Of a stretch of 64,000 nt of DNA, positions 1 through 64,000 are shown one piece after another; position 1 is the stretch's first letter, and every line of letters begins with the position of its first letter. Where the stretch lies: the IMG/VR virus record IMGVR_UViG_3300005529_000032, positions 1 through 64,000 of that record; one strand, written 5' to 3'. This DNA comes from a virus. The notes under the pieces are model-generated. The model had not been told where the DNA came from and did no database searches. It was given only the letters and a program-made list of their open reading frames with translations. The position numbers and the translations under genes were made by a program.

Positions 1-1637
1 CCACGGATCAAGCCGGATTCCCAAAAACTGTTGATGGCGTGCCCCTGGTCGTTCCTAGTTGTCGAGTCGAAGTGCGCGATGTGGCCCGCCGCGGACGGTC
101 CTATCCAGATATTCGAGATGTCCGTTGCCGCCTCTTTCACGACACCGAGGCCCGAGAAAGAAGCCGGATTGAAGATGTCGAGGCTGATGTCAACTTGGTC
201 GAAGGTGAGACCGTTCGTGTAATCGATGACGAACAGGCCATTCGGTTCTGTCGCGCCGTCGAGAGGCACGGCCACATAGAGCCGCAGGTTGACCACGTCA
301 TCGACCACGATGATCGAGTAAGCCGCGGTCCAGTTCACGCGCGTCCACTGGTCACCCACTAAGTAAGTGACGGGCCGCTCTTCGTACTCGCCGAAGAACC
401 GGTACACTCCGCCCTCGGTCGCAATCCACGCGTAATTGCCGCGCGTGCGATAACAGACGCACGACGGGAAAGGCGCGCCGAGCGCATCGCTGACCTGGAT
501 TGGAGTCGCCCAGGTTGCGGGAACGTCCTGGTTATCGGAGACTCGTGAGGTCCATCGATCGCCGGTGAGGTAGAGATCAGTGCCGCCTGGAACCGGGAAT
601 GCAAAGGCCACATTGCGCCGGTTCGGTGTTGTTACGACATGCTGGTCTCCGGTGAGGTGCTGTGGGTCGTTCTGGTCCGAGATGTAAACGTTGGGCCCGA
701 CGCCGTAACACATGCGGGTTCCGTAAGGGACGACGAAGGACGGGTTGAAGGGTCCATTGCCGCTTCCATCCTGTGTGAGGAGCAGGAAGTTCTGGCTCGC
801 GGTGTCGCCGGCGAGCTCGTCCGCCATATCCTCATCCGATAGGTTCGCGACGAAGTTGAGCGTGGCCGGTGTGTTGAGCGGAACCGCGACCTCGCCGATC
901 GCGCCCGTCTGGGAGTCTGTCGGCATGAAGTACCAGAGGTTCGGATTATCCGCCCTGGTCATGAGGAGGAAGAGCGCTGCATTGCCGCCGCCGTCGGCAA
1001 GTGCGGGAAGAGTGACCGAAACGTTGATCTGGCGCAAGCCTGCGTTCAGCGTGACGGAGATCGCGGTGCCCGATACCTTTGTTGTCGGAACACCCGCAAA
1101 GCCCGTGCGGTTCTGATAGACAAAGCCGATGAAATGCGTTCCCTCGGTACAGTAACCCGTGCCGCCATCGGTTGCGGTCGCGGCCGTCAGCGTAATCGGA
1201 GCGCGAAAGGCTTTATCGAGGTTCGTTCCGTCGTAAATCTGGACCTGCATGGTCCCGTTGCCGCTCGTGTCATACCCCGTGATGTAGGCCCAAACGTCTA
1301 AGTCCGCAAAGACCGGAGCTCGCGTCGTGCTGAGTCCCGTGAGTAAGTTCGAAGCGGAACCGCCTTGCGGATACACCCGCAGAACGCCATTGTCGAGAAA
1401 GAGAACGATGTTACTGCCGGTAGGAGTGACCCAGTTAAAGAGCAGTCCGCTGACTTTGCCGGTGGATGCGACAACGGCAGAAGTGCCCGGTCTACTACCG
1501 ACAATACCCGGTGCGACTCGAGCGTTCTGGGAAAAGCTCGCACGCTGAGGACTGCCTTTGCGCTTCTGCGCCGCAACGGACCACATGCCGCGGGGTTCGA
1601 CGATCTCCTTGCCCGGCGCAAACGAGCGGACTGACAC
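1..1637 (-). CDS. Tail hub / beta-propeller-like virion protein (partial)
   Basis: The reading frame is open to the left edge, so the C-terminus is missing; about 545 residues are visible. The start is a GTG at 1637 directly after the TAA of the preceding gene, with GGAGAGG upstream, so the two genes are coupled. The N-terminus is basic and disordered-looking, ending near VAPGIVGSRPGTSAV. Strand-like blocks follow, such as VLRVYPQGGSASNLLTGLS, VWAYITGYDTSGNGTMQVQI, YVAVPLDGATEPNGLFVIDY and ISNIWIGPSAAGHIAHFDS. Such blocks with repeated W/Y and 'DG' turns suggest a beta-propeller similar to the tail-tube or hub proteins of short-tailed phages. Placement downstream of capsid and adaptor genes supports a tail role. 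The exact family is inferred. Confidence 0.6.
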   Translation of the reverse strand, partial: MSVRSFAPGKEIVEPRGMWSVAAQKRKGSPQRASFSQNARVAPGIVGSRPGTSAVVASTGKVSGLLFNWVTPTGSNIVLFLDNGVLRVYPQGGSASNLLTGLSTTRAPVFADLDVWAYITGYDTSGNGTMQVQIYDGTNLDKAFRAPITLTAATATDGGTGYCTEGTHFIGFVYQNRTGFAGVPTTKVSGTAISVTLNAGLRQINVSVTLPALADGGGNAALFLLMTRADNPNLWYFMPTDSQTGAIGEVAVPLNTPATLNFVANLSDEDMADELAGDTASQNFLLLTQDGSGNGPFNPSFVVPYGTRMCYGVGPNVYISDQNDPQHLTGDQHVVTTPNRRNVAFAFPVPGGTDLYLTGDRWTSRVSDNQDVPATWATPIQVSDALGAPFPSCVCYRTRGNYAWIATEGGVYRFFGEYEERPVTYLVGDQWTRVNWTAAYSIIVVDDVVNLRLYVAVPLDGATEPNGLFVIDYTNGLTFDQVDISLDIFNPASFSGLGVVKEAATDISNIWIGPSAAGHIAHFDSTTRNDQGHAINSFWESGLIR

Positions 1638-1955
1638 TTATCCCTCTCCATTGGGAATGAATTTGTCCCACAGGTCGATATGGTCGACCGTCAGAGACTT
1701 GTTTTCGTTCATCCGCTTCAGCGCGTTCTTGATGATGGCTTGCGCTATGCCGGATAGCTCGACTTCTTTCAATTTGTCAGCGGCAGGGTCCCAATGGTAA
1801 CTGGGACCCGTCTGCTGAATTTTCAACTCCCGGTTTTCGTCGTCTGAGAACGCAAGATCTTCGCGCAGCTTCCGGACCGTGCGAAGAGAAAGAATGTCTC
1901 CCTCGCTGGGCAGAAGCGTGAACAGAAGGATGCGATCTTTGACCGAGAGCAGCAT
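1638..1955 (-). CDS. Small conserved-looking virion-operon protein
   Basis: A 105-residue protein starting MLLSVKDRILLFTLLPSEGD. It is mostly predicted helix, with an acidic middle (DDENRELKIQQ) and the block RMNENKSLTVDHIDLWDKF near the C-terminus. I recognise this general style (short helical protein beginning with an 'ERILLLNLLPKEG'-type segment) from phage structural operons but know no function. It lies between a structural protein and the tail-hub-like gene and shares a stop/start junction with the latter. A chaperone or minor structural role is possible but unsupported by any motif. Confidence 0.65.
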   Translation of the reverse strand: MLLSVKDRILLFTLLPSEGDILSLRTVRKLREDLAFSDDENRELKIQQTGPSYHWDPAADKLKEVELSGIAQAIIKNALKRMNENKSLTVDHIDLWDKFIPNGEG

Positions 1956-2555
1956 TTATAGAGTGACGATCGAGTAGGTAGCAAACACCTTCATAGTTCC
2001 GGTGCCCGCTGCAAAGTTCGCTGTGGCCGCGAAGAGTTGTACCGCGGCATTTGCCGTAAGGGACACGCCGCCCGCTGGACTTCCTGCTGACAGCAGACGC
2101 GTGGTCGTTCCTGCCGTGCCGGTGACGTCGGCTGCGGCCATTTGGTTCGCCGTCAGGAAGGTGCCCGTCGCGCCGGCGTAAACCGGGCCGACGGCGCCGC
2201 CTCCTGTGAATTGAGTCGAGGTGCGGGTCATCTCAAGAATGAGTGACTCGAGGGCGATTGCGAAGCCCGCGCCCGGCGCCGGGATGATCGTAACCGGGGT
2301 GCTGTTGAGCGCAATGAGTTGCGCGGCCGAGATGGGGATGCTGGCCTGCAGCGGGAAAACAACTTGATCGTTCGCGTCCGAGCCGATCAGTCCGACCGTG
2401 CCGGTCTTTCCGTTGTTGACAGAGGTGAGATATTCGCCGCTGAGTACGTTGGGTATCTGTGCGCGTCGGCTGACGTCCGTGCCGAACCATGCAGCTTCTG
2501 CCGTGCGCTTCAGCGCAGCGATGATGTTGCGGTCGCCTGTAGGATTGAAAGCCAT
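1956..2555 (-). CDS. Putative virion structural protein
   Basis: A 199-residue protein rich in Ala, Gly and Thr with alternating hydrophobic strands; the N-terminus is MAFNPTGDRNIIAALKRT. It lacks charged enzymatic motifs. Its low-complexity composition (FTGGGAVGPVYAGATGTFL) is typical of capsid decoration or tail-surface proteins. AGGAG precedes the ATG. The six bases immediately before the ATG read CCTACT, a half-site of the operator family described elsewhere, which may be coincidental. The function is inferred only from composition and position among head-tail genes. Confidence 0.6.
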   Translation of the reverse strand: MAFNPTGDRNIIAALKRTAEAAWFGTDVSRRAQIPNVLSGEYLTSVNNGKTGTVGLIGSDANDQVVFPLQASIPISAAQLIALNSTPVTIIPAPGAGFAIALESLILEMTRTSTQFTGGGAVGPVYAGATGTFLTANQMAAADVTGTAGTTTRLLSAGSPAGGVSLTANAAVQLFAATANFAAGTGTMKVFATYSIVTL

Positions 2556-2593
2556 AGTAGGTCTCCTTATGCTCCTTAAATGTCAGAGACCGA

Positions 2594-3052
2594 CTAGACC
2601 GTATTCGTGCCGCCTCGAGCGATGATCAGCAATCCGGTGAAACTGTCGTTATTTGCGCCGTCGGCCACCTCTCCGTTCAGCGCCGCGTGGTTCGCGGCCG
2701 ATGCGCCGATGCCGCCGAGCCGGATAGTTGCCGGGAAGGTAGCGAGCGTTTGCGGGACGCGGACGGACGCGCCCGGCAGTGTCGTGTAAGTCGGCGTTCC
2801 AAAGGCTATCCCGGTCGGCAGGTAGCCGTTGGTCGAGAGCCCCAGGGGAATAAATCCGACTACGTCGCTCGGGTGGATGGGGTCCGCATTGTTCGGTTGC
2901 GCCTGTTGCAGGATGGTCGTCAAATCGAACGGCAAGCCGCCCGACGCGGTCGCATAACTTGCGCCGTTTCCGTTGATAGTGACCAGTACCGCTGAGACGT
3001 TTCCGAGCACAGCAATGCGGCCAAAGCTCGCTACTGATTGTGTTGCAGCCAT
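2594..3052 (-). CDS. Putative virion structural / decoration protein
   Basis: A 152-residue Gly/Ala/Thr-rich beta-type protein with no Cys. Segments such as VSAVLVTINGNGASYATASG and FTGLLIIARGGTNTV suggest a compact beta-sandwich. It has its own upstream region (3053-3125) with GGAG before the ATG and two palindromic operator-like sites. It may therefore be expressed from a separate promoter and made in large amounts, as head decoration proteins are. No family is recognised with confidence. Confidence 0.6.
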   Translation of the reverse strand: MAATQSVASFGRIAVLGNVSAVLVTINGNGASYATASGGLPFDLTTILQQAQPNNADPIHPSDVVGFIPLGLSTNGYLPTGIAFGTPTYTTLPGASVRVPQTLATFPATIRLGGIGASAANHAALNGEVADGANNDSFTGLLIIARGGTNTV

Positions 3053-3080
3053 TGAGGGTCTCCTTCGCCTTCAACCTGAT

Positions 3081-3104
3081 TTACTGAGTATCGCTACTGA
3101 GTAG
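3081..3104. promoter_or_regulatory. Paired operator-like palindromes upstream of the 3052 gene
   Basis: TTACTGAGTA (centre 3086) and the perfect 11-base palindrome CTACTGAGTAG (centre 3099) lie 13 bp apart in the 73-bp gap upstream of a leftward structural gene. They belong to the CTACTNAGTAG family found at about ten other positions. A regulatory role is inferred from recurrence, spacing and intergenic placement. Confidence 0.65.
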
Positions 3105-3125
3105 AACGACACTTGTTCGAAAGTA

Positions 3126-3353
3126 TCACGCAAGCGCAGTGATGACGTCCCCTGGAACAGGAACCTGTCCAGGCAGGAAAACAATGATGCCGTTGGTGTA
3201 CACGCAATCGACCGTGAAGGTCATCAGTTGGCCGTTGCGGAAGACAAGCGCAGCCTGCAACCTGGGCAACGTGAACACCGTATTCTTGCCGTCAATGGTG
3301 CCCTGTATCGTTCCATTGACGCTCGAGTATTGCTGCGGAGGATTCTGCTTCAT
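3126..3353 (-). CDS. Small fibre-type domain protein, paralogous to the C-terminus of its neighbour
   Basis: A 75-residue protein, YSSVNGTIQGTIDGKNTVF followed by VFRNGQLMTFTVDCVYTNG, with a C-terminal PVPGDVITALA. It is essentially a stand-alone copy of the last 75 or so residues of the gene upstream (FSSVNGTITGTINGSNAVF, VYRNGQLLTSGTDY, PQPGDVLTAEAY). The two genes overlap by four bases (ATGA), so a tandem duplication is likely. The domain resembles short beta-structured tail or fibre modules in phage structural proteins; the precise role is unknown. Confidence 0.7.
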   Translation of the reverse strand: MKQNPPQQYSSVNGTIQGTIDGKNTVFTLPRLQAALVFRNGQLMTFTVDCVYTNGIIVFLPGQVPVPGDVITALA

Positions 3354-4330
3354 GAAGAGAAGTACGCCTCCGCCGTCAGCACGTCGCCCGGTTGTGGAAT
3401 CTGAATTCCTAAAAACGTGATCTGGTTGTTTAGGGAAGTGTAATCGGTGCCACTGGTCAGCAATTGCCCGTTGCGATAAACCGTCATGCTGGTGATGCCG
3501 CCGATAGTCAGCCAGAACACCGCATTGCTGCCGTTGATGGTGCCCGTGATGGTGCCGTTCACGCTCGAGAACTGGACCGGCATATTCGCCGCGGCGTTGA
3601 TGCCGGTGGTCCCGAGTTGCACACCGACGTAGGGAACCGCTCGCCGGACCGGGAACCGGTTGAACGCGGAATACGGTTTTGGCGCGATCTGGACCTTTTG
3701 CCGGGAGCGGACACGAGGAACCACAAGGCGATACAACTCTCCACCAATGACGCCATCCTCATAGCGCGAGCCAACGGCACGGATCATGCAGCGTTGCGCG
3801 ATCTCGTCATAGCCTTTGCGCTGCCCGGTCACACCGACGGCGAAGTTAGCGAGGAAGTTCAGCGCACCATCGACGGTAATCGTGGTGCTGTCGTTGGTCG
3901 GAGCGGTTCCGCTCGAGTCGTACTTGACCTGCAGGTCGATTGCCTGGGTAGCGGCCGTGAAGTTGAAGGTATCGTTCGCGTACATGAATACGCCGAGCCG
4001 GTCCGATGCTGGCCGGACCGGAAGACGCTCCACTGGGACGAGGTCGCGGTACTGGTCGGTTGAACCGTAAGGCCGCTCGGCCAGATAGATGTAATCGCCC
4101 CAGTCGCCTAGCCCTATTTGCGCCGGCGTCAGCGAGGTCGTCATAGGCGGCACAGTCACATTCGTCAGGAGCTCGATGCGAGGCACTTGATTCAGCAGGA
4201 ACGCCTGTAAGAGCGCGTCGTATGCTTCCCCGAACGCTTCCACGAAGACCGCTTCGGTGAAGACCTGCCCGGACGGATCATCCAGCAGGTTCTGCCAGCG
4301 TGTCTTTACCTGCAGCCGTGTTGGATACAT
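3350..4330 (-). CDS. Head-tail region structural protein with C-terminal fibre-type domain
   Basis: A 326-residue protein. The N-terminal third is helical (RLQVKTRWQNLLDDPSGQVF, then a segment running from EAFGEAYDALLQAFL) and looks like an adaptor or connector module. The middle (ATQAIDLQVKYDSSGTAP, TVDGALNFLANFAVGVTGQR) is mixed. The last 75 or so residues form the SSVNG...NGQLL...PGDVLTAEAY domain that is repeated as the next, separate gene. It sits between the zinc-ribbon protein and tail genes in the virion operon. A head-tail adaptor or tail-attachment role is inferred. Confidence 0.6.
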   Translation of the reverse strand: MYPTRLQVKTRWQNLLDDPSGQVFTEAVFVEAFGEAYDALLQAFLLNQVPRIELLTNVTVPPMTTSLTPAQIGLGDWGDYIYLAERPYGSTDQYRDLVPVERLPVRPASDRLGVFMYANDTFNFTAATQAIDLQVKYDSSGTAPTNDSTTITVDGALNFLANFAVGVTGQRKGYDEIAQRCMIRAVGSRYEDGVIGGELYRLVVPRVRSRQKVQIAPKPYSAFNRFPVRRAVPYVGVQLGTTGINAAANMPVQFSSVNGTITGTINGSNAVFWLTIGGITSMTVYRNGQLLTSGTDYTSLNNQITFLGIQIPQPGDVLTAEAYFSS

Positions 4331-4333
4331 CGA

Positions 4334-5101
4334 TTAGGAAAGAGCTTGCAGTTGTTCGCGTTCCATCTGAGCCCGTTGCTGCGCTTCCTTCTTAGCCGAA
4401 GCAAGCAGGGCCGTCCGCTGCACTTCGAGCCGCGCGTACTCCTCGAGATTGACAACCTCGTTGCAATGCGGACACTTAACGGCTTTTGCGGAAATGATCT
4501 TCGTGCAGTACGGGCAGGACCGCACGTTGACGGCAGAATTCTCATGTAGCCAGTCGGCGTCAAAGCCATAGAACCTCGCTCCGAGCCGCGCGACTTCCGG
4601 AATGAAAGGGATGAGCCGCTGGTCTTCGTTCGCGACGGCATTGGCGCGTGTGAAGTGCATCTGAGCATAGGCGTAGTTCGCCTGTTGCGCGGCTGCGAGA
4701 TCCTCTTCCCACATGGCGTCGAGTTCTTCCGGCGTCGCGTCGCGCCAGAGCGCACGTTGATCGGCATCGGTCTGCGGCGTTCCATCTTCATTCATCAGCG
4801 GGAGCCGCTCGCGGACTACCCAGATGCCCGGCCGGCACTGCGGGTTCATGCCGAGCCCGGACATGGTCCACTGTGAGACGAGATCCCGCGCGATACTCTC
4901 GCCGGTGATCTGGAACACATATCTCGCCCGGCGCCCGTTCGTGCCCAGAGAGTAAGGACCTTGTTCCACTTGGATACAGTCCTTAATCTCGACAATTACG
5001 GGCGGAGCTCCACGCTCGACGGCGGGAATCTCGTAAGGACCGCCGTAAGGTCTCTCGGCACGCACGGCAGCATAATAAATCGACGCAATCTTAGTCGTCA
5101 T
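4334..5101 (-). CDS. Virion-operon protein with C-terminal zinc ribbon
   Basis: A 255-residue protein. Residues 1-190 contain mixed blocks such as VERGAPPVIVEIKDCIQVEQ and ALWRDATPEELDAMWEEDLA. Near residue 200 are two knuckles, CPYC and CPHC, 12 residues apart: a rubredoxin-like zinc ribbon. It is followed by a charged helical tail rich in Gln/Arg/Glu. It overlaps the upstream gene by four bases. Zinc ribbons are unusual in head-tail proteins, and I do not recognise the family; a role in assembly or nucleic-acid contact is possible. Confidence 0.6.
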   Translation of the reverse strand: MTTKIASIYYAAVRAERPYGGPYEIPAVERGAPPVIVEIKDCIQVEQGPYSLGTNGRRARYVFQITGESIARDLVSQWTMSGLGMNPQCRPGIWVVRERLPLMNEDGTPQTDADQRALWRDATPEELDAMWEEDLAAAQQANYAYAQMHFTRANAVANEDQRLIPFIPEVARLGARFYGFDADWLHENSAVNVRSCPYCTKIISAKAVKCPHCNEVVNLEEYARLEVQRTALLASAKKEAQQRAQMEREQLQALS

Positions 5102-5580
5102 TCAAAGCCTCCGAAACTCACATGGCCGCCTCGCGAACCGGGTGAGGGATTAGAAAACGCGGGATTCTGGTCCTGCACATACTCGACCCACTCGAGCTCA
5201 TTGCGCTCTTTGTCGCGAGCAAGGTCATCTTCGACCGCAATCAGTTGCTCGGCAAATGTGGTGCTCATCTGCAGATCGATGACCCGGATGTAGTTCTGGG
5301 TCAAACGCTCATCCGGCACGTTGCCAGGGGAGAGCGCGGTTTCTGTGTGTGGGTGAAACATCCCTTCAGCGGGATATGGGTAGCGGCCGTCGAATTCGCG
5401 CGCCCACTGTTCCGGGCTCATGAGCGGTCGAATCCACTGGCACAGGACCCACACCCCGCCAAGACGGGTGCGCCAATACGGCAGATCGGGAGCCCACTGC
5501 CACGAGAAGCGCGGTTTTGTGCCCGCACAAACGTAACCAAGTGCGTCTCCCAGTCTGCGATTGAGTTGCTCAACGTGCAT
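5098..5580 (-). CDS. Phage protein of unknown function
   Basis: A 160-residue protein starting MHVEQLNRRLGDALGYVCAG, with several Trp residues (FSWQWAPDLPYWRTRLGGVW) and a conserved-looking helix FAEQLIAVEDDLARDKERNE. It overlaps both neighbours (TGATG at its start, ATGA at its end), so it is translated with the capsid-distal genes. The pattern resembles short proteins downstream of the major capsid gene in soil phages; the function is not known. Confidence 0.6.
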   Translation of the reverse strand: MHVEQLNRRLGDALGYVCAGTKPRFSWQWAPDLPYWRTRLGGVWVLCQWIRPLMSPEQWAREFDGRYPYPAEGMFHPHTETALSPGNVPDERLTQNYIRVIDLQMSTTFAEQLIAVEDDLARDKERNELEWVEYVQDQNPAFSNPSPGSRGGHVSFGGFE

Positions 5581-6173
5581 CAGGACTCAGGCTCTTCTTC
5601 TTGCTGCATCGGGCCGCCTTGCTGCTCCCGCGGTCCCCGCTGTTCCTGGTTCTGGTCCTGCGCCGCCTGCATGTGCCGTTTGTTGTAGGCGGCTATCTGC
5701 TGGTCTGCCTGATGACTGGCCTGTGCGATGTTCTGCGGCTCTTCTGCCGAGAGTTGCCTTTGGTTCGCCGGGGGTGGAACTTGTCCGGGAGACGTTCCGC
5801 CTTGGAGCTTCTGCCGGTTCCGGGTGTCGACATCGTCCTTGATCGTCGTTTCCCAGAGTTGCGCCTCCATGGCGCCGCCGCCGTCGAGCTTATTCCCGCC
5901 TCCGGCGAGGTCTTGCTCGTACTGCGCGAAGGCGTCGCTGATGCCGGCTGAGATGTACTCGCGAAGACGCTCTTTCTCGGGAAGGTGCCCGGAAACATCC
6001 CGGACATGGATTCCCTTGCGGAACCGGGTTTCATGGCCCGATGCCTGGTGCGTCTTTTCGGTGCGCTGATTGTCGGACAATTCTTCCCAGCGCTGACCCT
6101 GTGGTCCGCCGTGGGTCTCATCCAGTGCGGCAAGCGCCGCATGCGTCACTTTAGCTACTTGAGATTGATTCAA
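5580..6173 (-). CDS. Helical protein downstream of the capsid gene (possible RyR-like domain)
   Basis: A 197-residue protein. I chose TTG at 6173 as start because GGAGGG lies four bases upstream and the upstream capsid gene ends at 6187; earlier in-frame codons lie inside that gene. The N-terminal 50 residues (VAKVTHAALAALDETHG, W-E-L, N-Q-R) loosely resemble the RyR-type domain seen in phage proteins (a weak match by eye). The rest is Gln/Glu-rich and probably disordered, ending QQEEEPES. A minor capsid or internal head role is a guess from location. Confidence 0.55.
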   Translation of the reverse strand: MNQSQVAKVTHAALAALDETHGGPQGQRWEELSDNQRTEKTHQASGHETRFRKGIHVRDVSGHLPEKERLREYISAGISDAFAQYEQDLAGGGNKLDGGGAMEAQLWETTIKDDVDTRNRQKLQGGTSPGQVPPPANQRQLSAEEPQNIAQASHQADQQIAAYNKRHMQAAQDQNQEQRGPREQQGGPMQQEEEPES

Positions 6174-6186
6174 GAGTCCCTCCTGT

Positions 6187-7458
6187 TTACTGGTAGTAGG
6201 TTCCGAGAGGCAGGTTGAGGATGACGCCTTGCTGGCCAGGGTTGATGCAATACAGGTCATCATCCTTGGTGAGGCCGAACCACACGCCCGCGGCCGGAGC
6301 GCCACTCGCTGCCATAAGTTGAATGAAGCGTGCATCCGGGCCGCTTTTGCCCGGTGTCTCGAAGAAACCGGTGGGAGCGAGACGCGCTTTGCCCCAGTCG
6401 CTCGGAACGATGTAATGAGCTACCGTCGCGTCCTGGTGGATGTCGACGTAATGCGGCACGCCGCCCCAGATGAAGAACTGTTTGCCCTTCAATTTCGGCA
6501 GGCGGTCATAGACGTTGGCCTTGTCGCCTTCGATGAGCGCCATTTGAATCGCCATCATCTGCGAGTAGGCGTAAGCACGCTGCGCCGGCGCGACGATGCC
6601 TATCAGGTTCGGCACTTGGCCGCGATCCATGAGGATGCGGTCATAGAGCGCCATCACTGCTTCCGCGCTGAAACCAGCGGAGCCGTCGACCGACTTCGAG
6701 ATCATCTGGTTTTCAATGCTGCGGTCGACGCCGGCAGTGAGCCCGGTGGACGCGGAACTAATCCAGTACTTCAAGCCGCGCGGACCGGCTGGATTTGCTC
6801 CGGACACGCCTTCGAAGGTGATGACGTCGCCCGCTGTGCCGTTTGGGACGATACCGCTCAGAGTCATCGTGCGAGCGCCGGTGTTGATCTGGGTGGCGTA
6901 CAAAGTGCCCGCAGATTTAAGGGTGGTTTTGGTCGAATCGTAGACCGTGTAGTATTGTCCGCGCCGCAGCAATTGCGTTCCGAACGCGTTGGTCATGGTA
7001 TAGACCGAACTGCCGGAGGCTGAGGAGTGCGCGTTCGAAGTCGCGAGCACGGCGGTTCCGTCGCCGTGGATCACCTTATCCCACAACAATTGGAACTCTC
7101 GGAAGCCGTTCGCCACTGCTTGCAAGAACGGATTCTGTACTGCGACTTTTTTGTTCGTGGTCGCCTTGATCTGCAGCATGTCGAACTCGAAGTTCAAGCG
7201 CATCGAGTAAAACGACTGCAGCATGGCGTTGCCACTTGGCGAGGAGCCTCGTCCCATGTCGCCCAACTGGTTGTCATAGTGGCCGAACCGGCCGCCGAAC
7301 GTAATTTGGAAGGGTACGCGGTAATCTCGTTCGCCGACGATCTCTACCTCGCCCTTGTCGATGAAATCCGACAGAACCTGAAAGTCTTTTTCCATCCAGA
7401 GCGGAAAGAGCTTGGTTCTGACGACTTCAGACTGTTGCCAGATTTGGTTAGTAGCCAT
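6187..7458 (-). CDS. Major capsid protein
   Basis: A 423-residue protein located directly after the scaffold gene, with AGGAG before ATG at 7458. The N-terminus (MATNQIWQQSEVVRTKLFPL) is followed by a domain with long hydrophobic/polar alternation. FGGRFGHYDNQLGDMGRGSS, LIGIVAPAQRAYAYSQMMA and QFFIWGGVPHYVDIHQDA are consistent with an HK97-fold capsid protein: a spine helix, then a P domain with loop insertions. Order portal - scaffold - capsid is the classic one. Length fits an HK97-fold protein with separate scaffold. Assigned by size, order and overall pattern, not by a decisive motif. Confidence 0.8.
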   Translation of the reverse strand: MATNQIWQQSEVVRTKLFPLWMEKDFQVLSDFIDKGEVEIVGERDYRVPFQITFGGRFGHYDNQLGDMGRGSSPSGNAMLQSFYSMRLNFEFDMLQIKATTNKKVAVQNPFLQAVANGFREFQLLWDKVIHGDGTAVLATSNAHSSASGSSVYTMTNAFGTQLLRRGQYYTVYDSTKTTLKSAGTLYATQINTGARTMTLSGIVPNGTAGDVITFEGVSGANPAGPRGLKYWISSASTGLTAGVDRSIENQMISKSVDGSAGFSAEAVMALYDRILMDRGQVPNLIGIVAPAQRAYAYSQMMAIQMALIEGDKANVYDRLPKLKGKQFFIWGGVPHYVDIHQDATVAHYIVPSDWGKARLAPTGFFETPGKSGPDARFIQLMAASGAPAAGVWFGLTKDDDLYCINPGQQGVILNLPLGTYYQ

Positions 7459-7508
7459 TGTCTCCTTGACCCGCGCACGAGACGCGCGCTAGGTTCCTTC
7501 AGGCGCAC

Positions 7509-8966
7509 TTACCCGAGGAGTTGCTGGGCCTGCTTGACCGCTACTGCCGGATCGAACACGTTGTCTTTCATTTGGACGAGGTTATTCGGTGCGAGCGAGC
7601 GCGGCACAGTTCCACCTGAGCCCTTCGGTACGGTGCGGGTTTGCGCGGCTTGGCGCCGGGCGTGGTTTTGGTCGCTCCGCTCTTTCAACCGGGACGCGGC
7701 AAACTCGAGAATCGGCTTCTTTGCCGCCTCAACTGCGAGTTTCGCGCGATTAACATACGCCTGCTTAATTGCCGCGCCGATCTCGTCCCGTCTCTGTGCA
7801 GAGGCGGCCCGTTGGGCTTGGTCGTTAAGGAGTTGGATTTTTCGGCTGAATCCCTCATCGGCGCGAATGGTCTCGGTGACCTTCCTGTGCAGGCGGTCAA
7901 CGACGAGGTCATTGTAGTCGTTGGGGAAGTTCTTCCAGGCTTCAGCGACGCTGGCGAGAGCGGGTTTGATCGCCTCATCGAGAATACCTGTCCTCACGGT
8001 CTGAGAAACACCTTTATGCCAGGAGTCAAACTGTGCAGCTTGCTGGTTTCCGTTGTTTCCGTTCAGAAGAGAATTGAGTCGCGCGTTCTCAGCTTGCAGC
8101 CGCGCCACGTCGCCGCCCGCGTGCTGTCCCGCTAGGCCTGGCATTTCCTCTTTCTTGTAGAAGGGAATGCCCATGCGCTGAGTAATGCTGCGCACTTGCG
8201 CAATATCGCGGACATCTTTCGGGACGTTGGCAAGCGCTAAAGCAAAGTGTTGCGCTGATAGAAAAAGGCTTTCATCACCCTTCGCGGCCGCTTCCTCGAA
8301 CATCTCGCCGACGAGGTCCCGCGCCGCAGTGAACCGGAGCGTCGCGTACGCATCCGGAGCCTTCTCGCGAAGGGTTGTGTACATGCTCTGCGCGAAGGGA
8401 ATAGCTGGATCATTGCCGACTTCGCCTTGCTCGCGCGCCCGCTGCATTTCCTCGAGCACGTAATGGAGTACGCCGGCCTGGGTTCGCGGATCTCCGCTGT
8501 TCAGGTCGTTGAATAACCGCTCTTGCGCGATGTAAGCTTCATGATGCAGTTGTAGCGCCTCGAGCGTCGCCGGTTCCCCGATCATTTCCGAGGCTTTTTG
8601 AACAAGCTGGTGATTGCCGTAAATGGTCTTCCAGCGAGGCTCTTCGACGAACAGACCTTCTTTGCCCTGCCGGTTCTTGCCGCGGACTACGCCCTCGGGA
8701 AGCTCTTCCGGTTGTTCGGTGGTCTCGGGCCTCTTTTCCGGTTCGCCGGTTACTGGCTCTTCTTCGGTGGTCTCTTCGGTCTCTTCTCCCGCGGCCGGTT
8801 CTTCAACCGTCGTGTCCTCAACGGGCTCGGGAGTCTCGATAGTATCGCTTGTTTCAGTGCTGCTTTCAGGAGCTTCTGCGTTGTCGACGATGCCGTCGAA
8901 CAGGTCCGGAGGGGCCGTCGCTGCCAGATCGGCGCCGGACGTGATGGCTGGTGCTGGTTCTCCCAT
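7509..8966 (-). CDS. Capsid scaffold / head morphogenesis protein
   Basis: A 485-residue protein immediately upstream of the capsid gene. Residues 35-95 are an extremely acidic low-complexity run of Glu, Thr and Pro (for example EEPAAGEETEETTEEEPVTG). The rest is mainly helical with coiled-coil character (ARLQAENARLNSLLNGNNGN, RKIQLLNDQAQRAASAQRRD) and a basic C-terminal region rich in Arg/Lys/Gln. An acidic N-terminus with helical body and basic C-terminus is typical of scaffold proteins. There is no Shine-Dalgarno before the ATG; instead a 24-bp palindrome runs up to and includes the first base of the start codon. Confidence 0.75.
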   Translation of the reverse strand: MGEPAPAITSGADLAATAPPDLFDGIVDNAEAPESSTETSDTIETPEPVEDTTVEEPAAGEETEETTEEEPVTGEPEKRPETTEQPEELPEGVVRGKNRQGKEGLFVEEPRWKTIYGNHQLVQKASEMIGEPATLEALQLHHEAYIAQERLFNDLNSGDPRTQAGVLHYVLEEMQRAREQGEVGNDPAIPFAQSMYTTLREKAPDAYATLRFTAARDLVGEMFEEAAAKGDESLFLSAQHFALALANVPKDVRDIAQVRSITQRMGIPFYKKEEMPGLAGQHAGGDVARLQAENARLNSLLNGNNGNQQAAQFDSWHKGVSQTVRTGILDEAIKPALASVAEAWKNFPNDYNDLVVDRLHRKVTETIRADEGFSRKIQLLNDQAQRAASAQRRDEIGAAIKQAYVNRAKLAVEAAKKPILEFAASRLKERSDQNHARRQAAQTRTVPKGSGGTVPRSLAPNNLVQMKDNVFDPAVAVKQAQQLLG

Positions 8967-8989
8967 TACTAGGTAACGTTACCTAGTAA
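8966..8989. promoter_or_regulatory. 24-bp perfect palindrome abutting the scaffold start codon
   Basis: The core ACTAGGTAACGTTACCTAGT (8968-8987) extends two more paired bases on each side. It can be read as two sites, TTACTAGGTAA (centre 8971) and TTACCTAGTAA (centre 8984), 13 bp apart, as in the other operators. On the leftward strand a weak promoter (TTGCAA, 16 bases, TACAGT) lies just upstream at about 8994-9022. Any transcript would begin in or next to the palindrome. Confidence 0.7.
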
Positions 8990-9090
8990 GTACTGTACAC
9001 CAATATCAATAAGTTGCAACGATCTTCAATGGTTTAGGGGTTTGAAAAGCGTCGTTGCCGGAAGCACGTACGGGCTTCACAAAACGGCAA

Positions 9091-9113
9091 GGTCCCGGCT
9101 GCGAACCGGGACC
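9091..9113 (-). terminator. Stem-loop after the portal gene
   Basis: GGTCCCGG and CCGGGACC form an 8-bp GC-rich stem with a 7-base loop. On the leftward strand it is followed by TTGCCGTTTTGTG, a modest U-tract. A second short hairpin lies at about 9124-9145. Together they could separate portal transcription from the promoter of the scaffold-capsid operon. Confidence 0.55.
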
Positions 9114-9118
9114 CTGTA

Positions 9119-9250
9119 CTAGAAGCAGGAAGGAGGTTCCTGCCTATGGAACTTCTGGCGTTCGTAGTGCTCCTCATTTTCATGAGGAAGCGGCGAACCA
9201 GGGTCAAAGTTGAAGTTGGGTGGTGACGCCGCCCGACCCTTCGACTGCAT
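9119..9250 (-). CDS. Possible 43-residue peptide
   Basis: A short reading frame, starting MQSKGRAASPPNFNFDPGSP and ending KFHRQEPPSCF, lies between the portal stop and the terminator. It has no clear ribosome-binding site and no recognisable motif, and its 3' end lies within a hairpin. It could be real because it fills the gap in the operon, but evidence is thin. Confidence 0.25.
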   Translation of the reverse strand: MQSKGRAASPPNFNFDPGSPLPHENEEHYERQKFHRQEPPSCF

Positions 9251-9264
9251 TGTACTAAAAATTA

Positions 9265-11628
9265 CTACTGGACCGGACCGGCGGGAGGCGGACCGGCTAC
9301 ACCGTTCGGCAAAGGCGGTATCGGCGAGGCTTGTTGTACGGGCGATGGTCCGACCGGTGGTGTCGGCGCTCCCATGTCCGGAGGTCCCGGAGGTCCTGCC
9401 GGAGCGGGAGGTGCTGCCGATTGCTGTTCGGGAGGTAACCCGGCGCCCTGCAACACCTCGTTCATAAGCTGCGGGAAGTCTTCGAGCTTCGCGCTGAGGG
9501 CCAAGTTCGCCTTGACTGGTGGAGGCGGAGGTGGAGGCGGAGGCGTTGCGAGTGCCTGATGGGCCTGCCAGAATGCTTGTACGTTCTGAAACCCTTGCGG
9601 ATTTGAGTTCCGCGCGTCGCGACCGGGCTTCGAAATCATCCACGTCGCGACCACGGCAACGACAAGCGTATGGTTGTCGAACGGGTCAGGCGGCATGGAC
9701 GGCTGCGGCTCGCCCGGAGATCCATCGGGTCCCGGTTGCCCTGGCATCGGAGGTTCGGCGAGGAGTTGCTCGATGTCCGAAAGAGTCTTTTCTTTCTGGT
9801 CGCGCAGAGCAGATTCGAATCCGGGTACTTGGATGAGCTCGAAAACCTCTTCGATGTTGAGTGGGTCGAGTACGGAGAGGGCTTGCTGCACCTCCGGAGG
9901 GAAGTCTTTAAGCAGGCTGAACACCGCATCCCGACGGTCGCTCAACGTCATTGGGAAGTCGTCGTTCGCTTCAACGTGCCATCCGGACTCGCGCAGTTGC
10001 GCCATGTCCGCAATGTCGGTTGCGCGGCCGTATGCAGTCTGACGCCGTGCGGTCACAGTTCCGCAGCCATACTTGGCGCGCAACTTCACGAGGATAGTCG
10101 CCATCTCCTCGGATGCGATACGCATTTCTTCAGCCTGTGGGGCAAGCTGCATGAGCGCCTGATCCCGGCGTTGTTTCGCTTCGCGGTAAGTCTGCGTTGG
10201 TTGGCCGCCGCCCGAGAGCTCGGGCCGGATGCCCGTGATGTCCTGCATGAGCGTGCGCGCCTGAGTCAGGAAAGGTAAAACCTGATCGCCCAGACGTGCC
10301 GGCGGAATCTGGAAGACACGCTTTGCGATATCGCCATCGACCGGCATCGCCGTCGGGATCAGCTCGTCCGGAACTGCCCGATTGGTGCTTGCCGCTTTGC
10401 GGTCTAATAACTGAGCGTCGAAAATCGTCCGCGTGATCGCCCGCAGGACCGTCTCGAGGGCCATCCCGAAGAGATCGTCAATAGCGCGCTGAATCGGAAC
10501 GGAGTCTCCGGCTATCGGCTTCTCGTGAATTTTCTCGCTGCGTCCCACGCGGCAAACGGTCCACTCATTCTCGACCGCCTGATTGTCGATCTTGCAGGTT
10601 TTTGAGCCAACACGGGCGATATACAGTCCGTCCGAGAACTGGGCTTTAAAAACGGCGCGAGCCTCGGCGTCTTGAATCGCCTCGAACAGGTACGTTGGAA
10701 TCCAGTACTCAGCATGGCGCCAATGGTTGTGCGGCTTGGCTTTCCCTGTGCCCGACGGATTTGTGACGGCGTCCCGCGCTTCCTGTGCTGCGTTGCTCGA
10801 GGCGGAGTAGTCATCGTCCGGAACATCCCCGTCCCGATACTCGTCGAGTGGACCCGGTTGTCCGGCTTGGCCTTTGTACTGCGCGAGCAGCGACCACTTG
10901 GGACGCATCACCTCAAGCCGGAGCGGATTGTTGCGCAACTCCTCGGCTTCATAGGGAATGCTGACTTCCAGAATCGAATAAACCTGGATCTGCGCGTCGC
11001 CATTGGCGTAGGTTGTCGTTCCAGTGACCACTGGCATCGGGGTTCCGTCCGGTGCCATCTGGATCTCAACTTGCGGCTCGCTGGTCTGTCCGTACTTCTT
11101 GGCGTCGGTATCCCAATAGCAGCGGATGAAAGCGGGCCCGGTCACATACTGATGAAACGCGAGTGCTTTCCACTTGCGATCAATCTTGGCCTTGGTCCAG
11201 ATGTCGCGCACTTGGACGTCGGCATTCTGCGACATCTCGAAATCGTCGCTATTGCCCTCCATGTCGGGTACAGCCTTAACGCGCGGTGCGTTCTGGCCCA
11301 TGACCGCCATGTACTTGTAAAGATCTCCGCCGATCACGTTGATTGGAGGAGTCAGTTGGACGGCCGCGCCATTCTCCGAGTCTGCGGAGATGTCGAACGG
11401 AATGTAATCGATGATGTCGCCATAGCCGGAAGTGACCTGCCCTGGGACGGCGAAGTGATTCCCTTTGACGAACTGCCAATTCAGCCGGGCCTGATTGACG
11501 TGGATCTGCCGCTCCATCTCATACGCGTTGTCCAGTGCTGCTTTGATCAGTTGCGTGAGCACGCTATCGTAGTGTCGAATGATCTCATCGTTCGACAACG
11601 CCGCAGGGGCTGGGCCGACTATCTCCAC
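9265..11628 (-). CDS. Portal protein
   Basis: A 787-residue protein in the portal position between terminase/fibre genes and scaffold. Blocks such as RQIHVNQARLNWQFVKGNHF, VIGGDLYKYMAVMGQNAPRV, LMQDITGIRPELSGGGQPT and YREAKQRRDQALMQLAPQAE are the clip-stem-wing type helices of large portal proteins of short-tailed phages (P22-like size). The last 150 residues are a disordered Pro/Gly/Gln-rich tail including nine consecutive prolines. Portal subunits form the dodecameric ring for DNA packaging and ejection. The protein abuts the upstream coiled-coil gene by one base. Confidence 0.85.
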   Translation of the reverse strand: MEIVGPAPAALSNDEIIRHYDSVLTQLIKAALDNAYEMERQIHVNQARLNWQFVKGNHFAVPGQVTSGYGDIIDYIPFDISADSENGAAVQLTPPINVIGGDLYKYMAVMGQNAPRVKAVPDMEGNSDDFEMSQNADVQVRDIWTKAKIDRKWKALAFHQYVTGPAFIRCYWDTDAKKYGQTSEPQVEIQMAPDGTPMPVVTGTTTYANGDAQIQVYSILEVSIPYEAEELRNNPLRLEVMRPKWSLLAQYKGQAGQPGPLDEYRDGDVPDDDYSASSNAAQEARDAVTNPSGTGKAKPHNHWRHAEYWIPTYLFEAIQDAEARAVFKAQFSDGLYIARVGSKTCKIDNQAVENEWTVCRVGRSEKIHEKPIAGDSVPIQRAIDDLFGMALETVLRAITRTIFDAQLLDRKAASTNRAVPDELIPTAMPVDGDIAKRVFQIPPARLGDQVLPFLTQARTLMQDITGIRPELSGGGQPTQTYREAKQRRDQALMQLAPQAEEMRIASEEMATILVKLRAKYGCGTVTARRQTAYGRATDIADMAQLRESGWHVEANDDFPMTLSDRRDAVFSLLKDFPPEVQQALSVLDPLNIEEVFELIQVPGFESALRDQKEKTLSDIEQLLAEPPMPGQPGPDGSPGEPQPSMPPDPFDNHTLVVAVVATWMISKPGRDARNSNPQGFQNVQAFWQAHQALATPPPPPPPPPVKANLALSAKLEDFPQLMNEVLQGAGLPPEQQSAAPPAPAGPPGPPDMGAPTPPVGPSPVQQASPIPPLPNGVAGPPPAGPVQ

Positions 11629-12078
11629 TTAGTCCTTTCCGAACTTCTCCTGAATAAACTCGTTCTGCCTCTGCTTGACTGCCTCACTGGCCAAAATGCG
11701 CCGCCGTCCCATCGGCTCCGCGCTTGCCGGGTCGGGAATGGTGCCCGGTGACAGATGGGGCGCTTCCGGGTAAGGGACGCCGCCTCCCATTCGTTGCCAC
11801 GTCTGGTTGATGTGCATCTGGTAAGCGGTGCGCTCATTCCGTAGGGATTCCTGCATGGTGTCCCACAACCGGGAACGGTCCGCCGCAAGCGTGTCGATGC
11901 GGTCCTGCAGCCGCAAGTTTTCCTGAGTTAGCCGTGCATGATCTTCCCGTAAAGCCTCGAGTTCGGCGTGCACGCGCCGATACTCCGGAAAAAAACGAAT
12001 CAGAAAATCACGATCCATAGCCGCCGCGAGATCGTGCTGGTGGTCCGGCTGCTGGCGCGAGTGGGTAGTCATCTTCAT
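11629..12078 (-). CDS. Coiled-coil protein upstream of portal
   Basis: A 149-residue protein with a clear heptad coiled coil (AELEALREDHARLTQENLRL onward to about residue 85) and a Pro-rich C-terminal third (GGGVPYPEAPHLSPGTIPDP). The start overlaps the end of the preceding gene by 71 bases; a downstream ATG (MDRDFLIRFF) at about residue 21 is an alternative. No family is recognised. Position suggests a head-assembly accessory. Confidence 0.55.
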   Translation of the reverse strand: MKMTTHSRQQPDHQHDLAAAMDRDFLIRFFPEYRRVHAELEALREDHARLTQENLRLQDRIDTLAADRSRLWDTMQESLRNERTAYQMHINQTWQRMGGGVPYPEAPHLSPGTIPDPASAEPMGRRRILASEAVKQRQNEFIQEKFGKD

Positions 12079-12340
12079 CGTTGCTGGTGTCTACGTCGCT
12101 GGTCTGATCATTGCCGCCCAACTGGTCACTTAGCTGCGAAAGCACGGCTTGCAACGTGCTTGCCTGGTCGGGCGTAAGCCGGAGCGTGATATCTCCGGTG
12201 TCGGTTCCGTCCTCGCTCGAGGCCGGATTGTCCTGTGTCGCGGAAGGACCGAGACTCTGTTTCGCTGGTGGCGCAGAGGACGCGCTGAAATCCGAAGGCG
12301 CGTCGAGATCGGTCGCAGTCTTAGAACGTGGCATTGCCAT
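12008..12340 (-). CDS. Small acidic/disordered protein
   Basis: A 110-residue low-complexity protein rich in Ser, Asp, Pro and Gln, with one structured helix in the middle (LTPDQASTLQAVLSQLSDQL). GGAGGG precedes ATG 12340 by about 11 bases and directly touches an upstream operator site. It heads the portal transcript. Function unknown. Confidence 0.55.
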   Translation of the reverse strand: MAMPRSKTATDLDAPSDFSASSAPPAKQSLGPSATQDNPASSEDGTDTGDITLRLTPDQASTLQAVLSQLSDQLGGNDQTSDVDTSNDEDDYPLAPAAGPPARSRGGYGS

Positions 12341-12356
12341 TTTGTTTTCTGCCCTC

Positions 12357-12380
12357 CTACTAGGTGCAGTTACTCAGTAG
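12357..12380. promoter_or_regulatory. Paired operator-like sites upstream of the portal operon
   Basis: CTACTAGGTGC (centre 12362) and TTACTCAGTAG (centre 12375) are 13 bp apart. The first touches the ribosome-binding site of the gene starting at 12340. They belong to the CTACTNAGTAG family. Confidence 0.65.
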
Positions 12381-12386
12381 CGTACA

Positions 12387-12461
12387 TCAGTCACGCGGGG
12401 CTTGTCCGAACCCAGCAAAGGAAGGCCAAGCCCGCATGATTTGCTCTGGACTAGTTCGCAT
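12387..12461 (-). CDS. Possible 24-residue leader peptide
   Basis: The reading frame MRTSPEQIMRAWPSFAGFGQ... is preceded by AGGAGG directly against the ATG (very tight spacing). It contains an imperfect stem (GCGGGGCTTG with CAAGCCCGC, about 12396-12438). It lies between the glycoside-hydrolase-like gene and the portal operon. It may instead be a structured spacer or weak terminator; evidence is limited to the reading frame and the stem. Confidence 0.25.
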   Translation of the reverse strand: MRTSPEQIMRAWPSFAGFGQAPRD

Positions 12462-12477
12462 CCTCCTTTCGCTTTTT

Positions 12478-14949
12478 TTAATGAACGACTACATTCCCTT
12501 TCACGGTCAAGGCGCCGGAGACTGTCGCCGGATTTGTGCTCGAGCCGCCGCCCGAGGTCCAGGCAAGGGACACCACCGTCGCTGCGGGTACGGTGTAGGT
12601 AGACCCGGCAGAAACGGTGCTCGTTGCCATGGTGATGTGGTTAAACACAGTCTCGTTATTGTCGTCTGCGCCCGTCGTGTTGTTCAGACGGGTTTGCGTC
12701 AGAGTGCCGGCCGGAACATCGCCTGCCCAGGTTAGGGTCGCCGAACTCGAAGGGTCGGTATTGATGAGCAGGACAGACCGCGCCGTCCCATTTTTGAACG
12801 CATAGGCGAAAAGGCTCGGAACATTACTCTCGGCGGGTAGACCATTCAACGCGGAAACGCTATAAGTTGGCCTGCCACTAGTGAAGCTCGCGCTGTACAT
12901 CGTGCCCTGAATCGCGCCGTTCGCGATGAGGAGTCCCAATCCTGCCGGACGCGCGATGTAGCTTGCGCTGATGGAAGCGCTCTCGGAGCCGCCGATCTCC
13001 GGAAAAAGACCAAACAGCGGCAGCACTGTTGAATCCGTTGTGCCCGTGCCGGCCGTCTGGTTCAGGTCCCAGAAATTCTGAGGATCGTTGTAAACCCGTA
13101 GCCGCTCCATTGCGGCCATGATCTGCATCGGCCCATTCATCAGCGCACCGACATGCGTCGCAAGGTTCGCGCCGGTTGCAGGAGTCGAGTACCGGAGCTC
13201 GTTCGAATTGAACTCGTAAGTGACGATCTTCACTGTCGGCCGCGTGGTCGTAGCGACCCAGTTGTTATAAGCCACGTGCCAGCCGTTTGTGGCGTCATTC
13301 GTGTTGGCCCAGGCGGAAGCAAGATCCGGCTGCCACTCATGCGCCAAGGTATCGATGGTGGTCAGTTGCTCGCCGATATAAGAAGCAATTTCAACCGCAT
13401 CATGATAGGCATCCGCATCATGCGCGTCCTGACAGGAAGCGGTACTAGCGATGTCGCCGTGACAATTGAGATTCAGGGTGTAAAAACTGGTCGAGTAACT
13501 CGCCATGCCCTTCATCGCCCCGAACGCGACCGAGGCTAACTGGCCATAGCGGATGTAACTCTGTGCGCCGCTGCCGCGGGGAGACATTGACTCGCCATTG
13601 AAGTCTGAATTCCACGCTTCATTGCCCAAGCTTAGATAAATGTGCGGCAAAGTAGTCGCGAAGGATGCGCTATGCCCCAGCGCGGCTCGCTTCGAGCCGT
13701 AGGTGGTTCCTGTTCCGCCGCTGATGAAATCGATCAGGTTCTGATCTTCGGCAGTGGTGAAGCTCGTCGGCACGACAATCCACGGCGCCACGTTGAGCAA
13801 CTCGCACAACTGTAGGAAGTCGAAAAGACCCTGGCGGGTAGCGGTCCCTCCGTTCCGATCATTTGCCGTCGGATAATCGCCCGTATTGCCCGTGCCGTAA
13901 TTCGACGTTTTTCGCCCGAGTTGCGGAGTGATCCAGTTATCGAGGCTCTCGCCAACGTGCTCGTCCCAGAGCCGGAGCGTCCCTGGGTTGATCGACTGTA
14001 GCAGATGTACAGCCTCGTCCCGGTAAACCGTCGTGTTCGCCGCGTCCTGTCCACTGGTCTTGGTTAATTGGACATCATCGAGCTCGAGGACGCCCTGCCC
14101 GGTTGTGCCGAAGTTGATCGAAACAGTCCCGGCTGGCGTGCTCGAGGTTTCAGTACCGGTGAAGGTGAGCGTATATTGCGCCCAACTCGTCGTCGGGGTA
14201 AAGCCCTGGGACGCACTAACGCCTCCAGTGACGCCGCGGCTGACCGACGCTGTGATGGTCGAACTCCCGGAAACGCGCTTCATCCAAAACGTGAAACTGT
14301 AATTGCCACTGAAGAGCACATAATTGTTGTCATTCGTCGAGTCAATGTACGTCGTCAGGTTGACCGAGGAAGACGCGGCCGAGGTGTCGAGCTTTGCCGC
14401 TTGCGTGCCTTGCGTGCTTCCGGATAAGTCGGTTGTTTCTGGTCCGTACGTCGCACCGCCAGAGATGCCGGCAGCCCATCCCTGAATGAGCGTGCTCGTT
14501 TGCCGGATCTCCATATAGTCGCCTGCTACCGGAGCTTGTGAGCACGCCGAACTGAACGTGTAGGTAATGGGCTGGGTGTTCGAAGCGTTGGTGTTGTTCC
14601 CGCTGAGTGTGCCGCCGCAACTCGTGATGCCCGTTGCGCCCACCTTGAACTGGAACGTCGCGCCCGCCCAGAAATTCGTCGGAGCGCCGTCATAAATGTC
14701 ATCCGCGACACAAGTCGTTGTCGTGCCGTTCGCGCAGTAGATGATTTGCGATTTGACGAAACCTTCAAACCCCGGATTATTGAATCCGACGAGGTTCTTA
14801 TACATTTGCCCCGAGTCGTAATAATTGGTAGCCGCGAAGTTGATGCCGATCCGGTTCGGACTTGCCTGCACTGTCGTCGCCTCGCTGAGTGTGAGGGTTT
14901 GCGCCTGCACCGCCGTTGCTAGGAGCGCAAGCGAAAAGAGTGTTTTCAC
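12478..14949 (-). CDS. Exported glycoside hydrolase-like protein (clan GH-A type)
   Basis: An 823-residue protein. Residues 1-16 are a Sec signal peptide (MKTLFSLALLATAVQAQ, AxA cleavage). Residues 50-300 contain a carbohydrate-binding-type beta-sandwich ending LELDDVQLTK. From about 305 a TIM-barrel-like domain follows, with LGNEAWN (candidate acid/base Glu444) and VTYEFNSNE (candidate nucleophile Glu579), resembling alpha-L-arabinofuranosidase/GH51-like enzymes. A C-terminal beta domain follows. The gene is in the fibre block and overlaps its neighbour by ATGA. It could be a virion depolymerase for host surface glycans, or an enzyme secreted by a lysogen. The enzyme class is inferred from two motifs. 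Confidence 0.6.
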   Translation of the reverse strand: MKTLFSLALLATAVQAQTLTLSEATTVQASPNRIGINFAATNYYDSGQMYKNLVGFNNPGFEGFVKSQIIYCANGTTTTCVADDIYDGAPTNFWAGATFQFKVGATGITSCGGTLSGNNTNASNTQPITYTFSSACSQAPVAGDYMEIRQTSTLIQGWAAGISGGATYGPETTDLSGSTQGTQAAKLDTSAASSSVNLTTYIDSTNDNNYVLFSGNYSFTFWMKRVSGSSTITASVSRGVTGGVSASQGFTPTTSWAQYTLTFTGTETSSTPAGTVSINFGTTGQGVLELDDVQLTKTSGQDAANTTVYRDEAVHLLQSINPGTLRLWDEHVGESLDNWITPQLGRKTSNYGTGNTGDYPTANDRNGGTATRQGLFDFLQLCELLNVAPWIVVPTSFTTAEDQNLIDFISGGTGTTYGSKRAALGHSASFATTLPHIYLSLGNEAWNSDFNGESMSPRGSGAQSYIRYGQLASVAFGAMKGMASYSTSFYTLNLNCHGDIASTASCQDAHDADAYHDAVEIASYIGEQLTTIDTLAHEWQPDLASAWANTNDATNGWHVAYNNWVATTTRPTVKIVTYEFNSNELRYSTPATGANLATHVGALMNGPMQIMAAMERLRVYNDPQNFWDLNQTAGTGTTDSTVLPLFGLFPEIGGSESASISASYIARPAGLGLLIANGAIQGTMYSASFTSGRPTYSVSALNGLPAESNVPSLFAYAFKNGTARSVLLINTDPSSSATLTWAGDVPAGTLTQTRLNNTTGADDNNETVFNHITMATSTVSAGSTYTVPAATVVSLAWTSGGGSSTNPATVSGALTVKGNVVVH

Positions 14950-15590
14950 TGCACGCCCGCGCGGATGTCCGGCATCTCGTCAGCTTGGTCGCCCGAAAAG
15001 GCAATCGTGGCCGGGAATCCGGTCGTGTAATTATTCGAATCGAATTGGTTGTGCGCTCCTGCCGTTCCCCATCCGAAGGAAACACCATTACCGCCCGTAG
15101 CGCTTGCCACAAGCTGATAAGTTGAGCCGCCCGTGAGTGTCACTGTCGGAATGGACGCGCCCGAGGAATTGACAAACGCGGTGTGCTCGACCCAGGACAA
15201 GGATGTGCTGGGGACAGTGATCGCCGCCGATCCCTGCGCGATCAGCGTGTGATCATGGGTTCCGTCGACGGGTCCATAAATCGCGACTCGCGCCGTTCCC
15301 GCAGAAGCGCCGGCATTCTCGACGTAGACAGCTAATGAAACGAGGGTCTTACTGCCGGAACCGGGACACGTGGCATAGGGAGCGCCCGCGCTGGTATCTA
15401 GGCCCACATAAAAGTTAGTGAGGTCGTCCAGGCTGGTCCCTATCGGCGTGCCGGTCGATGTGCTGGCCACTGCTCCGAAGTAAGTCGTTGTTGCTGCGCC
15501 GCTGCCCTTACTTCCCGGACCAGGGAAGGGCAGGAACTGTGCACAGCAAACACTTGCGGCAATCAGTGCGATCACAAGAAGGGTCCGCAT
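14946..15590 (-). CDS. Exported beta-sandwich protein of the fibre block
   Basis: A 214-residue protein. The start at 15590 is chosen because it overlaps the upstream stop (TGATG) and begins a clean signal peptide, MRTLLVIALIAASVCCAQ. The mature part is Gly/Ser/Thr-rich with strands such as LVSLAVYVENAGASAGTARV and VTLTGGSTYQLVASATGGNG, resembling jelly-roll or discoidin-type binding domains. Likely a surface or receptor-binding accessory; the family is not recognised. Confidence 0.55.
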   Translation of the reverse strand: MRTLLVIALIAASVCCAQFLPFPGPGSKGSGAATTTYFGAVASTSTGTPIGTSLDDLTNFYVGLDTSAGAPYATCPGSGSKTLVSLAVYVENAGASAGTARVAIYGPVDGTHDHTLIAQGSAAITVPSTSLSWVEHTAFVNSSGASIPTVTLTGGSTYQLVASATGGNGVSFGWGTAGAHNQFDSNNYTTGFPATIAFSGDQADEMPDIRAGVQ

Positions 15591-18541
15591 CAGCGAGTCA
15601 CTCTCCAATTCAGCGTCACTGCGCCTGGAGTGATGCTCGAGGACGTACTGTTACAAACTTTGAAATTGACATTGTTCGCCGTCGGGTAAGGGTATATCTC
15701 CAATCCGCCCGAGGTCGACGCCGCATAGCCGGTAACACCAGTGATGTCGGCATTTGGAGTGAATTGAATCACGTCGGTTGTTGCGACGCCAGAAGCGGAG
15801 ACGGTAACAACTGTCGCGCATGTGGCCGAGGAGATCGCGCTTGTACCCAGCGCGGCCGTGCCCGACGCAATAAGTTGCACTGGACTGACCCAACTACCAA
15901 CGCCTGCAGTTGTGACACTGAGGTATTGCCCGTTTGAAGCTGGCGCTGCGGCAGGAAGCGTCACGGTATAAGCGGTCACAGACGTTGGAGCCTGCAGCCC
16001 GATGCTGTTCGCCGCCGCCGAGTTAGCAGTGCCTTGTCCAAGCTGTACAAATCCAGCCGTCGTGCCGCCGCTGGTGAATCCGCCTGTAGCTGTCAGGACG
16101 TGGGTCGAGTTGTTATAGCTGAGGTTTGTCGAGTCGCCGCCGAACGCGCCCGAATTGTTGTACTGGACCGCCGTGTTACTCCCTGCAGGCGTGCCATTGC
16201 CACTTACTGCCCAAGCCGAAGACTGACAGATATAGAGTGCGCCGGTATCGGTGCGGCTGTAGAGCGAGCCATTCACGCACGACCCCGTTGGAGCGCCGGT
16301 TCCACGGCACCAGCTTTCGCCGGACAGCGTTGAGCCGAGCACCACGCAATTTGCTGCAGCCAAGTTGCCCGTGTTGTTCGAGGTCGGAGCCGCCGCGCCC
16401 GCCACAATGCCGTTATCAGTGAGTGTCCCGTTCGGCGCAACATTGCCGATGAGCCCCTGCGAGGCACCGCCCGCCGTTCGATACACGTTTGCCGAAACAA
16501 CGCCGGTTGCGTTCGCGCACTTCACGTTGATGGTGTGACTGCTATCCAACGTTGTAGGACCGACGGAGGTCGAAGCCGCGGCACTCGCCGTCGTTTCGCC
16601 TCCGACAGGATCGAGGCCCGTACAAGTGAAGCTATAGCTTCCGGCCGCGCCGCCGACAATTGTCCCGATGGATGCAGCGGGCACGGAGGCAGCAACAGCC
16701 TTGAGGCCGCTCGAGCCGGAAATCGCCGAGACAGTCAATGGCTCATTGGCAAACGTTACGCCTTGGTAACCGAACTGCGCCACCGTCTGCGATCCTTGCG
16801 TCGCGTCTTTGATGTACACGTAAGGAGCAGAACCAGATTGTTCGCCGACCTGCAGCGTGTCCATGTCCGTGCGCGGGCTTTGAAACTGCATCTGCGCGGT
16901 CGCGCTCGAAGATGGCGAATAGATCGTTACTTGCGGGCCATAAATACGCATGTTCCCGTTCAGGATTGTTTGCTCTGTGCCGCTGCTCCCGCCACATTGC
17001 CGCAGTCCGAGTACGTCAACATTGGTCTGCGAGGCGTTGTAGGAACTGTTTAGATTCGGGTCGGGGCCGGAGCTCGTGACTATCGTGTTGTAACCGCCGT
17101 TGGCTTGTGTGCCATCGCACATACCGTTCAGGGTCAAGTTTGTCGCGCCCGCGGACGTGTTGATGAAAAAATCGCTCGACCCGGCGTAGCCTGTATTCGC
17201 GCCGCTCGCTGGTCCGGTGGTGTTCCACAGTCGGTGAACTGCAGCGATGGACGTGTTTGAGCCTTCGAGGTCAAACGCAAACGCGAGCGGGGAATCAGGC
17301 TCTGCGCCAAAGTAGAGATTGTTGCCGTGATCTTCGAACGAGATGGCCGAGTCTCCGTATGGGTGATCATGAAACGAATGAATCGCGCCGCCTTGAAACC
17401 GCATGGCAGCGATGTTCGCGATTCCCACTGGTTGTAAATCCTGCGTCGTCGAATCAAACACGTTTTGCAAGTCAAAAATATAGTTCCACTTCCCGGTGTT
17501 TTGAATCTGGACATACAGGTTCGCCGGCGAGTCGCAGTTGACTCCTCCCGGAAACGTATAAGTTCCCGTGGTGACTGCTCCGCCCGATACTGGAACGGTT
17601 AAGTTACTCGGCATTGTGCCGCAAACCCATTTCGAAGTATTCGAAGCGTTCGCTGTGCCGTTGCCGTTTCCGCCGCGGCCCAAGATCCAGACCGTTGCAG
17701 TTGCGCCGGTGTACCCGGTAGTGGTTCCGCCGCCTGCGGTCACAATGACGGTGATCGTTCCGCCGCTAATGGATGCGGATGCCGTCGCGCGTGGGGCCGC
17801 TCCGCCGATTGTGGTGTCGGTCAGATTCGCGATAATCAGGTTGCCGTCCGAGCCATTGGTCGCCGTCGAGCCGAACTGAACCATGCTGGTCCCATCAGTG
17901 CCGCCGTTGTATTTGTTGTCGCGAATCTGGGTCCCGTAAATGCCGTACAGTCCCATCACCTTCGGGGCGTTGCTCTGCGCATTGAAATAAATTCCCCGGA
18001 TGTGCCCTGCCGGTTTCGGGCTACCGGGCGCGATGTAGACCATAGGATCAGTGATCAGGCACGTCTGATTGACCTGCGACTTATCCCACCCTTGCCCCTC
18101 CATGCTCAACGTATAGCCGGAAGCTGACCGCGGCAACGCAAGGTCCGCGCATTGGCTGTAGATGTTGTCGCCAGCAACGAGCACAGCCGCTTGATCATTC
18201 GTTGTAATCCAGTTGATTGCCGTCGCTTTCGCGCAATCCCATTGCGTCGTGTAATTCGTCGCTGCAACCGTGCAGGACGTCGGAAAGCCGTCGGCATAGA
18301 ACTTTGTGTTGATCTGCGGAGCAAAGATAGTCTTATTGCTCAACGTTTGCGTGTCGGTTGTGCCGACGATCGAGCCAGTCGGAGCGGGTACGGTCCCCTG
18401 CCACGAGCTCGAGCCACTGTACACCGTCAGGCCGGCACTGCCGCTCGGCCAAGTTTGCTGACCGCCGCCCGGCCCATTGATCACAATTGTCTGTGCGAAC
18501 GCGACGGTGCAGCAGACGGAAGCGAGAAACCAACGAATCAT
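15590..18541 (-). CDS. Large tail-fibre-like protein with signal peptide
   Basis: A 983-residue protein whose ATG overlaps the upstream TAA (TAATG). It starts MIRWFLASVCCTVAFAQ, a signal peptide. Early LSNKTIFAPQINTKFY resembles the phage fibre 'LTNKTI' motif. The middle contains parallel-beta-helix-like repeats with 'G-x-N-x-G' turns. The C-terminal part has AVQYNNSGAFGGDSTNLSYN, a tail-fibre repeat motif, and a final beta domain ending VTLNWRVTR. Several Cys pairs (SCTVAATNYTTQWDC, QCADL, TCLI) would suit disulfides outside the cytoplasm. Receptor-binding fibre is the likely role. Confidence 0.7.
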   Translation of the reverse strand: MIRWFLASVCCTVAFAQTIVINGPGGGQQTWPSGSAGLTVYSGSSSWQGTVPAPTGSIVGTTDTQTLSNKTIFAPQINTKFYADGFPTSCTVAATNYTTQWDCAKATAINWITTNDQAAVLVAGDNIYSQCADLALPRSASGYTLSMEGQGWDKSQVNQTCLITDPMVYIAPGSPKPAGHIRGIYFNAQSNAPKVMGLYGIYGTQIRDNKYNGGTDGTSMVQFGSTATNGSDGNLIIANLTDTTIGGAAPRATASASISGGTITVIVTAGGGTTTGYTGATATVWILGRGGNGNGTANASNTSKWVCGTMPSNLTVPVSGGAVTTGTYTFPGGVNCDSPANLYVQIQNTGKWNYIFDLQNVFDSTTQDLQPVGIANIAAMRFQGGAIHSFHDHPYGDSAISFEDHGNNLYFGAEPDSPLAFAFDLEGSNTSIAAVHRLWNTTGPASGANTGYAGSSDFFINTSAGATNLTLNGMCDGTQANGGYNTIVTSSGPDPNLNSSYNASQTNVDVLGLRQCGGSSGTEQTILNGNMRIYGPQVTIYSPSSSATAQMQFQSPRTDMDTLQVGEQSGSAPYVYIKDATQGSQTVAQFGYQGVTFANEPLTVSAISGSSGLKAVAASVPAASIGTIVGGAAGSYSFTCTGLDPVGGETTASAAASTSVGPTTLDSSHTINVKCANATGVVSANVYRTAGGASQGLIGNVAPNGTLTDNGIVAGAAAPTSNNTGNLAAANCVVLGSTLSGESWCRGTGAPTGSCVNGSLYSRTDTGALYICQSSAWAVSGNGTPAGSNTAVQYNNSGAFGGDSTNLSYNNSTHVLTATGGFTSGGTTAGFVQLGQGTANSAAANSIGLQAPTSVTAYTVTLPAAAPASNGQYLSVTTAGVGSWVSPVQLIASGTAALGTSAISSATCATVVTVSASGVATTDVIQFTPNADITGVTGYAASTSGGLEIYPYPTANNVNFKVCNSTSSSITPGAVTLNWRVTR

Positions 18542-18879
18542 TAACGTCCCCAATAGCTGATCTGCGCGGTTCCGCCGCCTGAGTAAGTCAGCAGGTTCGC
18601 GCGCGCGTAAATGACCGGCTTCCCGTCGACATGGAACATGGTGGAACTAGTGCAACTCTGAGTGCCGCTGAGATCGAACCAGTTCACGTTGTCCTGCGAA
18701 CCTTCGAGCCGCACGGTGCAGGTCGCGGGCGAGCCGACAACTACCTGCAGGGTGTGATTCTGCGCCTGCGATAACCAACCTGGCGTTGTGCCGGCTGCGG
18801 AGAGCGTCGCAGTATAAGGAGCCGGAGATTGCGCGACCAGCAATCCGGCAGAAAATAAGAATAGTAGAAAACGCTTCAT
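18541..18879 (-). CDS. Small exported beta protein in the fibre block
   Basis: A 112-residue protein with signal peptide MKRFLLFLFSAGLLVAQ and a mature domain, VRLEGSQDNVNWFDLSGTQ then KPVIYARANLLTYSGGGTAQ. It resembles small carbohydrate- or matrix-binding sandwiches in phage structural modules. It starts one base after the terminase stop and shares TAATG with the fibre gene downstream. Function inferred as surface binding. Confidence 0.6.
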   Translation of the reverse strand: MKRFLLFLFSAGLLVAQSPAPYTATLSAAGTTPGWLSQAQNHTLQVVVGSPATCTVRLEGSQDNVNWFDLSGTQSCTSSTMFHVDGKPVIYARANLLTYSGGGTAQISYWGR

Positions 18880-18880
18880 G

Positions 18881-20902
18881 TCAGTTCACCCTGTGCCGGG
18901 AGCTCGAGGCGCGCGGCAGGCTGAATCCTTTCGTCTGAGATCTGTGCTGTTTGTCGTAACGCGCCGCTTGCGTCTGCGCGATCATCGCGAGCCGCGTGGG
19001 GTCCGTCAATTCCTGGCCGAACGCTGCGCGATAGTGTTCCTGGACCCGGACGATCTCCTCGCCGAGCCAGAGGCCCTTCGGCATGACCGCCTCGAGATCC
19101 TTAAAGGCCATCATGGTGTGGCGCAGGGAATCTAAGCCGTCGTCGCCGCCGATGCCGTCGATCGCGTTAAATTTCTGGACATCTTCCTGCCGCGGCGGTT
19201 GATCTGTCTTGGCTTCGCCCAGTCCGCGTATCGCTTCTTTGCAGCGCCGCCAGAGCACCATCTTCGGCAGAACCTCGGGTCCGCGCACTTGCCGGGTTTT
19301 CGAGAGCTCGCGTTCATACTGCTCGACACCCGCGCGCCGGAAGACCTCGGCTAACCGCGCCTTTAGCTCGTCCTCAGTCTCGTTCAGGATCGGCCGGAAA
19401 CGCAGCATCTCCACGAGGTAGCTCCACCCGGAGATCCGGTCTGTGTTCGCCGGCTTGAGCGCAATCACTAGCTGTCCCTGTGCGAACTCCTGCTTGCGCC
19501 GCTCAAACATTTGCTGCGCCATCTGCGGGTCTTTCGACATGGCGAGCCGCTCGTCGTCGTTGTAGCGGAGGAGGAACGCGCCGTATGGCCCCAGGACCTG
19601 CTTGATGCCGTCCGCCATCTGCTCGGCCTTAGTCTTATCCGCATCGGTCTTACTAAACGCGTCCGGCGAAAGCGCAATGGTGACTTGCTTCTCCGGCAAG
19701 AACTCGAGATCCGGCAGCCACCATTTCGCGAGCGTGACGCCCATCTCGAACGAGCCGACCAGACGGACCGCTAACTCGTCATAGATGTGTATCCGCTTGT
19801 CCTGTTGGTTTTTGCACGCCTTATGGAAAACTGCGTTGTGCGAAAAGCCCCAGTCGCCGCCGCCAAAGCGCGGCCACCAGGACTTGAGCTCCGCCTCCTC
19901 GATGACGTGCTGCGCCCAGGGATACCGCTCCTTCTCGACATCTGTGACGGGCCCGTCGGGCCGGAACTCTGAGAAGTAAATGCCGGAGCCCGCGTCCCAG
20001 TCGCCCTCAATCCAGTGCTTCCGTGTGATCTCGTCTTGCGCGAGCAGCATGCCCTCGTACTGCTTGTTCGTGCGTAAGTAAGGGTTATCCTCCAAACGCA
20101 TCGGGATGAAGATGCGGATCAATCCCGTGATCGGGTCGCGCATCGGCGTGTTCCAGGGGATGAGCTTGCCGTCTCCGCTGCGCACTTTGACGAAGCGGTT
20201 CTTCACCCACTCGTGCCCGTCGCCATCCGGGTTTGTGGTCGAGAGGATCTGGCAGCGCAACGGCGGAAAGGTCTTCTTGACAAGTTGCCCAGTCTGCGCG
20301 TCCCGGACCGTGTGTACGCGCAGTTGCTTTTTGTTGCGCAGCGAGCCGAGCAGTTTTAGATACCACCGCTCTTCGGGAATCTGCGTTAGCTCATCGAGCC
20401 CGATCTTAGTGAGTCCCTGGCCGCGGTATTTTTCGTACGCGTCTTTGTCGCCGAGGTGATTGGTATAGATCTTTGCGCCCGAGGGGAAGTCGAAAACCGT
20501 CGGGTCATCCTTCGCCTTGCCGCCAAAGGGACGAAAGAACTCCTTGCACTCGTCCACGAACTCGGCCATCGACTGATACTCTTTGCGCAACAGAAGGCCG
20601 CGGAAGCTCGGCTCGTTCAGATACGAATAGCGCGCCGGGTCGTCGGGCTCGAGCCGCGGGTCTCCCATGGCGCACCACGCAATCAGCGCGGAGCTCTTGC
20701 TGCCGCCGCGACGGCCGCCGATCAGAATCTCATCGTAAGGACAGAGCAGGGTCCATGTCTGGGGCCCAATGTTCGACGCCCAGTTGGTGCTGCCATCTTT
20801 CGGATTGAGGAATTTAACCTGAAATCCCGGATCGAGGCCCGGCTGCTCATATTGGAGCCAGTGCGGTACGTCCGGAATGGGATAACTTAGTGCGCCGTCC
20901 AT
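18881..20902 (-). CDS. terL: Terminase large subunit
   Basis: A 673-residue protein from ATG 20902. Earlier in-frame residues lie inside the upstream gene and look like shadow coding. A deviant Walker A, IGGRRGGSKSS, is at residues 61-71 and Walker B, TKIGLDE, near 164-170. The coupling region LSTTNPDGDGHEWVKNRF follows, then an RNase-H-like nuclease with GGGDWGFSHNAVF and IALSPDAF as candidate acidic metal ligands. The motor cuts concatemeric DNA and drives it into the prohead through the portal. It lies between two fibre genes rather than next to a small terminase. Confidence 0.9.
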   Translation of the reverse strand: MDGALSYPIPDVPHWLQYEQPGLDPGFQVKFLNPKDGSTNWASNIGPQTWTLLCPYDEILIGGRRGGSKSSALIAWCAMGDPRLEPDDPARYSYLNEPSFRGLLLRKEYQSMAEFVDECKEFFRPFGGKAKDDPTVFDFPSGAKIYTNHLGDKDAYEKYRGQGLTKIGLDELTQIPEERWYLKLLGSLRNKKQLRVHTVRDAQTGQLVKKTFPPLRCQILSTTNPDGDGHEWVKNRFVKVRSGDGKLIPWNTPMRDPITGLIRIFIPMRLEDNPYLRTNKQYEGMLLAQDEITRKHWIEGDWDAGSGIYFSEFRPDGPVTDVEKERYPWAQHVIEEAELKSWWPRFGGGDWGFSHNAVFHKACKNQQDKRIHIYDELAVRLVGSFEMGVTLAKWWLPDLEFLPEKQVTIALSPDAFSKTDADKTKAEQMADGIKQVLGPYGAFLLRYNDDERLAMSKDPQMAQQMFERRKQEFAQGQLVIALKPANTDRISGWSYLVEMLRFRPILNETEDELKARLAEVFRRAGVEQYERELSKTRQVRGPEVLPKMVLWRRCKEAIRGLGEAKTDQPPRQEDVQKFNAIDGIGGDDGLDSLRHTMMAFKDLEAVMPKGLWLGEEIVRVQEHYRAAFGQELTDPTRLAMIAQTQAARYDKQHRSQTKGFSLPRASSSRHRVN

Positions 20903-22791
20903 CCCCCGCCGCCGGTGCAATACGCGAGTAAGTGATAACTGCCGCCGCCCGAGATATTCGCTCCATAAACGTTTGTGTTCGCGTCCTTGACCGGCTGCAT
21001 GGTTCCTTCGTTCGTGCCATTGCAAGCCGGTAGTTGGATCACATTGACCGGGGTCATCATGATCGCCATCCCGCCCACAAATAACGTCGTCGGCGCTACT
21101 CCCGTGCCGGCCTGCCCGGCTGATATCTGCGCTTGCGAGCCGAACATGCTATACGAGACAAAGCCCGCGTTGTTTGGGTCCGAAGAGTTTGTTGAGCGGA
21201 AGCCCGACTCGGTCGCTGTGCCGTTCGGCGCCGTCGTGATGTAGCTGATGGTGTTGGTCTGGCCGATCGCCTGGAAGCGCACGCCGCCTGTGCCGAGACG
21301 TGGGTCGTAAGTCCAGGAGTAACCGCCGCCAAAGTTCCAAGTGCCGACGGACCCATTGCCGAGCACAACTTCGTTCGAGGCGGTGCAGTAAGCCCGATAC
21401 CCGATGCAAGTCGAGTTAGTCAGGATCGATGAGGAGTTCTTGGTTGCATTTTCTCCCAACAGCGTCATCTGACTATCCGTCGTAATGTGTTTATTGACAT
21501 TGTTGATGTCGAGGAAGTCGTTGCCCGAATAAAATCCGATTGCCGTGTCGTCATTCGCGCCGTCCTGCACAAAGAACAAAGAACTGCCGCCGATCGCGGT
21601 CAGATGGTTGTTGACACAGACAGTCGGCACGCTTCCGTCGGCATTTGTGCATTGGCCGGCGTTGGTTCCGACAGCAGTGTTATAGAGTCCCCCGGTCTGA
21701 TCCTGCAGCGCGGAAGCTCCAATACAGACGTTGTCTTCACTCGCGCCCACTCCGCCCACAAACAGATTGCAAGCCGCGACGCCGACGCCAGTGTTAAACC
21801 GTCCGTGCTGCGCATCCTGCAAGGTGCTCGGCCCGATAGCGACGTTGTTCGCGCCATCGATGTTCGCGTTGAGGGCTTCGTCTCCATCGGCGGTGTTTAG
21901 GAATCCACCGATGTTCTGCTGGCAACTGAGAACCCCGGTGCAAGTGTTGCGGAAGCCGTAACGATTAAACTCCAGCGAGTCGACGCCGGTGGCGGTGTTA
22001 AAGAATCCCGAGCCGTTTGATGCAAGCGCGTTTGTTCCGCCGCCAAAGTTCCAATACCCACTGCTGTTCGCCGCGAGTACATTGAAGCCAAAGCCAGAAT
22101 TGAACGTGCCGTCTAAGCCGAACGCATCGGTGCGGCCTGGTACGGTCGAGGCTAAGGAGTTCCCGCCCCACCCGATGTTCTCTGCCGAGAGATTGCTCCG
22201 CAACTCCGCGGCGTTGCTACTGCCGGTCGCGCCGTCGAGTTGCGCGATGCTGGCCGGTTGCAGGCTGACAATCTGCTTGACCGAGATCGCGCTCAACGTC
22301 CCGTGAAATCCGGCCGCCTCAGACTCGACTGTGCTTGGAGCAGGCGTGAAGGTAACGCTTGCGTTTCCAGTGGTCCCCGCAATCAGATCCATGGACGTCG
22401 GGTTGACGCCCGTGTCTGAGCAAGACCAAAACGTTGTCGCACTCACAGACCCGAGAGCCACTGTGACGGCGCCGCAGCCGGTGTAAGTCCACGCAATCAA
22501 ATAATGCGTGCCGGTCGTGACAGCGAAAGCGGGCGAGGTGAGAGCGCCCGTCGAATTGACGGCAAAGGTGTAAGTGCCGCCGCCGCTATTGGTGACTCCG
22601 CTTCCAACGGTCCATGTTGCCGGCGCGGTGTTTAGCTCTGTGGTGGTCGCAGAGTTTGTGGTCTGGGGTATTTGTAGCGGGTTCTTGTTCCGGATCTGCG
22701 TCTGGAAATCGAACTGAGATTGTTGCCCATTCGCCAGTCCTGCTGTAACAAGCAGAATGGCTAGGCAGGTCTCAATACAGCGGGATTTCAT
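20887..22791 (-). CDS. YadA-head-like fibre protein with signal peptide
   Basis: A 634-residue protein with N-terminal signal peptide MKSRCIETCLAILLVTAGLA (cleavage near ANGQ). Residues 60-200 form a beta-sandwich. From about 210 to 400, short repeats of the form 'G-x-x-N-T-A-x-G-x-x-A-L' (GFFNTATGVDSLEFNRYGFR, NVAIGPSTLQDAQHGRFNTG, YNTAVGTNAGQ) match left-handed beta-roll heads of YadA/Hep_Hag trimeric adhesins. The C-terminus GGSYHLLAYCTGGGGWTAH resembles fibre tip ends. Probable trimeric adsorption fibre; ends 16 bases into the terminase gene. Confidence 0.7.
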   Translation of the reverse strand: MKSRCIETCLAILLVTAGLANGQQSQFDFQTQIRNKNPLQIPQTTNSATTTELNTAPATWTVGSGVTNSGGGTYTFAVNSTGALTSPAFAVTTGTHYLIAWTYTGCGAVTVALGSVSATTFWSCSDTGVNPTSMDLIAGTTGNASVTFTPAPSTVESEAAGFHGTLSAISVKQIVSLQPASIAQLDGATGSSNAAELRSNLSAENIGWGGNSLASTVPGRTDAFGLDGTFNSGFGFNVLAANSSGYWNFGGGTNALASNGSGFFNTATGVDSLEFNRYGFRNTCTGVLSCQQNIGGFLNTADGDEALNANIDGANNVAIGPSTLQDAQHGRFNTGVGVAACNLFVGGVGASEDNVCIGASALQDQTGGLYNTAVGTNAGQCTNADGSVPTVCVNNHLTAIGGSSLFFVQDGANDDTAIGFYSGNDFLDINNVNKHITTDSQMTLLGENATKNSSSILTNSTCIGYRAYCTASNEVVLGNGSVGTWNFGGGYSWTYDPRLGTGGVRFQAIGQTNTISYITTAPNGTATESGFRSTNSSDPNNAGFVSYSMFGSQAQISAGQAGTGVAPTTLFVGGMAIMMTPVNVIQLPACNGTNEGTMQPVKDANTNVYGANISGGGSYHLLAYCTGGGGWTAH

Positions 22792-22988
22792 TGCCCGTAG
22801 TTCTTGCGCCTCTTCTGCGCGTTCACAGCGAAACGCGACTTCTGACCGATCTTTCCTTTGGCTTGATAGTGCTCGCGAGCGAACTCCATCGGGCTCTGCC
22901 CATGCTGCCTCGCAACGCGCGTGAGCGAGCCTTCCTCGAAATCAGGACTTTTTGTCGTCCGCTGAATCCACTTTTCCTGGATCGCCAT
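22788..22988 (-). CDS. Small basic phage protein
   Basis: A 66-residue protein (MAIQEKWIQRTTKSPDFEEG start) rich in Lys/Arg/Gln with an ending AVNAQKRRKNYG. ATG 22988 is preceded by GGAGGAG. Similar short basic proteins occur next to lysis or packaging genes in other phages. No function known. It overlaps both the membrane protein upstream and the fibre gene downstream. Confidence 0.55.
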   Translation of the reverse strand: MAIQEKWIQRTTKSPDFEEGSLTRVARQHGQSPMEFAREHYQAKGKIGQKSRFAVNAQKRRKNYGQ

Positions 22989-23127
22989 CGACTCCTCCCT
23001 CAAAAGGCCCGCTCGGCTCTGGTTCTTTCAGATGCACCTCGCGCCGCTTGCAGCAATGCGTCCCGATATACAAACCGAGCGCAAACAGCACGACGAACAG
23101 CAGGATCATTGCGACCGCCCACTTCAT
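22942..23127 (-). CDS. Small single-pass membrane protein
   Basis: A 61-residue protein. Residues 3-23 (WAVAMILLFVVLFALGLYIG) are a transmembrane helix, followed by CCKRR and an acidic soluble tail. Size and topology fit a holin-like or spanin-like accessory, but no lysis gene is adjacent. It overlaps the upstream gene by ATGA. Confidence 0.55.
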   Translation of the reverse strand: MKWAVAMILLFVVLFALGLYIGTHCCKRREVHLKEPEPSGPFEGGVDGDPGKVDSADDKKS

Positions 23128-23306
23128 GAGCCGTACGGTTTCCGCTTGCGCGACGGCGAAGCCCGCTCCGGCAGTCCCTTTTCCTTCGTGGCCGCGAAGT
23201 CGTGCATTTGCTGGTGCGTCATATGGATGCCGCGCTCCTCCGCCATGCCGGGATTGTGTTCCAGCATCCCGAAGAATTTACGCTGCTTCTTGCTGACTGC
23301 CGGCAT
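23124..23306 (-). CDS. DUF3008-like small protein
   Basis: A 60-residue basic protein starting MPAVSKKQRKFFGMLEHNPG. The 'MPAxSKKQQRFFGM' opening is characteristic of the DUF3008 family of small phage and bacterial proteins. The function of the family is unknown to me. It is embedded in a set of tiny overlapping genes before the fibre/terminase operon. Confidence 0.6.
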   Translation of the reverse strand: MPAVSKKQRKFFGMLEHNPGMAEERGIHMTHQQMHDFAATKEKGLPERASPSRKRKPYGS

Positions 23307-23315
23307 GCGAAGCCC

Positions 23316-23651
23316 CTACGTCGTCGGTGTCGGCGGAGTCTGTGTGCTCCCCTGGCCGCTCAAACTCTGCGTCTCGGCGTCGACGCGCGCCTGCAGGTTG
23401 TTAATGTCGCTGACCACCGACTCGATATCGGCGTCACTCGTGCCGCTCTGCGCCGATGCCAACTTGTTTGCGATAGCCGTGAGCTCGTTGCTGATGCTCG
23501 CTCCCATGCTGGCTACGCTGTGCTTGAGGTCGTCTAGTGCTGCCATGATTTGCTCCTGTGTTTTGTCGAGAGTGTCGAACCGGGGAAAGAGCTCAGATCG
23601 CAGCAGGTTGCGGATAAACCGCTCCCAACTCGACCATCCTATTCCCATCAT
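23316..23651 (-). CDS. Coiled-coil protein at the head of the structural operon
   Basis: A 111-residue protein. Residues 28-70 form amphipathic helix/coiled coil (DKTQEQIMAALDDLKHSVAS) and the C-terminus is Thr/Pro-rich. It is the first gene after an operator-like site (23676-23686) and so may lead the late operon. No strong ribosome-binding site is visible. Comparable small coiled-coil proteins occur in many phages; function unknown. Confidence 0.55.
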   Translation of the reverse strand: MMGIGWSSWERFIRNLLRSELFPRFDTLDKTQEQIMAALDDLKHSVASMGASISNELTAIANKLASAQSGTSDADIESVVSDINNLQARVDAETQSLSGQGSTQTPPTPTT

Positions 23652-23675
23652 GCCTAGCAGTGTACCTTAGAAAAC

Positions 23676-23686
23676 CTACTTAGTAA
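23676..23686. promoter_or_regulatory. Operator-like palindrome upstream of the late operon
   Basis: CTACTTAGTAA (centre 23681) is flanked on both sides by GTACCTTA copies (23662 and 23689). These lie one operator spacing away in either direction within a base or so. It sits in the gap between the DUF3309-like gene and the next leftward gene. Confidence 0.55.
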
Positions 23687-23693
23687 CAGTACC

Positions 23694-23855
23694 TTACGGG
23701 TGCCGGAACGCTCCGAAAATCAGCAAAAGCACGAGGATGAGGACCAATAATCCTAAGCCGCCGCTCGGATAGTACCCCCAGTTTGCCGAGTAGGGCCACA
23801 CGGGAAATACTCCGAGCGTAAGCACCAGGAGCACGATAATCAGTACGATCAACAT
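23694..23855 (-). CDS. DUF3309-family membrane peptide
   Basis: A 53-residue protein, starting MLIVLIIVLLVLTLGVFPVW and continuing with PYSANWGYYPSGGLGLLVLI. The pattern of two transmembrane segments around 'PxWPYSxxWGYxPSGGLG' is the signature of DUF3309. GGAGGAG precedes the ATG, and the gene overlaps the end of the methyltransferase gene by seven bases. Function of the family is unknown; a membrane role is clear from the sequence. Confidence 0.75.
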   Translation of the reverse strand: MLIVLIIVLLVLTLGVFPVWPYSANWGYYPSGGLGLLVLILVLLLIFGAFRHP

Positions 23856-25249
23856 TCCATCTCCTCCAAAAACTCGATTAGCTTCACGCCGATATACTCG
23901 GCTTTCTCTGGGACCACTGCATTACCAAGCCGGGAGAGCCGCTTGGTGCGGTTGCTCATAGCTCGGTCCAACTGATCGGAAAGCCCATCAGCCACTCCAC
24001 GAAGCGGGGATTCAAGCGCCGGCGCGAGGTCTGGCCGTCCGGCGAGGATGAGTGGCCAGATGGCGTCTCCGGGTCCTGGCGCGTAGCGAAGCGGTGCTCC
24101 ACGAAGTTCTGGAGTTGCTCGCCCTTCTGTGTCCCGCTCCGCTCCTGATAACTCTGCTTGTTCGGCGTCCGGTAGTCGCGTGCCGCTGGCGTCGGAAAGA
24201 ATCGCGCCTGCTGGTCGAGTCCCATCTCGTCCTTCCGGTCCCCGCTGCGGCTCCGAAACGAATCCGTTGCGGGAGTCTGCCAGATGGTGGCCTCCTCGGA
24301 AAGAATCTTGCCGCCCGTCCCCGGCGTGCGTGTCGACGCCCGGACTTGCTCCTTCACTGGCGTCGGCCAGTTGTTCGCCTGCTTCGCGAACTCCCCGCCG
24401 CCGCAGCCGCCGACTTTGCCCTTGTGGTCCCGGTTGCTCATTCCGTGCGGCGTGTGCCACAACTCCGCTTGGTGCGCCAATTGCACCGTCGGGTCCAGCG
24501 GACTGACGCGACCGTGGATCTTGTTCGGATGGTGATCCCGCTCCATTGGGGTGCGCCATAAATCGGTCGCTGTTGCTAGATCGTGCGGTTTGTAGTGACA
24601 GTCGGTCGCTGCGAAGCCCGGTCCGCGCGCATGCGCGTGCGCTTCCGGTGTCGGCCATGTGGTCGCGACTACCGTTAAGTCCTGATAGCCGCCGTTCTCC
24701 ATCGAGCGCCGCCGTGAGGGTCCGCCTGCGTTGTTCGCGTTGTCCTCGGTCGGTGTAGGCCACGATGAACACGCGCTTGCGGATATGACTGGCTCCGAAG
24801 TCCGAAGCTCGTAAACAGAACCAGACACACACATACCCGAGTCCGGAAAGGTCTCCGAGTACTCGTCGCATTGCATCGTGAGTAAGGAGACCTGGTGTGT
24901 TCTCAATAAGCACGAGCCGGGGTCGAAGCTCCCCAATAAGACGGGCGAACTCAAGCCAAAGACCCGAGCGAGTTGGCGCGCCATCCGCATCGAAGAGTCC
25001 GGCCCGCTTTCCGGCTTGGCTAACGTCCTGGCAGGGGAAGCCGCCGGCCAATAGGTCAACGGCGTCGAGATCTCGTCCGGATACATGTCTGATATCTCCA
25101 TGCCGCTTTACTCCCGGCCAATGTTTTTTCAGAACCTTCGTGCAAAACGCATCTACCTCGATCTGCCATTGACACTCCCATCCGGCGCGCTCCAGACCTA
25201 AGTCGAGTCCACCAATACCCGTGAACAACGAACCAAAGGTGAACTTCAC
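23849..25249 (-). CDS. dcm: DNA cytosine-5 methyltransferase
   Basis: A 466-residue protein. Motif I FTGIGGLDLGLE is at residues 9-20, catalytic PCQ at 72-74 (Cys73), ENTPG near 116 and motif VIII RKRVFIVAY near 158. Motifs IX-X, KRLSRLGNAVVPEKA, are near 440. The target-recognition stretch (about 168-400) is unusually long and low in hydrophobics. It carries repeats of (M/V/L)A(D/H)(A/P/S/T), for example MADTGSARA and LADASEGA. Methylation likely protects phage DNA from host restriction or marks it. The gene overlaps the primase/helicase stop by ATGA and carries a second long frame across its centre. Confidence 0.9.
   Translation of the reverse strand: MKFTFGSLFTGIGGLDLGLERAGWECQWQIEVDAFCTKVLKKHWPGVKRHGDIRHVSGRDLDAVDLLAGGFPCQDVSQAGKRAGLFDADGAPTRSGLWLEFARLIGELRPRLVLIENTPGLLTHDAMRRVLGDLSGLGYVCVWFCLRASDFGASHIRKRVFIVAYTDRGQREQRRRTLTAALDGERRLSGLNGSRDHMADTGSARACARTGLRSDRLSLQTARSSNSDRFMAHPNGAGSPSEQDPRSRQSAGPDGAIGAPSGVVAHAARNEQPGPQGQSRRLRRRGVREAGEQLADASEGASPGVDTHAGDGRQDSFRGGHHLADSRNGFVSEPQRGPEGRDGTRPAGAILSDASGTRLPDAEQAELSGAERDTEGRATPELRGAPLRYAPGPGDAIWPLILAGRPDLAPALESPLRGVADGLSDQLDRAMSNRTKRLSRLGNAVVPEKAEYIGVKLIEFLEEMEC
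23956..25101 (-). CDS. WPTP-repeat protein frame nested inside the methyltransferase gene
   Basis: A 381-residue uninterrupted frame on the same strand, shifted relative to the methyltransferase. It contains SSWPTPTEDNANN, TTWPTPEAHAHARG, LWRTPMERDHHP, LWHTPHGMSNRDHKG, NWPTPVKEQVR, IWQTPATDSF and FFPTPAARDY, ending LNPRFVEWLMGFPISWTEL. I recognise this 'WPTPxxxD ... FVEWLMGFPxxWT' pattern from proteins seen beside methyltransferases in phages. Each WPTP repeat is in register with a MADT/MAHP-type repeat in the other frame. It could be a true overlapping gene or an annotation shadow. The start codon is uncertain. Confidence 0.4.
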   Translation of the reverse strand: MEISDMYPDEISTPLTYWPAASPARTLAKPESGPDSSMRMARQLARVFGLSSPVLLGSFDPGSCLLRTHQVSLLTMQCDEYSETFPDSGMCVSGSVYELRTSEPVISASACSSWPTPTEDNANNAGGPSRRRSMENGGYQDLTVVATTWPTPEAHAHARGPGFAATDCHYKPHDLATATDLWRTPMERDHHPNKIHGRVSPLDPTVQLAHQAELWHTPHGMSNRDHKGKVGGCGGGEFAKQANNWPTPVKEQVRASTRTPGTGGKILSEEATIWQTPATDSFRSRSGDRKDEMGLDQQARFFPTPAARDYRTPNKQSYQERSGTQKGEQLQNFVEHRFATRQDPETPSGHSSSPDGQTSRRRLNPRFVEWLMGFPISWTEL

Positions 25250-27222
25250 TCAACGTCCTCAAAGCCGGTCTCTAAGAAATCCGGATTCAAATACACCCGC
25301 GTAATGACGCCCTGCACGCGGCGCCGCGCCTGCCGCCATCCGAGTTGCTGCAGGCAGCGCACCACGCCCACCTTGTCGGCTTGTGTCTGACTCGACACGG
25401 GCTTATTGATGCACTGATCCAATACCTCGGGCAATGTCACGGACTCCCGATTGATGACCCAGCGCTTAATGCGATCCAGCCAGACATGCACGTCGACGCG
25501 CTTGGCCTGCTCCCGCTTCGCCGCCTCGATCACACTGTCTTGCTGTAGCCACCACACGGCTTTCTGCCGGTAGAGCTCGACCGCCTCGGCCCATAACTGG
25601 TCGCGGTCTTCGTGCAGCGCATCGAGCTCGATCTTGCCCACTTCCACGGGCCAGAACCTGCGGTTGCCTGTTGTGTCCTTCAGCGGCTCGTACTCGTTCG
25701 TGGTCGCGAGAAACACCGTCTGCCGCGGATGCTCCACATTCTGCCGCCCGTACATCGGCCGGTAGATGTCGACACTGCGGCTCATGTAGGCTTTCACGCT
25801 GGTCAAGGCCGCCTTGTTCAGCGCCGCGAGCTCCTGGAGCTCCACAATCCAGCGGCCCACGAGATGCAGCTTCGCGTCTTTCTCGCTCAGGTCCGGCAGA
25901 TCATCACTGAACCACGGCTCCCCGAGCAGCCGGCACAAGCTCGACTTCATTAAGCCTTCCGCGCCGATGAACATCAGCGCTGCATCGGCTTTGCAACCTG
26001 GTTGAAAGATCCGCGCCACTGCGCTGATCAACCAGCAACGCCCGGCCGTGCTCGTGTATGGGTCGAGTTTTACTCCCGCGTAGCGCGTCAGCCATTGATC
26101 GACGCGCGGCTCGCTATCCCAATGCAAACTGTTCAGGTAATCGCGCACGGGATGAAACGTGTGTCGCGACGCTACCGCCTGGACTGCGTCATAAGCCGAA
26201 TCTTTGCCGACCTCGATGTGGTGCGACTGCAGCCAATACGTCAGCTCCAAAGTGTCGAGCTCAATCCACTCTGTTGTGTGTTTGGTTCGCTCCCACCAGG
26301 GCAAGGTGGAGGGCTTCAAAACCTTGTCTGCAAACTCATCGCGCATCAGTCCGGCAAACTCGGGCGCGTTCGCCACTGCTACCTGAGCATTCACGCCCAA
26401 TGCTTTCGGCTTGCCAGTGTCCGTCGTGTACAGCCGCGCTTTCCATCCCGTCGCGCTGTTGAACTGGATCTGGCGGATGGCTTCGAGCACTACCTCTGGC
26501 CCGCTGCCTGCTAACCAGTCATCGACGCCTTTGCCGAAATCCATGTCCCATTCGAGGTTTCCCACCTCGGCGCCGCGCTCGCGCAGGATGATGCTCAAAG
26601 CCCAACGCGCTTTCTTCACCGCGTCCTTCAACACGGCGTCTGAATCAAACGCGATGATGAATTTGCGTGCGCGATAGTACAGCAAGTCCATGTCTGGAAT
26701 CTGGCCACGCACTGCGACTCTCGCGCCATACTCGTTCGTGGTCGTCCCGATGATGCCCATGAAGTTATTCACGCCACTCACTCCGACGGGAATAAACTCC
26801 GGAACACCTGTGCGCCAGTTCGCAAGCCGCCACAGCGCGAGCGTTTTCAACTCGCCTTCGGTGACGATCACCGGCACGTTGATGTCTTGGACGAGTTTCG
26901 GATCTAAGTGACGCGGGAAGTACAACCGATTGCGGTCCCCTGGCGCTGACAGATATTTCCGGCTTGGCTTGCCGGTCCGCGCGTCGATCTCGGGATTCTC
27001 GCGCCGCAACCGCGCTGCCACCGGATCATTTGGCCTGCCGGGCAGGAAATACCAGATGCCGATGCCTGAGTAATCAAAGCTGCCGCGCCCGGCAATGAGC
27101 TCTTTGCCTTCGACGTGATTGAGGTGTTTCAGTCCGGCCGCGCGTGCCGTTGCCGGATCGATCCAGCGTTTCCCGAGCTCGACTATCTCGGCATCCGTGA
27201 GGTCGTGGCCTATCTCAATCAC
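25246..27222 (-). CDS. Primase-helicase of the VirE type
   Basis: A 658-residue protein. The N-terminal half has a toprim-like primase domain with VIVTEGELKTLALW (Glu near 122) and KFIIAFDSDAV (near 188-198), as in DUF3854-type primases. The C-terminal half is a VirE/superfamily-3-like ATPase. It has Walker A MFIGAEGLMKSSLCRLL near 418-433, Walker B-like RWIVELQELAAL and sensor block TVFLATTNEYEPLKDTTGNR. It likely unwinds and primes phage DNA at the origin. No DNA polymerase is seen in the window, so the host polymerase is presumably used. Overlaps the methyltransferase by ATGA. Confidence 0.85.
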   Translation of the reverse strand: MIEIGHDLTDAEIVELGKRWIDPATARAAGLKHLNHVEGKELIAGRGSFDYSGIGIWYFLPGRPNDPVAARLRRENPEIDARTGKPSRKYLSAPGDRNRLYFPRHLDPKLVQDINVPVIVTEGELKTLALWRLANWRTGVPEFIPVGVSGVNNFMGIIGTTTNEYGARVAVRGQIPDMDLLYYRARKFIIAFDSDAVLKDAVKKARWALSIILRERGAEVGNLEWDMDFGKGVDDWLAGSGPEVVLEAIRQIQFNSATGWKARLYTTDTGKPKALGVNAQVAVANAPEFAGLMRDEFADKVLKPSTLPWWERTKHTTEWIELDTLELTYWLQSHHIEVGKDSAYDAVQAVASRHTFHPVRDYLNSLHWDSEPRVDQWLTRYAGVKLDPYTSTAGRCWLISAVARIFQPGCKADAALMFIGAEGLMKSSLCRLLGEPWFSDDLPDLSEKDAKLHLVGRWIVELQELAALNKAALTSVKAYMSRSVDIYRPMYGRQNVEHPRQTVFLATTNEYEPLKDTTGNRRFWPVEVGKIELDALHEDRDQLWAEAVELYRQKAVWWLQQDSVIEAAKREQAKRVDVHVWLDRIKRWVINRESVTLPEVLDQCINKPVSSQTQADKVGVVRCLQQLGWRQARRRVQGVITRVYLNPDFLETGFEDVE

Positions 27223-27234
27223 GCCGCGCGTCCC

Positions 27235-27534
27235 CTAGATGTGACCCAGCTTCTCTAGCTCCTCCAAGATCGACGTCTCGAAGTTTCGGTACGCATCCAA
27301 GCTCCCGAAGCGAATGATGGTCTTGTACACTACCTTGCCGTTGTCGCCCCGCCGCAACTCCCCGTTCTCGATCGTCGGCGCACCTGGCAGCATGATCCAG
27401 CGGCGCTGCCCGTTGTCATGCACGAGGCATCCGAGGATCTGCATTCCCGTCGGCAGCGTCACTGTGAAGGTGCCCACCAGGGTATTGCGATGCACGGCTC
27501 GCCAGTCGGAAATGATTGGGATTGAGTCTTCCAT
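27235..27534 (-). CDS. Small conserved protein preceding the primase
   Basis: About 99 residues from ATG 27534, where GAGGTG is spaced six bases upstream; a TTG at 27609 is the longest alternative. The core NTLVGTFTVTLPTGMQILGC, RRWIMLPGAPTIENGE, KVVYKTIIRFGSLDAYRNFE is a compact alpha/beta domain of a kind often found directly before VirE-type primases. No catalytic motif is visible. It is the first gene of the leftward replication operon and has a roughly 175-base leader containing operator sites. Confidence 0.55.
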   Translation of the reverse strand: MEDSIPIISDWRAVHRNTLVGTFTVTLPTGMQILGCLVHDNGQRRWIMLPGAPTIENGELRRGDNGKVVYKTIIRFGSLDAYRNFETSILEELEKLGHI

Positions 27535-27708
27535 CACCATCACCTCGGACATCGGTTCGAGTGTGGGTGCGTCGAGGACGGCTGAGGCAGAGGGCAACGG
27601 GTTCTCCAAGGTTTAGAGATCGACAGCTAACTCAGCGTCCAGAGAAACCAACCACAGTCCCATTTCCGCATCGGCTTCCCTGGACGCCAATCGCTTCGAG
27701 TATATCCC

Positions 27709-27760
27709 CTACTCAGTAGGGCTACGCAACCGAAATCTACCTAGTAGGCTTACCGAGTAG
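27709..27760. promoter_or_regulatory. Cluster of three operator-like palindromes and leftward promoter
   Basis: CTACTCAGTAG (centre 27714, perfect apart from its middle base), CTACCTAGTAG (27742) and TTACCGAGTAG (27755). The last two are 13 bp apart, and a weaker half-site CTACG lies near 27722. On the leftward strand TATACT (about 27700-27705) follows the first site and TTGCGT precedes it by 19 bases. The palindrome would therefore sit between -35 and -10 of a promoter for the primase operon. Confidence 0.7.
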
Positions 27761-27788
27761 TGGCCGCCGTCTGTCATCTCAAAAACAA

Positions 27789-27815
27789 AAAGACCGGGCT
27801 TTTGACCCGGTCTTT
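27789..27815 (-). terminator. Rho-independent terminator
   Basis: AAAGACCGGG and CCCGGTCTTT form a perfect 10-bp stem with a 7-base loop. On the leftward strand it is followed by TTGTTTTTGTTTTTGAG-like U-rich sequence (27781-27788 and beyond). It ends the transcript of the Uma2/zinc-protein genes just before the promoter of the primase operon. Confidence 0.85.
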
Positions 27816-27886
27816 CCCACGTTGACTTTGCTTCGTTTGCCAAAGGCTTCGAAAGGCTCTGCAATCTTTCGAAGGGAGTGAAACTA

Positions 27887-28126
27887 TTATGGCGCAGTTC
27901 CGGCCTGCCGCGTGCAACCATGGCCACGCCGCGCGACCGTCAGCGATACCTGCTCGCCGCATCTCGGGCACGGAATCATGGTCGCTGGCCGTCCGCCTGC
28001 TCTCGTCACCACAGTTCGCTTGGAGAGCTTATACAGCGCGACAAAGCTGCGGATGGCCGACTGGCATTCCACACTGGTCCGCAAATGCTCCAGCGTGGCC
28101 GGACGTCCGCAGTGTGGGCACTTCAT
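27887..28126 (-). CDS. Small double zinc-ribbon protein
   Basis: A 79-residue protein beginning MKCPHCGRPATLEHLRTSVE, with a second knuckle CPRCGEQVSL near residue 53 and single Cys at about 21 and 71. The arrangement suggests two small zinc ribbons, each with one CxxC and one extra Cys. It ends just before a terminator and overlaps the Uma2 gene by ATGA. A nucleic-acid-binding or regulatory role is possible. Confidence 0.6.
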   Translation of the reverse strand: MKCPHCGRPATLEHLRTSVECQSAIRSFVALYKLSKRTVVTRAGGRPATMIPCPRCGEQVSLTVARRGHGCTRQAGTAP

Positions 28127-28656
28127 AATTCCTCCTCGCTGAAGATATCTGCGCAGCGGAACTCAGCAAGATGCAGAATCGCGTCATCGCCGCTAAACCG
28201 CTGCGTGATGTAATCCTGGCCTGTGATCTCGACTTGCTTCAGACGATCATTCACCACCCAGAACCCCGAGCAGCCGTGGCGCAAACACACATCGATCTTC
28301 TCGGCAATCTCTTCCGCCGTGTTGCCCGGCGAGAGCACCTCGACCACAATATCCGGAGCGCCTTGCAGGTAGCTGTCAGGCGGTGTTTGTTGCGCCCGTT
28401 CCCGTTTCACGACGCCAATATCCGCACGCCAAACTTCGTACTCGGGCAGCGGTTGAAAGGCCATCTCCACGCGCACAATGCCCCAGGAGGACATGCTGCG
28501 TGCGAGCAACGTGCGGATGCGCTCCTGCAACTGCTCGTGTCTCCATTTCGGCGGAGGCATCGTTACCACCTCCCCGTGATGCAACTCGAAGCGACCCGAT
28601 GGGTCCGGAAGTGTGAGAAACTCCCCGACCGTGACCAATGTCGTGAAAATACCCAT
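28123..28656 (-). CDS. Uma2-family PD-(D/E)XK endonuclease
   Basis: A 177-residue protein from ATG 28656, preceded by GAGGGTGAG. FELHHGEVVTMPPPKWRHEQ, EVWRADIGVV and QGAPDIVVEVLSPGNTAEEI...KIDVCLRHGCSGFWVV match the Uma2 (DUF820) nuclease pattern. The PDIVVEVLSP segment carries the core acidic residues, with Lys in the following helix. Uma2 proteins are multicopy in cyanobacteria, Acidobacteria and Planctomycetes but uncommon in phages. Role may be DNA degradation, repair or competition; not known. Confidence 0.8.
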   Translation of the reverse strand: MGIFTTLVTVGEFLTLPDPSGRFELHHGEVVTMPPPKWRHEQLQERIRTLLARSMSSWGIVRVEMAFQPLPEYEVWRADIGVVKRERAQQTPPDSYLQGAPDIVVEVLSPGNTAEEIAEKIDVCLRHGCSGFWVVNDRLKQVEITGQDYITQRFSGDDAILHLAEFRCADIFSEEEL

Positions 28657-28663
28657 CTCACCC

Positions 28664-28876
28664 TCAATTCCCCCGGTCTTCGATGATCCCAACGCGCTTG
28701 TCGAGCTCGTGCAGTGCGCCCGTCAGCATCTCCATACTCGTGCTTAGTTTGTCGAGTCCCGCCTCGATGCGGTCCGCACGCTTATTGCTCAGGACTAATG
28801 CCGTGATGGCGACGCCTGCCGTTGATCCTGCCGTTGCGACGGATGTCACCACGGCGACGATGATGTTGCTGTCCAT
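28664..28876 (-). CDS. Small membrane/coiled-coil protein
   Basis: A 70-residue protein with a hydrophobic N-terminal helix (IIVAVVTSVATAGSTAGVAI, then TALVL) and a heptad-type coiled coil (RIEAGLDKLSTSMEMLTGAL, HELDKRVGIIED). Short TM-plus-coiled-coil proteins of this architecture recur at 31043-31279 and 38448-38726. Holin-like or membrane-anchoring role possible; no specific evidence. Confidence 0.55.
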   Translation of the reverse strand: MDSNIIVAVVTSVATAGSTAGVAITALVLSNKRADRIEAGLDKLSTSMEMLTGALHELDKRVGIIEDRGN

Positions 28877-28931
28877 GCCTTTTCCCTATTCTCCCTTGTT
28901 GGTAGTGAATTTGACTACCCAATCTTCCTTC

Positions 28932-29384
28932 CTATCCACACACAAATGCGGGAGCCTGCTCCCGGATCTCGTCATACTGCGCCGGGGCAGCATTGCCGCC
29001 CTCGATGCGCTCCACAAACCAATAGCTGCGTTCGAAGCTGTAGCTGATGCGCAGGTCGACAAAGAACCCGTTGCGATCCTGGTCGACGCCAAACACGCGA
29101 TAGCGGCTGTTGCCGAGTGACATCCAGTGCGTAAAGTACATGGCTATTTGCCCTCCCCCTGGGAGCCGCAACCTTCCGACCAGGAATAATCCGCATCGAG
29201 TTCCGGGGTCGATCCGGCAGTCGCAGACCTCGCCTACCTCGACCGGATACCCGCAGTCGAAGCAGTCGACGTAGCGGACCCATGCCTGCCGCTCCTCCTG
29301 CCACGTCTTTTTCCCGTTCGGGCATCCCGCCTCATGCGCGAATACCCCGTTAATGTTTGCCGCCTGACATTGATCGCAGCGCAT
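28932..29384 (-). CDS. Zinc-knuckle phage protein
   Basis: A 150-residue protein from ATG 29384, preceded by GGAGGAAGG; an upstream GTG at 29414 is less likely. It starts MRCDQCQAANINGVFAHEAG, then CPNGKK. I know the opening 'CxxCxxxxINGxxxHExGCPN' from many small phage proteins. A second Cys group (CFDCGYPVEVGEVCDC) follows near residue 43. The C-terminal half contains aromatic strands (YFTHWMSLGNSRYRVFGVDQ). Function unknown; zinc binding is likely. Confidence 0.6.
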   Translation of the reverse strand: MRCDQCQAANINGVFAHEAGCPNGKKTWQEERQAWVRYVDCFDCGYPVEVGEVCDCRIDPGTRCGLFLVGRLRLPGGGQIAMYFTHWMSLGNSRYRVFGVDQDRNGFFVDLRISYSFERSYWFVERIEGGNAAPAQYDEIREQAPAFVCG

Positions 29385-29501
29385 AAACCTTCCTCCGAGT
29401 CCAGAATAACTCACCTAGCGAGTATATGCAATGGTTTGGTATGGTCTTTCCTCGGAAAATTTCCGGCCTTGCCGCCTGCCTGGATTGGGATGGCCTTGGC
29501 C

Positions 29502-29821
29502 CGTGAACAGCGTGCACGGCTCTGTGTACAGTGTCAGGCCGTCATTCTGGGACTGTTCACAGGTCGTAACCCGTTGTGTCTCCTACTACTTATCTCTTCT
29601 GTGAACAGTGTGAACAGTATAAAGGAATAAAAGTATATAGTAGGTGGGCATAATGTAATAGCAAATAGGTATATAAGAGGAGAAGGATAGAAACTGCGGT
29701 ACACACTGCACACACTGTGCACAGACGCACTAAGTGCCTTTGGAATCAATGATTTAGCCTGTGAACAGTCTGTGAACAGTAAGGTGTGAACAGTCTCGAA
29801 AGACCGTTGGGACCGTTCACA
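29502..29821. repeat. Iteron-like repeats around an AT-rich segment (candidate origin)
   Basis: TGTGAACAGT or close variants occur at 29502 (CGTGAACAGC), 29600, 29609, 29760, 29771 and 29785. Inverted copies lie at 29552 (ACTGTTCACA) and 29812 (ACCGTTCACA). TGTGTACAGT at 29523 and CACTGTGCACAG at about 29714 are more divergent. Between the groups, 29618-29690 is strongly AT-rich (TATAAAGGAATAAAAGTATA is typical) in a GC-rich genome. Repeats flanking an AT-rich unwinding zone fit a replication origin; a terminase pac/cos site is the main alternative. No gene is visible in 29385-29946. Confidence 0.65.
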
Positions 29822-29946
29822 AAAGGTGGGTAAAAAACAAGTGCCGGATGGCCTAACGGCTACCCGGCTCCTGTAGGCTACCTGATGCGGTCGCCCCTGT
29901 CAATGGGTTGACACTTCTGCCATTCGCCTGACACTAATAGAGCAGG

Positions 29947-30528
29947 ATGGGAAGACCCAAAGGTCAATACATCATTAACGAACTCCCGGAAAGCACTCGA
30001 TCTAAAGTACTTGATGCACTCCTGGCCGGAGCCTCGCTGCGCGAATGCGCCAAAATCGGAGGCGTCAGCCACGAAGCTGTGAAAACTTACAAACAGAATG
30101 TTTTCCTGCCAGCAGTTCACAAAGCCCGGCAAATTCAAGCGCTGCAAGGACTTCCTACGTCTGACACCCAAAAAGCCATCGAGCATATTTCCCTGACGCG
30201 CGACGTCATCCAAACGAGTCCACTCCGAGACCGCCTCCAATTCCTTTGGTCTGAGTCCGAGGATGCTGTTAAGCGAGCAAAGAGAGCCGTTCGCGTGGTC
30301 AAAGACCCAGCTTCCGGCGAGCTTGTTCCAGTTGGCCCGGACGTCGCCGCTATCGCGCCCGTCCTCAACCAAGCACACAAGAATTGTGAGTTACTTGGGC
30401 GGGTAACTGGCGAACTAGAAAGCGCTCCGTCGGCTAACATCGCCGTTCAGATCGTGATGCCAGGTGCGCCACAAAATCCGCCTGCGGCCGAACTTCCATA
30501 TATCGATGTCAGCGTCAAAAAACGCTGA
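29947..30528 (+). CDS. HTH protein resembling a terminase small subunit
   Basis: A 193-residue rightward protein in a leftward neighbourhood. Residues 15-55 (STRSKVLDALLAGASLRECA then KIGGVSHEAVKTYKQNV) form a helix-turn-helix like those of small terminases. The middle is a charged helix and AHKNCELLGRVTGELE near residue 140 is a recurrent ending of small-terminase-like phage proteins. It lies 120 bases after the repeat cluster. It could recognise those repeats as packaging site, or act as replication initiator. GAGCAGG precedes ATG. Confidence 0.6.
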   Translation: MGRPKGQYIINELPESTRSKVLDALLAGASLRECAKIGGVSHEAVKTYKQNVFLPAVHKARQIQALQGLPTSDTQKAIEHISLTRDVIQTSPLRDRLQFLWSESEDAVKRAKRAVRVVKDPASGELVPVGPDVAAIAPVLNQAHKNCELLGRVTGELESAPSANIAVQIVMPGAPQNPPAAELPYIDVSVKKR

Positions 30529-31042
30529 AAACTGCCGATTTTGAGGGGTGTTGGGATATCAGACGGCTCTCAGCGATTCGTTATAGCTCGTTTCTGAGGG
30601 CAAAAATTTTCACGTCTGCGAACGCTATTACGAAATTTGCTGAAATTCACTTACTGACTTAGTGTGATTGAGTTAGTCCTACTTACTAAGTGGGAATAGA
30701 CCATCTCGACTGGATGGAATAGACCGAGTAAGTCGAGCGGGTAAGTCGGGAAAGATGGTGACCATCCATTTAGGAACTACCCACCCCACCCCCATACCCC
30801 ATTTTCAAGGAACCTTCCGCCGGCCGGGTTAAAGTCTAAATCTCATGCGCGCAGTCTGGCTGCTAACATGGCACTCGCCGACTAGTGCGAAGCTAGTTTA
30901 GTGGAACAGGAAACCAGCACGGCGAACGTGGTAGATGGGTTGTTTGCGATCGCGCGGGCGCTGCATCAGGTAGCAAAAGCGATCGAGGAGGGATATAGGG
31001 ATGAAAGCGGCGGGAACGGAATGACGTAGAGAACGGGGAGTT
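30529..31042. other. Noncoding gap between convergent genes with degenerate operator sites
   Basis: No convincing gene is present. 30649-30745 holds degenerate copies of the operator family: TGACTTAGTGT near 30660, TGAGTTAGTCC near 30674, TTACTAAGTGG near 30688, AGTAA at 30727 and GGTAA at 30740 (13 apart). GGAATAGACC occurs twice (30693, 30716). A pyrimidine-rich stretch, ACCCACCCCACCCCCATACC, is at about 30778. ACTAGT and GCTAGT occur at 30881-30897. Because genes converge here, these sites have no obvious downstream gene. Confidence 0.5.
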
Positions 31043-31279
31043 TTAGCGGACGAGGCGGGAAGAGGACTCGATTTTATCGAGGCGGTCATCGATGCGATTG
31101 AAGCGTTGTTCGGTGGAGGATTTGAGGTCGGTGATACGGGCCGAGAGGGAGGCATTGAGGTCGTCGATGCGTTTACTGAGTTCCTCGAGGCGTTTATTGT
31201 TGTTCCAGTGAGCGAGGAGGATAGCGGCGACGACGGGGAGGACGCCGTAGAAGACCTGGAGAGCTTGGGAATTGGGCAT
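31043..31279 (-). CDS. Small membrane-anchored coiled-coil protein
   Basis: A 78-residue protein. Residues 9-25 (VFYGVLPVVAAILLAHW) are a transmembrane segment. The rest is a coiled coil (RLEELSKRIDDLNASLSARI, RFNRIDDRLDKIE). It resembles other small proteins I associate with acidobacterial sequence. A perfect TATAAT sits upstream on its strand at about 31302. A holin-like or membrane-tether function is possible. Confidence 0.65.
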   Translation of the reverse strand: MPNSQALQVFYGVLPVVAAILLAHWNNNKRLEELSKRIDDLNASLSARITDLKSSTEQRFNRIDDRLDKIESSSRLVR

Positions 31280-31319
31280 GGGCGGGGCCGTTGGTAGTCA
31301 TTATAACTACTTTACGTAG

Positions 31320-31364
31320 TTTAGGGAGTTTAAGAAGTTTAGGGAGTTTAAGAAGTTTAGGGAG
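31320..31364. repeat. 18-bp tandem repeat, 2.5 copies
   Basis: Unit TTTAGGGAGTTTAAGAAG repeats perfectly twice, plus a final half unit, between the gene at 31357-31599 and the coiled-coil gene. It is AT-rich relative to its surroundings and lies upstream of a TATAAT box (about 31302) on the leftward strand. It may be a slippage product; no function is evident. Confidence 0.7.
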
Positions 31365-31599
31365 TTGACGAGGTTTTCTCGGGTGCCTGGGGTGTGGGGC
31401 GGGCGCGGTCGAGTTCAGCTTGGAGTTGGGCGGCGCAGCGGTCGCAGAGGAATTCGGAGTCGGAGCGGGGCTGGAGGTCGCCATCGAGGGTGTAGGTGTA
31501 GGTGGCGCGGTGGGTAGCGGGTTTGGAGCACAACGGAGCTTCGCAGAACATGCGGGCGGAGCGTTCGAGGTCAGGGAGTGGGGTGAGGGAGATGGTCAT
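31357..31599 (-). CDS. Small zinc-binding protein
   Basis: An 80-residue protein with CEAPLCSKPATHRATY near residue 18 and CDRCAAQLQAELD near 52. This is a treble-clef-like C-x4-C...C-x2-C arrangement. The C-terminus is Pro/Thr-rich and merges with the tandem repeat. Starts with ATGA overlap with the membrane protein upstream. Function unknown. Confidence 0.55.
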   Translation of the reverse strand: MTISLTPLPDLERSARMFCEAPLCSKPATHRATYTYTLDGDLQPRSDSEFLCDRCAAQLQAELDRARPTPQAPEKTSSTP

Positions 31600-31820
31600 A
31601 GGGCGTGTTCGCGGGCGCAGAGTTCGCGGGCTTCGGCGGCCCGCACGGGGGCTTCGAAGGCTTTTTTAGAGAGGCGGTTGAACTCGATGGTGAATTGGTG
31701 GAGTTGGGCGTCTTGTTTATGGATGACGGTTTGGAGGTAGTGGTTAGTGGCGATGAGGGAGAGGACGGCGATGGTCATCAGGACACGGAAGACGAGGTCG
31801 AAGATATGGGATTTGGACAA
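31596..31820 (-). CDS. Small membrane protein (spanin-like architecture)
   Basis: About 74 residues from TTG 31820 (an ATG 14 codons later is the alternative). A hydrophobic helix, VFRVLMTIAVLSLIATNHYL, is followed by an amphipathic helix, QDAQLHQFTIEFNRLSKKAF. One N-terminal TM plus a helical periplasm-side domain is the layout of inner-membrane spanins, but the family is not recognised. It is translationally coupled on both sides. Confidence 0.45.
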   Translation of the reverse strand: MSKSHIFDLVFRVLMTIAVLSLIATNHYLQTVIHKQDAQLHQFTIEFNRLSKKAFEAPVRAAEARELCAREHAL

Positions 31821-31831
31821 GGGGGATTCTT

Positions 31832-32110
31832 TTAGTTTGGGTTTTTGGAGGTGGTTTGGCGGGCGGCGTGGCGGAGGTGGATGGTCCAGGCGACGGCGCG
31901 TTCGCGGCCGGGGTGTTCGCAGGCTTCTTTCATGGCGGCTACCTGGGCTCCGAGGCGTTTCGATTGGGCGAGGAGGCGGTCGCGTTCGGCTTGGGACTGG
32001 TTGAGTTTCTCGCGGATCTGGCGGTACATGGCGGCGGAGTGGTGATCGACGGCGACGGCGACGGCGCAGACGGCGAGGTTCAGGAAGAGCAGGGCGAGGC
32101 GGAATTTCAT
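31832..32110 (-). CDS. Small membrane/coiled-coil protein
   Basis: A 92-residue protein from ATG 32110 (ATGA overlap with upstream). MKFRLALLFLNLAVCAVAVA is a signal anchor, and a coiled coil (YRQIREKLNQSQAERDRLLA, QSKRLGAQVAAMKEAC) follows. Together with the next gene it forms a pair of small TM/helical proteins. Rz/Rz1-type function is a guess from architecture only. Confidence 0.5.
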   Translation of the reverse strand: MKFRLALLFLNLAVCAVAVAVDHHSAAMYRQIREKLNQSQAERDRLLAQSKRLGAQVAAMKEACEHPGRERAVAWTIHLRHAARQTTSKNPN

Positions 32111-32325
32111 AGGGGTTGTGGTCCTTTGGTGGAGTTGTTCCAAGCGATAGCACATTCGGGACAGGGTAGGTATTGGATGGAGTTGGGCAGTTTCGGGGCG
32201 ACGAGGACTTGGTGGCCGCAGGCGAGGGTATAGGCTCCGGCGTTGGCGGCGGGGTCGGAGTCGTTGCGTTCTTCGATGAGGCGGAAGAAGCGGAGTTGGT
32301 CGTAGAGGGTAGGGTCAATGAGCAT
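32107..32325 (-). CDS. Small zinc-binding protein
   Basis: A 72-residue protein; CGHQVLVAPKLPNSIQYLPC then PEC gives a C-G-H...C-x2-C zinc site. An N-terminal helix, LYDQLRFFRLIEERNDSD, precedes it. One of several similar one-site zinc proteins in this cassette. Function unknown. Confidence 0.55.
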   Translation of the reverse strand: MLIDPTLYDQLRFFRLIEERNDSDPAANAGAYTLACGHQVLVAPKLPNSIQYLPCPECAIAWNNSTKGPQPL

Positions 32326-32337
32326 AGGTTTTGGGTC

Positions 32338-32571
32338 TCAGCTTCGGCGAAGGAGTTTCTGGAGCAGGGTTTGGTTGAAGACGACGGTATCGGCGCCGTC
32401 GGCGAGGAGTTTGCCTTGGTTGAGGAGGCGTTTCGCGGAGATGGGATCGATACCGAGGCGGTTTTGGATGACGCGGAAGAGGAGTTTCATTTGCTCGGGG
32501 TCATCGGAGCGGACGAGGACGTGGGTATCGCGTATGGCGAGGAGGTAGGTTTGGGGCTCGCGGGGGCGCAT
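32338..32571 (-). CDS. Small hypothetical protein
   Basis: A 77-residue alpha/beta protein (TYLLAIRDTHVLVRSDDPEQ, RLGIDPISAKRLLNQGKLLA). Its ATG directly follows the TAA of the upstream zinc protein. No motif recognised. Confidence 0.5.
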   Translation of the reverse strand: MRPREPQTYLLAIRDTHVLVRSDDPEQMKLLFRVIQNRLGIDPISAKRLLNQGKLLADGADTVVFNQTLLQKLLRRS

Positions 32572-33045
32572 TTACTTGGGTTCCTCGGTAAAGGGCCGCT
32601 CGCACCAGAGGCAGCGTTTATTGTGGCGGAGGTGCTGCGCATGGAGGGTAGGGCGGCCGGTGGCGGCGTTGTAGCGTTCGGCGAGGAAGTGGTGGACGAG
32701 GCCGCAGTGCGGGCAGGTATAGACGAGCAGTGGGCCGATACCGAGGAGTGCGCGGAGGTCGTCCATGGAAGCTTGCGGGACGCCGTGTTCGCCGGTGAGC
32801 GCGAGGTAGCCGGACGGGGGATGTTGGGGCGGTTCGGCGTCTGCGAGGATCGGGCCGATAGGGCGGAGGGACTCGCTAGGCGGCCATTCGAGGTCTTCGG
32901 GTGAGACGGCTTGGGTATTGCGGCCGAAGGTAACGAAGAGGAAGTTGGGGTTCCAGCTATAGAGGGTGCCGAGATTCGGCTGGCCTCGCGTATAGCGGAC
33001 CCAGCGGCCGGCATCGGCGGGGGAGAGGGTTTTGGGATCGATCAT
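32572..33045 (-). CDS. KOW/SH3-like protein with C-terminal zinc ribbon
   Basis: A 157-residue protein. Residues 8-55 (LSPADAGRWVRYTRGQ, GTLYSWNPNFLFVTFGRNTQ, VSPEDLEW) match a small barrel domain widespread in phage proteins. The C-terminal third has CPHCGLVHHFLAERYN and CLWCERPF, a zinc ribbon. Both halves suggest nucleic-acid or protein binding; the role is unknown. Confidence 0.6.
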   Translation of the reverse strand: MIDPKTLSPADAGRWVRYTRGQPNLGTLYSWNPNFLFVTFGRNTQAVSPEDLEWPPSESLRPIGPILADAEPPQHPPSGYLALTGEHGVPQASMDDLRALLGIGPLLVYTCPHCGLVHHFLAERYNAATGRPTLHAQHLRHNKRCLWCERPFTEEPK

Positions 33046-33296
33046 GGGCGTTTCCGGAGTTGGCGGATGTCTTTTGAGATTTCGCGGATCACCAAGGCGG
33101 TGATAAAGACTGTGAAGCAGGCGGTGAACCAGCTATGGAGGAGCCACGCCGTGAAGGCGAGGGCGGGCGGCAGGGTGAGCAGCAGCAGAATTTCGGTGGT
33201 GAGGGATTCAACGAGCAGGCGGCGTTGTTGTTTGCGCCAGAACCGTTCAAACGCGGACTGGGCTTCGATTTGGAGTTGGTAGTCGTCTTCGGTCAT
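33042..33296 (-). CDS. Two-TM protein, holin candidate
   Basis: An 84-residue protein with a charged N-terminal helix (AFERFWRKQQRRLLVESLTT) followed by two hydrophobic segments, ILLLLTLPPALAFTAWLLHS and FTACFTVFITALVI, and a basic tail DIRQLRKRP. Two close TM helices with a basic C-terminus is a class II holin topology. No endolysin is adjacent, so holin is only a candidate. Confidence 0.5.
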   Translation of the reverse strand: MTEDDYQLQIEAQSAFERFWRKQQRRLLVESLTTEILLLLTLPPALAFTAWLLHSWFTACFTVFITALVIREISKDIRQLRKRP

Positions 33297-33697
33297 GGGA
33301 GTTTGGCTCCGAGCAGGGCTTCGAGGGAACGTTTTGAGATGCGTTGCCAGCGCGGCTGAAGGTCTTCGGGGGAGAAGGTGACCAGGTCGAAAGACTCCTC
33401 GATCGTTTCGCGGCGGCGCGAGGGAGGGTAGGAGCTGGAGTCGTAATGTTCCACCAGGACAAGGCGGGCGGGGTTAAGCTCGGGCCAACGGTGGAGGACG
33501 GCGCGCCGGGCGTCTTCGATGCCGTTGGTGATAGAGCAGCCGGGATTGTCGGCGAGCTCGGTGAGAAGGACGACGGTGAGGGGATGGACGTGGAAGAGGC
33601 GGACGCGGAACTTCATATCGAGCCGGTAGCGGGGCGTCGAGAGGATCTCGTCGTGAGTGGGCTCGGCGAGCGAGTCAGGCGCGCACTTCGATTTCAT
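33293..33697 (-). CDS. Small hypothetical protein
   Basis: A 134-residue protein from ATG 33697 (GGAG six bases upstream). The core FRVRLFHVHPLTVVLLTELA, LNPARLVLVEHYDSSSYPPS and EESFDLVTFSPEDL is alpha/beta. It overlaps the upstream gene by 23 bases. No family recognised. Confidence 0.5.
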   Translation of the reverse strand: MKSKCAPDSLAEPTHDEILSTPRYRLDMKFRVRLFHVHPLTVVLLTELADNPGCSITNGIEDARRAVLHRWPELNPARLVLVEHYDSSSYPPSRRRETIEESFDLVTFSPEDLQPRWQRISKRSLEALLGAKLP

Positions 33698-33944
33698 ACT
33701 GGTCTCCAAGCAGGCTCGTGGTGGTTTCGGCGGAGTAGTTGACGGTCAATGGCAGGGCTCCGATGAGGATGCCGGACCCACTACGGACGGGAGACTCGAG
33801 GAAGAGGCCGACGGACTGGGTCGAATCGGCGGAGATGGGAGAGGCGAGGGCGACGCGGGCGTAGGACCACTCCGGGTCACCGACGAGGCGGATGCGGATA
33901 CGGTCGCCTTGCTCGAGCGGCACAGGGAGCATGGGAGTGGGCAT
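33675..33944 (-). CDS. Small beta-rich protein
   Basis: An 89-residue protein with strands DRIRIRLVGDPEWSYARVAL, SVGLFLESPVRSGSGILIGA and LTVNYSAETTTSLLGDQYEI. A small beta-barrel is likely. Function unknown. Confidence 0.5.
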   Translation of the reverse strand: MPTPMLPVPLEQGDRIRIRLVGDPEWSYARVALASPISADSTQSVGLFLESPVRSGSGILIGALPLTVNYSAETTTSLLGDQYEIEVRA

Positions 33945-33947
33945 AGG

Positions 33948-34253
33948 TTACTCCGGAGGAGTGGTCCCCAGTTTGGGTTCGGGCTCGGGCCACGCGGGCG
34001 CGAGCGGATGGTCTCTACAGACGGGGGTGAGTGGGGGATGGACCAAGCCGGAGTCGACCAGGACGAAGGAGCCCAGGCTCTTCGCGAGAAACTCGCACAG
34101 CATAGTCCAGTGGATTCTTGCTTTCTTACCGCACTCAGCGCAGGCGATGTGTTGGTTGTAGCGCAGGAAGCGGACGCTCTCGCGTAGCTCTTCTGGGAAG
34201 AGTTTATTCGGCTTCGCTTCGCGGATATCGACCCAGAGGAGTTCGTCAGGCAT
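33948..34253 (-). CDS. Small zinc-binding protein
   Basis: A 101-residue protein from ATG 34253. IACAECGKKARIHWTMLCEF and a later VCRDHPLAP provide Cys/His ligands of a zinc finger. It overlaps the upstream gene by eight bases. Function unknown. Confidence 0.5.
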   Translation of the reverse strand: MPDELLWVDIREAKPNKLFPEELRESVRFLRYNQHIACAECGKKARIHWTMLCEFLAKSLGSFVLVDSGLVHPPLTPVCRDHPLAPAWPEPEPKLGTTPPE

Positions 34254-34569
34254 GGGCGTTCCGTCCGGTGAGTTTCTCAAGATCGGCTTGGCTGATAACG
34301 AAATAGCGTCCATTGCGACCGAGGAGCATTCTTGCCTCGATGGCTTGGCGGTAGCAGGCAACTAGTTGGCCGATCAGGAAGCACTCCGCATCGGTCAGCA
34401 GGCGCGTGGCGGCGGTGTCCGACAAGGCGAGCAACAGATCTTTGGCTTCGTCCTCGCGCAGGGGCGGCAAGGGCCGGGCCTCGGGATGTTGCCGTTCGGT
34501 CTGAGCGATGGATTGCTCGAGGTGACGCTTCATGTCCGCGAGCTCTTCGTAGGTGTAGTCGTTCTTCAT
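34246..34569 (-). CDS. Helical protein
   Basis: A 107-residue protein from ATG 34569 (ATGA overlap). Mainly helical: YTYEELADMKRHLEQSIAQT, EDEAKDLLLALSDTAATRLL, FLIGQLVACYRQAIEARMLL. No motif recognised. Confidence 0.5.
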   Translation of the reverse strand: MKNDYTYEELADMKRHLEQSIAQTERQHPEARPLPPLREDEAKDLLLALSDTAATRLLTDAECFLIGQLVACYRQAIEARMLLGRNGRYFVISQADLEKLTGRNAHA

Positions 34570-34976
34570 TCCGCGACGGCGACCTCCGCGACGAACGCGC
34601 CGCACTTTTTGCACTTGATGGTGAGATTGGCGGTTATCTTCGAGTACGAGACGTCGACGCCGTAGTGGGGATGGCAGCGGGCGTGAAAGTAGAGGACGGA
34701 ATGATCGTGTCCGCAGTTGGGAGTGCCACAGCCTTCCCGGTGGAGTTTCGCGCGTGTGAGCGGTTCAGGTTGGGCGGCTGCTTTCATGCACTCGAGGCAG
34801 AGCACGCGGCCTCCGGTATGGCTGACATCGCCGAAAGAGAGGACTTCGTGGCCACACTCGAGCGTGATGTGCTTCCCGGTGCGTGAGCCCTCCATCGGCA
34901 CCGTCGCGACGATACGCTTGTGAAATTCGGTATCGCCCGGCGGCAGGTCGGGTTCGAAAGTGAGGTCAAGAGGCAT
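34566..34976 (-). CDS. Multi-zinc protein with 'HxRCHP' motif
   Basis: A 136-residue protein. CGHEVLSFG...VLCLECM near residues 41-63 forms one zinc site. CGTPNCGHDHSVLYFHARCH at about 83-102, then IKCKKCGAFVAEVAVAE, forms a second. I associate the second block (HSVLYxHxRCHP ... VSYxK ... CxxCGxxVAEVAVA) with small proteins in actinobacterial and acidobacterial genomes and phages. Function unknown; RNA or protein binding possible. Confidence 0.6.
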   Translation of the reverse strand: MPLDLTFEPDLPPGDTEFHKRIVATVPMEGSRTGKHITLECGHEVLSFGDVSHTGGRVLCLECMKAAAQPEPLTRAKLHREGCGTPNCGHDHSVLYFHARCHPHYGVDVSYSKITANLTIKCKKCGAFVAEVAVAE

Positions 34977-34978
34977 TT

Positions 34979-35131
34979 TTATTTATTCATCCCCGATAAG
35001 TCATAGAGAGCAAGAATCGAAGCGAGAAGCGGATTGTCCATTAACTTCTCTCGTGTCACATCGAGCGTAATTGTCAGCTCGTTGCCGTCGCGTACAAGTT
35101 CGATAGTGACGGTGAAGCGCTCTTCAGGCAT
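34979..35131 (-). CDS. 50-residue protein
   Basis: MPEERFTVTIELVRDGNELT, then ITLDVTREKLMDNPLLASIL and a short tail; a beta-hairpin followed by helices. It starts within the end of the upstream gene, where GGAGGATTG-like sequence precedes the ATG, and ends two bases before the next ATG. The perfect fit between neighbours supports it as real. Function unknown. Confidence 0.6.
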   Translation of the reverse strand: MPEERFTVTIELVRDGNELTITLDVTREKLMDNPLLASILALYDLSGMNK

Positions 35132-35351
35132 CAATCCTCCGCACGCGGTGGCACGCGATGAAGACGGGCACTTCGGGAAGGTCGTCCCAATGGACGAAGT
35201 AACCCATCATGAGATGGCCGGTGAGCGGGTCGCGGACGGGACCGACGCGCTCGATGACAGTTGCAGGCGAGCCGTCCTGGTGTCCGTCTCTCGGTTCGCT
35301 ATTGATTTTGACGACGCGCGTGCCGCGTGGAAAAACTTCTTGTTCAGGCAT
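35124..35351 (-). CDS. Small conserved-looking protein
   Basis: A 75-residue protein from ATG 35351: FPRGTRVVKINSEPRDGHQD, then PLTGHLMMGYFVHWDDLPEV and PVFIACHRVRRIDA. I recognise the 'GxRVVKxNSEPxDxHxDG ... GYFVxWDDxPxxPVFIxxHRxR' pattern from soil bacterial and phage sequences. Likely a small beta-barrel; function unknown. Confidence 0.55.
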   Translation of the reverse strand: MPEQEVFPRGTRVVKINSEPRDGHQDGSPATVIERVGPVRDPLTGHLMMGYFVHWDDLPEVPVFIACHRVRRIDA

Positions 35352-36270
35352 GGTGAGTCTCGGTGGGAAGGTAGCGCTCAAAGCGTTTCACGTAGCGATC
35401 GAGCGCGGCTAATCCGCCCTCTTCTCTGCGCGCCATAGCTTCAAGGATGGGTAAACCAGTGTCGATGGACTCTTGCACCTCGGCGCGTGTGGCGACGCGG
35501 CCGGAGGCATACCATTCGACCGACTCGGGTTCTCCCATAGTGATCAGCGGTTTGCCTGTGCCGTCATTAAAGACGTCGTAACTGCGCGTGGTCCACAGCA
35601 TTGCGACTCCTGGGTTGCGCGTAATGGCGTGACCGCCTACACGTTCTTTAGTGGTCGCGTTGTTGATGACGTCGTCCTCGCGCCGGACCATGCGCGGGTT
35701 ACTGAGGAAGGGGCAGTTGAGAGCAGACCAGCGGGCGCAATCGAGATGACACGGGGGCTCAGAGGTCGTGCGGTTGATGCCGCACATAGGCCCGGCGACA
35801 AAGGTGATGTGGACACCCATGCGGTTGCCGCAGACCCAGCAAAGCTTCTCTTTGACGGCGCGAATCCACTTATAGTTATCCATAGCGCGGAATTCGGGCT
35901 TTCCGTCGTGCCAAGCGACAAACCAGGGAACCGGATAGCCGCGGTCGTCGCAGGGCAGGTCATTCATGTACTTCGGCAGGGTGTCGAGATTGATGGGGGT
36001 CATACTTTCTCTCCTGGTTTGAGCACTTCCACCTTCCAGCCAATGCGGCGGGATGTTTTTGAGTCCTCCGGACTTCATCAACTCTTGTACGCTTTGCCAA
36101 CTATCTTCCTGCTCGATGCCCTCGAGGATGCTCTGTGCCATGTCGCGCAGGCCTGCGGCATAGAGAGCGGACCCTTCCGCTTTACCACTCGGCCGTTGCT
36201 GGGGCAGCGTGTCTAAGTACGCGATGTACTTCGAAATCTGCTCGATGAGGTGCTCGCTGTCGACCATCAT
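35344..36270 (-). CDS. Two-part protein: helical N-terminus fused to a conserved phage zinc protein
   Basis: A 308-residue continuous frame. Residues 1-89 form a small helical unit (GLRDMAQSILEGIEQEDSWQ). A second unit starts at Met90 (position 36003), MTPINLDTLPKYMNDLPCDD, and contains RGYPVPWFVAWHDGKPEF, LCWVCGNRMG, FVAGPMCGINRTTSEPPCHL and NPGVAMLWTTRSYDVF. I know this second part as a stand-alone phage protein. AGGAGAG lies six bases before the internal ATG, and an ATGA overlap marks the outer start. Either two genes have fused by loss of a stop, or both starts are used. Confidence 0.65.
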   Translation of the reverse strand: MMVDSEHLIEQISKYIAYLDTLPQQRPSGKAEGSALYAAGLRDMAQSILEGIEQEDSWQSVQELMKSGGLKNIPPHWLEGGSAQTRRESMTPINLDTLPKYMNDLPCDDRGYPVPWFVAWHDGKPEFRAMDNYKWIRAVKEKLCWVCGNRMGVHITFVAGPMCGINRTTSEPPCHLDCARWSALNCPFLSNPRMVRREDDVINNATTKERVGGHAITRNPGVAMLWTTRSYDVFNDGTGKPLITMGEPESVEWYASGRVATRAEVQESIDTGLPILEAMARREEGGLAALDRYVKRFERYLPTETHHA

Positions 36271-36698
36271 GTGCCTTGCCTCGGAAACTTGCTCATAATT
36301 CGTGTGTTCACTCCCTGCAGAACCTTCGGGTCGAGGGCACCGAACAGGCAGCCACAGACCACGCAGAACACGAGAGTAATCGGCGCTTCGCCTTTGTAGA
36401 CGCCGAGTTGCTCGATAGTTGAGGTGCAGTGCGCACAGATGGGCCGCTTGGCTTCACTAACTGCAGCGCGTTCATCGAGCGCGACCTCGGCTGCATTCTT
36501 CAGTTCTTGCGCGTCCGCGACGGGCGTCTCACTGAAGTCAATAATGAGGTCGAGCCGTTTCGGGATACCGTCGGGGAACATATCCTCGAGGTGTAGAAAA
36601 ATAGGCCGGTGTTGGCGCAAGTACTCGAGATTGCCGGGCTCGAGGATGAGCGCGAAGAAGGGTTTTCCAGAAGGATCTTTGCCGGTGATTTGGTTCAT
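36267..36698 (-). CDS. Zinc-binding phage protein
   Basis: A 143-residue protein. The N-terminal half is alpha/beta (KPFFALILEPGNLEYLRQHR, IPKRLDLIIDFSETPVADAQ), and the C-terminal half has CAHCTSTIEQLGVYKGEA and LVFCVVCGCLFGALDP, a zinc ribbon. It overlaps its downstream neighbour by ATGA. Function unknown. Confidence 0.6.
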   Translation of the reverse strand: MNQITGKDPSGKPFFALILEPGNLEYLRQHRPIFLHLEDMFPDGIPKRLDLIIDFSETPVADAQELKNAAEVALDERAAVSEAKRPICAHCTSTIEQLGVYKGEAPITLVFCVVCGCLFGALDPKVLQGVNTRIMSKFPRQGT

Positions 36699-36876
36699 AA
36701 CTTGGGGACCTCAGTTTGGGAGTGGCGGCGTGGAGTGTGTCTTTGGCGACCACCTCCTCAGCCTTGGGAACTTGGGCTTTGAACGCATCCTGCAGCGCCT
36801 TGACGGCTGTAACGGATTCGGTGATGCAGTCAATTTTGTGACCACGGCTTTCGACGTAGTCGGACATGACCTTCAT
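36538..36876 (-). CDS. Possible small protein overlapping its neighbour
   Basis: A 112-residue frame. The N-terminal 55 residues (MSDYVESRGHKIDCITESVT, then AVKALQDAFKAQVPKAEEVV) look like a genuine helical protein. The last 55 or so overlap the gene at 36267-36698 in another frame and look like shadow sequence. A competing 46-residue frame (36830-36970) begins at a TAATG junction with the gene upstream. A frameshift or lost stop is possible, so boundaries are unreliable. Confidence 0.35.
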   Translation of the reverse strand: MKVMSDYVESRGHKIDCITESVTAVKALQDAFKAQVPKAEEVVAKDTLHAATPKLRSPSYEPNHRQRSFWKTLLRAHPRARQSRVLAPTPAYFSTPRGYVPRRYPETARPHY

Positions 36877-36969
36877 CGCGCCTTCGCCGGCGAGCCAGAG
36901 GAGTAGAGACCATTGCTGCCGCGGGCAGTGTGAGTGTGAGCGTTTCGGGTGTATCCATGGGCGCGTCCA

Positions 36970-37248
36970 TTAGTTCTTACCGGATTTCCTTTCGTAGGGG
37001 ATAGCTTCGCGGATCTCTTCGAGATGTTGCGGGGTGAGTTTGTCAAGCGTGAGCTTCGGCTGTGCGCAGTGCGGACAAATGAGCTCGATATTCTCGCGAC
37101 CGAAGTGCTGGATGGTCTCCTGGCCGGTGGGAAAGATACCAAGTTGCTCGCCGCAGCGGTCGCAGTGATAGGCGACGCTCATGCGCGGATGCACGCGAGT
37201 CAAGTCGCGCAGCCGTGCGCAGATTAAGCGGGCTTCTTTCTCAGGCAT
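36970..37248 (-). CDS. Small zinc-ribbon protein
   Basis: A 92-residue protein; CDRCGEQLGIFPTGQETIQH and LICPHCAQPKLTLDKLTPQH give a C-x2-C...C-x2-C ribbon separated by about 26 residues. It overlaps the upstream gene by eight bases. Function unknown. Confidence 0.6.
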   Translation of the reverse strand: MPEKEARLICARLRDLTRVHPRMSVAYHCDRCGEQLGIFPTGQETIQHFGRENIELICPHCAQPKLTLDKLTPQHLEEIREAIPYERKSGKN

Positions 37249-37771
37249 GAGCGGTCTGCTCCTCCTCTGAAAAGAAATTAAAGAAGCGTCCTTCCCCGCG
37301 GCCGAAGCCCGAGTCGGAGTCCTTCTTTTCGCGCAGGATCAGGTGGCCGTTCGCGTTGCGGTAAAAGAACTGCAGGACGATGCGCTGATAGATCGGCGTC
37401 TCGAGCGTGACGACGATGCACTCGCGGCGTTTGCCGACACCCATGCGCTCGAGCTCTTGTAGATCGCCGCGTTGCGCAATATGGAAGAGTGGGTGTGCTT
37501 TATCGACGTCCATGACCCACGCTTCAACTATATTGACGACGGCGTACGCGTTGCGGGTCTTAACCAGATCACGCACCAGCGCACAGAGCGCGTCTGCCGC
37601 CACTTCGCGCGGAGTGTCGTCCGGAATTTCTTCCGCGGAGATGACATCGATATGGTCTTGGGAGTGAACCTGGAACATGGGTGCGAGGCCGCCATGCTCC
37701 CGCGCATAGCGGATGGCGAGATCGAGGGCATGATCGACAAACAGGCTGAGTTGAGGAATGCTGGGAATCAT
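37241..37771 (-). CDS. Hypothetical phage protein
   Basis: A 176-residue alpha/beta protein: ISAEEIPDDTPREVAADALC, TRNAYAVVNIVEAWVMDVDK, CIVVTLETPIYQRIVLQFFY. The composition suggests a soluble cytosolic protein. The C-terminus RGEGRFFNFFSEEEQTAHA is aromatic. No family recognised; ATGA overlap with the first gene of this operon. Confidence 0.55.
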   Translation of the reverse strand: MIPSIPQLSLFVDHALDLAIRYAREHGGLAPMFQVHSQDHIDVISAEEIPDDTPREVAADALCALVRDLVKTRNAYAVVNIVEAWVMDVDKAHPLFHIAQRGDLQELERMGVGKRRECIVVTLETPIYQRIVLQFFYRNANGHLILREKKDSDSGFGRGEGRFFNFFSEEEQTAHA

Positions 37772-38067
37772 AGTGGGTCCATCCCAAGTTCGGTACAGAT
37801 GTGCAGAAAAGTGTTTATTGCCTCACGCGAGCGAATCGCGTCAACCAGACTGCGCAGATTTGCGAGGGCCGCTCGGTCCTCCGGGCGGGCGTATGGGTTT
37901 CTATCCCAGGTACCAGAGCCCACCCACTGCCGCAGGTATGCGCGCATGGTGGCGATATCGTCAGGCGTCATGGGACCGCCCGTCAAGTATCGTTGCACGA
38001 CCGGGGCTAGTCGCCCACTAGTTTCGTGCATCCAGTAACCCGGTTGCTCGGGTTTCGTCACTTGCAC
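37768..38067 (-). CDS. Helical phage protein, first gene of the small-gene cassette
   Basis: A 99-residue protein: WMHETSGRLAPVVQRYLTGG, MTPDDIATMRAYLRQWV and SLVDAIRSREAINTFLHICT. I recognise the 'MHETSGxLxPxVxxYLxGxPMTxxxIAxMRAYLRQW' pattern from phage proteins of unknown function. The roughly 100-base gap to the rightward gene at 38172 would hold a divergent promoter. Confidence 0.6.
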   Translation of the reverse strand: MQVTKPEQPGYWMHETSGRLAPVVQRYLTGGPMTPDDIATMRAYLRQWVGSGTWDRNPYARPEDRAALANLRSLVDAIRSREAINTFLHICTELGMDPL

Positions 38068-38171
38068 CTCGCATTGTACACAACTGGTGAGACGTTTTGT
38101 CCGGCGACGTTTAATCCGAGATAAGCCGCTTGAGAAGAGACAAGTCGAGAGCGAACCTGAACTATGTAGAT

Positions 38172-38399
38172 ATGAATAGTAACTTCATTGCCGCTTCTCA
38201 GGATGCGGCTCATCCTCAGCATCATTTCTCGTTGGGTCAAGTGCTCGCGACGGTGATGCTCGGTGCAACCGATGCACTGGTAGCGGCTTCCGACCCGAAG
38301 AACATTCCGGCGTCTGTTTCTAGTTTTGTAAACGGATTCCTGCAGATCTGGATGCCTGCGGCAACGCAAAGCACCCAGAGCACGCAAACAGCGGCTTAA
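38172..38399 (+). CDS. Small rightward phage protein
   Basis: A 75-residue protein from ATG 38172 (an upstream in-frame ATG at 38130 is less likely). Contains FSLGQVLATVMLGATDALVA and NIPASVSSFVNGFLQIW with a Thr/Gln-rich tail. It stands alone between divergent and convergent genes and is followed by a good terminator, so it is probably its own transcript. Function unknown. Confidence 0.5.
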   Translation: MNSNFIAASQDAAHPQHHFSLGQVLATVMLGATDALVAASDPKNIPASVSSFVNGFLQIWMPAATQSTQSTQTAA

Positions 38400-38415
38400 G
38401 TTGCGCGAAGCTTCA

Positions 38416-38449
38416 GGGGGCGGCTGTTAAACCGCCTCCGCGCTTTTTT
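38416..38449 (+). terminator. Rho-independent terminator
   Basis: GGGGGCGG pairs with CCGCCTCC (one wobble) around an 8-base loop, followed by GCGCTTTTTTA. It ends the single rightward gene and may also insulate the leftward lysis-like genes. Confidence 0.75.
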
Positions 38450-38726
38450 ATTTGTGGCGGCCAACGAGCTCGTCGAGTTGCTGCTCAATGTGAGTGAGCC
38501 GCTCATCGAGGAGACGGTCTTTTTCTTCCTGGAATCTATCCTTCGCTTCGTGTTCCTTGCGAGGCACCACTTCGTTCTCGAGAACGACCACACGCCGCGT
38601 CAGGTCGGCGACGTCCGCGCGCAGCGTGGTGAACATCGCGACCAACGAGCAGAGCGTGACGAGGGCGTGCAGCACAACCTGCGGGGGAAGCAGGGCCCGG
38701 AAAAAATCTTTAGTGTCTTCGGCCAT
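38448..38726 (-). CDS. Membrane/coiled-coil protein next to the lysin-like gene
   Basis: A 92-residue protein from ATG 38726. LPPQVVLHALVTLCSLVAMF is a transmembrane helix, then a coiled coil (LRADVADLTRRVVVLENEVV, LLDERLTHIEQQLDELVGR). It starts one base after the RlpA-like gene ends. Holin-like proteins often have this layout, and adjacency to a cell-wall-type protein supports a lysis role. Confidence 0.55.
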   Translation of the reverse strand: MAEDTKDFFRALLPPQVVLHALVTLCSLVAMFTTLRADVADLTRRVVVLENEVVPRKEHEAKDRFQEEKDRLLDERLTHIEQQLDELVGRHK

Positions 38727-38727
38727 G

Positions 38728-39084
38728 TTAAACAAACTCCCAGTCGACCATGGCATTATCTGTAAGCGCGAGCGCGTGCCACACACACTCGCCGAGGTCG
38801 ATGCCGGCGCTATTTGTTCCGCACCCAGAGACACTGATGCCGCGTTCTGCAGCCGGCCGGGCACCGTCGAAGACATAGGCATCATCTTCAGTATTCCAAG
38901 GTCCAACATCGAGGACCGTTGCAGTGCAAGTTTTCCCATTTTCCGGATTGGTGAGCCGGACGCACCGGTGCAGCGCCCGCACGGAGGGGAGGGCCACGAA
39001 CGGAGTCGTGACGTCGATGACCCAGCCGGTCGCAGTGCGTTTCCCGACTAGGCCTTCTCGCGTAGCTTTCACGCGCATGGCCAC
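38728..39084 (-). CDS. RlpA-like double-psi beta-barrel protein
   Basis: A 118-residue protein with the conserved core CTATVLDVGPWNTEDDAYVF, RPAAERGISVSG, TNSAGIDLGECVWHALALTD and DNAMVDWEF. This pattern (VxDVGPWN...P.AE.G...NxAGIDL...VxWEF) is a double-psi barrel family found in phages, related to RlpA/expansin-type wall-active folds. No signal peptide. Lysis or cell-wall role inferred. Divergent promoter region with operator sites lies upstream. Confidence 0.7.
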   Translation of the reverse strand: MAMRVKATREGLVGKRTATGWVIDVTTPFVALPSVRALHRCVRLTNPENGKTCTATVLDVGPWNTEDDAYVFDGARPAAERGISVSGCGTNSAGIDLGECVWHALALTDNAMVDWEFV

Positions 39085-39085
39085 G

Positions 39086-39158
39086 TAGTACCCCCACTCA
39101 GTAAGTGCGCTGTCCCGGAGATTTCTCGGTGTCGTTACTTAGTAGGACTTTCAGGTAC
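39086..39158. promoter_or_regulatory. Operator-like sites in the divergent RlpA-like/serine recombinase promoter
   Basis: CCACTCAGTAA (centre 39099) has a half-site AGTAC one 13-bp step away (centre 39086). TTACTTAGTAG (centre 39140) has GGTAC one step on (centre 39153). The region separates the leftward lysis-like pair from the rightward recombinase and could control both. It could also hold the recombinase's crossover site. Confidence 0.6.
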
Positions 39159-39211
39159 TAGGCGTGCCGGGCGTGGTGTTTTTCACGCTTTGACCCTAAG
39201 ATGAAAACAAG

Positions 39212-39985
39212 ATGAAGGCACCAGAGCAGCGAAAGCGGGCGGTTGGCTATTGCCGCGTAAGTACAAAGAAGCAGGACATCAGTTTAGAGGCGCAGGAAGA
39301 GCAAATCCGGGCCATGGCGGTCGTAAAAGGCTGGGATTTGGTCGACATGAAGATCGATCGGGACGAATTTTCGGGCGATTTGGACCGTCCAGGGCTCGAA
39401 GAAGTGCTCGAAATGGTCAAAAATCAGGCCATCGACGCCGTTATTTTCGCGAAATTGGACCGTCTGAGCCGGTCGACGCGAGATGTCATTTTGCTGATGG
39501 ATTTGTTCAACAAAAAGGGCGTTGGACTGGTGAGTTTAGCCGAAAATCTGGACACAAAGAGCTCCATGGGGCGGTTTTTTGTGCGCATGATTGCGTCGCT
39601 CGCGGAGCTCGAGCGCGAGATGATCGGGGACCGGACCAGAACAGGCATGCAGCACCTGATCAAGCTCGGAATGCCGACTGGGAACCCGCGGTACGGCTTT
39701 CGCGCACAGCAGAAGAACCGGCATTTGCCCCTGAGCGAGAAGAAGCCCGTGGTGCCCGAGCCCGTGGAGCAGGAGATTGTCCAACTGGTCCACGAGTTGC
39801 GCCGCCAGGGTTATAAACTGCGCGAGATCGCAGACAAATTAAACGAACGAGGCTTCAAAACGCGCGTCCGCGGCAAGATCGGCGGCAAGCCGTTCCGGCT
39901 GCAGTATGTGGATCGCATTTTAAAGTTAGAGCAGGCCGTTTTTGCTCGCCCAGATGGTGAGTCCAGCGACGCTCTTCACGCCTAA
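39212..39985 (+). CDS. Serine recombinase (resolvase/invertase family)
   Basis: A 257-residue protein. VGYCRVSTKKQDISLEAQEE contains catalytic Ser17. AVIFAKLDRLSRSTRDV carries the conserved LDRLSRS arginines. SSMGRFFVRMIASLAELERE and MIGDRTRTGM follow as in the E-helix region. A C-terminal helix-turn-helix (GYKLREIADKLNERGFKTR) is last. Size fits small resolvases rather than large serine integrases. It may resolve multimers or invert a segment; the phage also has a tyrosine integrase. The 3' end overlaps the convergent LuxR-type gene by 60 bases. Confidence 0.85.
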   Translation: MKAPEQRKRAVGYCRVSTKKQDISLEAQEEQIRAMAVVKGWDLVDMKIDRDEFSGDLDRPGLEEVLEMVKNQAIDAVIFAKLDRLSRSTRDVILLMDLFNKKGVGLVSLAENLDTKSSMGRFFVRMIASLAELEREMIGDRTRTGMQHLIKLGMPTGNPRYGFRAQQKNRHLPLSEKKPVVPEPVEQEIVQLVHELRRQGYKLREIADKLNERGFKTRVRGKIGGKPFRLQYVDRILKLEQAVFARPDGESSDALHA

Positions 39986-40204
39986 CCTCTCACTGATGAC
40001 TTTGCGGTGAAACTCGACCGTGCGCCGGCTGATCTCGAGCTCGTCGCCGATCTCGGAGGAGGTCATACCGAGGGCAACCATGCGGACGATTTGCCGCTGG
40101 TGGTCGGTGAGCTCGCGGCGGATGGGTTGACCGCAGTGGGGGCAGAACTCACGGGCGGCCTTTTTCTTTTTCGGGGGAGCGGACTTCTTCGTAGTAGTGG
40201 GCAT
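39926..40204 (-). CDS. LuxR-type HTH regulator with N-terminal zinc knuckle
   Basis: A 92-residue protein. A Lys-rich N-terminus (KKSAPPKKKKAAREF) and a CPHCGQPIRR knuckle lead into a full LuxR/FixJ-type DNA-binding domain: LTDHQRQIVRMVALGMTSSE, then IGDELEISRRTVEFHRKVIS and ERLGVKSVAGLTI. There is no receiver or ligand domain. Four phased operator-like sites sit directly upstream, so it is probably autoregulated or controlled by the phage regulator. Confidence 0.75.
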   Translation of the reverse strand: MPTTTKKSAPPKKKKAAREFCPHCGQPIRRELTDHQRQIVRMVALGMTSSEIGDELEISRRTVEFHRKVISERLGVKSVAGLTIWASKNGLL

Positions 40205-40253
40205 TGCTAGGTAGTCCTACGAAGCAATCTTACTACTTTTGACTACCAAGTAA
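40204..40253. promoter_or_regulatory. Array of four operator-like sites at exact 13-bp spacing
   Basis: TTGCTAGGTAG (centre 40209), CTACGAAGCAA (40222), TTACTACTTTT (40235, left half only) and CTACCAAGTAA (40248). The centres are 13, 13 and 13 bp apart. The array starts at the start codon of the LuxR-type gene and would cover its promoter. Confidence 0.75.
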
Positions 40254-40327
40254 ACCCCAGAGAGAACACTTGGACGGGAGCCACTTTTCCAGTGACTCCT
40301 AATTCCGATTCATACCTTCTTCTTTGT

Positions 40328-40372
40328 CCCCGGCAGGGTTTCTAGTCTCCGATCCTGCCGGGGTTTTGTTTT
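40328..40372 (+). terminator. Strong rho-independent terminator
   Basis: CCCCGGCAGG pairs perfectly with CCTGCCGGGG (10 bp) around a 16-base loop, followed by TTTTGTTTT. It lies between the recombinase region and attP and would block rightward readthrough into attP. After integration it would insulate host from phage. Confidence 0.85.
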
Positions 40373-40387
40373 GTGGTTTGGCTGCCG

Positions 40388-40407
40388 GGTGCCCCAAAAG
40401 GTGCCCC
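40388..40407 (+). repeat. Putative integrase arm-type repeat, left copy
   Basis: GGTGCCCCAAAAGGTGCCCC (two direct copies of GGTGCCCC) is identical to 40634-40653. The two copies flank the tRNA-like core on either side. This fits arm-type binding sites of a tyrosine integrase. Confidence 0.55.
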
Positions 40408-40466
40408 AAAAGCGGGGCATCCCAGCGGAACTCATTAAAAACAAGAATTCTACTTCTACAGAACTC

Positions 40467-40516
40467 TTTGCCTCCGGAGCAAAAGGTCGGTGGTTCGAAT
40501 CCACTCGGGCGTACCA
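40467..40516 (+). other. attP core: 3' half of a tRNA-Arg(CCG) gene
   Basis: The segment folds as the anticodon arm (TTTGC CTCCGGA GCAAA, anticodon CCG at 40474-40476). It continues with variable loop AGGTC, T arm (GGTGG TTCGAAT CCACT), 3' acceptor strand CGGGCGT, discriminator A and CCA. No D arm or matching 5' acceptor strand (ACGCCCG) lies upstream, so it is only half a tRNA. Tyrosine-integrase phages commonly carry the 3' half of the target tRNA as attP, and the integrase gene begins 66 bases away. Confidence 0.85.
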
Positions 40517-40578
40517 CAAAAAGTAGTCAATAACCCTTTTAATTCAAACAGTTTGCCGCGTTGGGCCGTAGTGTGGGT

Positions 40579-40589
40579 GTACTTAGTAG
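40579..40589. promoter_or_regulatory. Single operator-like site at the integrase stop
   Basis: GTACTTAGTAG (centre 40584) overlaps the integrase stop codon between the gene and attP. No second site is visible one 13-bp step away. It may affect attP architecture or be a stray family member. Confidence 0.4.
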
Positions 40590-41944
40590 GTTTCATTAGA
40601 TTTCAACCGATTTTGACCCTTTTGGACCCTCGAGGTGCCCCAAAAGGTGCCCCTGGGGCACCCTGGGGCACCCCCTTCAGAGACCAGATTTCCGTCTTCG
40701 AAGGTGATGAGCATCTCTTCCAGAACCGAAGACGCTTGCCGCTTGTTCGAGAACCATTCCATGCCGCGGTCCATGTCTTCCTGGGAGGGGTGGATGTACT
40801 TGTTCAGCATGGCGAGGTCGGTGTGTCCGAGGATCTTCGAGAGGACGGGCAGTTGACCTCCAGCGAGGGCGTACCGGGTTGCGAAAGTGTGCCGCATGTC
40901 GTATAGCCGGCAGGTTATCCCGCATCCGCCGACTCGAGCTCCTTGGCTGTTCGGTCGGCCGCGGGTCGCTCGCTCGTGCGACTTCTGAAGGGTGGTTCGC
41001 GGTCCATCGTTTTTCGGGGAAGGGAACACCCAAAGGCCGGGTGTTGAAAGGCGCCGGGCAAAGATCCGGAATGTGGTCTCAGTCATCCTCAGTTTGCGGT
41101 GTGCGCCCTTCGACTTTCCCTCCGAGCTACTGTCCCAGATCGTGAAGTGGCGGTTGAATAGGTCCACATGACTTTGCTGCAGGGACATGATTTCGTCAGG
41201 ACGTGGGCCCTGCTCGAGCATGATTGTGGCAACATCAAATAGGTCGGTGCTTTCCTGCCTAGCGGCGGTTAGATATCTGGCCTCCTCGTCTGGCGACAGG
41301 ACTCTCATTGCAGTGGAGTCCTGTTCGCTTGGGATCTTCACCTCGATATCCTCACCCCGCGCAAAAGGATCTCCGGCGATCCAACCATTCTTCCGCGCAT
41401 AGGCGCAAAAGCTGCGGATAATGAGCAGTTGTTTATGTAGCGTATTGTCGTGAATGCCACTCTCGCGACGCCACATTTTGAAGCGTTCCAACTCGCCCGG
41501 CGTCAGCCGATTTAAGGGCAATCGGAGCTTTTCCAAATAGAATTGGAAGGAAGCCATTAGGGAAGCCTGCCATTTGCATTTCCCACCCCGAGGGTGTTCG
41601 CTGCGATACCAAGCATTAAACTCAGAAATCGCCCGGTCAATTGGCATACTCATCTGCCGCACAACCGTCTTTCCCTGAATAATGCTCTGCTTGTGGGCTT
41701 CTTTGAGAGCCTGCGCTTTAAGAATGTTTTCGGGTACGGCCGCCAAATCGGTTGTTACGGAGTAAGGCACTCCGTTCACTTTGAATCGGTAGCGCCACTT
41801 CCCTCTGTGGTTCTCGAGGCCGAGGAGCGTCGGTGGTCTGGACGCTTTCTCTTGCGTAGCGCTCGACTTCGTAGTCGGGGTATCGGACGGCACCGCCGAT
41901 CTTTGCAAAGGCCGGGCCTTTCCGCCTTGATCTCCAGTTAGCAA
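40583..41944 (-). CDS. int: Tyrosine integrase
   Basis: A 453-residue protein from TTG 41944 (GGAG seven bases upstream). The N-terminal 95 residues carry an arm-binding-type domain (LENHRGKWRYRFKVNGVPYS). A SAM-like core-binding domain spans about 100-200. The catalytic domain has EQGPRPDEIMSL (Arg248), CRLYDMRHTFATRY (YDMR near 348-351, Tyr in place of the usual first His), KILGHTDL (His374) and Tyr383 in LNKYIHPS. The last 30 residues lie over arm-type repeats. It integrates phage DNA at tRNA-Arg(CCG). Confidence 0.9.
   Translation of the reverse strand: MLTGDQGGKARPLQRSAVPSDTPTTKSSATQEKASRPPTLLGLENHRGKWRYRFKVNGVPYSVTTDLAAVPENILKAQALKEAHKQSIIQGKTVVRQMSMPIDRAISEFNAWYRSEHPRGGKCKWQASLMASFQFYLEKLRLPLNRLTPGELERFKMWRRESGIHDNTLHKQLLIIRSFCAYARKNGWIAGDPFARGEDIEVKIPSEQDSTAMRVLSPDEEARYLTAARQESTDLFDVATIMLEQGPRPDEIMSLQQSHVDLFNRHFTIWDSSSEGKSKGAHRKLRMTETTFRIFARRLSTPGLWVFPSPKNDGPRTTLQKSHERATRGRPNSQGARVGGCGITCRLYDMRHTFATRYALAGGQLPVLSKILGHTDLAMLNKYIHPSQEDMDRGMEWFSNKRQASSVLEEMLITFEDGNLVSEGGAPGCPRGTFWGTSRVQKGQNRLKSNETY
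40634..40653 (+). repeat. Putative integrase arm-type repeat, right copy
   Basis: It is identical to 40388-40407 and followed by two inverted copies of the same octamer (GGGGCACC at 40655 and 40665). The cluster lies inside the 3' end of the integrase gene, which constrains coding (GGAPGCPRGTFWGT). Confidence 0.55.
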
Positions 41945-42002
41945 GGGTCGACTCCTTTAGTTTTAGGATTTCGGCGGTTTCCGCTGCTGTTAGTAGCTTC
42001 AT
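41718..42002 (-). CDS. xis: Excisionase / MerR-like HTH protein
   Basis: A 94-residue protein from ATG 42002. Residues 1-60, LLTAAETAEILKLKESTLAN then WRSRRKGPAFAKIGGAVRYP and DYEVERYA, form a winged-HTH of the excisionase (HTH_17) family. The last 35 residues overlap the integrase N-terminus in another frame (227 bases of overlap) and are probably not conserved. It would direct excision together with the integrase. Confidence 0.75.
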   Translation of the reverse strand: MKLLTAAETAEILKLKESTLANWRSRRKGPAFAKIGGAVRYPDYEVERYARESVQTTDAPRPREPQREVALPIQSERSALLRNNRFGGRTRKHS

Positions 42003-42147
42003 TGCGTTTCGCTTCCTGCCAGCGCTTCTTAATCGCTGCCTTGGCGATCTTTTTGAGCCTGGTTTGTGACATCTTGGCGAAGCCTTTTGGCACTTTGGCC
42101 TTGCCACCTTCGCGGCCGAGTGCAGCCGCAGCTTTAGTTAGGTCCAT
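41938..42147 (-). CDS. Small basic 'GREGGKA' protein
   Basis: A 69-residue basic protein: MDLTKAAAALGREGGKAKVP then RLKKIAKAAIKKRWQEAKRN. Small proteins of this 'AAxALGRxGGKA...RWxxAK' type are common beside phage integrase or excisionase genes. It overlaps both excisionase and integrase starts. DNA-binding is plausible from charge. Confidence 0.55.
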   Translation of the reverse strand: MDLTKAAAALGREGGKAKVPKGFAKMSQTRLKKIAKAAIKKRWQEAKRNEATNSSGNRRNPKTKGVDPC

Positions 42148-42169
42148 GGCGCTTACGATACCATAAGCG

Positions 42170-42334
42170 CTAAAAGGTACTGCGGAGGGATGGGTTACGC
42201 TTTTCCTCCTTCAATCGGTCGCATTCTTGCTTGAGATCTCCGATGGCGATGCGGAGTAAGGTCAGATCCACATTCAGGCCGGCGAGGAACAACGCGATCA
42301 GGCGGTCGCGTTCGGCGGGCTCGAGCACTTTCAT
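42170..42334 (-). CDS. 54-residue helical protein
   Basis: MKVLEPAERDRLIALFLAGL, then NVDLTLLRIAIGDLKQECDR and a basic tail: a short coiled-coil-like protein. It begins in an ATGA overlap with the J-domain gene, which supports translation. Function unknown. Confidence 0.6.
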   Translation of the reverse strand: MKVLEPAERDRLIALFLAGLNVDLTLLRIAIGDLKQECDRLKEEKRNPSLRSTF

Positions 42335-42948
42335 GACACCTTCCGATCAAGCGCTTGCAGGACGCGGTAATGGTTCTGCAGCGCAACAAACAGGTCATGC
42401 GAGCCACCCTGGTCTGGATGCAACTTCCGGGCAGCGACACGGTAAGCTCCGTCGAGATCCCGACGGATATCGTCGATGCCAAGACCACTATATTGAGTGA
42501 GGAATTGCTCGGCTGCCACCTTCGAGTCGATAGATGCCGGAGCTCCGAGACGGCGGAAGCCCTGATATTGCTCGCGTCCACGCGTCACGCCGTAGCGGTC
42601 CACTGCCCGCAGCGCCTCGAGAGAAAGTGCGATGGCGCGGAGGTTATCTTCCCAGTCGATAAAGGTGTCGCACGGGTAGCTGTACGCTTCTTTGCCGGCG
42701 TCGAATGAGAGGATCACGCCCGGTTGCGCCGGTCGCGCCGAGCTCTTCGGCCATCCATCATTGCGGATCTCGCTGGGGGCGAAGTACGCCTGGATGACAA
42801 CGTCCTTCGCGCGCAGGTAAGCGAGTTCGCGCTCGAGCAGGTCCAGCGTCTTCGAGTAAGCCGCTTTGAATTTACCCGAACGGCGGTTGGACGGAGGCGT
42901 CTGCTTGCCGGGCCACTGATCGACCGGACGGAAGACAGCGTTAAGCAT
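42331..42948 (-). CDS. J-domain (DnaJ-like) protein
   Basis: A 205-residue protein whose C-terminal 60 residues are a J domain (LDGAYRVAARKLHPDQGGSH, with HPD at 177-179, then FVALQNHYRVLQAL). The N-terminal 130 residues are unrelated (LDLLERELAYLRAKDVVIQA, SFDAGKEAYSYPCDTFIDWE). J-domain proteins recruit host Hsp70 (DnaK). In phages they are thought to help replication-complex remodelling. It sits in the replication/recombination operon. Confidence 0.8.
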   Translation of the reverse strand: MLNAVFRPVDQWPGKQTPPSNRRSGKFKAAYSKTLDLLERELAYLRAKDVVIQAYFAPSEIRNDGWPKSSARPAQPGVILSFDAGKEAYSYPCDTFIDWEDNLRAIALSLEALRAVDRYGVTRGREQYQGFRRLGAPASIDSKVAAEQFLTQYSGLGIDDIRRDLDGAYRVAARKLHPDQGGSHDLFVALQNHYRVLQALDRKVS

Positions 42949-43159
42949 GAGCCTTGGCCTTTCCTTTTCGGAACTGTCCGGCGTCCGGGCAATTCCAAAA
43001 GTGGTTAATCCCCTCTTTGGTATAGGGCGTGAGCTTCTCGCTTCCGTAGTGCTGGATGAAGAAAAGCATCACGCCGCACGACTTACAAACCCGGCTGAAC
43101 GCGGCGACATCGGAGAGTAACTTCTCCATGCGCTCTTCGATGGGCGGGATATTCGCCAC
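42941..43159 (-). CDS. Small single-zinc protein
   Basis: A 72-residue protein. CKSCGVMLFFIQHYGSEKLT, PYTKEGINHFWNCPDAGQFR: a C-x2-C...H...C zinc site with a 'PYTxEGxNHFxxCPxAxxFR' ending that I know from many phage proteins. Function unknown. Confidence 0.6.
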   Translation of the reverse strand: MANIPPIEERMEKLLSDVAAFSRVCKSCGVMLFFIQHYGSEKLTPYTKEGINHFWNCPDAGQFRKGKAKAHA

Positions 43160-43160
43160 G

Positions 43161-43355
43161 TCAGTTCACCTTCCGCTTATCAAAGGAGGAGGGCGGCTTC
43201 ATCAGTTGGATAGTCGCGATCTCCTCCTCCGTGAGCCAGAACGTTGTTGTGCTGCCGTCCCCGTTGTGCTGCACAACACGGAGCATGCGGTAACTTTCAC
43301 CTTCCTCCCACTCATACTCGGTACAACTCCGCGGCAAACTAAGAGGCACTGGCAT
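43161..43355 (-). CDS. Small hypothetical protein
   Basis: A 64-residue protein: SCTEYEWEEGESYRMLRVVQ, HNGDGSTTTFWLTEEEIATI, with a basic tail. Likely beta-hairpins plus helix. The start at ATG 43355 has GGTGG upstream; nine bases further is an alternative ATG. Function unknown. Confidence 0.5.
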   Translation of the reverse strand: MPVPLSLPRSCTEYEWEEGESYRMLRVVQHNGDGSTTTFWLTEEEIATIQLMKPPSSFDKRKVN

Positions 43356-43728
43356 CGCTGCCACCTTCGTAGTCCGAGAAGAACGAACGCTGCCGTTCGG
43401 TGTCTGTCATCGGCATGGTCTTGACGACCTCGAGCGTCTTTTGAGAGATGAGGCTTTTCATGCCAGGTGTGGGCCGGTTCAGCACGACATCACACGGCGT
43501 CGGCACAAGCTCATACCCTTCGCGGATGTTCTTGCAGAGCAGGTCAATATCGGCTTCTCTTTTCTCGATCTGGGCCTTAAAGGAGTCGGAAGCCTGCTTC
43601 TTCTCCTCCTCAAGGCGCTCCACGTCCGCGCGAACGCGGGCGATGGATTTGGCTTTCTCGAGCAGTTCCTCGTCGGTGAACTGCCGTTTGACTTCTTCGA
43701 TGTGGGTAATCTGCCGAGGTTCGTTCAT
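43339..43728 (-). CDS. Coiled-coil protein
   Basis: A 129-residue protein from ATG 43728 (AGGAG upstream). A long coiled coil (EELLEKAKSIARVRADVERL, EEEKKQASDSFKAQIEKREA) is followed by LCKNIREGYELVPTPCDVVL and a short C-terminal domain. Similar small coiled-coil proteins sit beside recombination genes in phages. An in-frame extension to 43845 lacks a ribosome-binding site. Confidence 0.55.
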   Translation of the reverse strand: MNEPRQITHIEEVKRQFTDEELLEKAKSIARVRADVERLEEEKKQASDSFKAQIEKREADIDLLCKNIREGYELVPTPCDVVLNRPTPGMKSLISQKTLEVVKTMPMTDTERQRSFFSDYEGGSDASAS

Positions 43729-43857
43729 GATGCTCCTTTCAATGTCCGGTTGGTTCGTGGCTGCAAACCGTTCCCATTCGATTGCAGCGTCGAGGAAGCG
43801 GTCAACGCCGCCCGCTCTCGTCACGATCTGTTTCACGCTTTCCACTGCTTCGGTCTT

Positions 43858-44352
43858 TCAATCCCTAAACGCTTCAAGAGTCTTCGCAAGAGGCAAAGCT
43901 CCAGATTCGCCTTTAACCCTATCCTCGAGTTTTCGGACGCGGCGCGGGTCCAAAACTGTCGTAATCATCCCCAGAATCGAAGCGGTCGCGTTGAACCTCA
44001 TCTTTTCTTGGGCATTAAGCCCGACGTAGTCGTGGACCCCCTGGGACACCCGGTTAAAGCTCCGTCGCGCCTTCCGCCGGATTGAGCACACATCTGCCTC
44101 GGCATTGCGAATCACCCCGATATCGTCTAGCCGCATCATTCCGACGTTTTTTACAGCGGCGAAGACTAATCCCTCCTTTTCGAGCATCTTGCGTGCGCTT
44201 TGCAGGGACCCGCGCGCCTGCTTCTGAGGATCGCGGCCGATCCGGGTCTGCATCTCGACATAAGTAACAATGCCTCGAATCTCGGTACTTCTCAGTAACT
44301 CGGCCAGCATCTTCGTGTCGATACTTGCTGTGAACGTCGGAGTGGTGATCAT
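43858..44352 (-). CDS. Hypothetical protein, possibly winged-helix
   Basis: A 164-residue protein from ATG 44352 (AAGGA five bases upstream). RSTEIRGIVTYVEMQTRIGR, ARKMLEKEGLVFAAVKNVGM then RRKARRSFNRVSQGVHDYVG are helical and basic, suggesting DNA binding. Upstream in-frame sequence to 44562 is repeat-rich and probably untranslated. Confidence 0.55.
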   Translation of the reverse strand: MITTPTFTASIDTKMLAELLRSTEIRGIVTYVEMQTRIGRDPQKQARGSLQSARKMLEKEGLVFAAVKNVGMMRLDDIGVIRNAEADVCSIRRKARRSFNRVSQGVHDYVGLNAQEKMRFNATASILGMITTVLDPRRVRKLEDRVKGESGALPLAKTLEAFRD

Positions 44353-44721
44353 AAGAATCCTTGCCTTGCTTCGTCTGGCCGCGTGATGCCACGCCAAGCG
44401 GCGCACTGCGCTGCGGAGCCGGACGATGAGTCGCGGTGTCCGGTCGAGCGGTGTCGCGAGGCGAGTGGTCACGCCGGAAAAAAACGGAAGATTGCATGTA
44501 TGAATGAACCTTGTGCTGCGTTGCCGGGTGTTGCGAAGCGCTGCGCTGCCGGATCGCGTCATGCCACGCCGGGTGGAGTGCTGCGCCGAGATGGTTAAAG
44601 AAGTAGTGCATATAAAGTCCCTCGTGATGCCTTGTCTCGCTGGGACCCGTCGAGCTCGGCCAAGCCGTGCCGCGCGAAGACCAGAGAAGTCCGGCGCAGC
44701 CGTGCTGTGACATGCAGAAGG
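44353..44721. other. Repeat-bearing noncoding segment in the recombination operon
   Basis: No convincing gene. CGCGTGATGCCACGCC (44380-44395) recurs with one change as CGCGTCATGCCACGCC (44555-44570). Shorter GGC/GTGC-rich motifs (GTGCCGCGC, CACGCCGGG, GCGCTGCG) are scattered between. It interrupts an otherwise tightly packed leftward operon. Confidence 0.5.
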
Positions 44722-45303
44722 TTAAGCGGCTGCATCGAGAGCGACGTCGAGCCACTCGATCCGATCAACCTTGAAACGACCGTAGAAACCATTCTTGGCG
44801 GGACGAAAGCGTCCGATGCCGATCACGCGACCGGCCCACGTAATGTGTTCAGTGAAAATCTCCTGGTTGATGATTTCGTCGAGGACGTAAACGAGCAGGA
44901 CGCCACTCCAAGATGGGATAATGGGAAAGTTTCTCCAGACCCGAGTGCTACCGCCTCGCCTCCCATCTGCTGGAACGAATAGTCGCTCTTTCGCCACGTC
45001 CATAGCTTTAATCGGAAGCACGAGGGGATCAGCAATTAAGATCCCGGATTCAAATTTTGCTTTGAATGTAGCGCCTCTCTTGCCGGGAATTTTGATTTGC
45101 AGATACTGTGCCGATTCAGAGAGGCAGTTCTTAAAAGCCATTGGCGGGATGTAGACATACCCCTCTTCGTTCACGTGCATGCGATGCCGCCATGTGCGGA
45201 GGTCATAATCTTCGTGCGTTTCGCTACGTTCCTTGTCCACCTCGTAATGCCTTGATTGGCTGTAGACGGACGTTGATGTGAGATGTACTTTTGCGAGTTT
45301 CAT
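44722..45303 (-). CDS. Phage protein of unknown function (possible RAMP/Cas7-like fold)
   Basis: A 193-residue protein from ATG 45303 (GGGAG upstream). LAKVHLTSTSVYSQSRHYEV, GYVYIPPMAFKNCLSESAQY, LFVPADGRRGGSTRVWRNFP and AGRVIGIGRFRPAKNGFYGR. I recognise the family from phages, with no assigned role. The IPPxAFKNCLSESAQYL helix and the closing Gly-rich GIGRFRPxxxGxYGRF loop recall RAMP proteins such as Cas7. That likeness is a visual impression only. Confidence 0.5.
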   Translation of the reverse strand: MKLAKVHLTSTSVYSQSRHYEVDKERSETHEDYDLRTWRHRMHVNEEGYVYIPPMAFKNCLSESAQYLQIKIPGKRGATFKAKFESGILIADPLVLPIKAMDVAKERLFVPADGRRGGSTRVWRNFPIIPSWSGVLLVYVLDEIINQEIFTEHITWAGRVIGIGRFRPAKNGFYGRFKVDRIEWLDVALDAAA

Positions 45304-45331
45304 GCTTACTCCCTTACAAGCTGAATCGTGG

Positions 45332-45703
45332 TTACTTACCAAAACCTCTCAGGCCCTCTCCAGGCTGTAGACACTCGGCGAGTTGCCGCAAGCCGCTTTC
45401 TGCCGTGCGAGCCACCACGTACACGCCGCCGAGCTCGCGAATCATGGCGCAAAAATTCTTCTGGGCTTCATTGAGCCGGTCTTTCCCGGCCTTAGTCTCG
45501 ATCTCGAGGCGGCGCCCACTCGGGCCGATGATGCCGGAGAGATCTCCCTGCCCATTCACGCCGGCATTGAGAAACCGCTCCCGTCCTCCGGTGCCGAGGA
45601 CTTTTGCCTTGACCCTGTTATTCCGCCAGAGCCGGATTGCAGGAAACCGCTCCGGGACCCGGATGAGTAACTCGGCGTTGAGTAAGCTCCCTGGGGTGCT
45701 CAT
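45332..45703 (-). CDS. VRR-NUC nuclease
   Basis: A 123-residue protein from ATG 45703 (ATGA overlap with the helicase). LIRVPERFPAIRLWRNN, GQGDLSGIIGPSGRRLEIET, KAGKDRLNEAQKNFCAMIRE and LGGVYVVART show the stand-alone VRR-NUC fold. Asp in GDLSG and Glu-Thr-Lys in IETK are the PD-(D/E)XK catalytic residues. Likely a Holliday-junction or flap-structure nuclease acting with the neighbouring helicase. Confidence 0.85.
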   Translation of the reverse strand: MSTPGSLLNAELLIRVPERFPAIRLWRNNRVKAKVLGTGGRERFLNAGVNGQGDLSGIIGPSGRRLEIETKAGKDRLNEAQKNFCAMIRELGGVYVVARTAESGLRQLAECLQPGEGLRGFGK

Positions 45704-47127
45704 GCGGACCTCATCCATTCCTTCGGCGGCCAGTGACCGAACACGATCTTGAAGCGGACCATCGGCCAGTTCGGCTTGTAGCCGCGCATCCGCGCAATCT
45801 GCCGGTACTCTTCGAACTTGGCCCGGCGCGTGTCCTCTCGCTGTTCTTGCTGCCACTGCTCGATAGCAGCTTGTTTCTGTTCTTCGCGGTACTCCTCGAG
45901 TTCGCCGCGCGCGGTGTCGATCCGGCGTTCAAACTTCGGAATCGGCGCGAGGCAGTAAGGACAGGCCGTGACTCCGGTTCTGAACGTCGCGAAACAACGT
46001 CTACAGGTCGTGATGCTGAGAACCGATTCGTTGCCGCTGTGCTGGATGGCTTTCCCTTCCAGCGACCACTGAATGTCGTCCTCAAAGAACGCGTTCAGGC
46101 GTCCGGTGTTATCAAAATGGTCCAGAACGTAAAAGTTGGTTTTTCTGCGGTGCGGACGGCTCGCGCGGCCGAGCATTTGGCGCCAGAGACCTTCGCTCGC
46201 TGTGGCGCGGGCTCCGATGATACAGGAACAACAAGGATGATCCCACCCATAGGCCACCAAACCAACATTCGCGACGATCGGAAGGGACCCATGGTCAAAC
46301 TCACGCCACACGCGTTCCCGTTCCGCATCAGGGGTGTCAGCATCGACATAAGCACATGGAACTCCTGCACAACGAAATTTCTCGGCAATCTCGCTCGCAT
46401 GATGCTGCGAGACGCCAAACGCAACCGTCTTGCGGTCCGACGCAAGCCGCTTCCATTGCTCCACAACATCGCCGACTAACTTCGGCTTGTCGCACACCTC
46501 CGCGAGTTGCTTCTTATTGAACTCGCCGGCTGTCTTGGCAACGCCGCTCAGATCCGGTGCGCCTTTCGGACGAAACACCACACTGGGAACGAGATAGCCG
46601 AGCGCAATGAGCTCCCGGACCGAGGAACCCTGCACCATGTAGTCGGCTATCTCCCCCAGACCGCGCCCGTCGAGGCGCACGGGCGTTGCGGTTCCGAGTA
46701 GCAGCTTTGCGTTGGGGTAGCGGTCAATGACCTTCTTCCAGGTATCCGAGACGGCAAAGTGCGCCTCATCGAGAATGAGCAAGTCCGCCGGCGGAGTATC
46801 TTCGCGCCGGTGAATCGTGTCAATACTTGCGACATGCACCGATAAGTGCGGCTTGCGGCGCGGGTCGTCAGACATGATGACGCCGTGCTCGATGCCGAGA
46901 CGGTCCAAGCGCTGACTCATGTCATGCACGAGGTTGCGACGGTTCACCAGGAACACCACGCGTTTGCCGCGGCTCGTGACACCGTGAACTATAAAGGTGT
47001 ATAACGTGCCCTTCCCGCTCCCGGTGGGCGACACCAGGAGTACGCTGCGATACTGCCGCATCGCTTCGCGCACGGCCGCCAGGTCGCGTTGCTGGTAAGG
47101 CCGCAAGGTCGGGCACGCCATCATCAC
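45700..47127 (-). CDS. DEAH-box superfamily 2 helicase
   Basis: A 475-residue protein. LRPYQQRDLAAVREAMRQ (Q-motif region), VSPTGSGKGTLY (Walker A near 32-43), LLILDEAHFA (motif II), LLLGTATPVR (motif III) and QMLGRASRPHRR (motif VI). A zinc ribbon, CRRCFATFRTGVTACPYC, and a long charged coiled C-terminus follow. It resembles RadD/SSL2-type phage helicases. Placed between a nuclease and an SMC-like ATPase, it likely remodels replication or recombination forks. Confidence 0.85.
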   Translation of the reverse strand: MMMACPTLRPYQQRDLAAVREAMRQYRSVLLVSPTGSGKGTLYTFIVHGVTSRGKRVVFLVNRRNLVHDMSQRLDRLGIEHGVIMSDDPRRKPHLSVHVASIDTIHRREDTPPADLLILDEAHFAVSDTWKKVIDRYPNAKLLLGTATPVRLDGRGLGEIADYMVQGSSVRELIALGYLVPSVVFRPKGAPDLSGVAKTAGEFNKKQLAEVCDKPKLVGDVVEQWKRLASDRKTVAFGVSQHHASEIAEKFRCAGVPCAYVDADTPDAERERVWREFDHGSLPIVANVGLVAYGWDHPCCSCIIGARATASEGLWRQMLGRASRPHRRKTNFYVLDHFDNTGRLNAFFEDDIQWSLEGKAIQHSGNESVLSITTCRRCFATFRTGVTACPYCLAPIPKFERRIDTARGELEEYREEQKQAAIEQWQQEQREDTRRAKFEEYRQIARMRGYKPNWPMVRFKIVFGHWPPKEWMRSA

Positions 47128-47129
47128 GG

Positions 47130-48461
47130 TTAGTCTCCGGCTGGGCTCGAGACTGTGAGCGGATGATCACTCACGCTCGCGATAAGGAACTGCATGCCGG
47201 TGCTCTCGGCGTACTTCTGCGCCGTGTTGAGCAACGCTGTGCGCTTCTCAGAGTCGAAATGCTCGGCGTCATCGAGGACAACGAAACCGGCTTCTCCGTG
47301 CGCGAGAACAGCAATCCGCAGGCAAAACCGGATCTTTGCCTCTGTGTTCCAGCGGTTGAACGGAATGAGTTTGCCGTTCTCATTACGCAGTATCCGGCCA
47401 TCCTGAATCAGAACGTCCTTGATGGGGAGACGGGACGCAACCGTCTCTTTGAGCGCGTCGAGCCGGTCTATCGCCTCGGTCAGAACCTTTGAAAACGCGC
47501 GGTTCTGCTCTGCGTCTTTTTTGGCCAATTCGAGCGATTTGCGGGTCCCTTCGGCCTGCGCTTGGTTCCGGGCCCGTTCTTTCGCGGTCCCGAGCTCCGC
47601 GACCACTGTGGTCAGGCGTGAGTTGACGTCGGCGCCAATCTGGTCGGCTTTTGCGTTGGCTTGCACCCGGATCTGCTCGATCTTCTTATTGAGTGCGTCG
47701 CCGGCTGCGCGGAGTGCCTGCTCGTATTCGTCCTGTGCCTTCTCTTTGTCCGCTTCGAACTCTTTTCGGAGTTGGCCGACCCTTTTCTGACGTTCGGTTT
47801 CAAGCTCGCTTTTCTGCGATTCGAGCCGCTCAACTACTTCCGTCCAGTCGTGGCCCTCGGGCGCCGCGGGAGGCAGTGTCTTCTCGAGCTCTGCCGCGTG
47901 CTTTTCCTTCGCATCCGCGCTAACGTTCCAGTCCCGGCGCCGGTCATAACACTCTTTGCGGAGTTTCGCTATCCGATCAAGCGCCGTCCCGCCCGTAGGG
48001 ACAGAAATATCGGCTCCGCCGAGCGCATCCTTGATCTCCTGGTCGCTACAGTCCATGGGCATGACCCGGAGCAGCGTTTCGACCTGCTTTTCCTCCGGCA
48101 GTTCCAAGAACGCAACCGGGTCATAGCTGATGGCGTTCGCCATGGCATCGATTTGCTCGCGCGAGACGACAAAACGCTTACTGCCGGGCGCACGCCACGA
48201 GCGGACCGTCTCATTCCGTTCCCGGCTGGCCTTGCACTTCACTGCGGCGCCGTTGTCGAGCTCAATCAGAATCTCGCCTTCCTTTTCGTCGCCATGGATC
48301 ATGTCTTCGTCGTGGCCGCGGCCGAACGCGTACCGGATCGAATCGAGCAGCGAGCTTTTCCCTTGCCCGTTTTTGCCCTGAATCAGCGCGACGCTCGGCA
48401 GTTTGGTTTCAAACGAGGCGAACCCCGCCATATTGGTGATCGTGATAGAAGCGAGTCGCAT
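47130..48461 (-). CDS. RecF/SMC-like ATPase
   Basis: A 443-residue protein. N-terminal FASFETKLPSVALIQGKNGQ and GKSSLLDSIRYAFG (Walker A near 29-37). A long coiled coil (about 160-330, AELEKTL...LESQKSELETERQKRVGQL) follows. C-terminal FCLRIAVLAHGEAGFVVLDD and AEHFD supply Walker B/D-loop. The architecture is a short Rad50/RecN-type AAA ATPase. Adjacent to YqaJ exonuclease and gp3-like genes, it probably works in DNA end processing. Confidence 0.8.
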   Translation of the reverse strand: MRLASITITNMAGFASFETKLPSVALIQGKNGQGKSSLLDSIRYAFGRGHDEDMIHGDEKEGEILIELDNGAAVKCKASRERNETVRSWRAPGSKRFVVSREQIDAMANAISYDPVAFLELPEEKQVETLLRVMPMDCSDQEIKDALGGADISVPTGGTALDRIAKLRKECYDRRRDWNVSADAKEKHAAELEKTLPPAAPEGHDWTEVVERLESQKSELETERQKRVGQLRKEFEADKEKAQDEYEQALRAAGDALNKKIEQIRVQANAKADQIGADVNSRLTTVVAELGTAKERARNQAQAEGTRKSLELAKKDAEQNRAFSKVLTEAIDRLDALKETVASRLPIKDVLIQDGRILRNENGKLIPFNRWNTEAKIRFCLRIAVLAHGEAGFVVLDDAEHFDSEKRTALLNTAQKYAESTGMQFLIASVSDHPLTVSSPAGD

Positions 48462-49774
48462 TAGAACAAGTCACCATCCTTTGGTCCGGCTGGCGGAGGT
48501 GCTTGCGGAGGCGGCGGCGTGGTTGCAGGCTCTTCGTCCACCTTCTTATTCGCCGTCCGGCGTTGCTGCAACTTATCGGCGAGATCTTGCGTTTTCGCGT
48601 TGGTCGCGTTCGCCGCGGAAGCAGATGGCCCGGAGGGATTGGCTGCGGGTGACTGGGGAGTTTGAGGAGCAGACTCCTCCGCAGGTCCCTCCGGATAAAA
48701 CTCGTCCGACATCGCTTGCGCGCTGAAGGGCGTGTCTTCGTCGTCTTCGACGTAAGCAGGTTCGGCTGAAGCTTCGATCATCCGGCGCGGCGGCGTCGGC
48801 TCGGCAATTTGCCGGAACTTCCACGCCTGTTCGATGAGGTTCTTGCGCAGTGACTCTATGTCTTCGGCTCGGAACTCGAGGCTGACTCCATACTGCGTCG
48901 CCGGCTGCCCGTTGTGTTTCGTCTTGTAGGCCCGGAGGACCATTTTGAGAGGAATTCCAGCAAGGCGGCCTCCAGTGAGGGCTTTAATTCGCTCAATGCT
49001 GCTAAAGATCTGGGTGATGGACCGGATTCCAGACGTATGAAAATATGCAGTCCCACCGACACGTATGTTTTTCGCCAGTTGAAACTTGAGATCTCCGCCT
49101 GGGTGACATGGACTCGGAAGGGTGCGTCCCCGGTCGTCGACGGACTCTTGACTGAAGGGGCATCCGCAGGTCCAGCACCCGTCGATGATGGGGAAATGTT
49201 TTTCGCCACGCTGTTTCGCCTCCTCTACTAACTGTTTGTCCTGCGCCGTGTCCGCCATCGACAACACGCGCATTGCGTTGACGCCGTCGCCTTTACACTT
49301 CAGTTCCGACGAGCTCCACATCTGGTAAGCGCCGTTGAACGGGTTGTCATCGAGAAAGACAACGTCAATCTCGGTCGGCATGATGCCGTGCGCCTCGATC
49401 GCTTCAAAGTCGGGTTCAAAAATCTCCGTGCCGTCCTGTTGCAACACGGGCCGCGTGAAAGTGAAAAACCCGATCTTGCGCGGGTAGTTCACCATCTCGG
49501 CTTTCGCGTAGTTGTCGTGGTAGAACTGTTCGGCTTCTTTGCGGGTCTTGAGCTTCCCGACCGTTTTGAATTCGATCTTGTTGTCACCCTTGACGGCCAT
49601 GCGGAAGTACCAGAGACCGTCGTTGTGAATCCAGCAATTCAGTCCCCGGCCGCGCGGTAGACCAATACCCACCTTCAAAATTTTTGCTTCCCGCAAAATG
49701 AGGCTCCCATCCGGTTCGTGCGTAATGCCGAACATCACTCCAGGGATGGGCCGCTTACCTGCTATCTGCAACAT
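48461..49774 (-). CDS. gp3-like recombination directionality factor family protein
   Basis: A 437-residue protein. LREAKILKVGIGLPRGRGLN, HFPIIDGCWTCGCPFS, NIRVGGTAYFHTSGIRSITQ, LTGGRLAGIPLKMVLRAYKT and GQPATQYGVSLEFRAEDIES match the gp3-like family (phiC31 gp3). Its members act both in replication/recombination and as directionality factors for serine integrases. The last 110 residues are Pro/Ala-rich and acidic, ending GDLF like SSB-type tails. Whether it partners the serine recombinase at 39.2 kb is unknown. Confidence 0.7.
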   Translation of the reverse strand: MLQIAGKRPIPGVMFGITHEPDGSLILREAKILKVGIGLPRGRGLNCWIHNDGLWYFRMAVKGDNKIEFKTVGKLKTRKEAEQFYHDNYAKAEMVNYPRKIGFFTFTRPVLQQDGTEIFEPDFEAIEAHGIMPTEIDVVFLDDNPFNGAYQMWSSSELKCKGDGVNAMRVLSMADTAQDKQLVEEAKQRGEKHFPIIDGCWTCGCPFSQESVDDRGRTLPSPCHPGGDLKFQLAKNIRVGGTAYFHTSGIRSITQIFSSIERIKALTGGRLAGIPLKMVLRAYKTKHNGQPATQYGVSLEFRAEDIESLRKNLIEQAWKFRQIAEPTPPRRMIEASAEPAYVEDDEDTPFSAQAMSDEFYPEGPAEESAPQTPQSPAANPSGPSASAANATNAKTQDLADKLQQRRTANKKVDEEPATTPPPPQAPPPAGPKDGDLF

Positions 49775-49954
49775 TTATACGCGCTCCTCATAGATCTCGA
49801 TCAATCTCTCTTCCTGTTCATCGGTGATCCATGACTCCGCTTTCCAGCGACGACGGACCGACTCCATAAACTTCTGTTCCTCTTCCGTCAGGTCCTTGCC
49901 GTCGCCGGTGAGGCTGTCAATCATGGACTGAATCACGTTTTTCGGTTCGGTCAT
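49775..49954 (-). CDS. 59-residue helical protein
   Basis: MTEPKNVIQSMIDSLTGDGK, DLTEEEQKFMESVRRRWKAE, SWITDEQEERLIEIYEERV: a small acidic helical protein. It overlaps the exonuclease end (TGATGA) and its stop TAA touches the next ATG, so it is firmly embedded in the operon. Function unknown. Confidence 0.65.
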   Translation of the reverse strand: MTEPKNVIQSMIDSLTGDGKDLTEEEQKFMESVRRRWKAESWITDEQEERLIEIYEERV

Positions 49955-51000
49955 CAGTAAACTCGCAGTGGCCTTGATTCGACTGCTTTTTTAAAGGTGT
50001 CCGCGGGTAGAAATTCCTGCTCGAACTTGTGCTTCGCCTGCCAGAGTTCGGGATGTTTCGCAATGGCATCGATCAGCATGTTCCGTAAACGGTCGTGCTC
50101 GGATGCGAGGAAAGCGAAATCGCCTCGCATGGCAACCTGCGGACGGAAGTACACCTTATGTCCGGCCACCTCGAGTTGCTCGCGAGCGCCGATGCGGGTC
50201 TTGAGCTCTTCCTTGGCGTCCTCGACCAACTGTTCCGCTTCGTCCAGGAGCTTTTTACGCTCGAGGTACTCGGTCAGCAATGGGCGCAGTGTTTCATCGC
50301 GCTCCAGGCCCTTATTGCTACCGGCCTCGACCTGGATGAGCGCAGCACCTTGGCAGGATTTGCGGTATTGGCACTTTTGGCAGCGGCTATCATCCGGCTC
50401 GAGACGGTCCGGGATATCACCGCTTTGGACTTGCCGCCAGAATGCGCGGTCTTCCGCGACGATCAGATCCGCCAGAACACTGTCGCGGTCGACGTCCCAG
50501 TGCAGCAGTTCGCCGCTATCGCGCGAGCCAATGCCGTACGAGCCCCATGGCGTTCCCGCGACTACCATGCCGTGCTGTAGCTGCAGGATGTAATCTTCCG
50601 GCAATCCCTCGCGCTTGATCTTGTAGAACACCGCGCGGCCCACGGCTTTGAGCTCGAGCACGCCTGGCTGATCGCGGTTGCTGTCATCGACCATGCGGTC
50701 GACATTCACCCGCAATTCCGGATATTCGGGATGAATGAGCGGCTCGGGCCGGACATCGACGAGGCGGCCTGTCATCTGCGCGTACTTCTCCCCGAAGAAA
50801 GGCTCGAGATAAGCGCCGAGCGCTATCGCGTCGTTCTCCGGCTCCGGATAATCTGGCGGGACGTTGCGCTTGTCATAGAACAGCCTGCGCCGGCATCCGT
50901 ATCCGACGTTGAAGACGGAAGCAACGTCCGAGCCTCCAACGCCTTTCTTCCGCTCGGCGAGAAAAACGGAGCGATCAATTTGGGGCTTCTCGTTCATCAT
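49954..51000 (-). CDS. YqaJ-family exonuclease
   Basis: A 348-residue protein. RKKGVGGSDVASVFNVGYGC, AIALGAYLEPFFGEKYAQMT, NVDRMVDDSN, GVLELKAVGRAVFYKIKREG and YILQLQHGMVVAGTPWGSYG are the lambda-exonuclease/YqaJ core (Asp in NVDRM, Glu/Lys in LELKA). SRCQKCQYRKSCQG forms a Cys cluster, possibly iron-sulfur, followed by coiled coil. It resects DNA ends for annealing-type recombination. It is the second gene of the leftward early operon. Confidence 0.85.
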   Translation of the reverse strand: MMNEKPQIDRSVFLAERKKGVGGSDVASVFNVGYGCRRRLFYDKRNVPPDYPEPENDAIALGAYLEPFFGEKYAQMTGRLVDVRPEPLIHPEYPELRVNVDRMVDDSNRDQPGVLELKAVGRAVFYKIKREGLPEDYILQLQHGMVVAGTPWGSYGIGSRDSGELLHWDVDRDSVLADLIVAEDRAFWRQVQSGDIPDRLEPDDSRCQKCQYRKSCQGAALIQVEAGSNKGLERDETLRPLLTEYLERKKLLDEAEQLVEDAKEELKTRIGAREQLEVAGHKVYFRPQVAMRGDFAFLASEHDRLRNMLIDAIAKHPELWQAKHKFEQEFLPADTFKKAVESRPLRVY

Positions 51001-51198
51001 TTAGCGTGCGACTGCCTTTGATGGGGGTTTGCGGTCCGGGTTGCTCTCGCGATGTTGCCGGACGAAGTTCACGAGGGCCCTGCGCATGATGGCGGACCGG
51101 GTTTGTTCTTCCTCGATAGAGATCTTGTCGATCTCATCCACCAAGTCCACCTTGAGCTTGAGGCTTATGTTGAGCTTTTCATTGTTTGCTGCGGCCAC
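51001..51198 (-). CDS. Ribbon-helix-helix DNA-binding protein
   Basis: A 65-residue protein from GTG 51198 (AGGAGG seven bases upstream). EKLNISLKLKVDLVDEIDKI is the ribbon plus helix A. SIEEEQTRSAIMRRALVNFV is the turn and helix B with the usual 'xTRSxxxRxAL'. A basic C-terminal tail follows. It belongs to the Arc/CopG/ParG-type superfamily, whose dimers bind short repeated sites cooperatively. It heads the recombination operon with operator sites just upstream, so autoregulation is likely; it is the best candidate reader of the 13-bp-phased family. Confidence 0.75.
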   Translation of the reverse strand: MAAANNEKLNISLKLKVDLVDEIDKISIEEEQTRSAIMRRALVNFVRQHRESNPDRKPPSKAVAR

Positions 51199-51212
51199 CG
51201 TGCTACCTCCTA

Positions 51213-51251
51213 TTACTAAGTAGTCATACTGACTGTAATCGTACTACGGGT
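51213..51251. promoter_or_regulatory. Operator-like sites upstream of the ribbon-helix-helix gene
   Basis: TTACTAAGTAG (centre 51218), ATACTGACTGT (51231, left half only, 13 bp away) and GTACTACGGGT (51246, 15 bp further). On the leftward strand TTGCCT, 16 bases and TACGAT give a possible promoter overlapped by these sites. Confidence 0.65.
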
Positions 51252-51404
51252 ACGAACTGAGGCAACCAGCAAAACTTCAGGTCTTTTTGGTTGCTCGGGG
51301 ACGGCGCCGCAACGGGCAGGAGGGCACACATTTCCTGTGTGCTTCCAGAGACGGAAGCGCTGCGTGAGGTCAGCGCAACTGTGTTATATTGCCTTCAGTT
51401 TCGC

Positions 51405-51470
51405 GACTAGTCTCGTACTAGCCGGACTAGTGCGCTACGTATTACTTATAAGACTAGTCCGACACTAGTT
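51405..51470. promoter_or_regulatory. Second operator family: ACTAGT cluster upstream of the rightward operon
   Basis: ACTAGT at 51406, ACTAGC at 51417, ACTAGT at 51426, 51453 and 51464: spacings 11, 9, 27 and 11. They sit before the rightward operon that contains the XRE repressor, with AT-rich TATTACTTATAA between the groups as a possible -10 region. Distinct in sequence and spacing from the 13-bp family, so probably bound by a different protein such as the XRE repressor. Confidence 0.6.
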
Positions 51471-51520
51471 CAAGGTTTTTGTTTCAATTGCGCGAAGGTT
51501 TGGGTGGACGTCAAGCTGGG

Positions 51521-52087
51521 ATGAAACGCGGTGGTGGTGGACTCAATAAAAGAAAGAAAGCTCAGGCCGACGAGGTTGAGCAGATTTCTTTCAAGCTTCT
51601 AGGAAAAGAAGCTCGCTTGAAACAGCGGTTCCTCGAAATGCTGCAGCGACGTGGCTCCAGCATGCGGGACCGGCTGATTGCTTATATGTATTTCGACGTG
51701 AAGCACGACGGCGAGGTAGTGATGATGCCCTTGCGTGCGCACGATTCGGAATCCACAGATTTTCCACAAGATTTCGACAAGTATCTAGGAGGACTAGGTG
51801 AAGTTACCATGGAATCACCCAGTCACGAGTGCTACAGTCAACTGGCAATTATTCTGGACCAAGCCCCGGAAGATATCCGGGACTTAGTTACTAGGACGAT
51901 CGAGAAATTTGCACAAGTCACCGTCCAACATAGACTTTTTGACGAAAACATAGATGGGCGAGACAAAGAGAGGGACATCCGCCAGCCTCGGCCGGATAGA
52001 CCTAAGCACCTGCCAGGAGATCGCGACGTTGCTCGGCGAACTGGCACTGTTAAAAACCAGAGCCATCTGGGTGGAGAGACAGGTTAG
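51521..52087 (+). CDS. First gene of the rightward switch operon, unknown function
   Basis: About 188 residues from ATG 51521 (TTG 51479 is the longest alternative). Basic start MKRGGGGLNKRKKAQADEVE, then helical LLGKEARLKQRFLEMLQRRG and SQLAIILDQAPEDIRDLVTR. The last 45 residues overlap the next gene in another frame and are low-complexity, so the true C-terminus may be disordered. It is transcribed divergently from the recombination operon, in the position of a lysogeny-control gene. Confidence 0.5.
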   Translation: MKRGGGGLNKRKKAQADEVEQISFKLLGKEARLKQRFLEMLQRRGSSMRDRLIAYMYFDVKHDGEVVMMPLRAHDSESTDFPQDFDKYLGGLGEVTMESPSHECYSQLAIILDQAPEDIRDLVTRTIEKFAQVTVQHRLFDENIDGRDKERDIRQPRPDRPKHLPGDRDVARRTGTVKNQSHLGGETG

Positions 52088-52184
52088 AAACCTGTTGAAG
52101 GAGCTTGGGGCTCGAGCCCCATGTAAAAAGCCGGTTCTCCCGGAGCGGGGAAAAGCCACAAAACGGCATCGGGAGTCCGCTTAG
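51954..52184 (+). CDS. Small helical/basic protein in the switch operon
   Basis: A 76-residue protein: LSTCQEIATLLGELALLKTR, AIWVERQVRNLLKELGARAP and a Lys/Arg-rich tail. It overlaps the preceding frame by 134 bases. Function unknown; the basic tail could bind nucleic acid. Confidence 0.45.
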   Translation: MGETKRGTSASLGRIDLSTCQEIATLLGELALLKTRAIWVERQVRNLLKELGARAPCKKPVLPERGKATKRHRESA

Positions 52185-52269
52185 ATGTGACGTTTAATCC
52201 GTAGCTGTCTTGTCCGTCGACGTTCCGTCCGTGGTGTTTCGGCAGTAATTCCTATAGGATGCGTCCTTC

Positions 52270-52581
52270 ATGGGACGTAAACACGCCACCAAGTCGGCCA
52301 AGTCGACCAAGGCCATTAACGAAGCATTCGGAAAGGCTCTCCGAATGCTTCGCGAATCAAAGCAGTGGTCGCAGGAGGAATTTGCCCGGCAATGCGAGCT
52401 CGACCGCACTTACATTTCCCTCATTGAGCGGGGGAAGCAAAGCCCCACACTAAGAAATGTTCAAATATTTTGCCGTGGATTGGATATCTCGCTGGTCGAG
52501 CTATTCGCGCTGGTTGAAAAGAACCTGCCGCACGACAAATATCACTGCACTTCCGCCGGCACTGCGAAGTCGGGCCGATGA
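52270..52581 (+). CDS. XRE-family (Cro/CI-like) repressor
   Basis: A 103-residue protein. Residues 19-80 (FGKALRMLRESKQWSQEEFA, RQCELDRTYISLIERGKQSP, TLRNVQIFCRGLDISLVELF) form a complete XRE helix-turn-helix. There is no peptidase or dimerisation domain, so it is Cro-like or a short repressor. It is the last gene of the rightward operon and converges with the giant gene (40-base overlap). The ACTAGT cluster upstream of the operon is its likely operator, by inference. Confidence 0.75.
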   Translation: MGRKHATKSAKSTKAINEAFGKALRMLRESKQWSQEEFARQCELDRTYISLIERGKQSPTLRNVQIFCRGLDISLVELFALVEKNLPHDKYHCTSAGTAKSGR

Positions 52582-55500
52582 ACCAGAGGCGGAGTTCGGA
52601 AGTGGAGTTTGTTGGCTAAGTCACGCGTATCAGCATCCCAGAGAAAGGGCTTGCGCCAAGCCTTAGAGAGCTTCTCCCGCATGATGCCCTCCACGTGTTT
52701 CCGTTCTTCCGGACTTGCGGCATCGTACGCCTTGAGCGCGGTGTAAAGGCCATCGCCCGAGACGGGCAGGCTCTTGAACGCGGCAGCCAGTGTGTTCTGG
52801 TGCGCACGGGAGACGATGCTCTTCACGTCCGCAGAAGTCAGCGTTCCGTCCCGGATCGCGCTCTGTGCGATCTGCCGAACTTTATTCATGTCGCCGGACT
52901 TCGTCGCAAGGAACAGTTGCGCCCTCGCGCGAGAGTGTTCCGTCGGTGCCGGGGTGACTTGTGCCCGCTGTTCCTGCTGGAACTGCGCGATGATCTTTTC
53001 GGCTTTGCTCATCCCAACGTCGCGCCCGGCCGGCATGATGCCGACGAGCGGCAACGCGGTTTTCGCAAGGGACTGTCCTCGCTCGAGGTTCTTTTTGACA
53101 CCTTGCACAGAATAGGGCGTTACGAAGCTGCCCAGATAATTGCCGAGTCCGACGCCGCCGTGGCCGATAATCTTTTCATTGCGATAGGTCCGGTTGCGCG
53201 CCAAGCCGCCCACAATACTGAGCAGTGGAGCGGACTTCGCAACCAGTGTCGCGGTCGGCTTGGTGAGGTAAGAGTAAACGTCCTTTGCCAAGTAGGTCGG
53301 CAAAACGATGCGGCTGGGCTGGCCGTCCTCGGTGATTCCGCCGTCCCGCGGCATGACGTAATCCATGAGCTCATCCGGACGTTGGCCGCTCAAGAGCCAA
53401 CTGACGACGGCATTGATGACTGCGCCGCCAAGCAGCAGAGCGATGAGAAACGCCGTCCGGTCCGTGAACTCGACCGGTTTGCCGCGTGCCCCGTCGCCAA
53501 TCATCTTCAGAGCATCGTAGACGCCGCCGCCAAGCTCGCGAACGCTTCCAATATTCCATCCAGGCCGCCCGACTCCGGCATTCATCAGGTTCCGGACAAT
53601 GCCGTTCATGAACAGGTTCTTCTGCGAGAGTTGACCAAACCGGTTATCGATGGAGTCCCAGATTTTGCCGAACCGTTCGCGTGCTTCGTCCAGGGTCATG
53701 TCCGGACGTTGTTCGAGCTCAAGTTGCGCCCGTCGTGCGAACGCGCCGAGTTTCACGCGTGGAACCAAGTACTCCATAATCGGCTTCATGATCTGTTCCA
53801 TGGCCGCAAAGGGTGCCCGGATACTCGTGCCGAAGATGCGCCGGAGGAAATTGCCCTGCCGGTTCCAAGCGTTCTTCATCCCTTGCGTCCAGTTCGTCGC
53901 GTAATAGAGATCCTGCCGGGCACGGCCGCCGCCCTTCTTGAGCGCGTCGACAATGGCGTAGGTCATCGGGTCCGGAGCCTGCTCCGTGCCATCCCAGACC
54001 TTCTGCAGTTTCGTCCCACTCAAAAAATCACTTGTCACGGAAGCGAAGGGCGTAAAGCCGCGGACTATCGCCTTTCCGGCCTCGATGGGCTTGGCGGCTG
54101 CGAGTTGCTTTAAGCCGAGCGCTATATCAGAGAACGAGGAATTGAGCGCCGTTGTCAGACCGTGATACCAACTTGCGCTCAGTTCGATCATGTTGAGCGT
54201 GTTGTTCGCATCGCGCCACAGCTTGAAGGCGTCGAGTTGGATACCGGGCGAGAGGTGATTATTGATGACCCGCGCCAGTGGTTCGGCGGCCCAGTAGCGC
54301 CCCATCTCGCGCCGGCCGAACACGCGAACATAACTCGGCGAGACGACGTCGTTGATGTGTTTGCTGGTGTGCTCCCAGTCGGCTTGCGCGATCTCGAAGT
54401 CTTCCGGGTCCTCGTAATCTTGTGGCCTCGGAGCCGGGATATCGATCTTCACTGCGCCACGTTTCGGACCGAAAACAGTAAAGATTCGGTCGTCGATGGG
54501 CGCTAATCCCTGAGCCCGCGCCTGCCGTTCGCCGCCCGCGCGGACATAGGCAATGCGTCCCTCGCTCTGGAGTTCGTCAAAGACCAAGTGCGCCGTGATG
54601 GATTTATCCATTTGCGCGAGCTTCGACAAAATGAAGTCGACCGGATTGTCGAACTTCGCCTCGAGCGTAAAGTCCGGATCTTCGAGAGCTTCCTTGAGCG
54701 TCGGGTATTTGCGCTGCTTCTTGAACGCCTCCGACCCGGCTATGGGACGTTTTTGCAGCCATCCCTGAACCCAGTCCGCCGCCTGGTCCGGCTTCTTGTA
54801 CTCGTGCGGCAGGTAATTCTCGATGTACGCGCGGAGAATGCCGAGATCCTGGAGTTCCTGATACCGGCCATCGAACATCTTGCGAGCCACGTCCGCGAAA
54901 GCTCTCTCGATGGGCGATAACTTGGCTGTCTGGCCCGTCTCGATCGCGTCGTAAACGTCGAGACCATAGACGCCGTGCTTCTTTACACCGCTCTTATAGA
55001 AGTAGTCCTTGAAAGTCTTGAGCGCATTGTAGGCACGGTCCCGCCGCTGGTCCTGCTCGGACATCATCTCGCGCAACATTCCGGTGCCCTTGCGTGCCGG
55101 TTCGCCGCGGGTTTGCGGCGCGGTGAGGCTCTGGATGTCATCGAGAGACTTGGCCAAGCGCTGTGCCGCGGATTTAAATACAGGCGCGATGTCCTCGGAG
55201 AACAGTTCATGCAGGTCGCCGGCGAACTTCTGCAGCTTTGCCAGATCCTGCGGCGCCAGGATGATCGACCCGCGCTCTCCTTCGCTCCGGCGAACCAGCA
55301 AGGGACCTTTGCCGTGCTCGAGCGAGACTTCCCCCTCGCCACGCTCGACGTACCACTCATCCGGGTCCGCGTTGAGCCGCTCTTTCGACTGCTCGGGCGT
55401 CTCCGCCGGCGGAGTCCACTTATTGTTGAAGTCCCTCGCCTTGTCCTGAAACCCCGCAGGCATCTTCGTCCAGTTCCAGTCGAGTGATGCAGCCGCCTTC

Positions 55501-58500
55501 CGGGCGTAATCGACGGCATGCCAATCGGTCCGCAAGCCGCCGCGAATCAGTAATCCGCTCGGGATGTGCTGCACGTTCCATGTGGGTCCGGCGCCGCGGT
55601 AAGCCGGTTTCTCTTCCGAAACGCCAAGTTCCGGAGTGACTATGTTTCCTTTGACGGTGAAGCGCGAGCCGTTGGATGATGAACCCTGCCACTTGCGCTG
55701 CGGAAGCCACTTCGCATGTATGGACGCGTTCGGGTCCTGCAGGAACTTATAGAGCGGGTTAGAGGGGTTTGTCTGCGCCTCTTCGGCGGCCCGCAATGCT
55801 GCTTTGTCATCGCCGGTTTCGCCGAGCTTCATTGCGAGCTCCGCCTGCCGGCGCTTCATTTGGGCGAGCTTTTCTTCCTGTGGAAATGCGTCTCCGTACT
55901 TACTTTCTAGCTCCGTCTGCTTTTTCGTGAACCGGCGCAGTTCGTCCCGCTGATGCTTCAGCAGGTCATTGAACTCGACCTGCCGCTTCATCGTGTCCAT
56001 GATGGCTTCGGAGGTTTCCTTCGAACCATAGGGGGACGAAATGGCATAAGTGCCGGACGACGCTTTGAGACGCGCACCCGGCGTGGTGTAGATCGCAATG
56101 TGGTTCGTAGCGCTGCGCCAAGGTATCTCGGACGCCTCGCCTTTGGTCTTCTCCCAGTCCGCGTGCACCTTCTCGGCGTCTTCCCGGCTGAGTTCCTTAG
56201 TCTTGATCTCCTCCGGCATATAGCGGTTGTTCCGCATGTCGGCGACATCGTTATAACCTTGGAGCTCGTAGTACATCACCTTCTTGTCAGGAAGCTGCAC
56301 GCGCACGAAGCTGCGCGCCTTGCGGCCTTTCTCGGTGCGTCCTTCAATGCTGTTCGTGCGTGCGATGGTCTGGAGCTCAAAGCCGCGGTACGTGGCGTCG
56401 ATGGTTCTGCCGTCCTGGGCGACCGGGCCCATGGAGTCGAGCAGTTGGAAGAGTGCCTCGCCGCCCTTGCTGCGCATCTCATTGCCCGAAAACCGCTGTC
56501 CGGCGACAATCATGTCCGGATTTGCGTCGCGTGTGGCGATGTCCTCTTCGTACTCCTGAATGCGCTCTTTCGTGGCCCGAATGGTCGCGGGAAGCGTGGC
56601 CATTTGCTGCGCGATAGCGCTCTGTTCACTGAGAAATGCGCCGCGCATGACGTCGAGCTTGTGGATGTCCTGGTCGAGGATGATCTTTTCCCGGATCTCC
56701 GGGTTGCCGGACGAGATCGCTTTCGCCTGCTCATAACTGAGCACCAGGGGCGAGAGCTCGTCGACGTCATCCATGTTCGGGTCGCCTTCCATTAACTGCT
56801 CGATCGGCGCCGCTTTGCTCGAGAGCGTTTCCCACATGAACGCGTCGAAACTGCCCTCGGTCATGTAGCGATACAAGCGAACCGATTTGATGTGGCCGTT
56901 ATCGTAGAGCCAGTTTCCCTGCCGCACAATGCGACCGTCGCGTTGCTGCATGTCGCGAGGCCGCCAGGGAGCGTCAAGGTGATGCAAGGCAACCAGTAGC
57001 CGCTGGACGTTCGTCCCGGCACCCATCTTCTCCGTACTACCCAATAAGACCCGGAGCTTGCCGGAGTTCATCCGGTCGAACATATCCTGCTTCTGCGCGT
57101 CCGTTTTGGCGTCCTGCGCAAAGGCAATTTCGTCTGCTGGGATACCGCTCTTCACGAGCTTCTTTTTGATGTCCTCGTACACCGAGGCGCGTTCGCGCGA
57201 CTCCTCGGCCGTTTCGGCTTCTTCTTCCTCCTCTTCTTCTTTGCCGCCGAACGGGTCCTCTTCGTCCGCTTCGGCTGCGGGTTTGTTTGCGATCTCGAGC
57301 GCGGGCTTGGCTTTTACCTTCTCGCTCTTCGGCGTCCCGAGGTCGAGAAATACAAGCTGCGTTCCCTTGAGGTCTTTGAACTCGTTGTAGACGTCGAGAA
57401 TCTGCTTAACTGCCAAGTTCGGCTTGCTCTTCGGGTCATCGGGCAGGCTGGGCCGGACTAACCGCATGTCGAGCGAGGCTTTGCGACCGTCGCTCGAGAT
57501 TTTGAGCATGTTGTCCTGCTCGGGTTCCACCTCGCCCGCGCGGACCGCGTCCGCACGCTCGCCGATGTGCAGAACGTATTCCTTCAGCGCGTCCGATGCC
57601 GGCGCAACAATGTCGACGTAGCCGCCCTTGTAAACGGCAGGCGTCGGTAGATTCAATTGCTTCGCGGTTCGGATGTCCGCCACAAGGCGGAACATGGCCA
57701 TCATCTGTGCCGCGTTCTTGAACTTACTGAAGCGGGTGCGCTGGATGAAGCGGCCGCCCTCGGGTGCGACCTCCATCTGGGTGCGCGTTTCGCCGAATGT
57801 TTTGGCCCATGCGTCGAACTGGTCGAACCCTTCGCGCTCGAGGTAGTTCGGCATCAGATACCGCATCATCGTCCAGATCTCGGCGATGGAGTTACTCACT
57901 GGCGTTCCGGTCGCAAACACAACACCTTTGTCGCCGCCGTGCAAGCCGGACACGAAGCGGGTCTTGAGCAACATATCCGTCGCGCGGTCGCTATCGGTGT
58001 TCGGCAAACCAGCGATACGGTCCATTTGTGTCATGTAGCCGAGGTTCTTGAACAGGTCCGCCTCGTCCACAAAAATCTGATCGACGCCGAGTTCTTCAAA
58101 CGTGAGCCCGGTGTCCTTGGACTCTTTCTTTAGCCGCTTCTCGAGCTTCGCCTCGAGCGAGGCTTTACGGCGATACAGTTGCTTGATGGTCGGGTTCTGC
58201 CGCGCGTCCTTGTCGGACATGCCCGCGCGTGCGGCGTCGATCGCCTCTTCGATCTCACTGAGTTGCTCTTCAACGAAGTTCTTGTACGTCTCCGGCTTGA
58301 CGCCGAGTTTCTCAAAGCTCTTATGCCCGACGATAACCGCGTCATAGTTGCCGGACGCGATACGCGCCATGAGCCGCTGGCGGTTCTGCTTCTCGAAGTC
58401 CTTCTTTGTGGGCACCAGGATTTGCGCACCTGGATAAGCGCGCATCCAATCGTCGGCCCACTGCTGTACGAGATGGTTCGGGACGGCTACCAATGGCTTC

Positions 58501-61500
58501 TTACGCATGCCGAGACGGCGCAACTCCATCGCCGCCATAATCATCTCGAGCGTCTTCCCGGCTCCGACGACGTGGGCATAGAGCGTGTTCCCTGATTGGA
58601 TGGTGCGCCAGACGGCATTCTGCTGATGCGGCTCCGGCTTCCCAGACCGTAGCCACGAGGTATTGAGACCGGGGAACGTGAGGTGCGAGCCGTCATACTC
58701 GCGCAACCGCAGATTATTCACCTCAATGTTGAACTTCTGCTCGAGCCGCTGTGACCGCTCCGGATCGCGCCACAACCAGTTCGTAAACGCATCCTTGAGT
58801 TTCTGCTGCTTCTCGACAGCTTTGATGGTCTCGTCGGGATTCTTGACGGTACGCTCGTTGCCGTCCATGTCCGTATAAGTGTCACGCGCAACCGGACTCT
58901 GGCCGTTCAATGCTTTCTCGAACAAGTCGATGCCGTCGAAGTAAGCCGTTCCGAACTCGGTTGTATTCGCTACGCCGTGGTCGCTGAAATGCGGACTGGT
59001 ATTAACGCCAAAAGTACCCGTCTGCACGATGTAGTTCACAGCCTGACTGGCGGGTCGTTCCGGGGAGCCCATCGCGCCCTCGACGCGCAGAACCTCGTGC
59101 GCGAACCGTGAATAGTCGGTGTCCGGTATCCACGTAGCGCCGAGCGAAGCTTTAATCTTGCCGGCTGGTTTCCAGGCAGGCTGAACCTTCTCGAGCGCTT
59201 CGACGTTCGCCTGAAACTCGGGATGCTCTTCTGCGATGAACTTCGCATCCGCTAGTTTCTGCCGGACATTGCCCGAAAGATACTCGTCCTGAGTCTCCCA
59301 TTTATTGCTCGTGGGGTTGCGGAAGATCTTGCCCGTGAGCTCCTTCTGCAGCGTTGCCGGGTCGCGTCCGGTCAACTCCTGCATCCGGTCCCAGTCCATG
59401 CGCCCGAGCTCATTCAGGCTGACGGCGAGCGCTTCGGCCGCAGTGTCAACACGCTCGATACGCTGGGGCTTCTGAATGGTGCGGCCATGGAAGATCGGTC
59501 GCGTCTTCGCGATGACATAGCGGTCCTTGCCGTGAGTAAGAACAACTTGTTTGCCGTCCTTCGAGACGCTCCACTTCCCCTTGTCCTTCGCCGCCTTGGG
59601 GGCGTCCCGATAGGCATCTTTGTTGAAATCTTCGAGTAGTCCGGAAACGACTGGCCAATCCGGATCTTGCGCAAACACTAAAGCATTGCCGAGCAGACCG
59701 ACGGGCCCATACTCGGCGACAAAGCCCGCGTATTCCTTATTCAGGTCCGCGCGGGCCTTTGTGACCTCTTCCTCCGGCATGTCGAGCCGCTGAGTGCGAA
59801 TGACCTCGCGAGCCATCCCCCGGAGTTCGATCAGGCCGCGCATACGGTCGAGTTTCTTCCCCTTGAAGGTGACCGGCTTAAACACTCCGCCTTGACGCTG
59901 AACGACTGCACCGTTGACGATGCCGAACTGATGATCTTTGATATGACTCGCGTCCGGATAGTTCTCGACTAACTCGTCGTTCGCTCCGGTGTGTCCTGCG
60001 GTCCAGTCCGGCATGACGTTAGCCGGGAGCCGATTAAACAGGTCCTTCAGCTTGTCCATGCTGAACTCGCCGAAGAGTTCTGGATAGCCGCGAGCGTACT
60101 GCGTTCCCGGCCTCATCTCGCCCATCATCATTTCCGGATGAGCGTGGAAATACTCATTGACGTTGACCAACTCTCCGCCCGGCATGGTGAGCTTTGGAGA
60201 TTCGAGCCACTTGTTATCGGTCAGCGGAACTTCGCCGGGCATCCGCTTGCGGAGTGCGATGATGTCGACCGTGACGCTGGTGCCGGCATTCTCTTGAAAC
60301 GTGTCGCGCGGTAAGCGAATGGCGCCGAGTAATTCGGCCCGTTCATTCATCCACTTCCGGAACCCTTGGTTCTGACCGTCCATGGTGTACCGCGACGTGA
60401 TGGCGAACATAATGCCGCCCGGCCGCAGTTTGTCCATGGTCTTCGCGAAGAAGTAGTTATGAACGTTCTTTGTGAGGAAAGGTTGCCGTTTGTAAGCCGG
60501 GTCCACGACCGGATGATTTGCGAACGGGACATTGCCGATCGCCGCATCGAAGTAGTTGTCCGGCAGATTCGTTTCCTGGTAACCCTTCACAAGGACGTTG
60601 CTGCCTGGGAACAGAGCGCGGGACATAGCGCCGGTCATAACGTCGAGCTCTACACCCGTGCGCGAGGTGCCCGGCATCAGGTCCTCGGGCATCATCATGA
60701 AGAAGTTGCCGATACCCATGCCGGGTTCGATGACGCTCTGGCCGGCGTGGAAGCCCATGCGTTTCAGCGCATCCCACATAGCCGCTGCGATATCGCGCCG
60801 GGTATAGTGCGCGTTCTGAGTGGAAGCCTCAGCCGCCCGCAGTTCTTCGCGGCTTAGTAACCCGTGCAGGTCTTCGCGCAGTCCGGCCCACTCGCGCTTA
60901 TAGCCGGTGAAGATGCCTTGTGCGATCTCGGACATGCCCCACCCGACGAACTTTGCAATCTTCTGCTGTTCCTCGAGCGTAGCCGCGCGGTTGCCCTCGG
61001 CAATGATCTGTTTGATGGTACGGATGGCCTCGAGGTTCGCTCGAGCGCGGGTCTTTGCGCCGCTGTTTTCGATTGCGGCTGCTTCTTCGACGGTTAGCCG
61101 GAAGTCTCCGGAGAGGTTATTGGTTGGAGTTGGCTCGGCCTGAACGTCAGAGGCGCGGGTTCCTCCGGCAGGAGATACCACTCCCGGTACGCGATCTCCT
61201 GCGCCCGGTCGTACGGCATGTTGTTCGGGCTCGACGTGAGTGTCTGCATGAGGTCCAGCGTGTTCACCGCCGCCGCCCAGACCGCCTGGTAGAGTTTCCC
61301 CTCCTTCTCCAGGTCCGCGCACATCTTGGGCCGGAATTCCTTCCAGTGCTCGAGGACCTTCTCCGCGAACGGGCTCTCTTCCACCTCGTTCCGTGCCTGC
61401 TGTTCCGGCGTCACTGGGTTCCTCCGCTTCTATTTTCTCAGGGGCTTCAATATCCCGTGGTCTGGCGAGGTCTACGGCGGGTTCAGGCGCGGGTGCCTCT

Positions 61501-64000
61501 GCGTTCGTCAGCAGGTTGAGAGGGACAGTGTAGACCTTGCCAATGGGATGGTATCCGGGGATCTTCATCCCCTCATCACCTTTCACCCTGGCAGTTCCGT
61601 CCTCCTGGTCGATGCCGCGGATGGTTCCGGTGACCACGTCGCCATTCGTCCGGGTCCACTGAACGCGGTCGCCTTCCTTGAACTCTGGCGCGGCGGCTTC
61701 TGATTCCTGCGGTGCTGCCTCGATCGCGTGCGGCGTGCCGAGGTCCTGGGGTTCTGTAGGCTCCGGTGTAGGCGCTATCTCCGTGGTTTGTGCTCTCGGG
61801 AAGTCGTCCCTCTCGGGTCTTGGACCGGCCGCGCGCCACGCCTCGTGGTTTATCTTTGCCGTAGTCCAGTCAGGATGCTCAGCGTTTAGACGCCGTGCGT
61901 GTTCGCCAACCGACTCACCCCAGACACGTTTTGCCGCCTCCCAAGCATCCCAATCCCATTTCAGATAGTTTGCGTATCCTTCTCGCGCATTACGCTCTAC
62001 CTCTTCGTCGCTTATCCGCTTGCCTTCTTGTCGGTCAGCATCCTTGGAGGCAAATTCAGTGAGATACTCCTCGTCAGGTTCGATACCCTTGGCGCGAGCA
62101 TCCTGTTGTCGAGACAAATACGCACGCTGGTAAGCCGCGTTCCAGCGCTTCAGTTGGTCATTTTGTGCCTCAATCTCATCGTTCTTAAAAGTATCGAAGG
62201 TTAAGACTGGCAACTTGCCAGATGGCGCTTCAACCTTAGCTGACGGCACCTCAACTTGACTTGACGGCTGCGCTTCCCGTGCCTGCGCTCCGACCTCCTG
62301 CGGTCGAGCGAGGTCTTCGGGCAGCGGTGCGGCTGGTGCTGGGATATGGCGCCCGACCAAGTCCCGCATCGCCGTCTGAAAATTTTGATCGCGCGGAATT
62401 TGCGAATATTCTTGCGCGAACGTTCTAAATTCCTCCGGAGTCTTCAGACCGCCGCGGTCGCGAACCATCTTGGCCGCTTGTAGAACCGCACTGGGAGCAC
62501 CCGCCTCCGTAACGTCGCCGGCTAGGACCTTTTGCCAAAGCGAGTCGTACATATTCCCGGTGATGGCGCTCGCCATCTCGCCGCCAGCTTTATCGAGCCC
62601 GGTCTGACTAAGGCGTGGCGCCGCAACCTGGGTTGCTGGCGTTTCAACTGGGGTTGTAGTCTGCTCGACCGGCTGTGGCGCGGCAAGATCCTGGGGAGCG
62701 GGGGCCGGAGTTACGGTGGGTGGTGCCTCCGGTTGTTGCCTCTCTCCCAGGACCTGCTCCGGCGACTCCACGCTGACGCTGCCGCCCGGTGGAGTCAGAT
62801 TCTGCGTCGCCTGAACGGTCTTCTCGAAGTGCTCGGGATCTGTGACCGTGCTCTGGACTTCTGTGCCGTACGGAGCTCGCCCGACAACGGTAATTTCCTG
62901 CCCTGGTGTGATCTCGGACTTGTCCGGCGAACCGAGGCCGACACTCGCATCGCCTAGCAACTCATGGAGGGTATTATTCGCCGCGGCACGCCGGATCTCC
63001 CCGCGCGTAATGAGATCGTCCCGGTAGACGTAGATGTTGCCGAACGGGTCATGCGTGGTCGCAGTTCCCGGCGGATACTGGGTCGGCATCGGGCCGCCCT
63101 TTGGAAACATAACAACGCGCCGCTGCCCGGTCGCCAACTGCCCCAATTGAGCATTCAGGGTGTCCGGCGATTCCGGAACCGTTTGGACCGCGGCCGTCGG
63201 CGGATTCGGTGTTGCCGGCGAGACTCTTTCTGATTTGGTGATCGGCGGAGGCTCTGGTTTTTCTGCGAGTGGCTCCTCCGGTGAGCCTGCTGCCGGGGTT
63301 GCTTTAGGTCCCTTGGTTCCCGGCTCGAATCCGTGCATCGCCGCAGACGGAGCGGTGGGGATTTGCGTACCGGCATGCTGCTCGATGAACGACCGCGCCT
63401 CATCAAACGAGCCCTTGAAGACCACTTGGGGCTCGAGGGGCGGTCGCTGTCCCAATGCCTCGGTCGTTAGTCTTTCCGATTCCAGCGCGATCTGAACAAA
63501 ATCCCAATCCGGATGTTCGTCGGATAAGTTCCTTCGATTGACTAAATCGAGCTGGTGCCAAGCCGGCAGGTCTCCCTGTTGGTGCACTATATAGTTGCCC
63601 TCTGGGTCCGGGCCTTGAATGGAGTACCTTGGGGCAGTCAGGTCTGGTGCTACGCCGGCACCCTTCGTTGGATGCTCGCCCAGTTCCTCCTCAAATCCTG
63701 CAAACGGATCTATCCGGCTCGCCTGGGCATTCCGGATGAGTTGGATCTTGTTAGCAACAGCCGCTTGCCGCTGAATCAATTGGTCGCGCTTGCGCGGATT
63801 CCTAATCTCGTTCGGGTCACGTTGCAGTAGAGTTAGTTCTTCGGGGGTGAGATAGTCCTCGGGCTGGCTGGCTCCGGGTCGCGCCTGCTCGGCTGTTTGC
63901 GCCAATGGACCAGTCCCTCTACCCGCCTGCTGCTCCGCCCATTGCTGCATTTGCTCTGGCAGGATGGCGCCCGGCGCATGCTCCGGCAGCACCGGAGTTG
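52542..64000 (-). CDS. Giant polyvalent protein: methylase, helicase and virion domains (partial)
   Basis: More than 3,816 residues; open at the right edge, so the N-terminus is missing. The visible first 950 residues or so are Pro/Glu-rich linkers with small domains. KIAKFVGWGMSEIAQGIFTG then AHYTRRDIAAAMWDALKR, GMGIGNFFMMMPEDL and IGNVPFANHP (near 1154) form an Eco57I/DarB-like adenine methylase (NPPF variant NVPF). HVVGAGKTLEM (near 1806), FVDEADLF (1975) and QQRDGRIVRQG (2347) form an SF2 helicase. The last 1,000 residues, with a TM segment FLIALLLGGAVINAVVSWLL near 3517, resemble virion-ejected internal proteins. Probably co-ejected to counter restriction, as with P1 DarB. Confidence 0.8.
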   Translation of the reverse strand, partial: TPVLPEHAPGAILPEQMQQWAEQQAGRGTGPLAQTAEQARPGASQPEDYLTPEELTLLQRDPNEIRNPRKRDQLIQRQAAVANKIQLIRNAQASRIDPFAGFEEELGEHPTKGAGVAPDLTAPRYSIQGPDPEGNYIVHQQGDLPAWHQLDLVNRRNLSDEHPDWDFVQIALESERLTTEALGQRPPLEPQVVFKGSFDEARSFIEQHAGTQIPTAPSAAMHGFEPGTKGPKATPAAGSPEEPLAEKPEPPPITKSERVSPATPNPPTAAVQTVPESPDTLNAQLGQLATGQRRVVMFPKGGPMPTQYPPGTATTHDPFGNIYVYRDDLITRGEIRRAAANNTLHELLGDASVGLGSPDKSEITPGQEITVVGRAPYGTEVQSTVTDPEHFEKTVQATQNLTPPGGSVSVESPEQVLGERQQPEAPPTVTPAPAPQDLAAPQPVEQTTTPVETPATQVAAPRLSQTGLDKAGGEMASAITGNMYDSLWQKVLAGDVTEAGAPSAVLQAAKMVRDRGGLKTPEEFRTFAQEYSQIPRDQNFQTAMRDLVGRHIPAPAAPLPEDLARPQEVGAQAREAQPSSQVEVPSAKVEAPSGKLPVLTFDTFKNDEIEAQNDQLKRWNAAYQRAYLSRQQDARAKGIEPDEEYLTEFASKDADRQEGKRISDEEVERNAREGYANYLKWDWDAWEAAKRVWGESVGEHARRLNAEHPDWTTAKINHEAWRAAGPRPERDDFPRAQTTEIAPTPEPTEPQDLGTPHAIEAAPQESEAAAPEFKEGDRVQWTRTNGDVVTGTIRGIDQEDGTARVKGDEGMKIPGYHPIGKVYTVPLNLLTNAEAPAPEPAVDLARPRDIEAPEKIEAEEPSDAGTAGTERGGREPVRGEGPRALEGIPAQDVRGPGEGGETLPGGLGGGGEHAGPHADTHVEPEQHAVRPGAGDRVPGVVSPAGGTRASDVQAEPTPTNNLSGDFRLTVEEAAAIENSGAKTRARANLEAIRTIKQIIAEGNRAATLEEQQKIAKFVGWGMSEIAQGIFTGYKREWAGLREDLHGLLSREELRAAEASTQNAHYTRRDIAAAMWDALKRMGFHAGQSVIEPGMGIGNFFMMMPEDLMPGTSRTGVELDVMTGAMSRALFPGSNVLVKGYQETNLPDNYFDAAIGNVPFANHPVVDPAYKRQPFLTKNVHNYFFAKTMDKLRPGGIMFAITSRYTMDGQNQGFRKWMNERAELLGAIRLPRDTFQENAGTSVTVDIIALRKRMPGEVPLTDNKWLESPKLTMPGGELVNVNEYFHAHPEMMMGEMRPGTQYARGYPELFGEFSMDKLKDLFNRLPANVMPDWTAGHTGANDELVENYPDASHIKDHQFGIVNGAVVQRQGGVFKPVTFKGKKLDRMRGLIELRGMAREVIRTQRLDMPEEEVTKARADLNKEYAGFVAEYGPVGLLGNALVFAQDPDWPVVSGLLEDFNKDAYRDAPKAAKDKGKWSVSKDGKQVVLTHGKDRYVIAKTRPIFHGRTIQKPQRIERVDTAAEALAVSLNELGRMDWDRMQELTGRDPATLQKELTGKIFRNPTSNKWETQDEYLSGNVRQKLADAKFIAEEHPEFQANVEALEKVQPAWKPAGKIKASLGATWIPDTDYSRFAHEVLRVEGAMGSPERPASQAVNYIVQTGTFGVNTSPHFSDHGVANTTEFGTAYFDGIDLFEKALNGQSPVARDTYTDMDGNERTVKNPDETIKAVEKQQKLKDAFTNWLWRDPERSQRLEQKFNIEVNNLRLREYDGSHLTFPGLNTSWLRSGKPEPHQQNAVWRTIQSGNTLYAHVVGAGKTLEMIMAAMELRRLGMRKKPLVAVPNHLVQQWADDWMRAYPGAQILVPTKKDFEKQNRQRLMARIASGNYDAVIVGHKSFEKLGVKPETYKNFVEEQLSEIEEAIDAARAGMSDKDARQNPTIKQLYRRKASLEAKLEKRLKKESKDTGLTFEELGVDQIFVDEADLFKNLGYMTQMDRIAGLPNTDSDRATDMLLKTRFVSGLHGGDKGVVFATGTPVSNSIAEIWTMMRYLMPNYLEREGFDQFDAWAKTFGETRTQMEVAPEGGRFIQRTRFSKFKNAAQMMAMFRLVADIRTAKQLNLPTPAVYKGGYVDIVAPASDALKEYVLHIGERADAVRAGEVEPEQDNMLKISSDGRKASLDMRLVRPSLPDDPKSKPNLAVKQILDVYNEFKDLKGTQLVFLDLGTPKSEKVKAKPALEIANKPAAEADEEDPFGGKEEEEEEEAETAEESRERASVYEDIKKKLVKSGIPADEIAFAQDAKTDAQKQDMFDRMNSGKLRVLLGSTEKMGAGTNVQRLLVALHHLDAPWRPRDMQQRDGRIVRQGNWLYDNGHIKSVRLYRYMTEGSFDAFMWETLSSKAAPIEQLMEGDPNMDDVDELSPLVLSYEQAKAISSGNPEIREKIILDQDIHKLDVMRGAFLSEQSAIAQQMATLPATIRATKERIQEYEEDIATRDANPDMIVAGQRFSGNEMRSKGGEALFQLLDSMGPVAQDGRTIDATYRGFELQTIARTNSIEGRTEKGRKARSFVRVQLPDKKVMYYELQGYNDVADMRNNRYMPEEIKTKELSREDAEKVHADWEKTKGEASEIPWRSATNHIAIYTTPGARLKASSGTYAISSPYGSKETSEAIMDTMKRQVEFNDLLKHQRDELRRFTKKQTELESKYGDAFPQEEKLAQMKRRQAELAMKLGETGDDKAALRAAEEAQTNPSNPLYKFLQDPNASIHAKWLPQRKWQGSSSNGSRFTVKGNIVTPELGVSEEKPAYRGAGPTWNVQHIPSGLLIRGGLRTDWHAVDYARKAAASLDWNWTKMPAGFQDKARDFNNKWTPPAETPEQSKERLNADPDEWYVERGEGEVSLEHGKGPLLVRRSEGERGSIILAPQDLAKLQKFAGDLHELFSEDIAPVFKSAAQRLAKSLDDIQSLTAPQTRGEPARKGTGMLREMMSEQDQRRDRAYNALKTFKDYFYKSGVKKHGVYGLDVYDAIETGQTAKLSPIERAFADVARKMFDGRYQELQDLGILRAYIENYLPHEYKKPDQAADWVQGWLQKRPIAGSEAFKKQRKYPTLKEALEDPDFTLEAKFDNPVDFILSKLAQMDKSITAHLVFDELQSEGRIAYVRAGGERQARAQGLAPIDDRIFTVFGPKRGAVKIDIPAPRPQDYEDPEDFEIAQADWEHTSKHINDVVSPSYVRVFGRREMGRYWAAEPLARVINNHLSPGIQLDAFKLWRDANNTLNMIELSASWYHGLTTALNSSFSDIALGLKQLAAAKPIEAGKAIVRGFTPFASVTSDFLSGTKLQKVWDGTEQAPDPMTYAIVDALKKGGGRARQDLYYATNWTQGMKNAWNRQGNFLRRIFGTSIRAPFAAMEQIMKPIMEYLVPRVKLGAFARRAQLELEQRPDMTLDEARERFGKIWDSIDNRFGQLSQKNLFMNGIVRNLMNAGVGRPGWNIGSVRELGGGVYDALKMIGDGARGKPVEFTDRTAFLIALLLGGAVINAVVSWLLSGQRPDELMDYVMPRDGGITEDGQPSRIVLPTYLAKDVYSYLTKPTATLVAKSAPLLSIVGGLARNRTYRNEKIIGHGGVGLGNYLGSFVTPYSVQGVKKNLERGQSLAKTALPLVGIMPAGRDVGMSKAEKIIAQFQQEQRAQVTPAPTEHSRARAQLFLATKSGDMNKVRQIAQSAIRDGTLTSADVKSIVSRAHQNTLAAAFKSLPVSGDGLYTALKAYDAASPEERKHVEGIMREKLSKAWRKPFLWDADTRDLANKLHFRTPPLVHRPDFAVPAEVQ

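Follow-up and report, generated by a model that had tools for sequence, protein, structure and literature searches.

The closest described systems are RelB with its operator relO as regards architecture, SvtR as regards a ribbon-helix-helix (RHH) protein acting at several viral promoters, and MrpR with its SPBRE sites as regards dispersal over promoters. In Escherichia coli, the operator of the RHH protein RelB is made of two abutting 12-bp palindromes that stretch from -10 to +17, and no changed spacing is tolerated (PMC2812701). The RelB-RelE system shares with the phage discussed in this article, hereafter phage A, palindromic sites of about 12 bp that lie side by side and each take a dimer, strict spacing, and an RHH autoregulator, which in phage A is a candidate (PMC2812701). 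However, relO serves a single promoter and has a toxin partner, whereas in phage A the pitch is 13 bp, many promoters carry sites, and no toxin is seen beside the RHH gene. SvtR, from the archaeal virus SIRV1, is likewise a small RHH protein binding its own and other viral promoters, that of a structural gene included, but it reads another sequence, its virus is archaeal, and it has only four known sites (PMC5569661). In the prophage SPbeta, one repressor, MrpR, recognizes a short motif (SPBRE) that recurs at many promoters of this temperate phage; it differs by its tyrosine-recombinase fold and 15-bp motif, and the accessible part of that account mentions no 13-bp pairs (PMC10516654). Many copies of one repressor site are also spread across the temperate genomes of Cluster A (L5-type) mycobacteriophages (PMC6550527). 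These “stoperators” are asymmetric, lie mostly in one orientation relative to transcription, some of them in downstream genes, and stop elongation (PMC6550527, PMC9283540); they are 13 bp long and are read by a two-domain monomeric repressor (PMC9283540). Finally, omega of plasmid pSM19035 is an RHH ParB protein with tandem arrays over several promoters, but its parS repeats are non-palindromic, 7 bp long, and serve plasmid partition together with ParA (PMC9499535).

What, then, is read in phage A, and by which protein? Dispersed phage operators are of a known kind; what is new is the RHH protein proposed as their reader. The short list of phage repressors known so far to work from dispersed sites includes the Cluster A repressors and MrpR. 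P1 C1 also belongs there: its operators are scattered over the phage genome and control dispersed operons, as is proposed for phage A, but these sites are asymmetric and 17 bp long, and C1 is not an RHH protein.

The window analysed here covers positions 1-64000 of a virus record 70,593 bases long and encodes a temperate tailed phage, whose relatives are designated by letters. Phage A encodes an integrase (40583-41944), RecE-like recombination, terminase, portal and capsid genes, as well as a Cro/CI-type helix-turn-helix protein, and the majority of its genes run leftward. Neither a near DNA relative nor a homologue of its capsid was found in the named-phage collection. The record appears to be circularly permuted, with the operon that starts at 3052 resuming at 70491, since in the gene order of relative B the virion genes run into a giant protein of 4,250 residues. 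The corresponding gene of the virion operon, about 4,250 codons long, extends from window position 52542 to L001:5300 and is kept in B at about 62%. A tRNA-like 3′ end, spotted by eye at about 40480-40518, adjoins the integrase gene; ARAGORN found no tRNA there, and the region 40480-40590 may be the attachment site.

The candidate operator, CTACTNAGTAG, frequently paired at a distance of 13 bases, heads nearly every operon of phage A and of a relative. Palindromes were counted for all 4-bp half-sites with spacers of 0-6, in a genome that is 87-90% coding. Among all 4+4 palindromes of the 70.6-kb record, TACTN1AGTA ranks first by intergenic copies (7 of 8). A 9-point consensus score was then fixed on YTACTNAGTAR, with a block-wise Markov shuffle as background: 20 matches reach at least 8 of 9, against 1.6 ± 1.3 expected, and 15 of them are intergenic (0.23 ± 0.44 expected), chiefly at operon heads. 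All six perfect-score matches are intergenic, where 0.01 would be expected, and a reversed control pattern gives 0 matches vs. 8 for the true one. A lag of 13 bp ranks first among 35 (best-side score 6.1, next 4.25), with a permutation p of 5e-5 that is post hoc in phage A. The sequence-only reading had named an intergenic excess and a 13-bp peak relative to shuffled sequence as signs in its favour, and both are found in A and in B. Its statement that the sites occur almost only in gaps holds for the strong ones, but 5 of the 20 matches lie inside genes. The literature searched does not contain this motif as a described operator.

At every position previously listed a site exists, although the clusters differ in quality. 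A pair centred at 3086/3099 and 13 bp apart (3081-3104) stands 5′ of the virion operon that runs leftward from 3052, with a B site at 39772. The pair at 8971/8984 (8966-8989) abuts the start of gene 7509-8966 in the capsid operon and forms one perfect 24-bp palindrome; its B counterpart, at 33888, is likewise 13 bp apart, and here the letters differ (TTACTAGGTAA-CG-TTACCTAGTAA in A vs. CTAGCTAGTAA-CA-TTACTAGCCAC in B) while the dyads and the distance are the same. The portal operon, which begins at 12340, is preceded by the pair 12362/12375 (12357-12380), matched in B at 29389 with a partner at +13. A single operator at 23681 (23676-23686) precedes 23316-23546 and the terminase/tail operon (B site 23429, which precedes a phage-lysozyme gene), and three centred at 27714, 27742 and 27755 (27709-27760) precede the helicase/methylase operon (B site 19900). 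Two more, at 39099 and 39140 (39094-39145), are found between the leftward gene 38728-39084 and the rightward resolvase gene 39212-39985. The region 40204-40253 precedes the GerE gene described below, before whose B orthologue AGTA-N4-TACT occurs at 9447, and the pair 51218/51231 (51213-51236; B site 63811) overlaps the RHH gene's leader and its likely promoter. Spacing of 13 bp “nearly every time” was thus too strong a wording: 13 bp is the best lag overall, but two distances depart from it, 28 bp for 27714/27742 and 41 bp for 39099/39140. In the proposed array at 40209-40248, 40248 is strong and fits the consensus and 40209 does so weakly, but 40222 and 40235 are poor; among the listed pairs, 12362 and 51231 are only weak members. 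Operons of all classes do carry sites, as had been said, except that a lysis operon is not shown in the window, 38728-39084 having no assigned family. A further GTACTTAGTAG match at 40584, at the end of the integrase gene and near the tRNA-like 3′ sequence, was left out of the operator set.

The likeness to L5-type stoperators that had been suggested is one of number and spread and does not extend to details. The phage A consensus is palindromic, so that orientation is undefined, and the sites sit at operon heads near likely -10/+1 positions rather than being scattered within operons. These features point to promoter operators and not to stoperators. At those promoters for which a guess can be made, the first site (8984, 12375, 23681 and 51231 in A; 23429, 29389 and 33888 in B) has a TANNNT-like hexamer directly 5′ of it, all of these being weak promoter calls.

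Relative B (67,457 bases), whose capsid protein is 82% identical to that of A, took no part in the definition of the motif, and most of its proteins are only about 40-80% identical to those of A. All six of its matches scoring at least 8 are intergenic (0.30 ± 0.54 expected), and 13 is again the top distance of 35 lags (score 4.57, next 3.93; permutation p = 0.00015, independent of the motif definition). Seven of the eight clusters recur in B before orthologues, namely those of 2594-3052, 7509-8966, the portal operon, the 23.5-kb genes, the helicase operon, the GerE gene and the RHH gene. The word CCTAGTA, taken from B's own RHH promoter, is intergenic in all 9 of its copies in B (p = 4e-8), and an additional B site at 7868 precedes an integrase-like gene (Phage_integrase slightly under the cut-off). 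Conservation in relatives, another point raised by the sequence-only reading, is seen in B, but it does not reach C, D, I, J, K, M, N and O (the second and the last three being fragments), in which no such site family is seen; some of their capsids are up to 77% identical.

Three phage proteins were weighed as possible readers. The first gene of the recombination operon (51001-51198, minus strand) encodes a 65-residue RHH (CopG) protein that scores 31.4 bits with Pfam RHH_1 (cut-off 20.5) and matches a PHROG transcriptional repressor at 5e-6. Its orthologue in B, 48% identical over 42 residues, reaches 18.2, just under that cut-off, and in both phages the gene has sites in front. Directly downstream lies a RecE/YqaJ-like exonuclease gene (49954-51000, minus strand). 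With an RHH domain, tandem palindromic sites at fixed pitch and a site in its own putative promoter, the protein has the features of an RHH repressor as judged from sequence, which supports the earlier suggestion of the 51.0-kb protein as reader. It does not look like a RelB/DinJ antitoxin, the next gene being the exonuclease and no toxin gene being seen beside it. The predicted structure, a single long helix built on a two-sequence alignment, is not usable, and a search for homologues in named phages gave nothing convincing.

The most probable reading, to which a probability of roughly 0.6 may be given, is that the sites are the operators of a dispersed regulon bound by this RHH protein as a genome-wide repressor. 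That one phage protein works through dispersed sites, as the sequence-only reading had it, agrees with sites that head all operon classes and recur at orthologous places in B. The 92-residue zinc-ribbon and GerE (LuxR-type) protein encoded at 39926-40204 (minus strand; Pfam GerE 7e-15, well over the cut-off) could be a target regulator, or else a rival that reads the sites itself, as an activator or repressor of all operons that also regulates its own gene. The latter is unlikely, even though the protein is kept in B (39%) with sites in front of its gene in both phages. Both the RHH and the GerE gene are conserved in the same two phages that have the site family, and co-occurrence cannot separate them; the main site before the RHH gene is however good in A and B, while the sites before the GerE gene are poor and form the weakest set. 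A GerE activator would moreover not usually have its sites at -10/+1, the dyads that GerE dimers recognize are as a rule longer, and no GerE homologue was found at any of the 34 loci with 13-bp pairs described below. Direct searches of viral contigs found homologues of neither protein. The RHH protein is thus the best candidate and would be favoured over GerE because of the 13-bp pairs at antitoxin genes, the RelB-like architecture and the better site before its own gene. The Cro/CI-type protein (52270-52581, plus strand) might have been the master repressor with the sites as its operators, given its good HTH_3 domain and the place of its gene in a divergent region of the kind usual for immunity. 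It falls away because it is absent from B, which keeps sites at orthologous promoters, and the rightward genes have another palindrome array in front (ACTAGT, 51406-51470); this role is very unlikely.

Could the phage instead be tapping into a host network, with a host regulator reading the sites? The occurrence of the same motif in unrelated genomes and in an unrelated phage fragment speaks for it, but the close relatives C, D, I and M have no sites, and in phage A these head every operon class, two phage regulator genes included, which makes a host reader quite improbable as well. Partition sites are another conceivable function, the RHH protein being ParB-like and the arrays centromere copies laid over promoters as with omega of pSM19035, since RHH ParB proteins also regulate promoters via such arrays (PMC9499535). 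However, phage A has an integrase, most clusters consist of one or two sites, and no ParA is seen among the annotated genes of phage A, of which part was scanned, so that this explanation is exceedingly improbable.

When 257 billion bases were scanned for site pairs with the 13-bp distance, 34 loci came up. Three of them lie just 5′ of RelB-like antitoxin genes, in Gardnerella, a Lachnospiraceae genome and Aminicella, so that antitoxin operons of three bacterial genera begin with 13-bp-phased TACTNAGTA. The Gardnerella locus has one more site in the same register, and in the Gardnerella and Lachnospiraceae loci a YafQ toxin gene follows the antitoxin (Pfam YafQ 1e-34; TIGR00053). These antitoxins are mutually homologous, and the three loci therefore count as about one independent case. 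They have no RHH score in Pfam, and profile comparison with the phage RHH protein gave nothing significant; their YafQ partner suggests the RHH type, together with a low-confidence model (pLDDT 57, not informative). In the order of Aminicella, a search for additional homologues returned only the antitoxin itself and two weak partial matches. About 22 of the 34 loci are of another kind. They belong to proteobacteria, many of them Methylococcaceae, and carry a longer perfect palindrome built on TTACTGAGTAA-AT-TTACTCAGTAA (L023, L025, L026, L028, L031, L032, L036-L042, L044, L045, L047-L049, L051, L052, L054, L055), often just 5′ of an ORF starting like MNYQRPQEELLKSRLSE.

How would such a protein act? 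By analogy with RelB, the architecture would be that of an RHH operator repeated at many promoters. A homodimer of the 51001-51198 protein would insert its beta-ribbon into each TACTNAGTA palindrome, and adjacent dimers on sites 13 bp apart would bind cooperatively, the first covering -10 to about +5 and the second the next 13 bp. In each operon the sites coincide with the likely -10 element or follow it immediately, so that the bound protein would block the start of transcription, and repression of initiation is the simplest reading of their placement. The protein would repress its own recombination operon, those of the capsid, portal, terminase/tail, helicase/methylase and GerE genes, and the one at 39 kb. 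It would do so either in lysogeny or in the early phase: its gene heads an early-type operon, which fits an early regulator, and the breadth of its targets fits a lysogeny repressor. We infer the binder, the cooperativity, the repressive effect and the timing from the arrangement of sites and genes. If this is true, a very small RHH protein joins the few repressors known to govern an entire phage genome through dispersed sites, and a defined operator code (TACTNAGTA at a 13-bp pitch) becomes searchable in other uncultured phages.

Against this model, an RHH-like gene is also the first of the recombination operon in K, I and G433, in which no family of sites across the genome was found. That locus is common to them and to A and B, whereas the site family is common only to A and B; tblastn found no orthologue of the RHH gene in C, D, I, J, K, M, N and O (four of them the fragments named above), and no repeated genome-wide motif stood out in the K or I genomes from the words of their RHH promoters. 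Outside A and B, either the specificity has drifted past recognition or the regulon is particular to these two phages. One may tentatively go further, with the balance somewhat against it, and suppose that in this lineage of tailed temperate phages one 65-residue RHH protein, encoded by the first gene of the recombination operon, is a genome-wide master repressor acting via RelB-style phased operators at essentially every operon, its specificity redrawn between lineages while the gene stays in place.

Other repeats were seen in the window and in the collection. In the two Olsenella loci L024 and L043 (genomes G016 and G335), several inverted TACTAAGTA-N4-TACTTAGTA pairs occur, four of them exact in each genome, which suggests a chromosomal regulon or a repeat element of the group. 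An unrelated AT-rich phage fragment (40% GC) has about five TACTNAGTA-like sites at L020:6980-7110; they form two groups, each keeping the 13-bp register, and lie after a TATAAT-like box and before a terminase gene; no regulator was recognized on that fragment. In phage A, the irregularly spaced ACTAGT palindromes clustered at 51406-51470 lie 5′ of two rightward genes, 51521-52087 and 52270-52581, are absent from B, and look like the operator region of a second regulator. The ORF-poor stretch 29501-29797 contains seven TGTGAACAGT-type repeats (CTGTNNACAG, 6 of 7 intergenic), which may mark a replication origin or else be operators arrayed for a different regulator.

Follow-up and report, generated by a model that had tools for sequence, protein, structure and literature searches.

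Tailed phages normally join their fibres in the cytoplasm, and the locus described here raises the question of why a phage should place signal peptides on a series of fibre-like proteins encoded around its terminase gene. The locus lies in the window, that is, the whole stretch of 64,000 nucleotides that was analysed, which is part of a virus record of 70,593 bp (IMGVR_UViG_3300005529_000032). Because the ends of the record repeat each other directly over 80 bp (record positions 1-80 and 70514-70593), the genome is probably complete (or circularly permuted). Genes were called simply as longest open reading frames, and the viral contigs used for comparison are of uncertain completeness. The 70.6-kb genome also encodes a VapE-type helicase, an integrase, a weak podovirus capsid match (6187-7458) and a giant protein of 4252 aa (52542-64000, on to record position 65300) with DarB-like antirestriction and methyltransferase/helicase family matches.

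The five genes had been described in the earlier note as interleaved with the terminase and overlapping each other, and this layout was confirmed. All five open reading frames are present on the minus strand, in a tightly coupled run that includes the gene of the terminase large subunit (18881-20902, minus strand; PHROG 979, E 1.4e-27), whose start at 20902 was inferred from its overlap with the stop of the gene at 20887. The genes at 15590 and 18541 and those at 14946 and 15590 overlap by one base, and those at 12478 and 14946 by four. Two starts were corrected, most likely to 15590 for the gene whose end is at 14946 and to 18541 for the gene whose end is at 15590; for the latter the list of open reading frames gives 15590-18553. 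The downstream limit of the block is a P22-like portal gene (9265-11628, minus strand; Pfam P22_portal E 5.8e-6, PHROG 156).

Signal peptides were predicted with a rule of our own, which scores a net positive n-region, a ten-residue hydrophobic h-region and small residues at positions -3 and -1. All five proteins said to begin with Sec signal peptides scored strongly (4.4-5.0), and the terminase showed none by this rule. The predicted cleavage sites follow MKTLFSLALLATAVQA, MRTLLVIALIAASVCCA, MIRWFLASVCCTVAFA and MKRFLLFLFSAGLLVA, each directly before Q, and MKSRCIETCLAILLVTAGLANG, before QQ. Among the 70 gene calls of the complete record only these five reach a score of 4.0. Together with the terminase they make up the six-gene block, an arrangement expected by chance with a probability of about 6/C(70,5) = 5e-7. 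Two plus-strand calls at 35034 and 36949, with scores of 2.5 and 3.9, look spurious. The five mature proteins contain 7, 1, 16, 2 and 12 cysteines. Judging from these signals, the infected cell should export fibre-like proteins instead of keeping them at the site where particles are built. Export of every fibre-like protein of this phage, which was also considered, is rejected by a fibre-like protein of 769 aa that has no signal (record 67958-70267; 7958-10267 of contig L002) and is a candidate for the ordinary virion fibre.

The label of a fibre block fits part of the set. It is supported by the 634-aa protein encoded at 20887-22791 (minus strand; signal score 4.4), which matches PHROG 4636 (tail spike, E 1.8e-14) and has NTAVG-type head repeats; its PHROG label is tail spike/virion structural. 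This protein resembles the tail spikes of SPO1 (gp2.52), P-SSM2 and others, the likeness to SPO1 and P-SSM2 lying in the repeat region; four of these spikes were examined and have no signals, the SPO1 and P-SSM2 ones included. A pattern scan of viral contigs found no homologues of it. The small beta-rich protein of 112 aa with two cysteines (18541-18879, minus strand; signal 4.7) gave a weak match to the major tail protein family PHROG 9522 and no match in cultured phages. The label is also supported by the fold of the C-terminal module of the signal-bearing fibre/spike-like protein of 987 aa (15590-18541, minus strand), described below, and does not extend to the protein at 12478, which weak evidence marks as glycosidase-like.

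When the 987-aa protein was compared with 2.9 million viral contigs, 39 loci were found, nearly all matching only its last ~93 residues. We call this C-terminal module of ~94 residues CTD93; in the window the domain has 96 residues, with two conserved cysteines (15593-15880, minus strand). The first 20 members are 61-83% identical to the window copy, and the rest of their proteins is mostly unrelated. A scan with the CTD93 alignment gave 85 viral loci, and in about 75 other proteins, all from uncultured phages, the domain always lies at the extreme C-terminus. No significant match was found in cultured phages and plasmids, nor among Pfam and PDB sequences. In one of these loci the domain follows a signal peptide directly and forms a minimal protein with no shaft (L070, 9899-10279).

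The AF2 model of CTD93, built on 77 sequences, is a confident all-beta domain (pLDDT 96.4, pTM 0.85), in which the two cysteines are nearly invariant. Its best fold matches in the PDB are tailspikes (Pam1, K64-1 S2-4, phi297 gp61 and LKA1 gp49), with TMq of 0.39-0.53 and E-values of 0.1-0.6, so that these matches are suggestive only. Among viral models the best matches (TM up to 0.71, probability 1.00) are mostly uncultured-phage proteins, tail fibre proteins and proteins of the pectate-lyase type among them. The modelled fold is like that of a tailspike C-terminus.

The export signals of the window recur with this domain. By the same rule, 70 of 75 distinct CTD93 proteins with a complete N-terminus (about 93%) carry a signal, as compared to 23 of 658 genes (3.5%) lying more than four genes away. 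At the threshold of 4.0 the count is 68 of 73; of the five misses, L057 and L085 have clear lower-scoring signals, L076 has no signal at all, L097 is an unclear case and L044 is interrupted by a masked base. The next gene downstream is signal-bearing in 63 of 75 loci (84%) and the second next in 43 of 67 (64%); at about position +5 the rate has fallen close to background. Cysteines make up 1.66% of the exported cluster proteins as compared to 0.60% of their neighbours without signals, which fits an oxidising compartment. Twin-arginine (Tat) signals are found in cluster genes of seven loci (L025, L030, L031, L032, L037, L062 and L097) and lipobox signals in a few. Since the type of signal changes while the mature motif stays, export, rather than a hydrophobic tail as such, seems to be the trait kept by selection. 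The export reading of the earlier note is thus strongly supported by signals at 93% in about 70 other phage loci and by the Tat replacements, and the export step itself is strongly predicted. It is very improbable that the hydrophobic stretches are structural tails of virion proteins: the signal calls come from a rule-based predictor only, but a basic start, a hydrophobic core and an AxA pattern followed by Q are found throughout, twin-arginine and lipobox signals replace them, and a stretch of this kind is absent from the spike relatives of cultured phages.

At L076 (5795-12376) signals are missing from the CTD93 protein, from its beta-helix-like partner and from a small third protein alike, so that in this one case the block seems to switch compartment as a unit. 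The locus serves as a naturally occurring control for the exported blocks.

The gene following CTD93 encodes what we consider its partner. In the window this is an exported protein (14946-15590, minus strand; signal 5.0) whose gene start overlaps the CTD93 stop; its signal ends in CCA and its mature N-terminus is QFLPFPGPG, a putative docking motif. A PGPG directly after the predicted cleavage site occurs in 46 of 77 next-gene proteins as compared to 1 of 1281 other genes, in variants such as ..LPFPGPG, ..MPWPGPG and ..GMGPGPG. The domains of the partners vary: Laminin_G_3 was found in 7 of 66 partners, Gly_rich_2 in 5 and an arabinofuranosidase catalytic domain in 4, and cellulase and F5/8C domains were also seen. 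The CTD93 proteins themselves and other cluster proteins have domains of beta-helix, fucosidase, BNR, M28 and similar families. The N-terminal segment of L024 gave no match in cultured phages.

The partners were sorted, after inspection of the data, into types with an aromatic or aliphatic residue before PGPG (A), with PGPG otherwise preceded (B), with a QY.P[SA]G-type start (C) and with an [F/I]xVGP-like tail at the C-terminus (E). Position 40 of the accompanying CTD93 is A in 22 of 29 type A loci and W in 2 of 29, whereas W40 is found in 17 of 17 type B loci and W40 with N41 in 5 of 5 of type C. All seven type E loci have D41 and K64, the latter being found in 0 of 51 loci of types A-C. These subtype-specific positions look like contact residues, and from co-occurrence and pairing we infer that the partner N-terminus would dock on CTD93. 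However, the pairing is not statistically independent evidence, because few of the changes lie on supported branches: an independent-pairs test found one such change (as many as five when the best tree is used), which is below significance. The pairing could also reflect co-inheritance of neighbouring DNA. Types A-C are open to this explanation since the two motifs adjoin in the DNA, and type E is less easily explained by linkage, since its tail is encoded at the end of the partner gene that lies away from CTD93. A comparison of mature N-termini with upstream virion genes gave 14 matched pairs as compared to 2.2 expected and is likewise confounded by linkage.

The last gene of the block (12478-14949, minus strand; signal 4.7) has a GTG start and encodes an exported protein of 823 aa, for which the evidence of a glycosidase-like enzyme is weak. 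All eight of its PDB profile matches are arabinofuranosidases, but with E-values of 0.26-0.79, and an AF2 model from two sequences only reached a pLDDT of 34. A signal-bearing relative, 33% identical over 755 aa, lies directly after a divergent CTD93-like gene in L110; N443-E444 and Y578-E579 are conserved, a Glu pair like that of clan GH-A. GH51-like arabinofuranosidases have their catalytic NE and E in a TIM barrel. The protein also ends in a short tail similar to those of exported genes in L053, L044, L075, L085 and L087 (for example SGALTVKGNVVVH, STIKGLVLGGPAVIH and FGSVVFQGTVKLQ), which is possibly another docking tail.

An exported enzyme or lectin complex could digest or loosen the polysaccharide of the host or of its neighbours before or at lysis and so aid release and spread, CTD93 and PGPG acting like scaffold and dockerin. 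The glycosidase-like protein, its signal-bearing L110 relative and the arabinofuranosidase, cellulase, fucosidase, BNR and M28 domains of the clusters speak for such a complex. We nevertheless consider it unlikely, as Sec alone would bring it only to the periplasm of a diderm host and many of the tips, lectin-like or Gly-rich, lack an enzyme domain.

As to the origin of the block, the proposal of a captured host cassette of secreted proteins finds no support for its core, CTD93 being present in at least 85 viral contigs as compared to 1 of 84,980 bacterial genomes and 3 of 396 Acidobacteriota genomes; enzyme parts of the 12478 type may be of bacterial origin. A T9SS-type bacterial sorting domain, also considered, is disfavoured by this rarity in bacterial genomes and by the lack of a Pfam match. 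In the Acidobacteriota genome G078, the CTD93 gene, the PGPG gene and the second gene after CTD93 all bear signals and are followed by terminase- and portal-like genes (read by eye), and because this cluster stands beside phage-like genes, at least some hosts of CTD93 phages are Acidobacteriota. The same genome, together with the integrase of the window phage, would suit lysogenic conversion, in which a lysogen displays the proteins at its surface to its own benefit. This reading is improbable, since coupled, overlapping genes in a terminase-portal operon should be silent in a lysogen and CTD93 is very rare in bacterial genomes.

The signal-less neighbours of the clusters, whose functions are known as family tallies only, include portal, head, protease and terminase families upstream and endolysins downstream, and fibre genes usually lie between virion and lysis genes. 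The block behaves as an inserted cassette, because in the related phage L003, whose terminase is 34% identical, the terminase and portal genes lie near each other and the block is missing from the space between. Adjoining the cassette, genes that by eye resemble nucleotide-sugar dehydrogenases/epimerases were seen in L044 (11811-15064) and an acyltransferase-like gene in L053 (8472-9044).

Taken as a whole, the block is probably an exported, modular fibre-plus-tip cassette, a reading drawn from sequence comparison. It would be a mobile cassette of phages that encodes exported proteins resembling tail fibres, with a two-gene unit as its core. In the first protein, a signal peptide would be followed by a fibre or spike body that varies and, at the very end, by CTD93, which with its two conserved cysteines probably caps the shaft and may trimerise it. 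The second would carry a signal, a PGPG-type docking peptide at its new N-terminus and a variable tip that binds or cleaves carbohydrate. Both are probably made late, alongside packaging and tail genes, and would be carried across the inner membrane by Sec (sometimes Tat), where disulfides would form and the docking peptide would bind CTD93 and in this way fix the tips to the shafts. Further enzymes with signals, such as the glycosidase-like protein at 12478, may go along. The complexes would most likely meet the virion at or after lysis, to serve as receptor-binding or depolymerising spikes. Against this cassette stand the normal joining of fibres in the cytoplasm, the signal-less fibre candidate, the shaftless L070 protein, the weak fold E-values (0.1-0.6) and the few independent changes in the pairing.

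Attachment to the virion, taken alone, stands in our judgement a little short of even, and we lean to it because of the gene position, the spike-like fold and L076. A free role as decoy, surface mask or enzyme complex is nearly as likely, because the genome has the signal-less candidate at 67958-70267 and L003 has no block at this place. As decoys or surface masks outside the virion, acting in the periplasm, on the outside surface or in the lysate, the proteins would occupy host receptors or sugars and block superinfection or the loss of progeny to debris. The export signals, some of them of the lipobox type, the separate fibre candidate, the situation in L003, the carbohydrate-binding tips and the predicted export of CTD93 alone in L070 would agree with decoys. 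This role is on the whole rather unlikely, as a signal-less block of like make-up in L076 fits a virion part better, the genes belong to a virion operon, and the large size and spike fold exceed the needs of a mask. That widespread tailed phages build receptor-binding fibres outside the cytoplasm, by joining CTD93 and docking peptide in the periplasm, with pickup by virions at or after lysis, is a generalisation that we offer tentatively and with the balance somewhat against it.

Several known systems share part of these features. The tailspikes LKA1 gp49, phi297 gp61 and Pam1 resemble CTD93 proteins in part of the fold (with weak E-values), the C-terminal position of the domain and carbohydrate-active bodies, but to our knowledge these spikes with a C-terminal beta-sandwich have no export signals, whereas the window proteins have signals and a docking partner. 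In the T4-type gp37/gp38 pair, two adjoining genes likewise encode a conserved shaft end and a partner N-terminus, with some glycine-rich tips, but assembly is cytoplasmic and signals are absent. Superinfection-exclusion lipoproteins of phages, for example Llp of T5, are phage-encoded, exported to the envelope and touch phage receptors, but are small lipoproteins and not fibre-like. Auxiliary metabolic genes of soil viruses include signal-bearing carbohydrate enzymes (CAZymes); the enzymes described here differ from these as members of a conserved set of genes that includes CTD93 and its PGPG partners. CTD93 proteins have the spike-like body and fold and the virion-gene position of ordinary fibres but not their lack of a signal.

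No earlier description of exported tail fibres came up in our search of the literature (open-licence papers). A signal peptide on a protein of the receptor-binding type is commonly read as evidence that the protein comes from a bacterium and not from a phage, and the absence of signal peptides has been taken to indicate phage origin (PMC6199706); in five lytic phages, 0-2 signal peptides each were reported (PMC5723332). If the cassette reading is true, assembly or use of fibres outside the cytoplasm would be common among environmental phages. CTD93 with PGPG would be a simple marker for finding exported fibre sets, some 'secreted' viral enzymes may be explained as parts of one system, and the CTD93/docking pair would be a candidate plug and socket for the exchange of receptor-binding tips.

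Two further observations were made. In L004, another terminase relative, small signal-bearing proteins are encoded in the interval that separates the terminase from the genes next to it and also behind a capsid-like gene (5983-7231 and 12392-12910), so that signal peptides may extend, among the small proteins of packaging operons, beyond the CTD93 loci. In the window, a C5-type DNA methyltransferase-like open reading frame of 466 aa (23849-25249, minus strand) is overlain across its middle, in another frame, by one of 381 aa with repeated WPTP-type motifs (23956-25101, minus strand), a possible case of dual coding.
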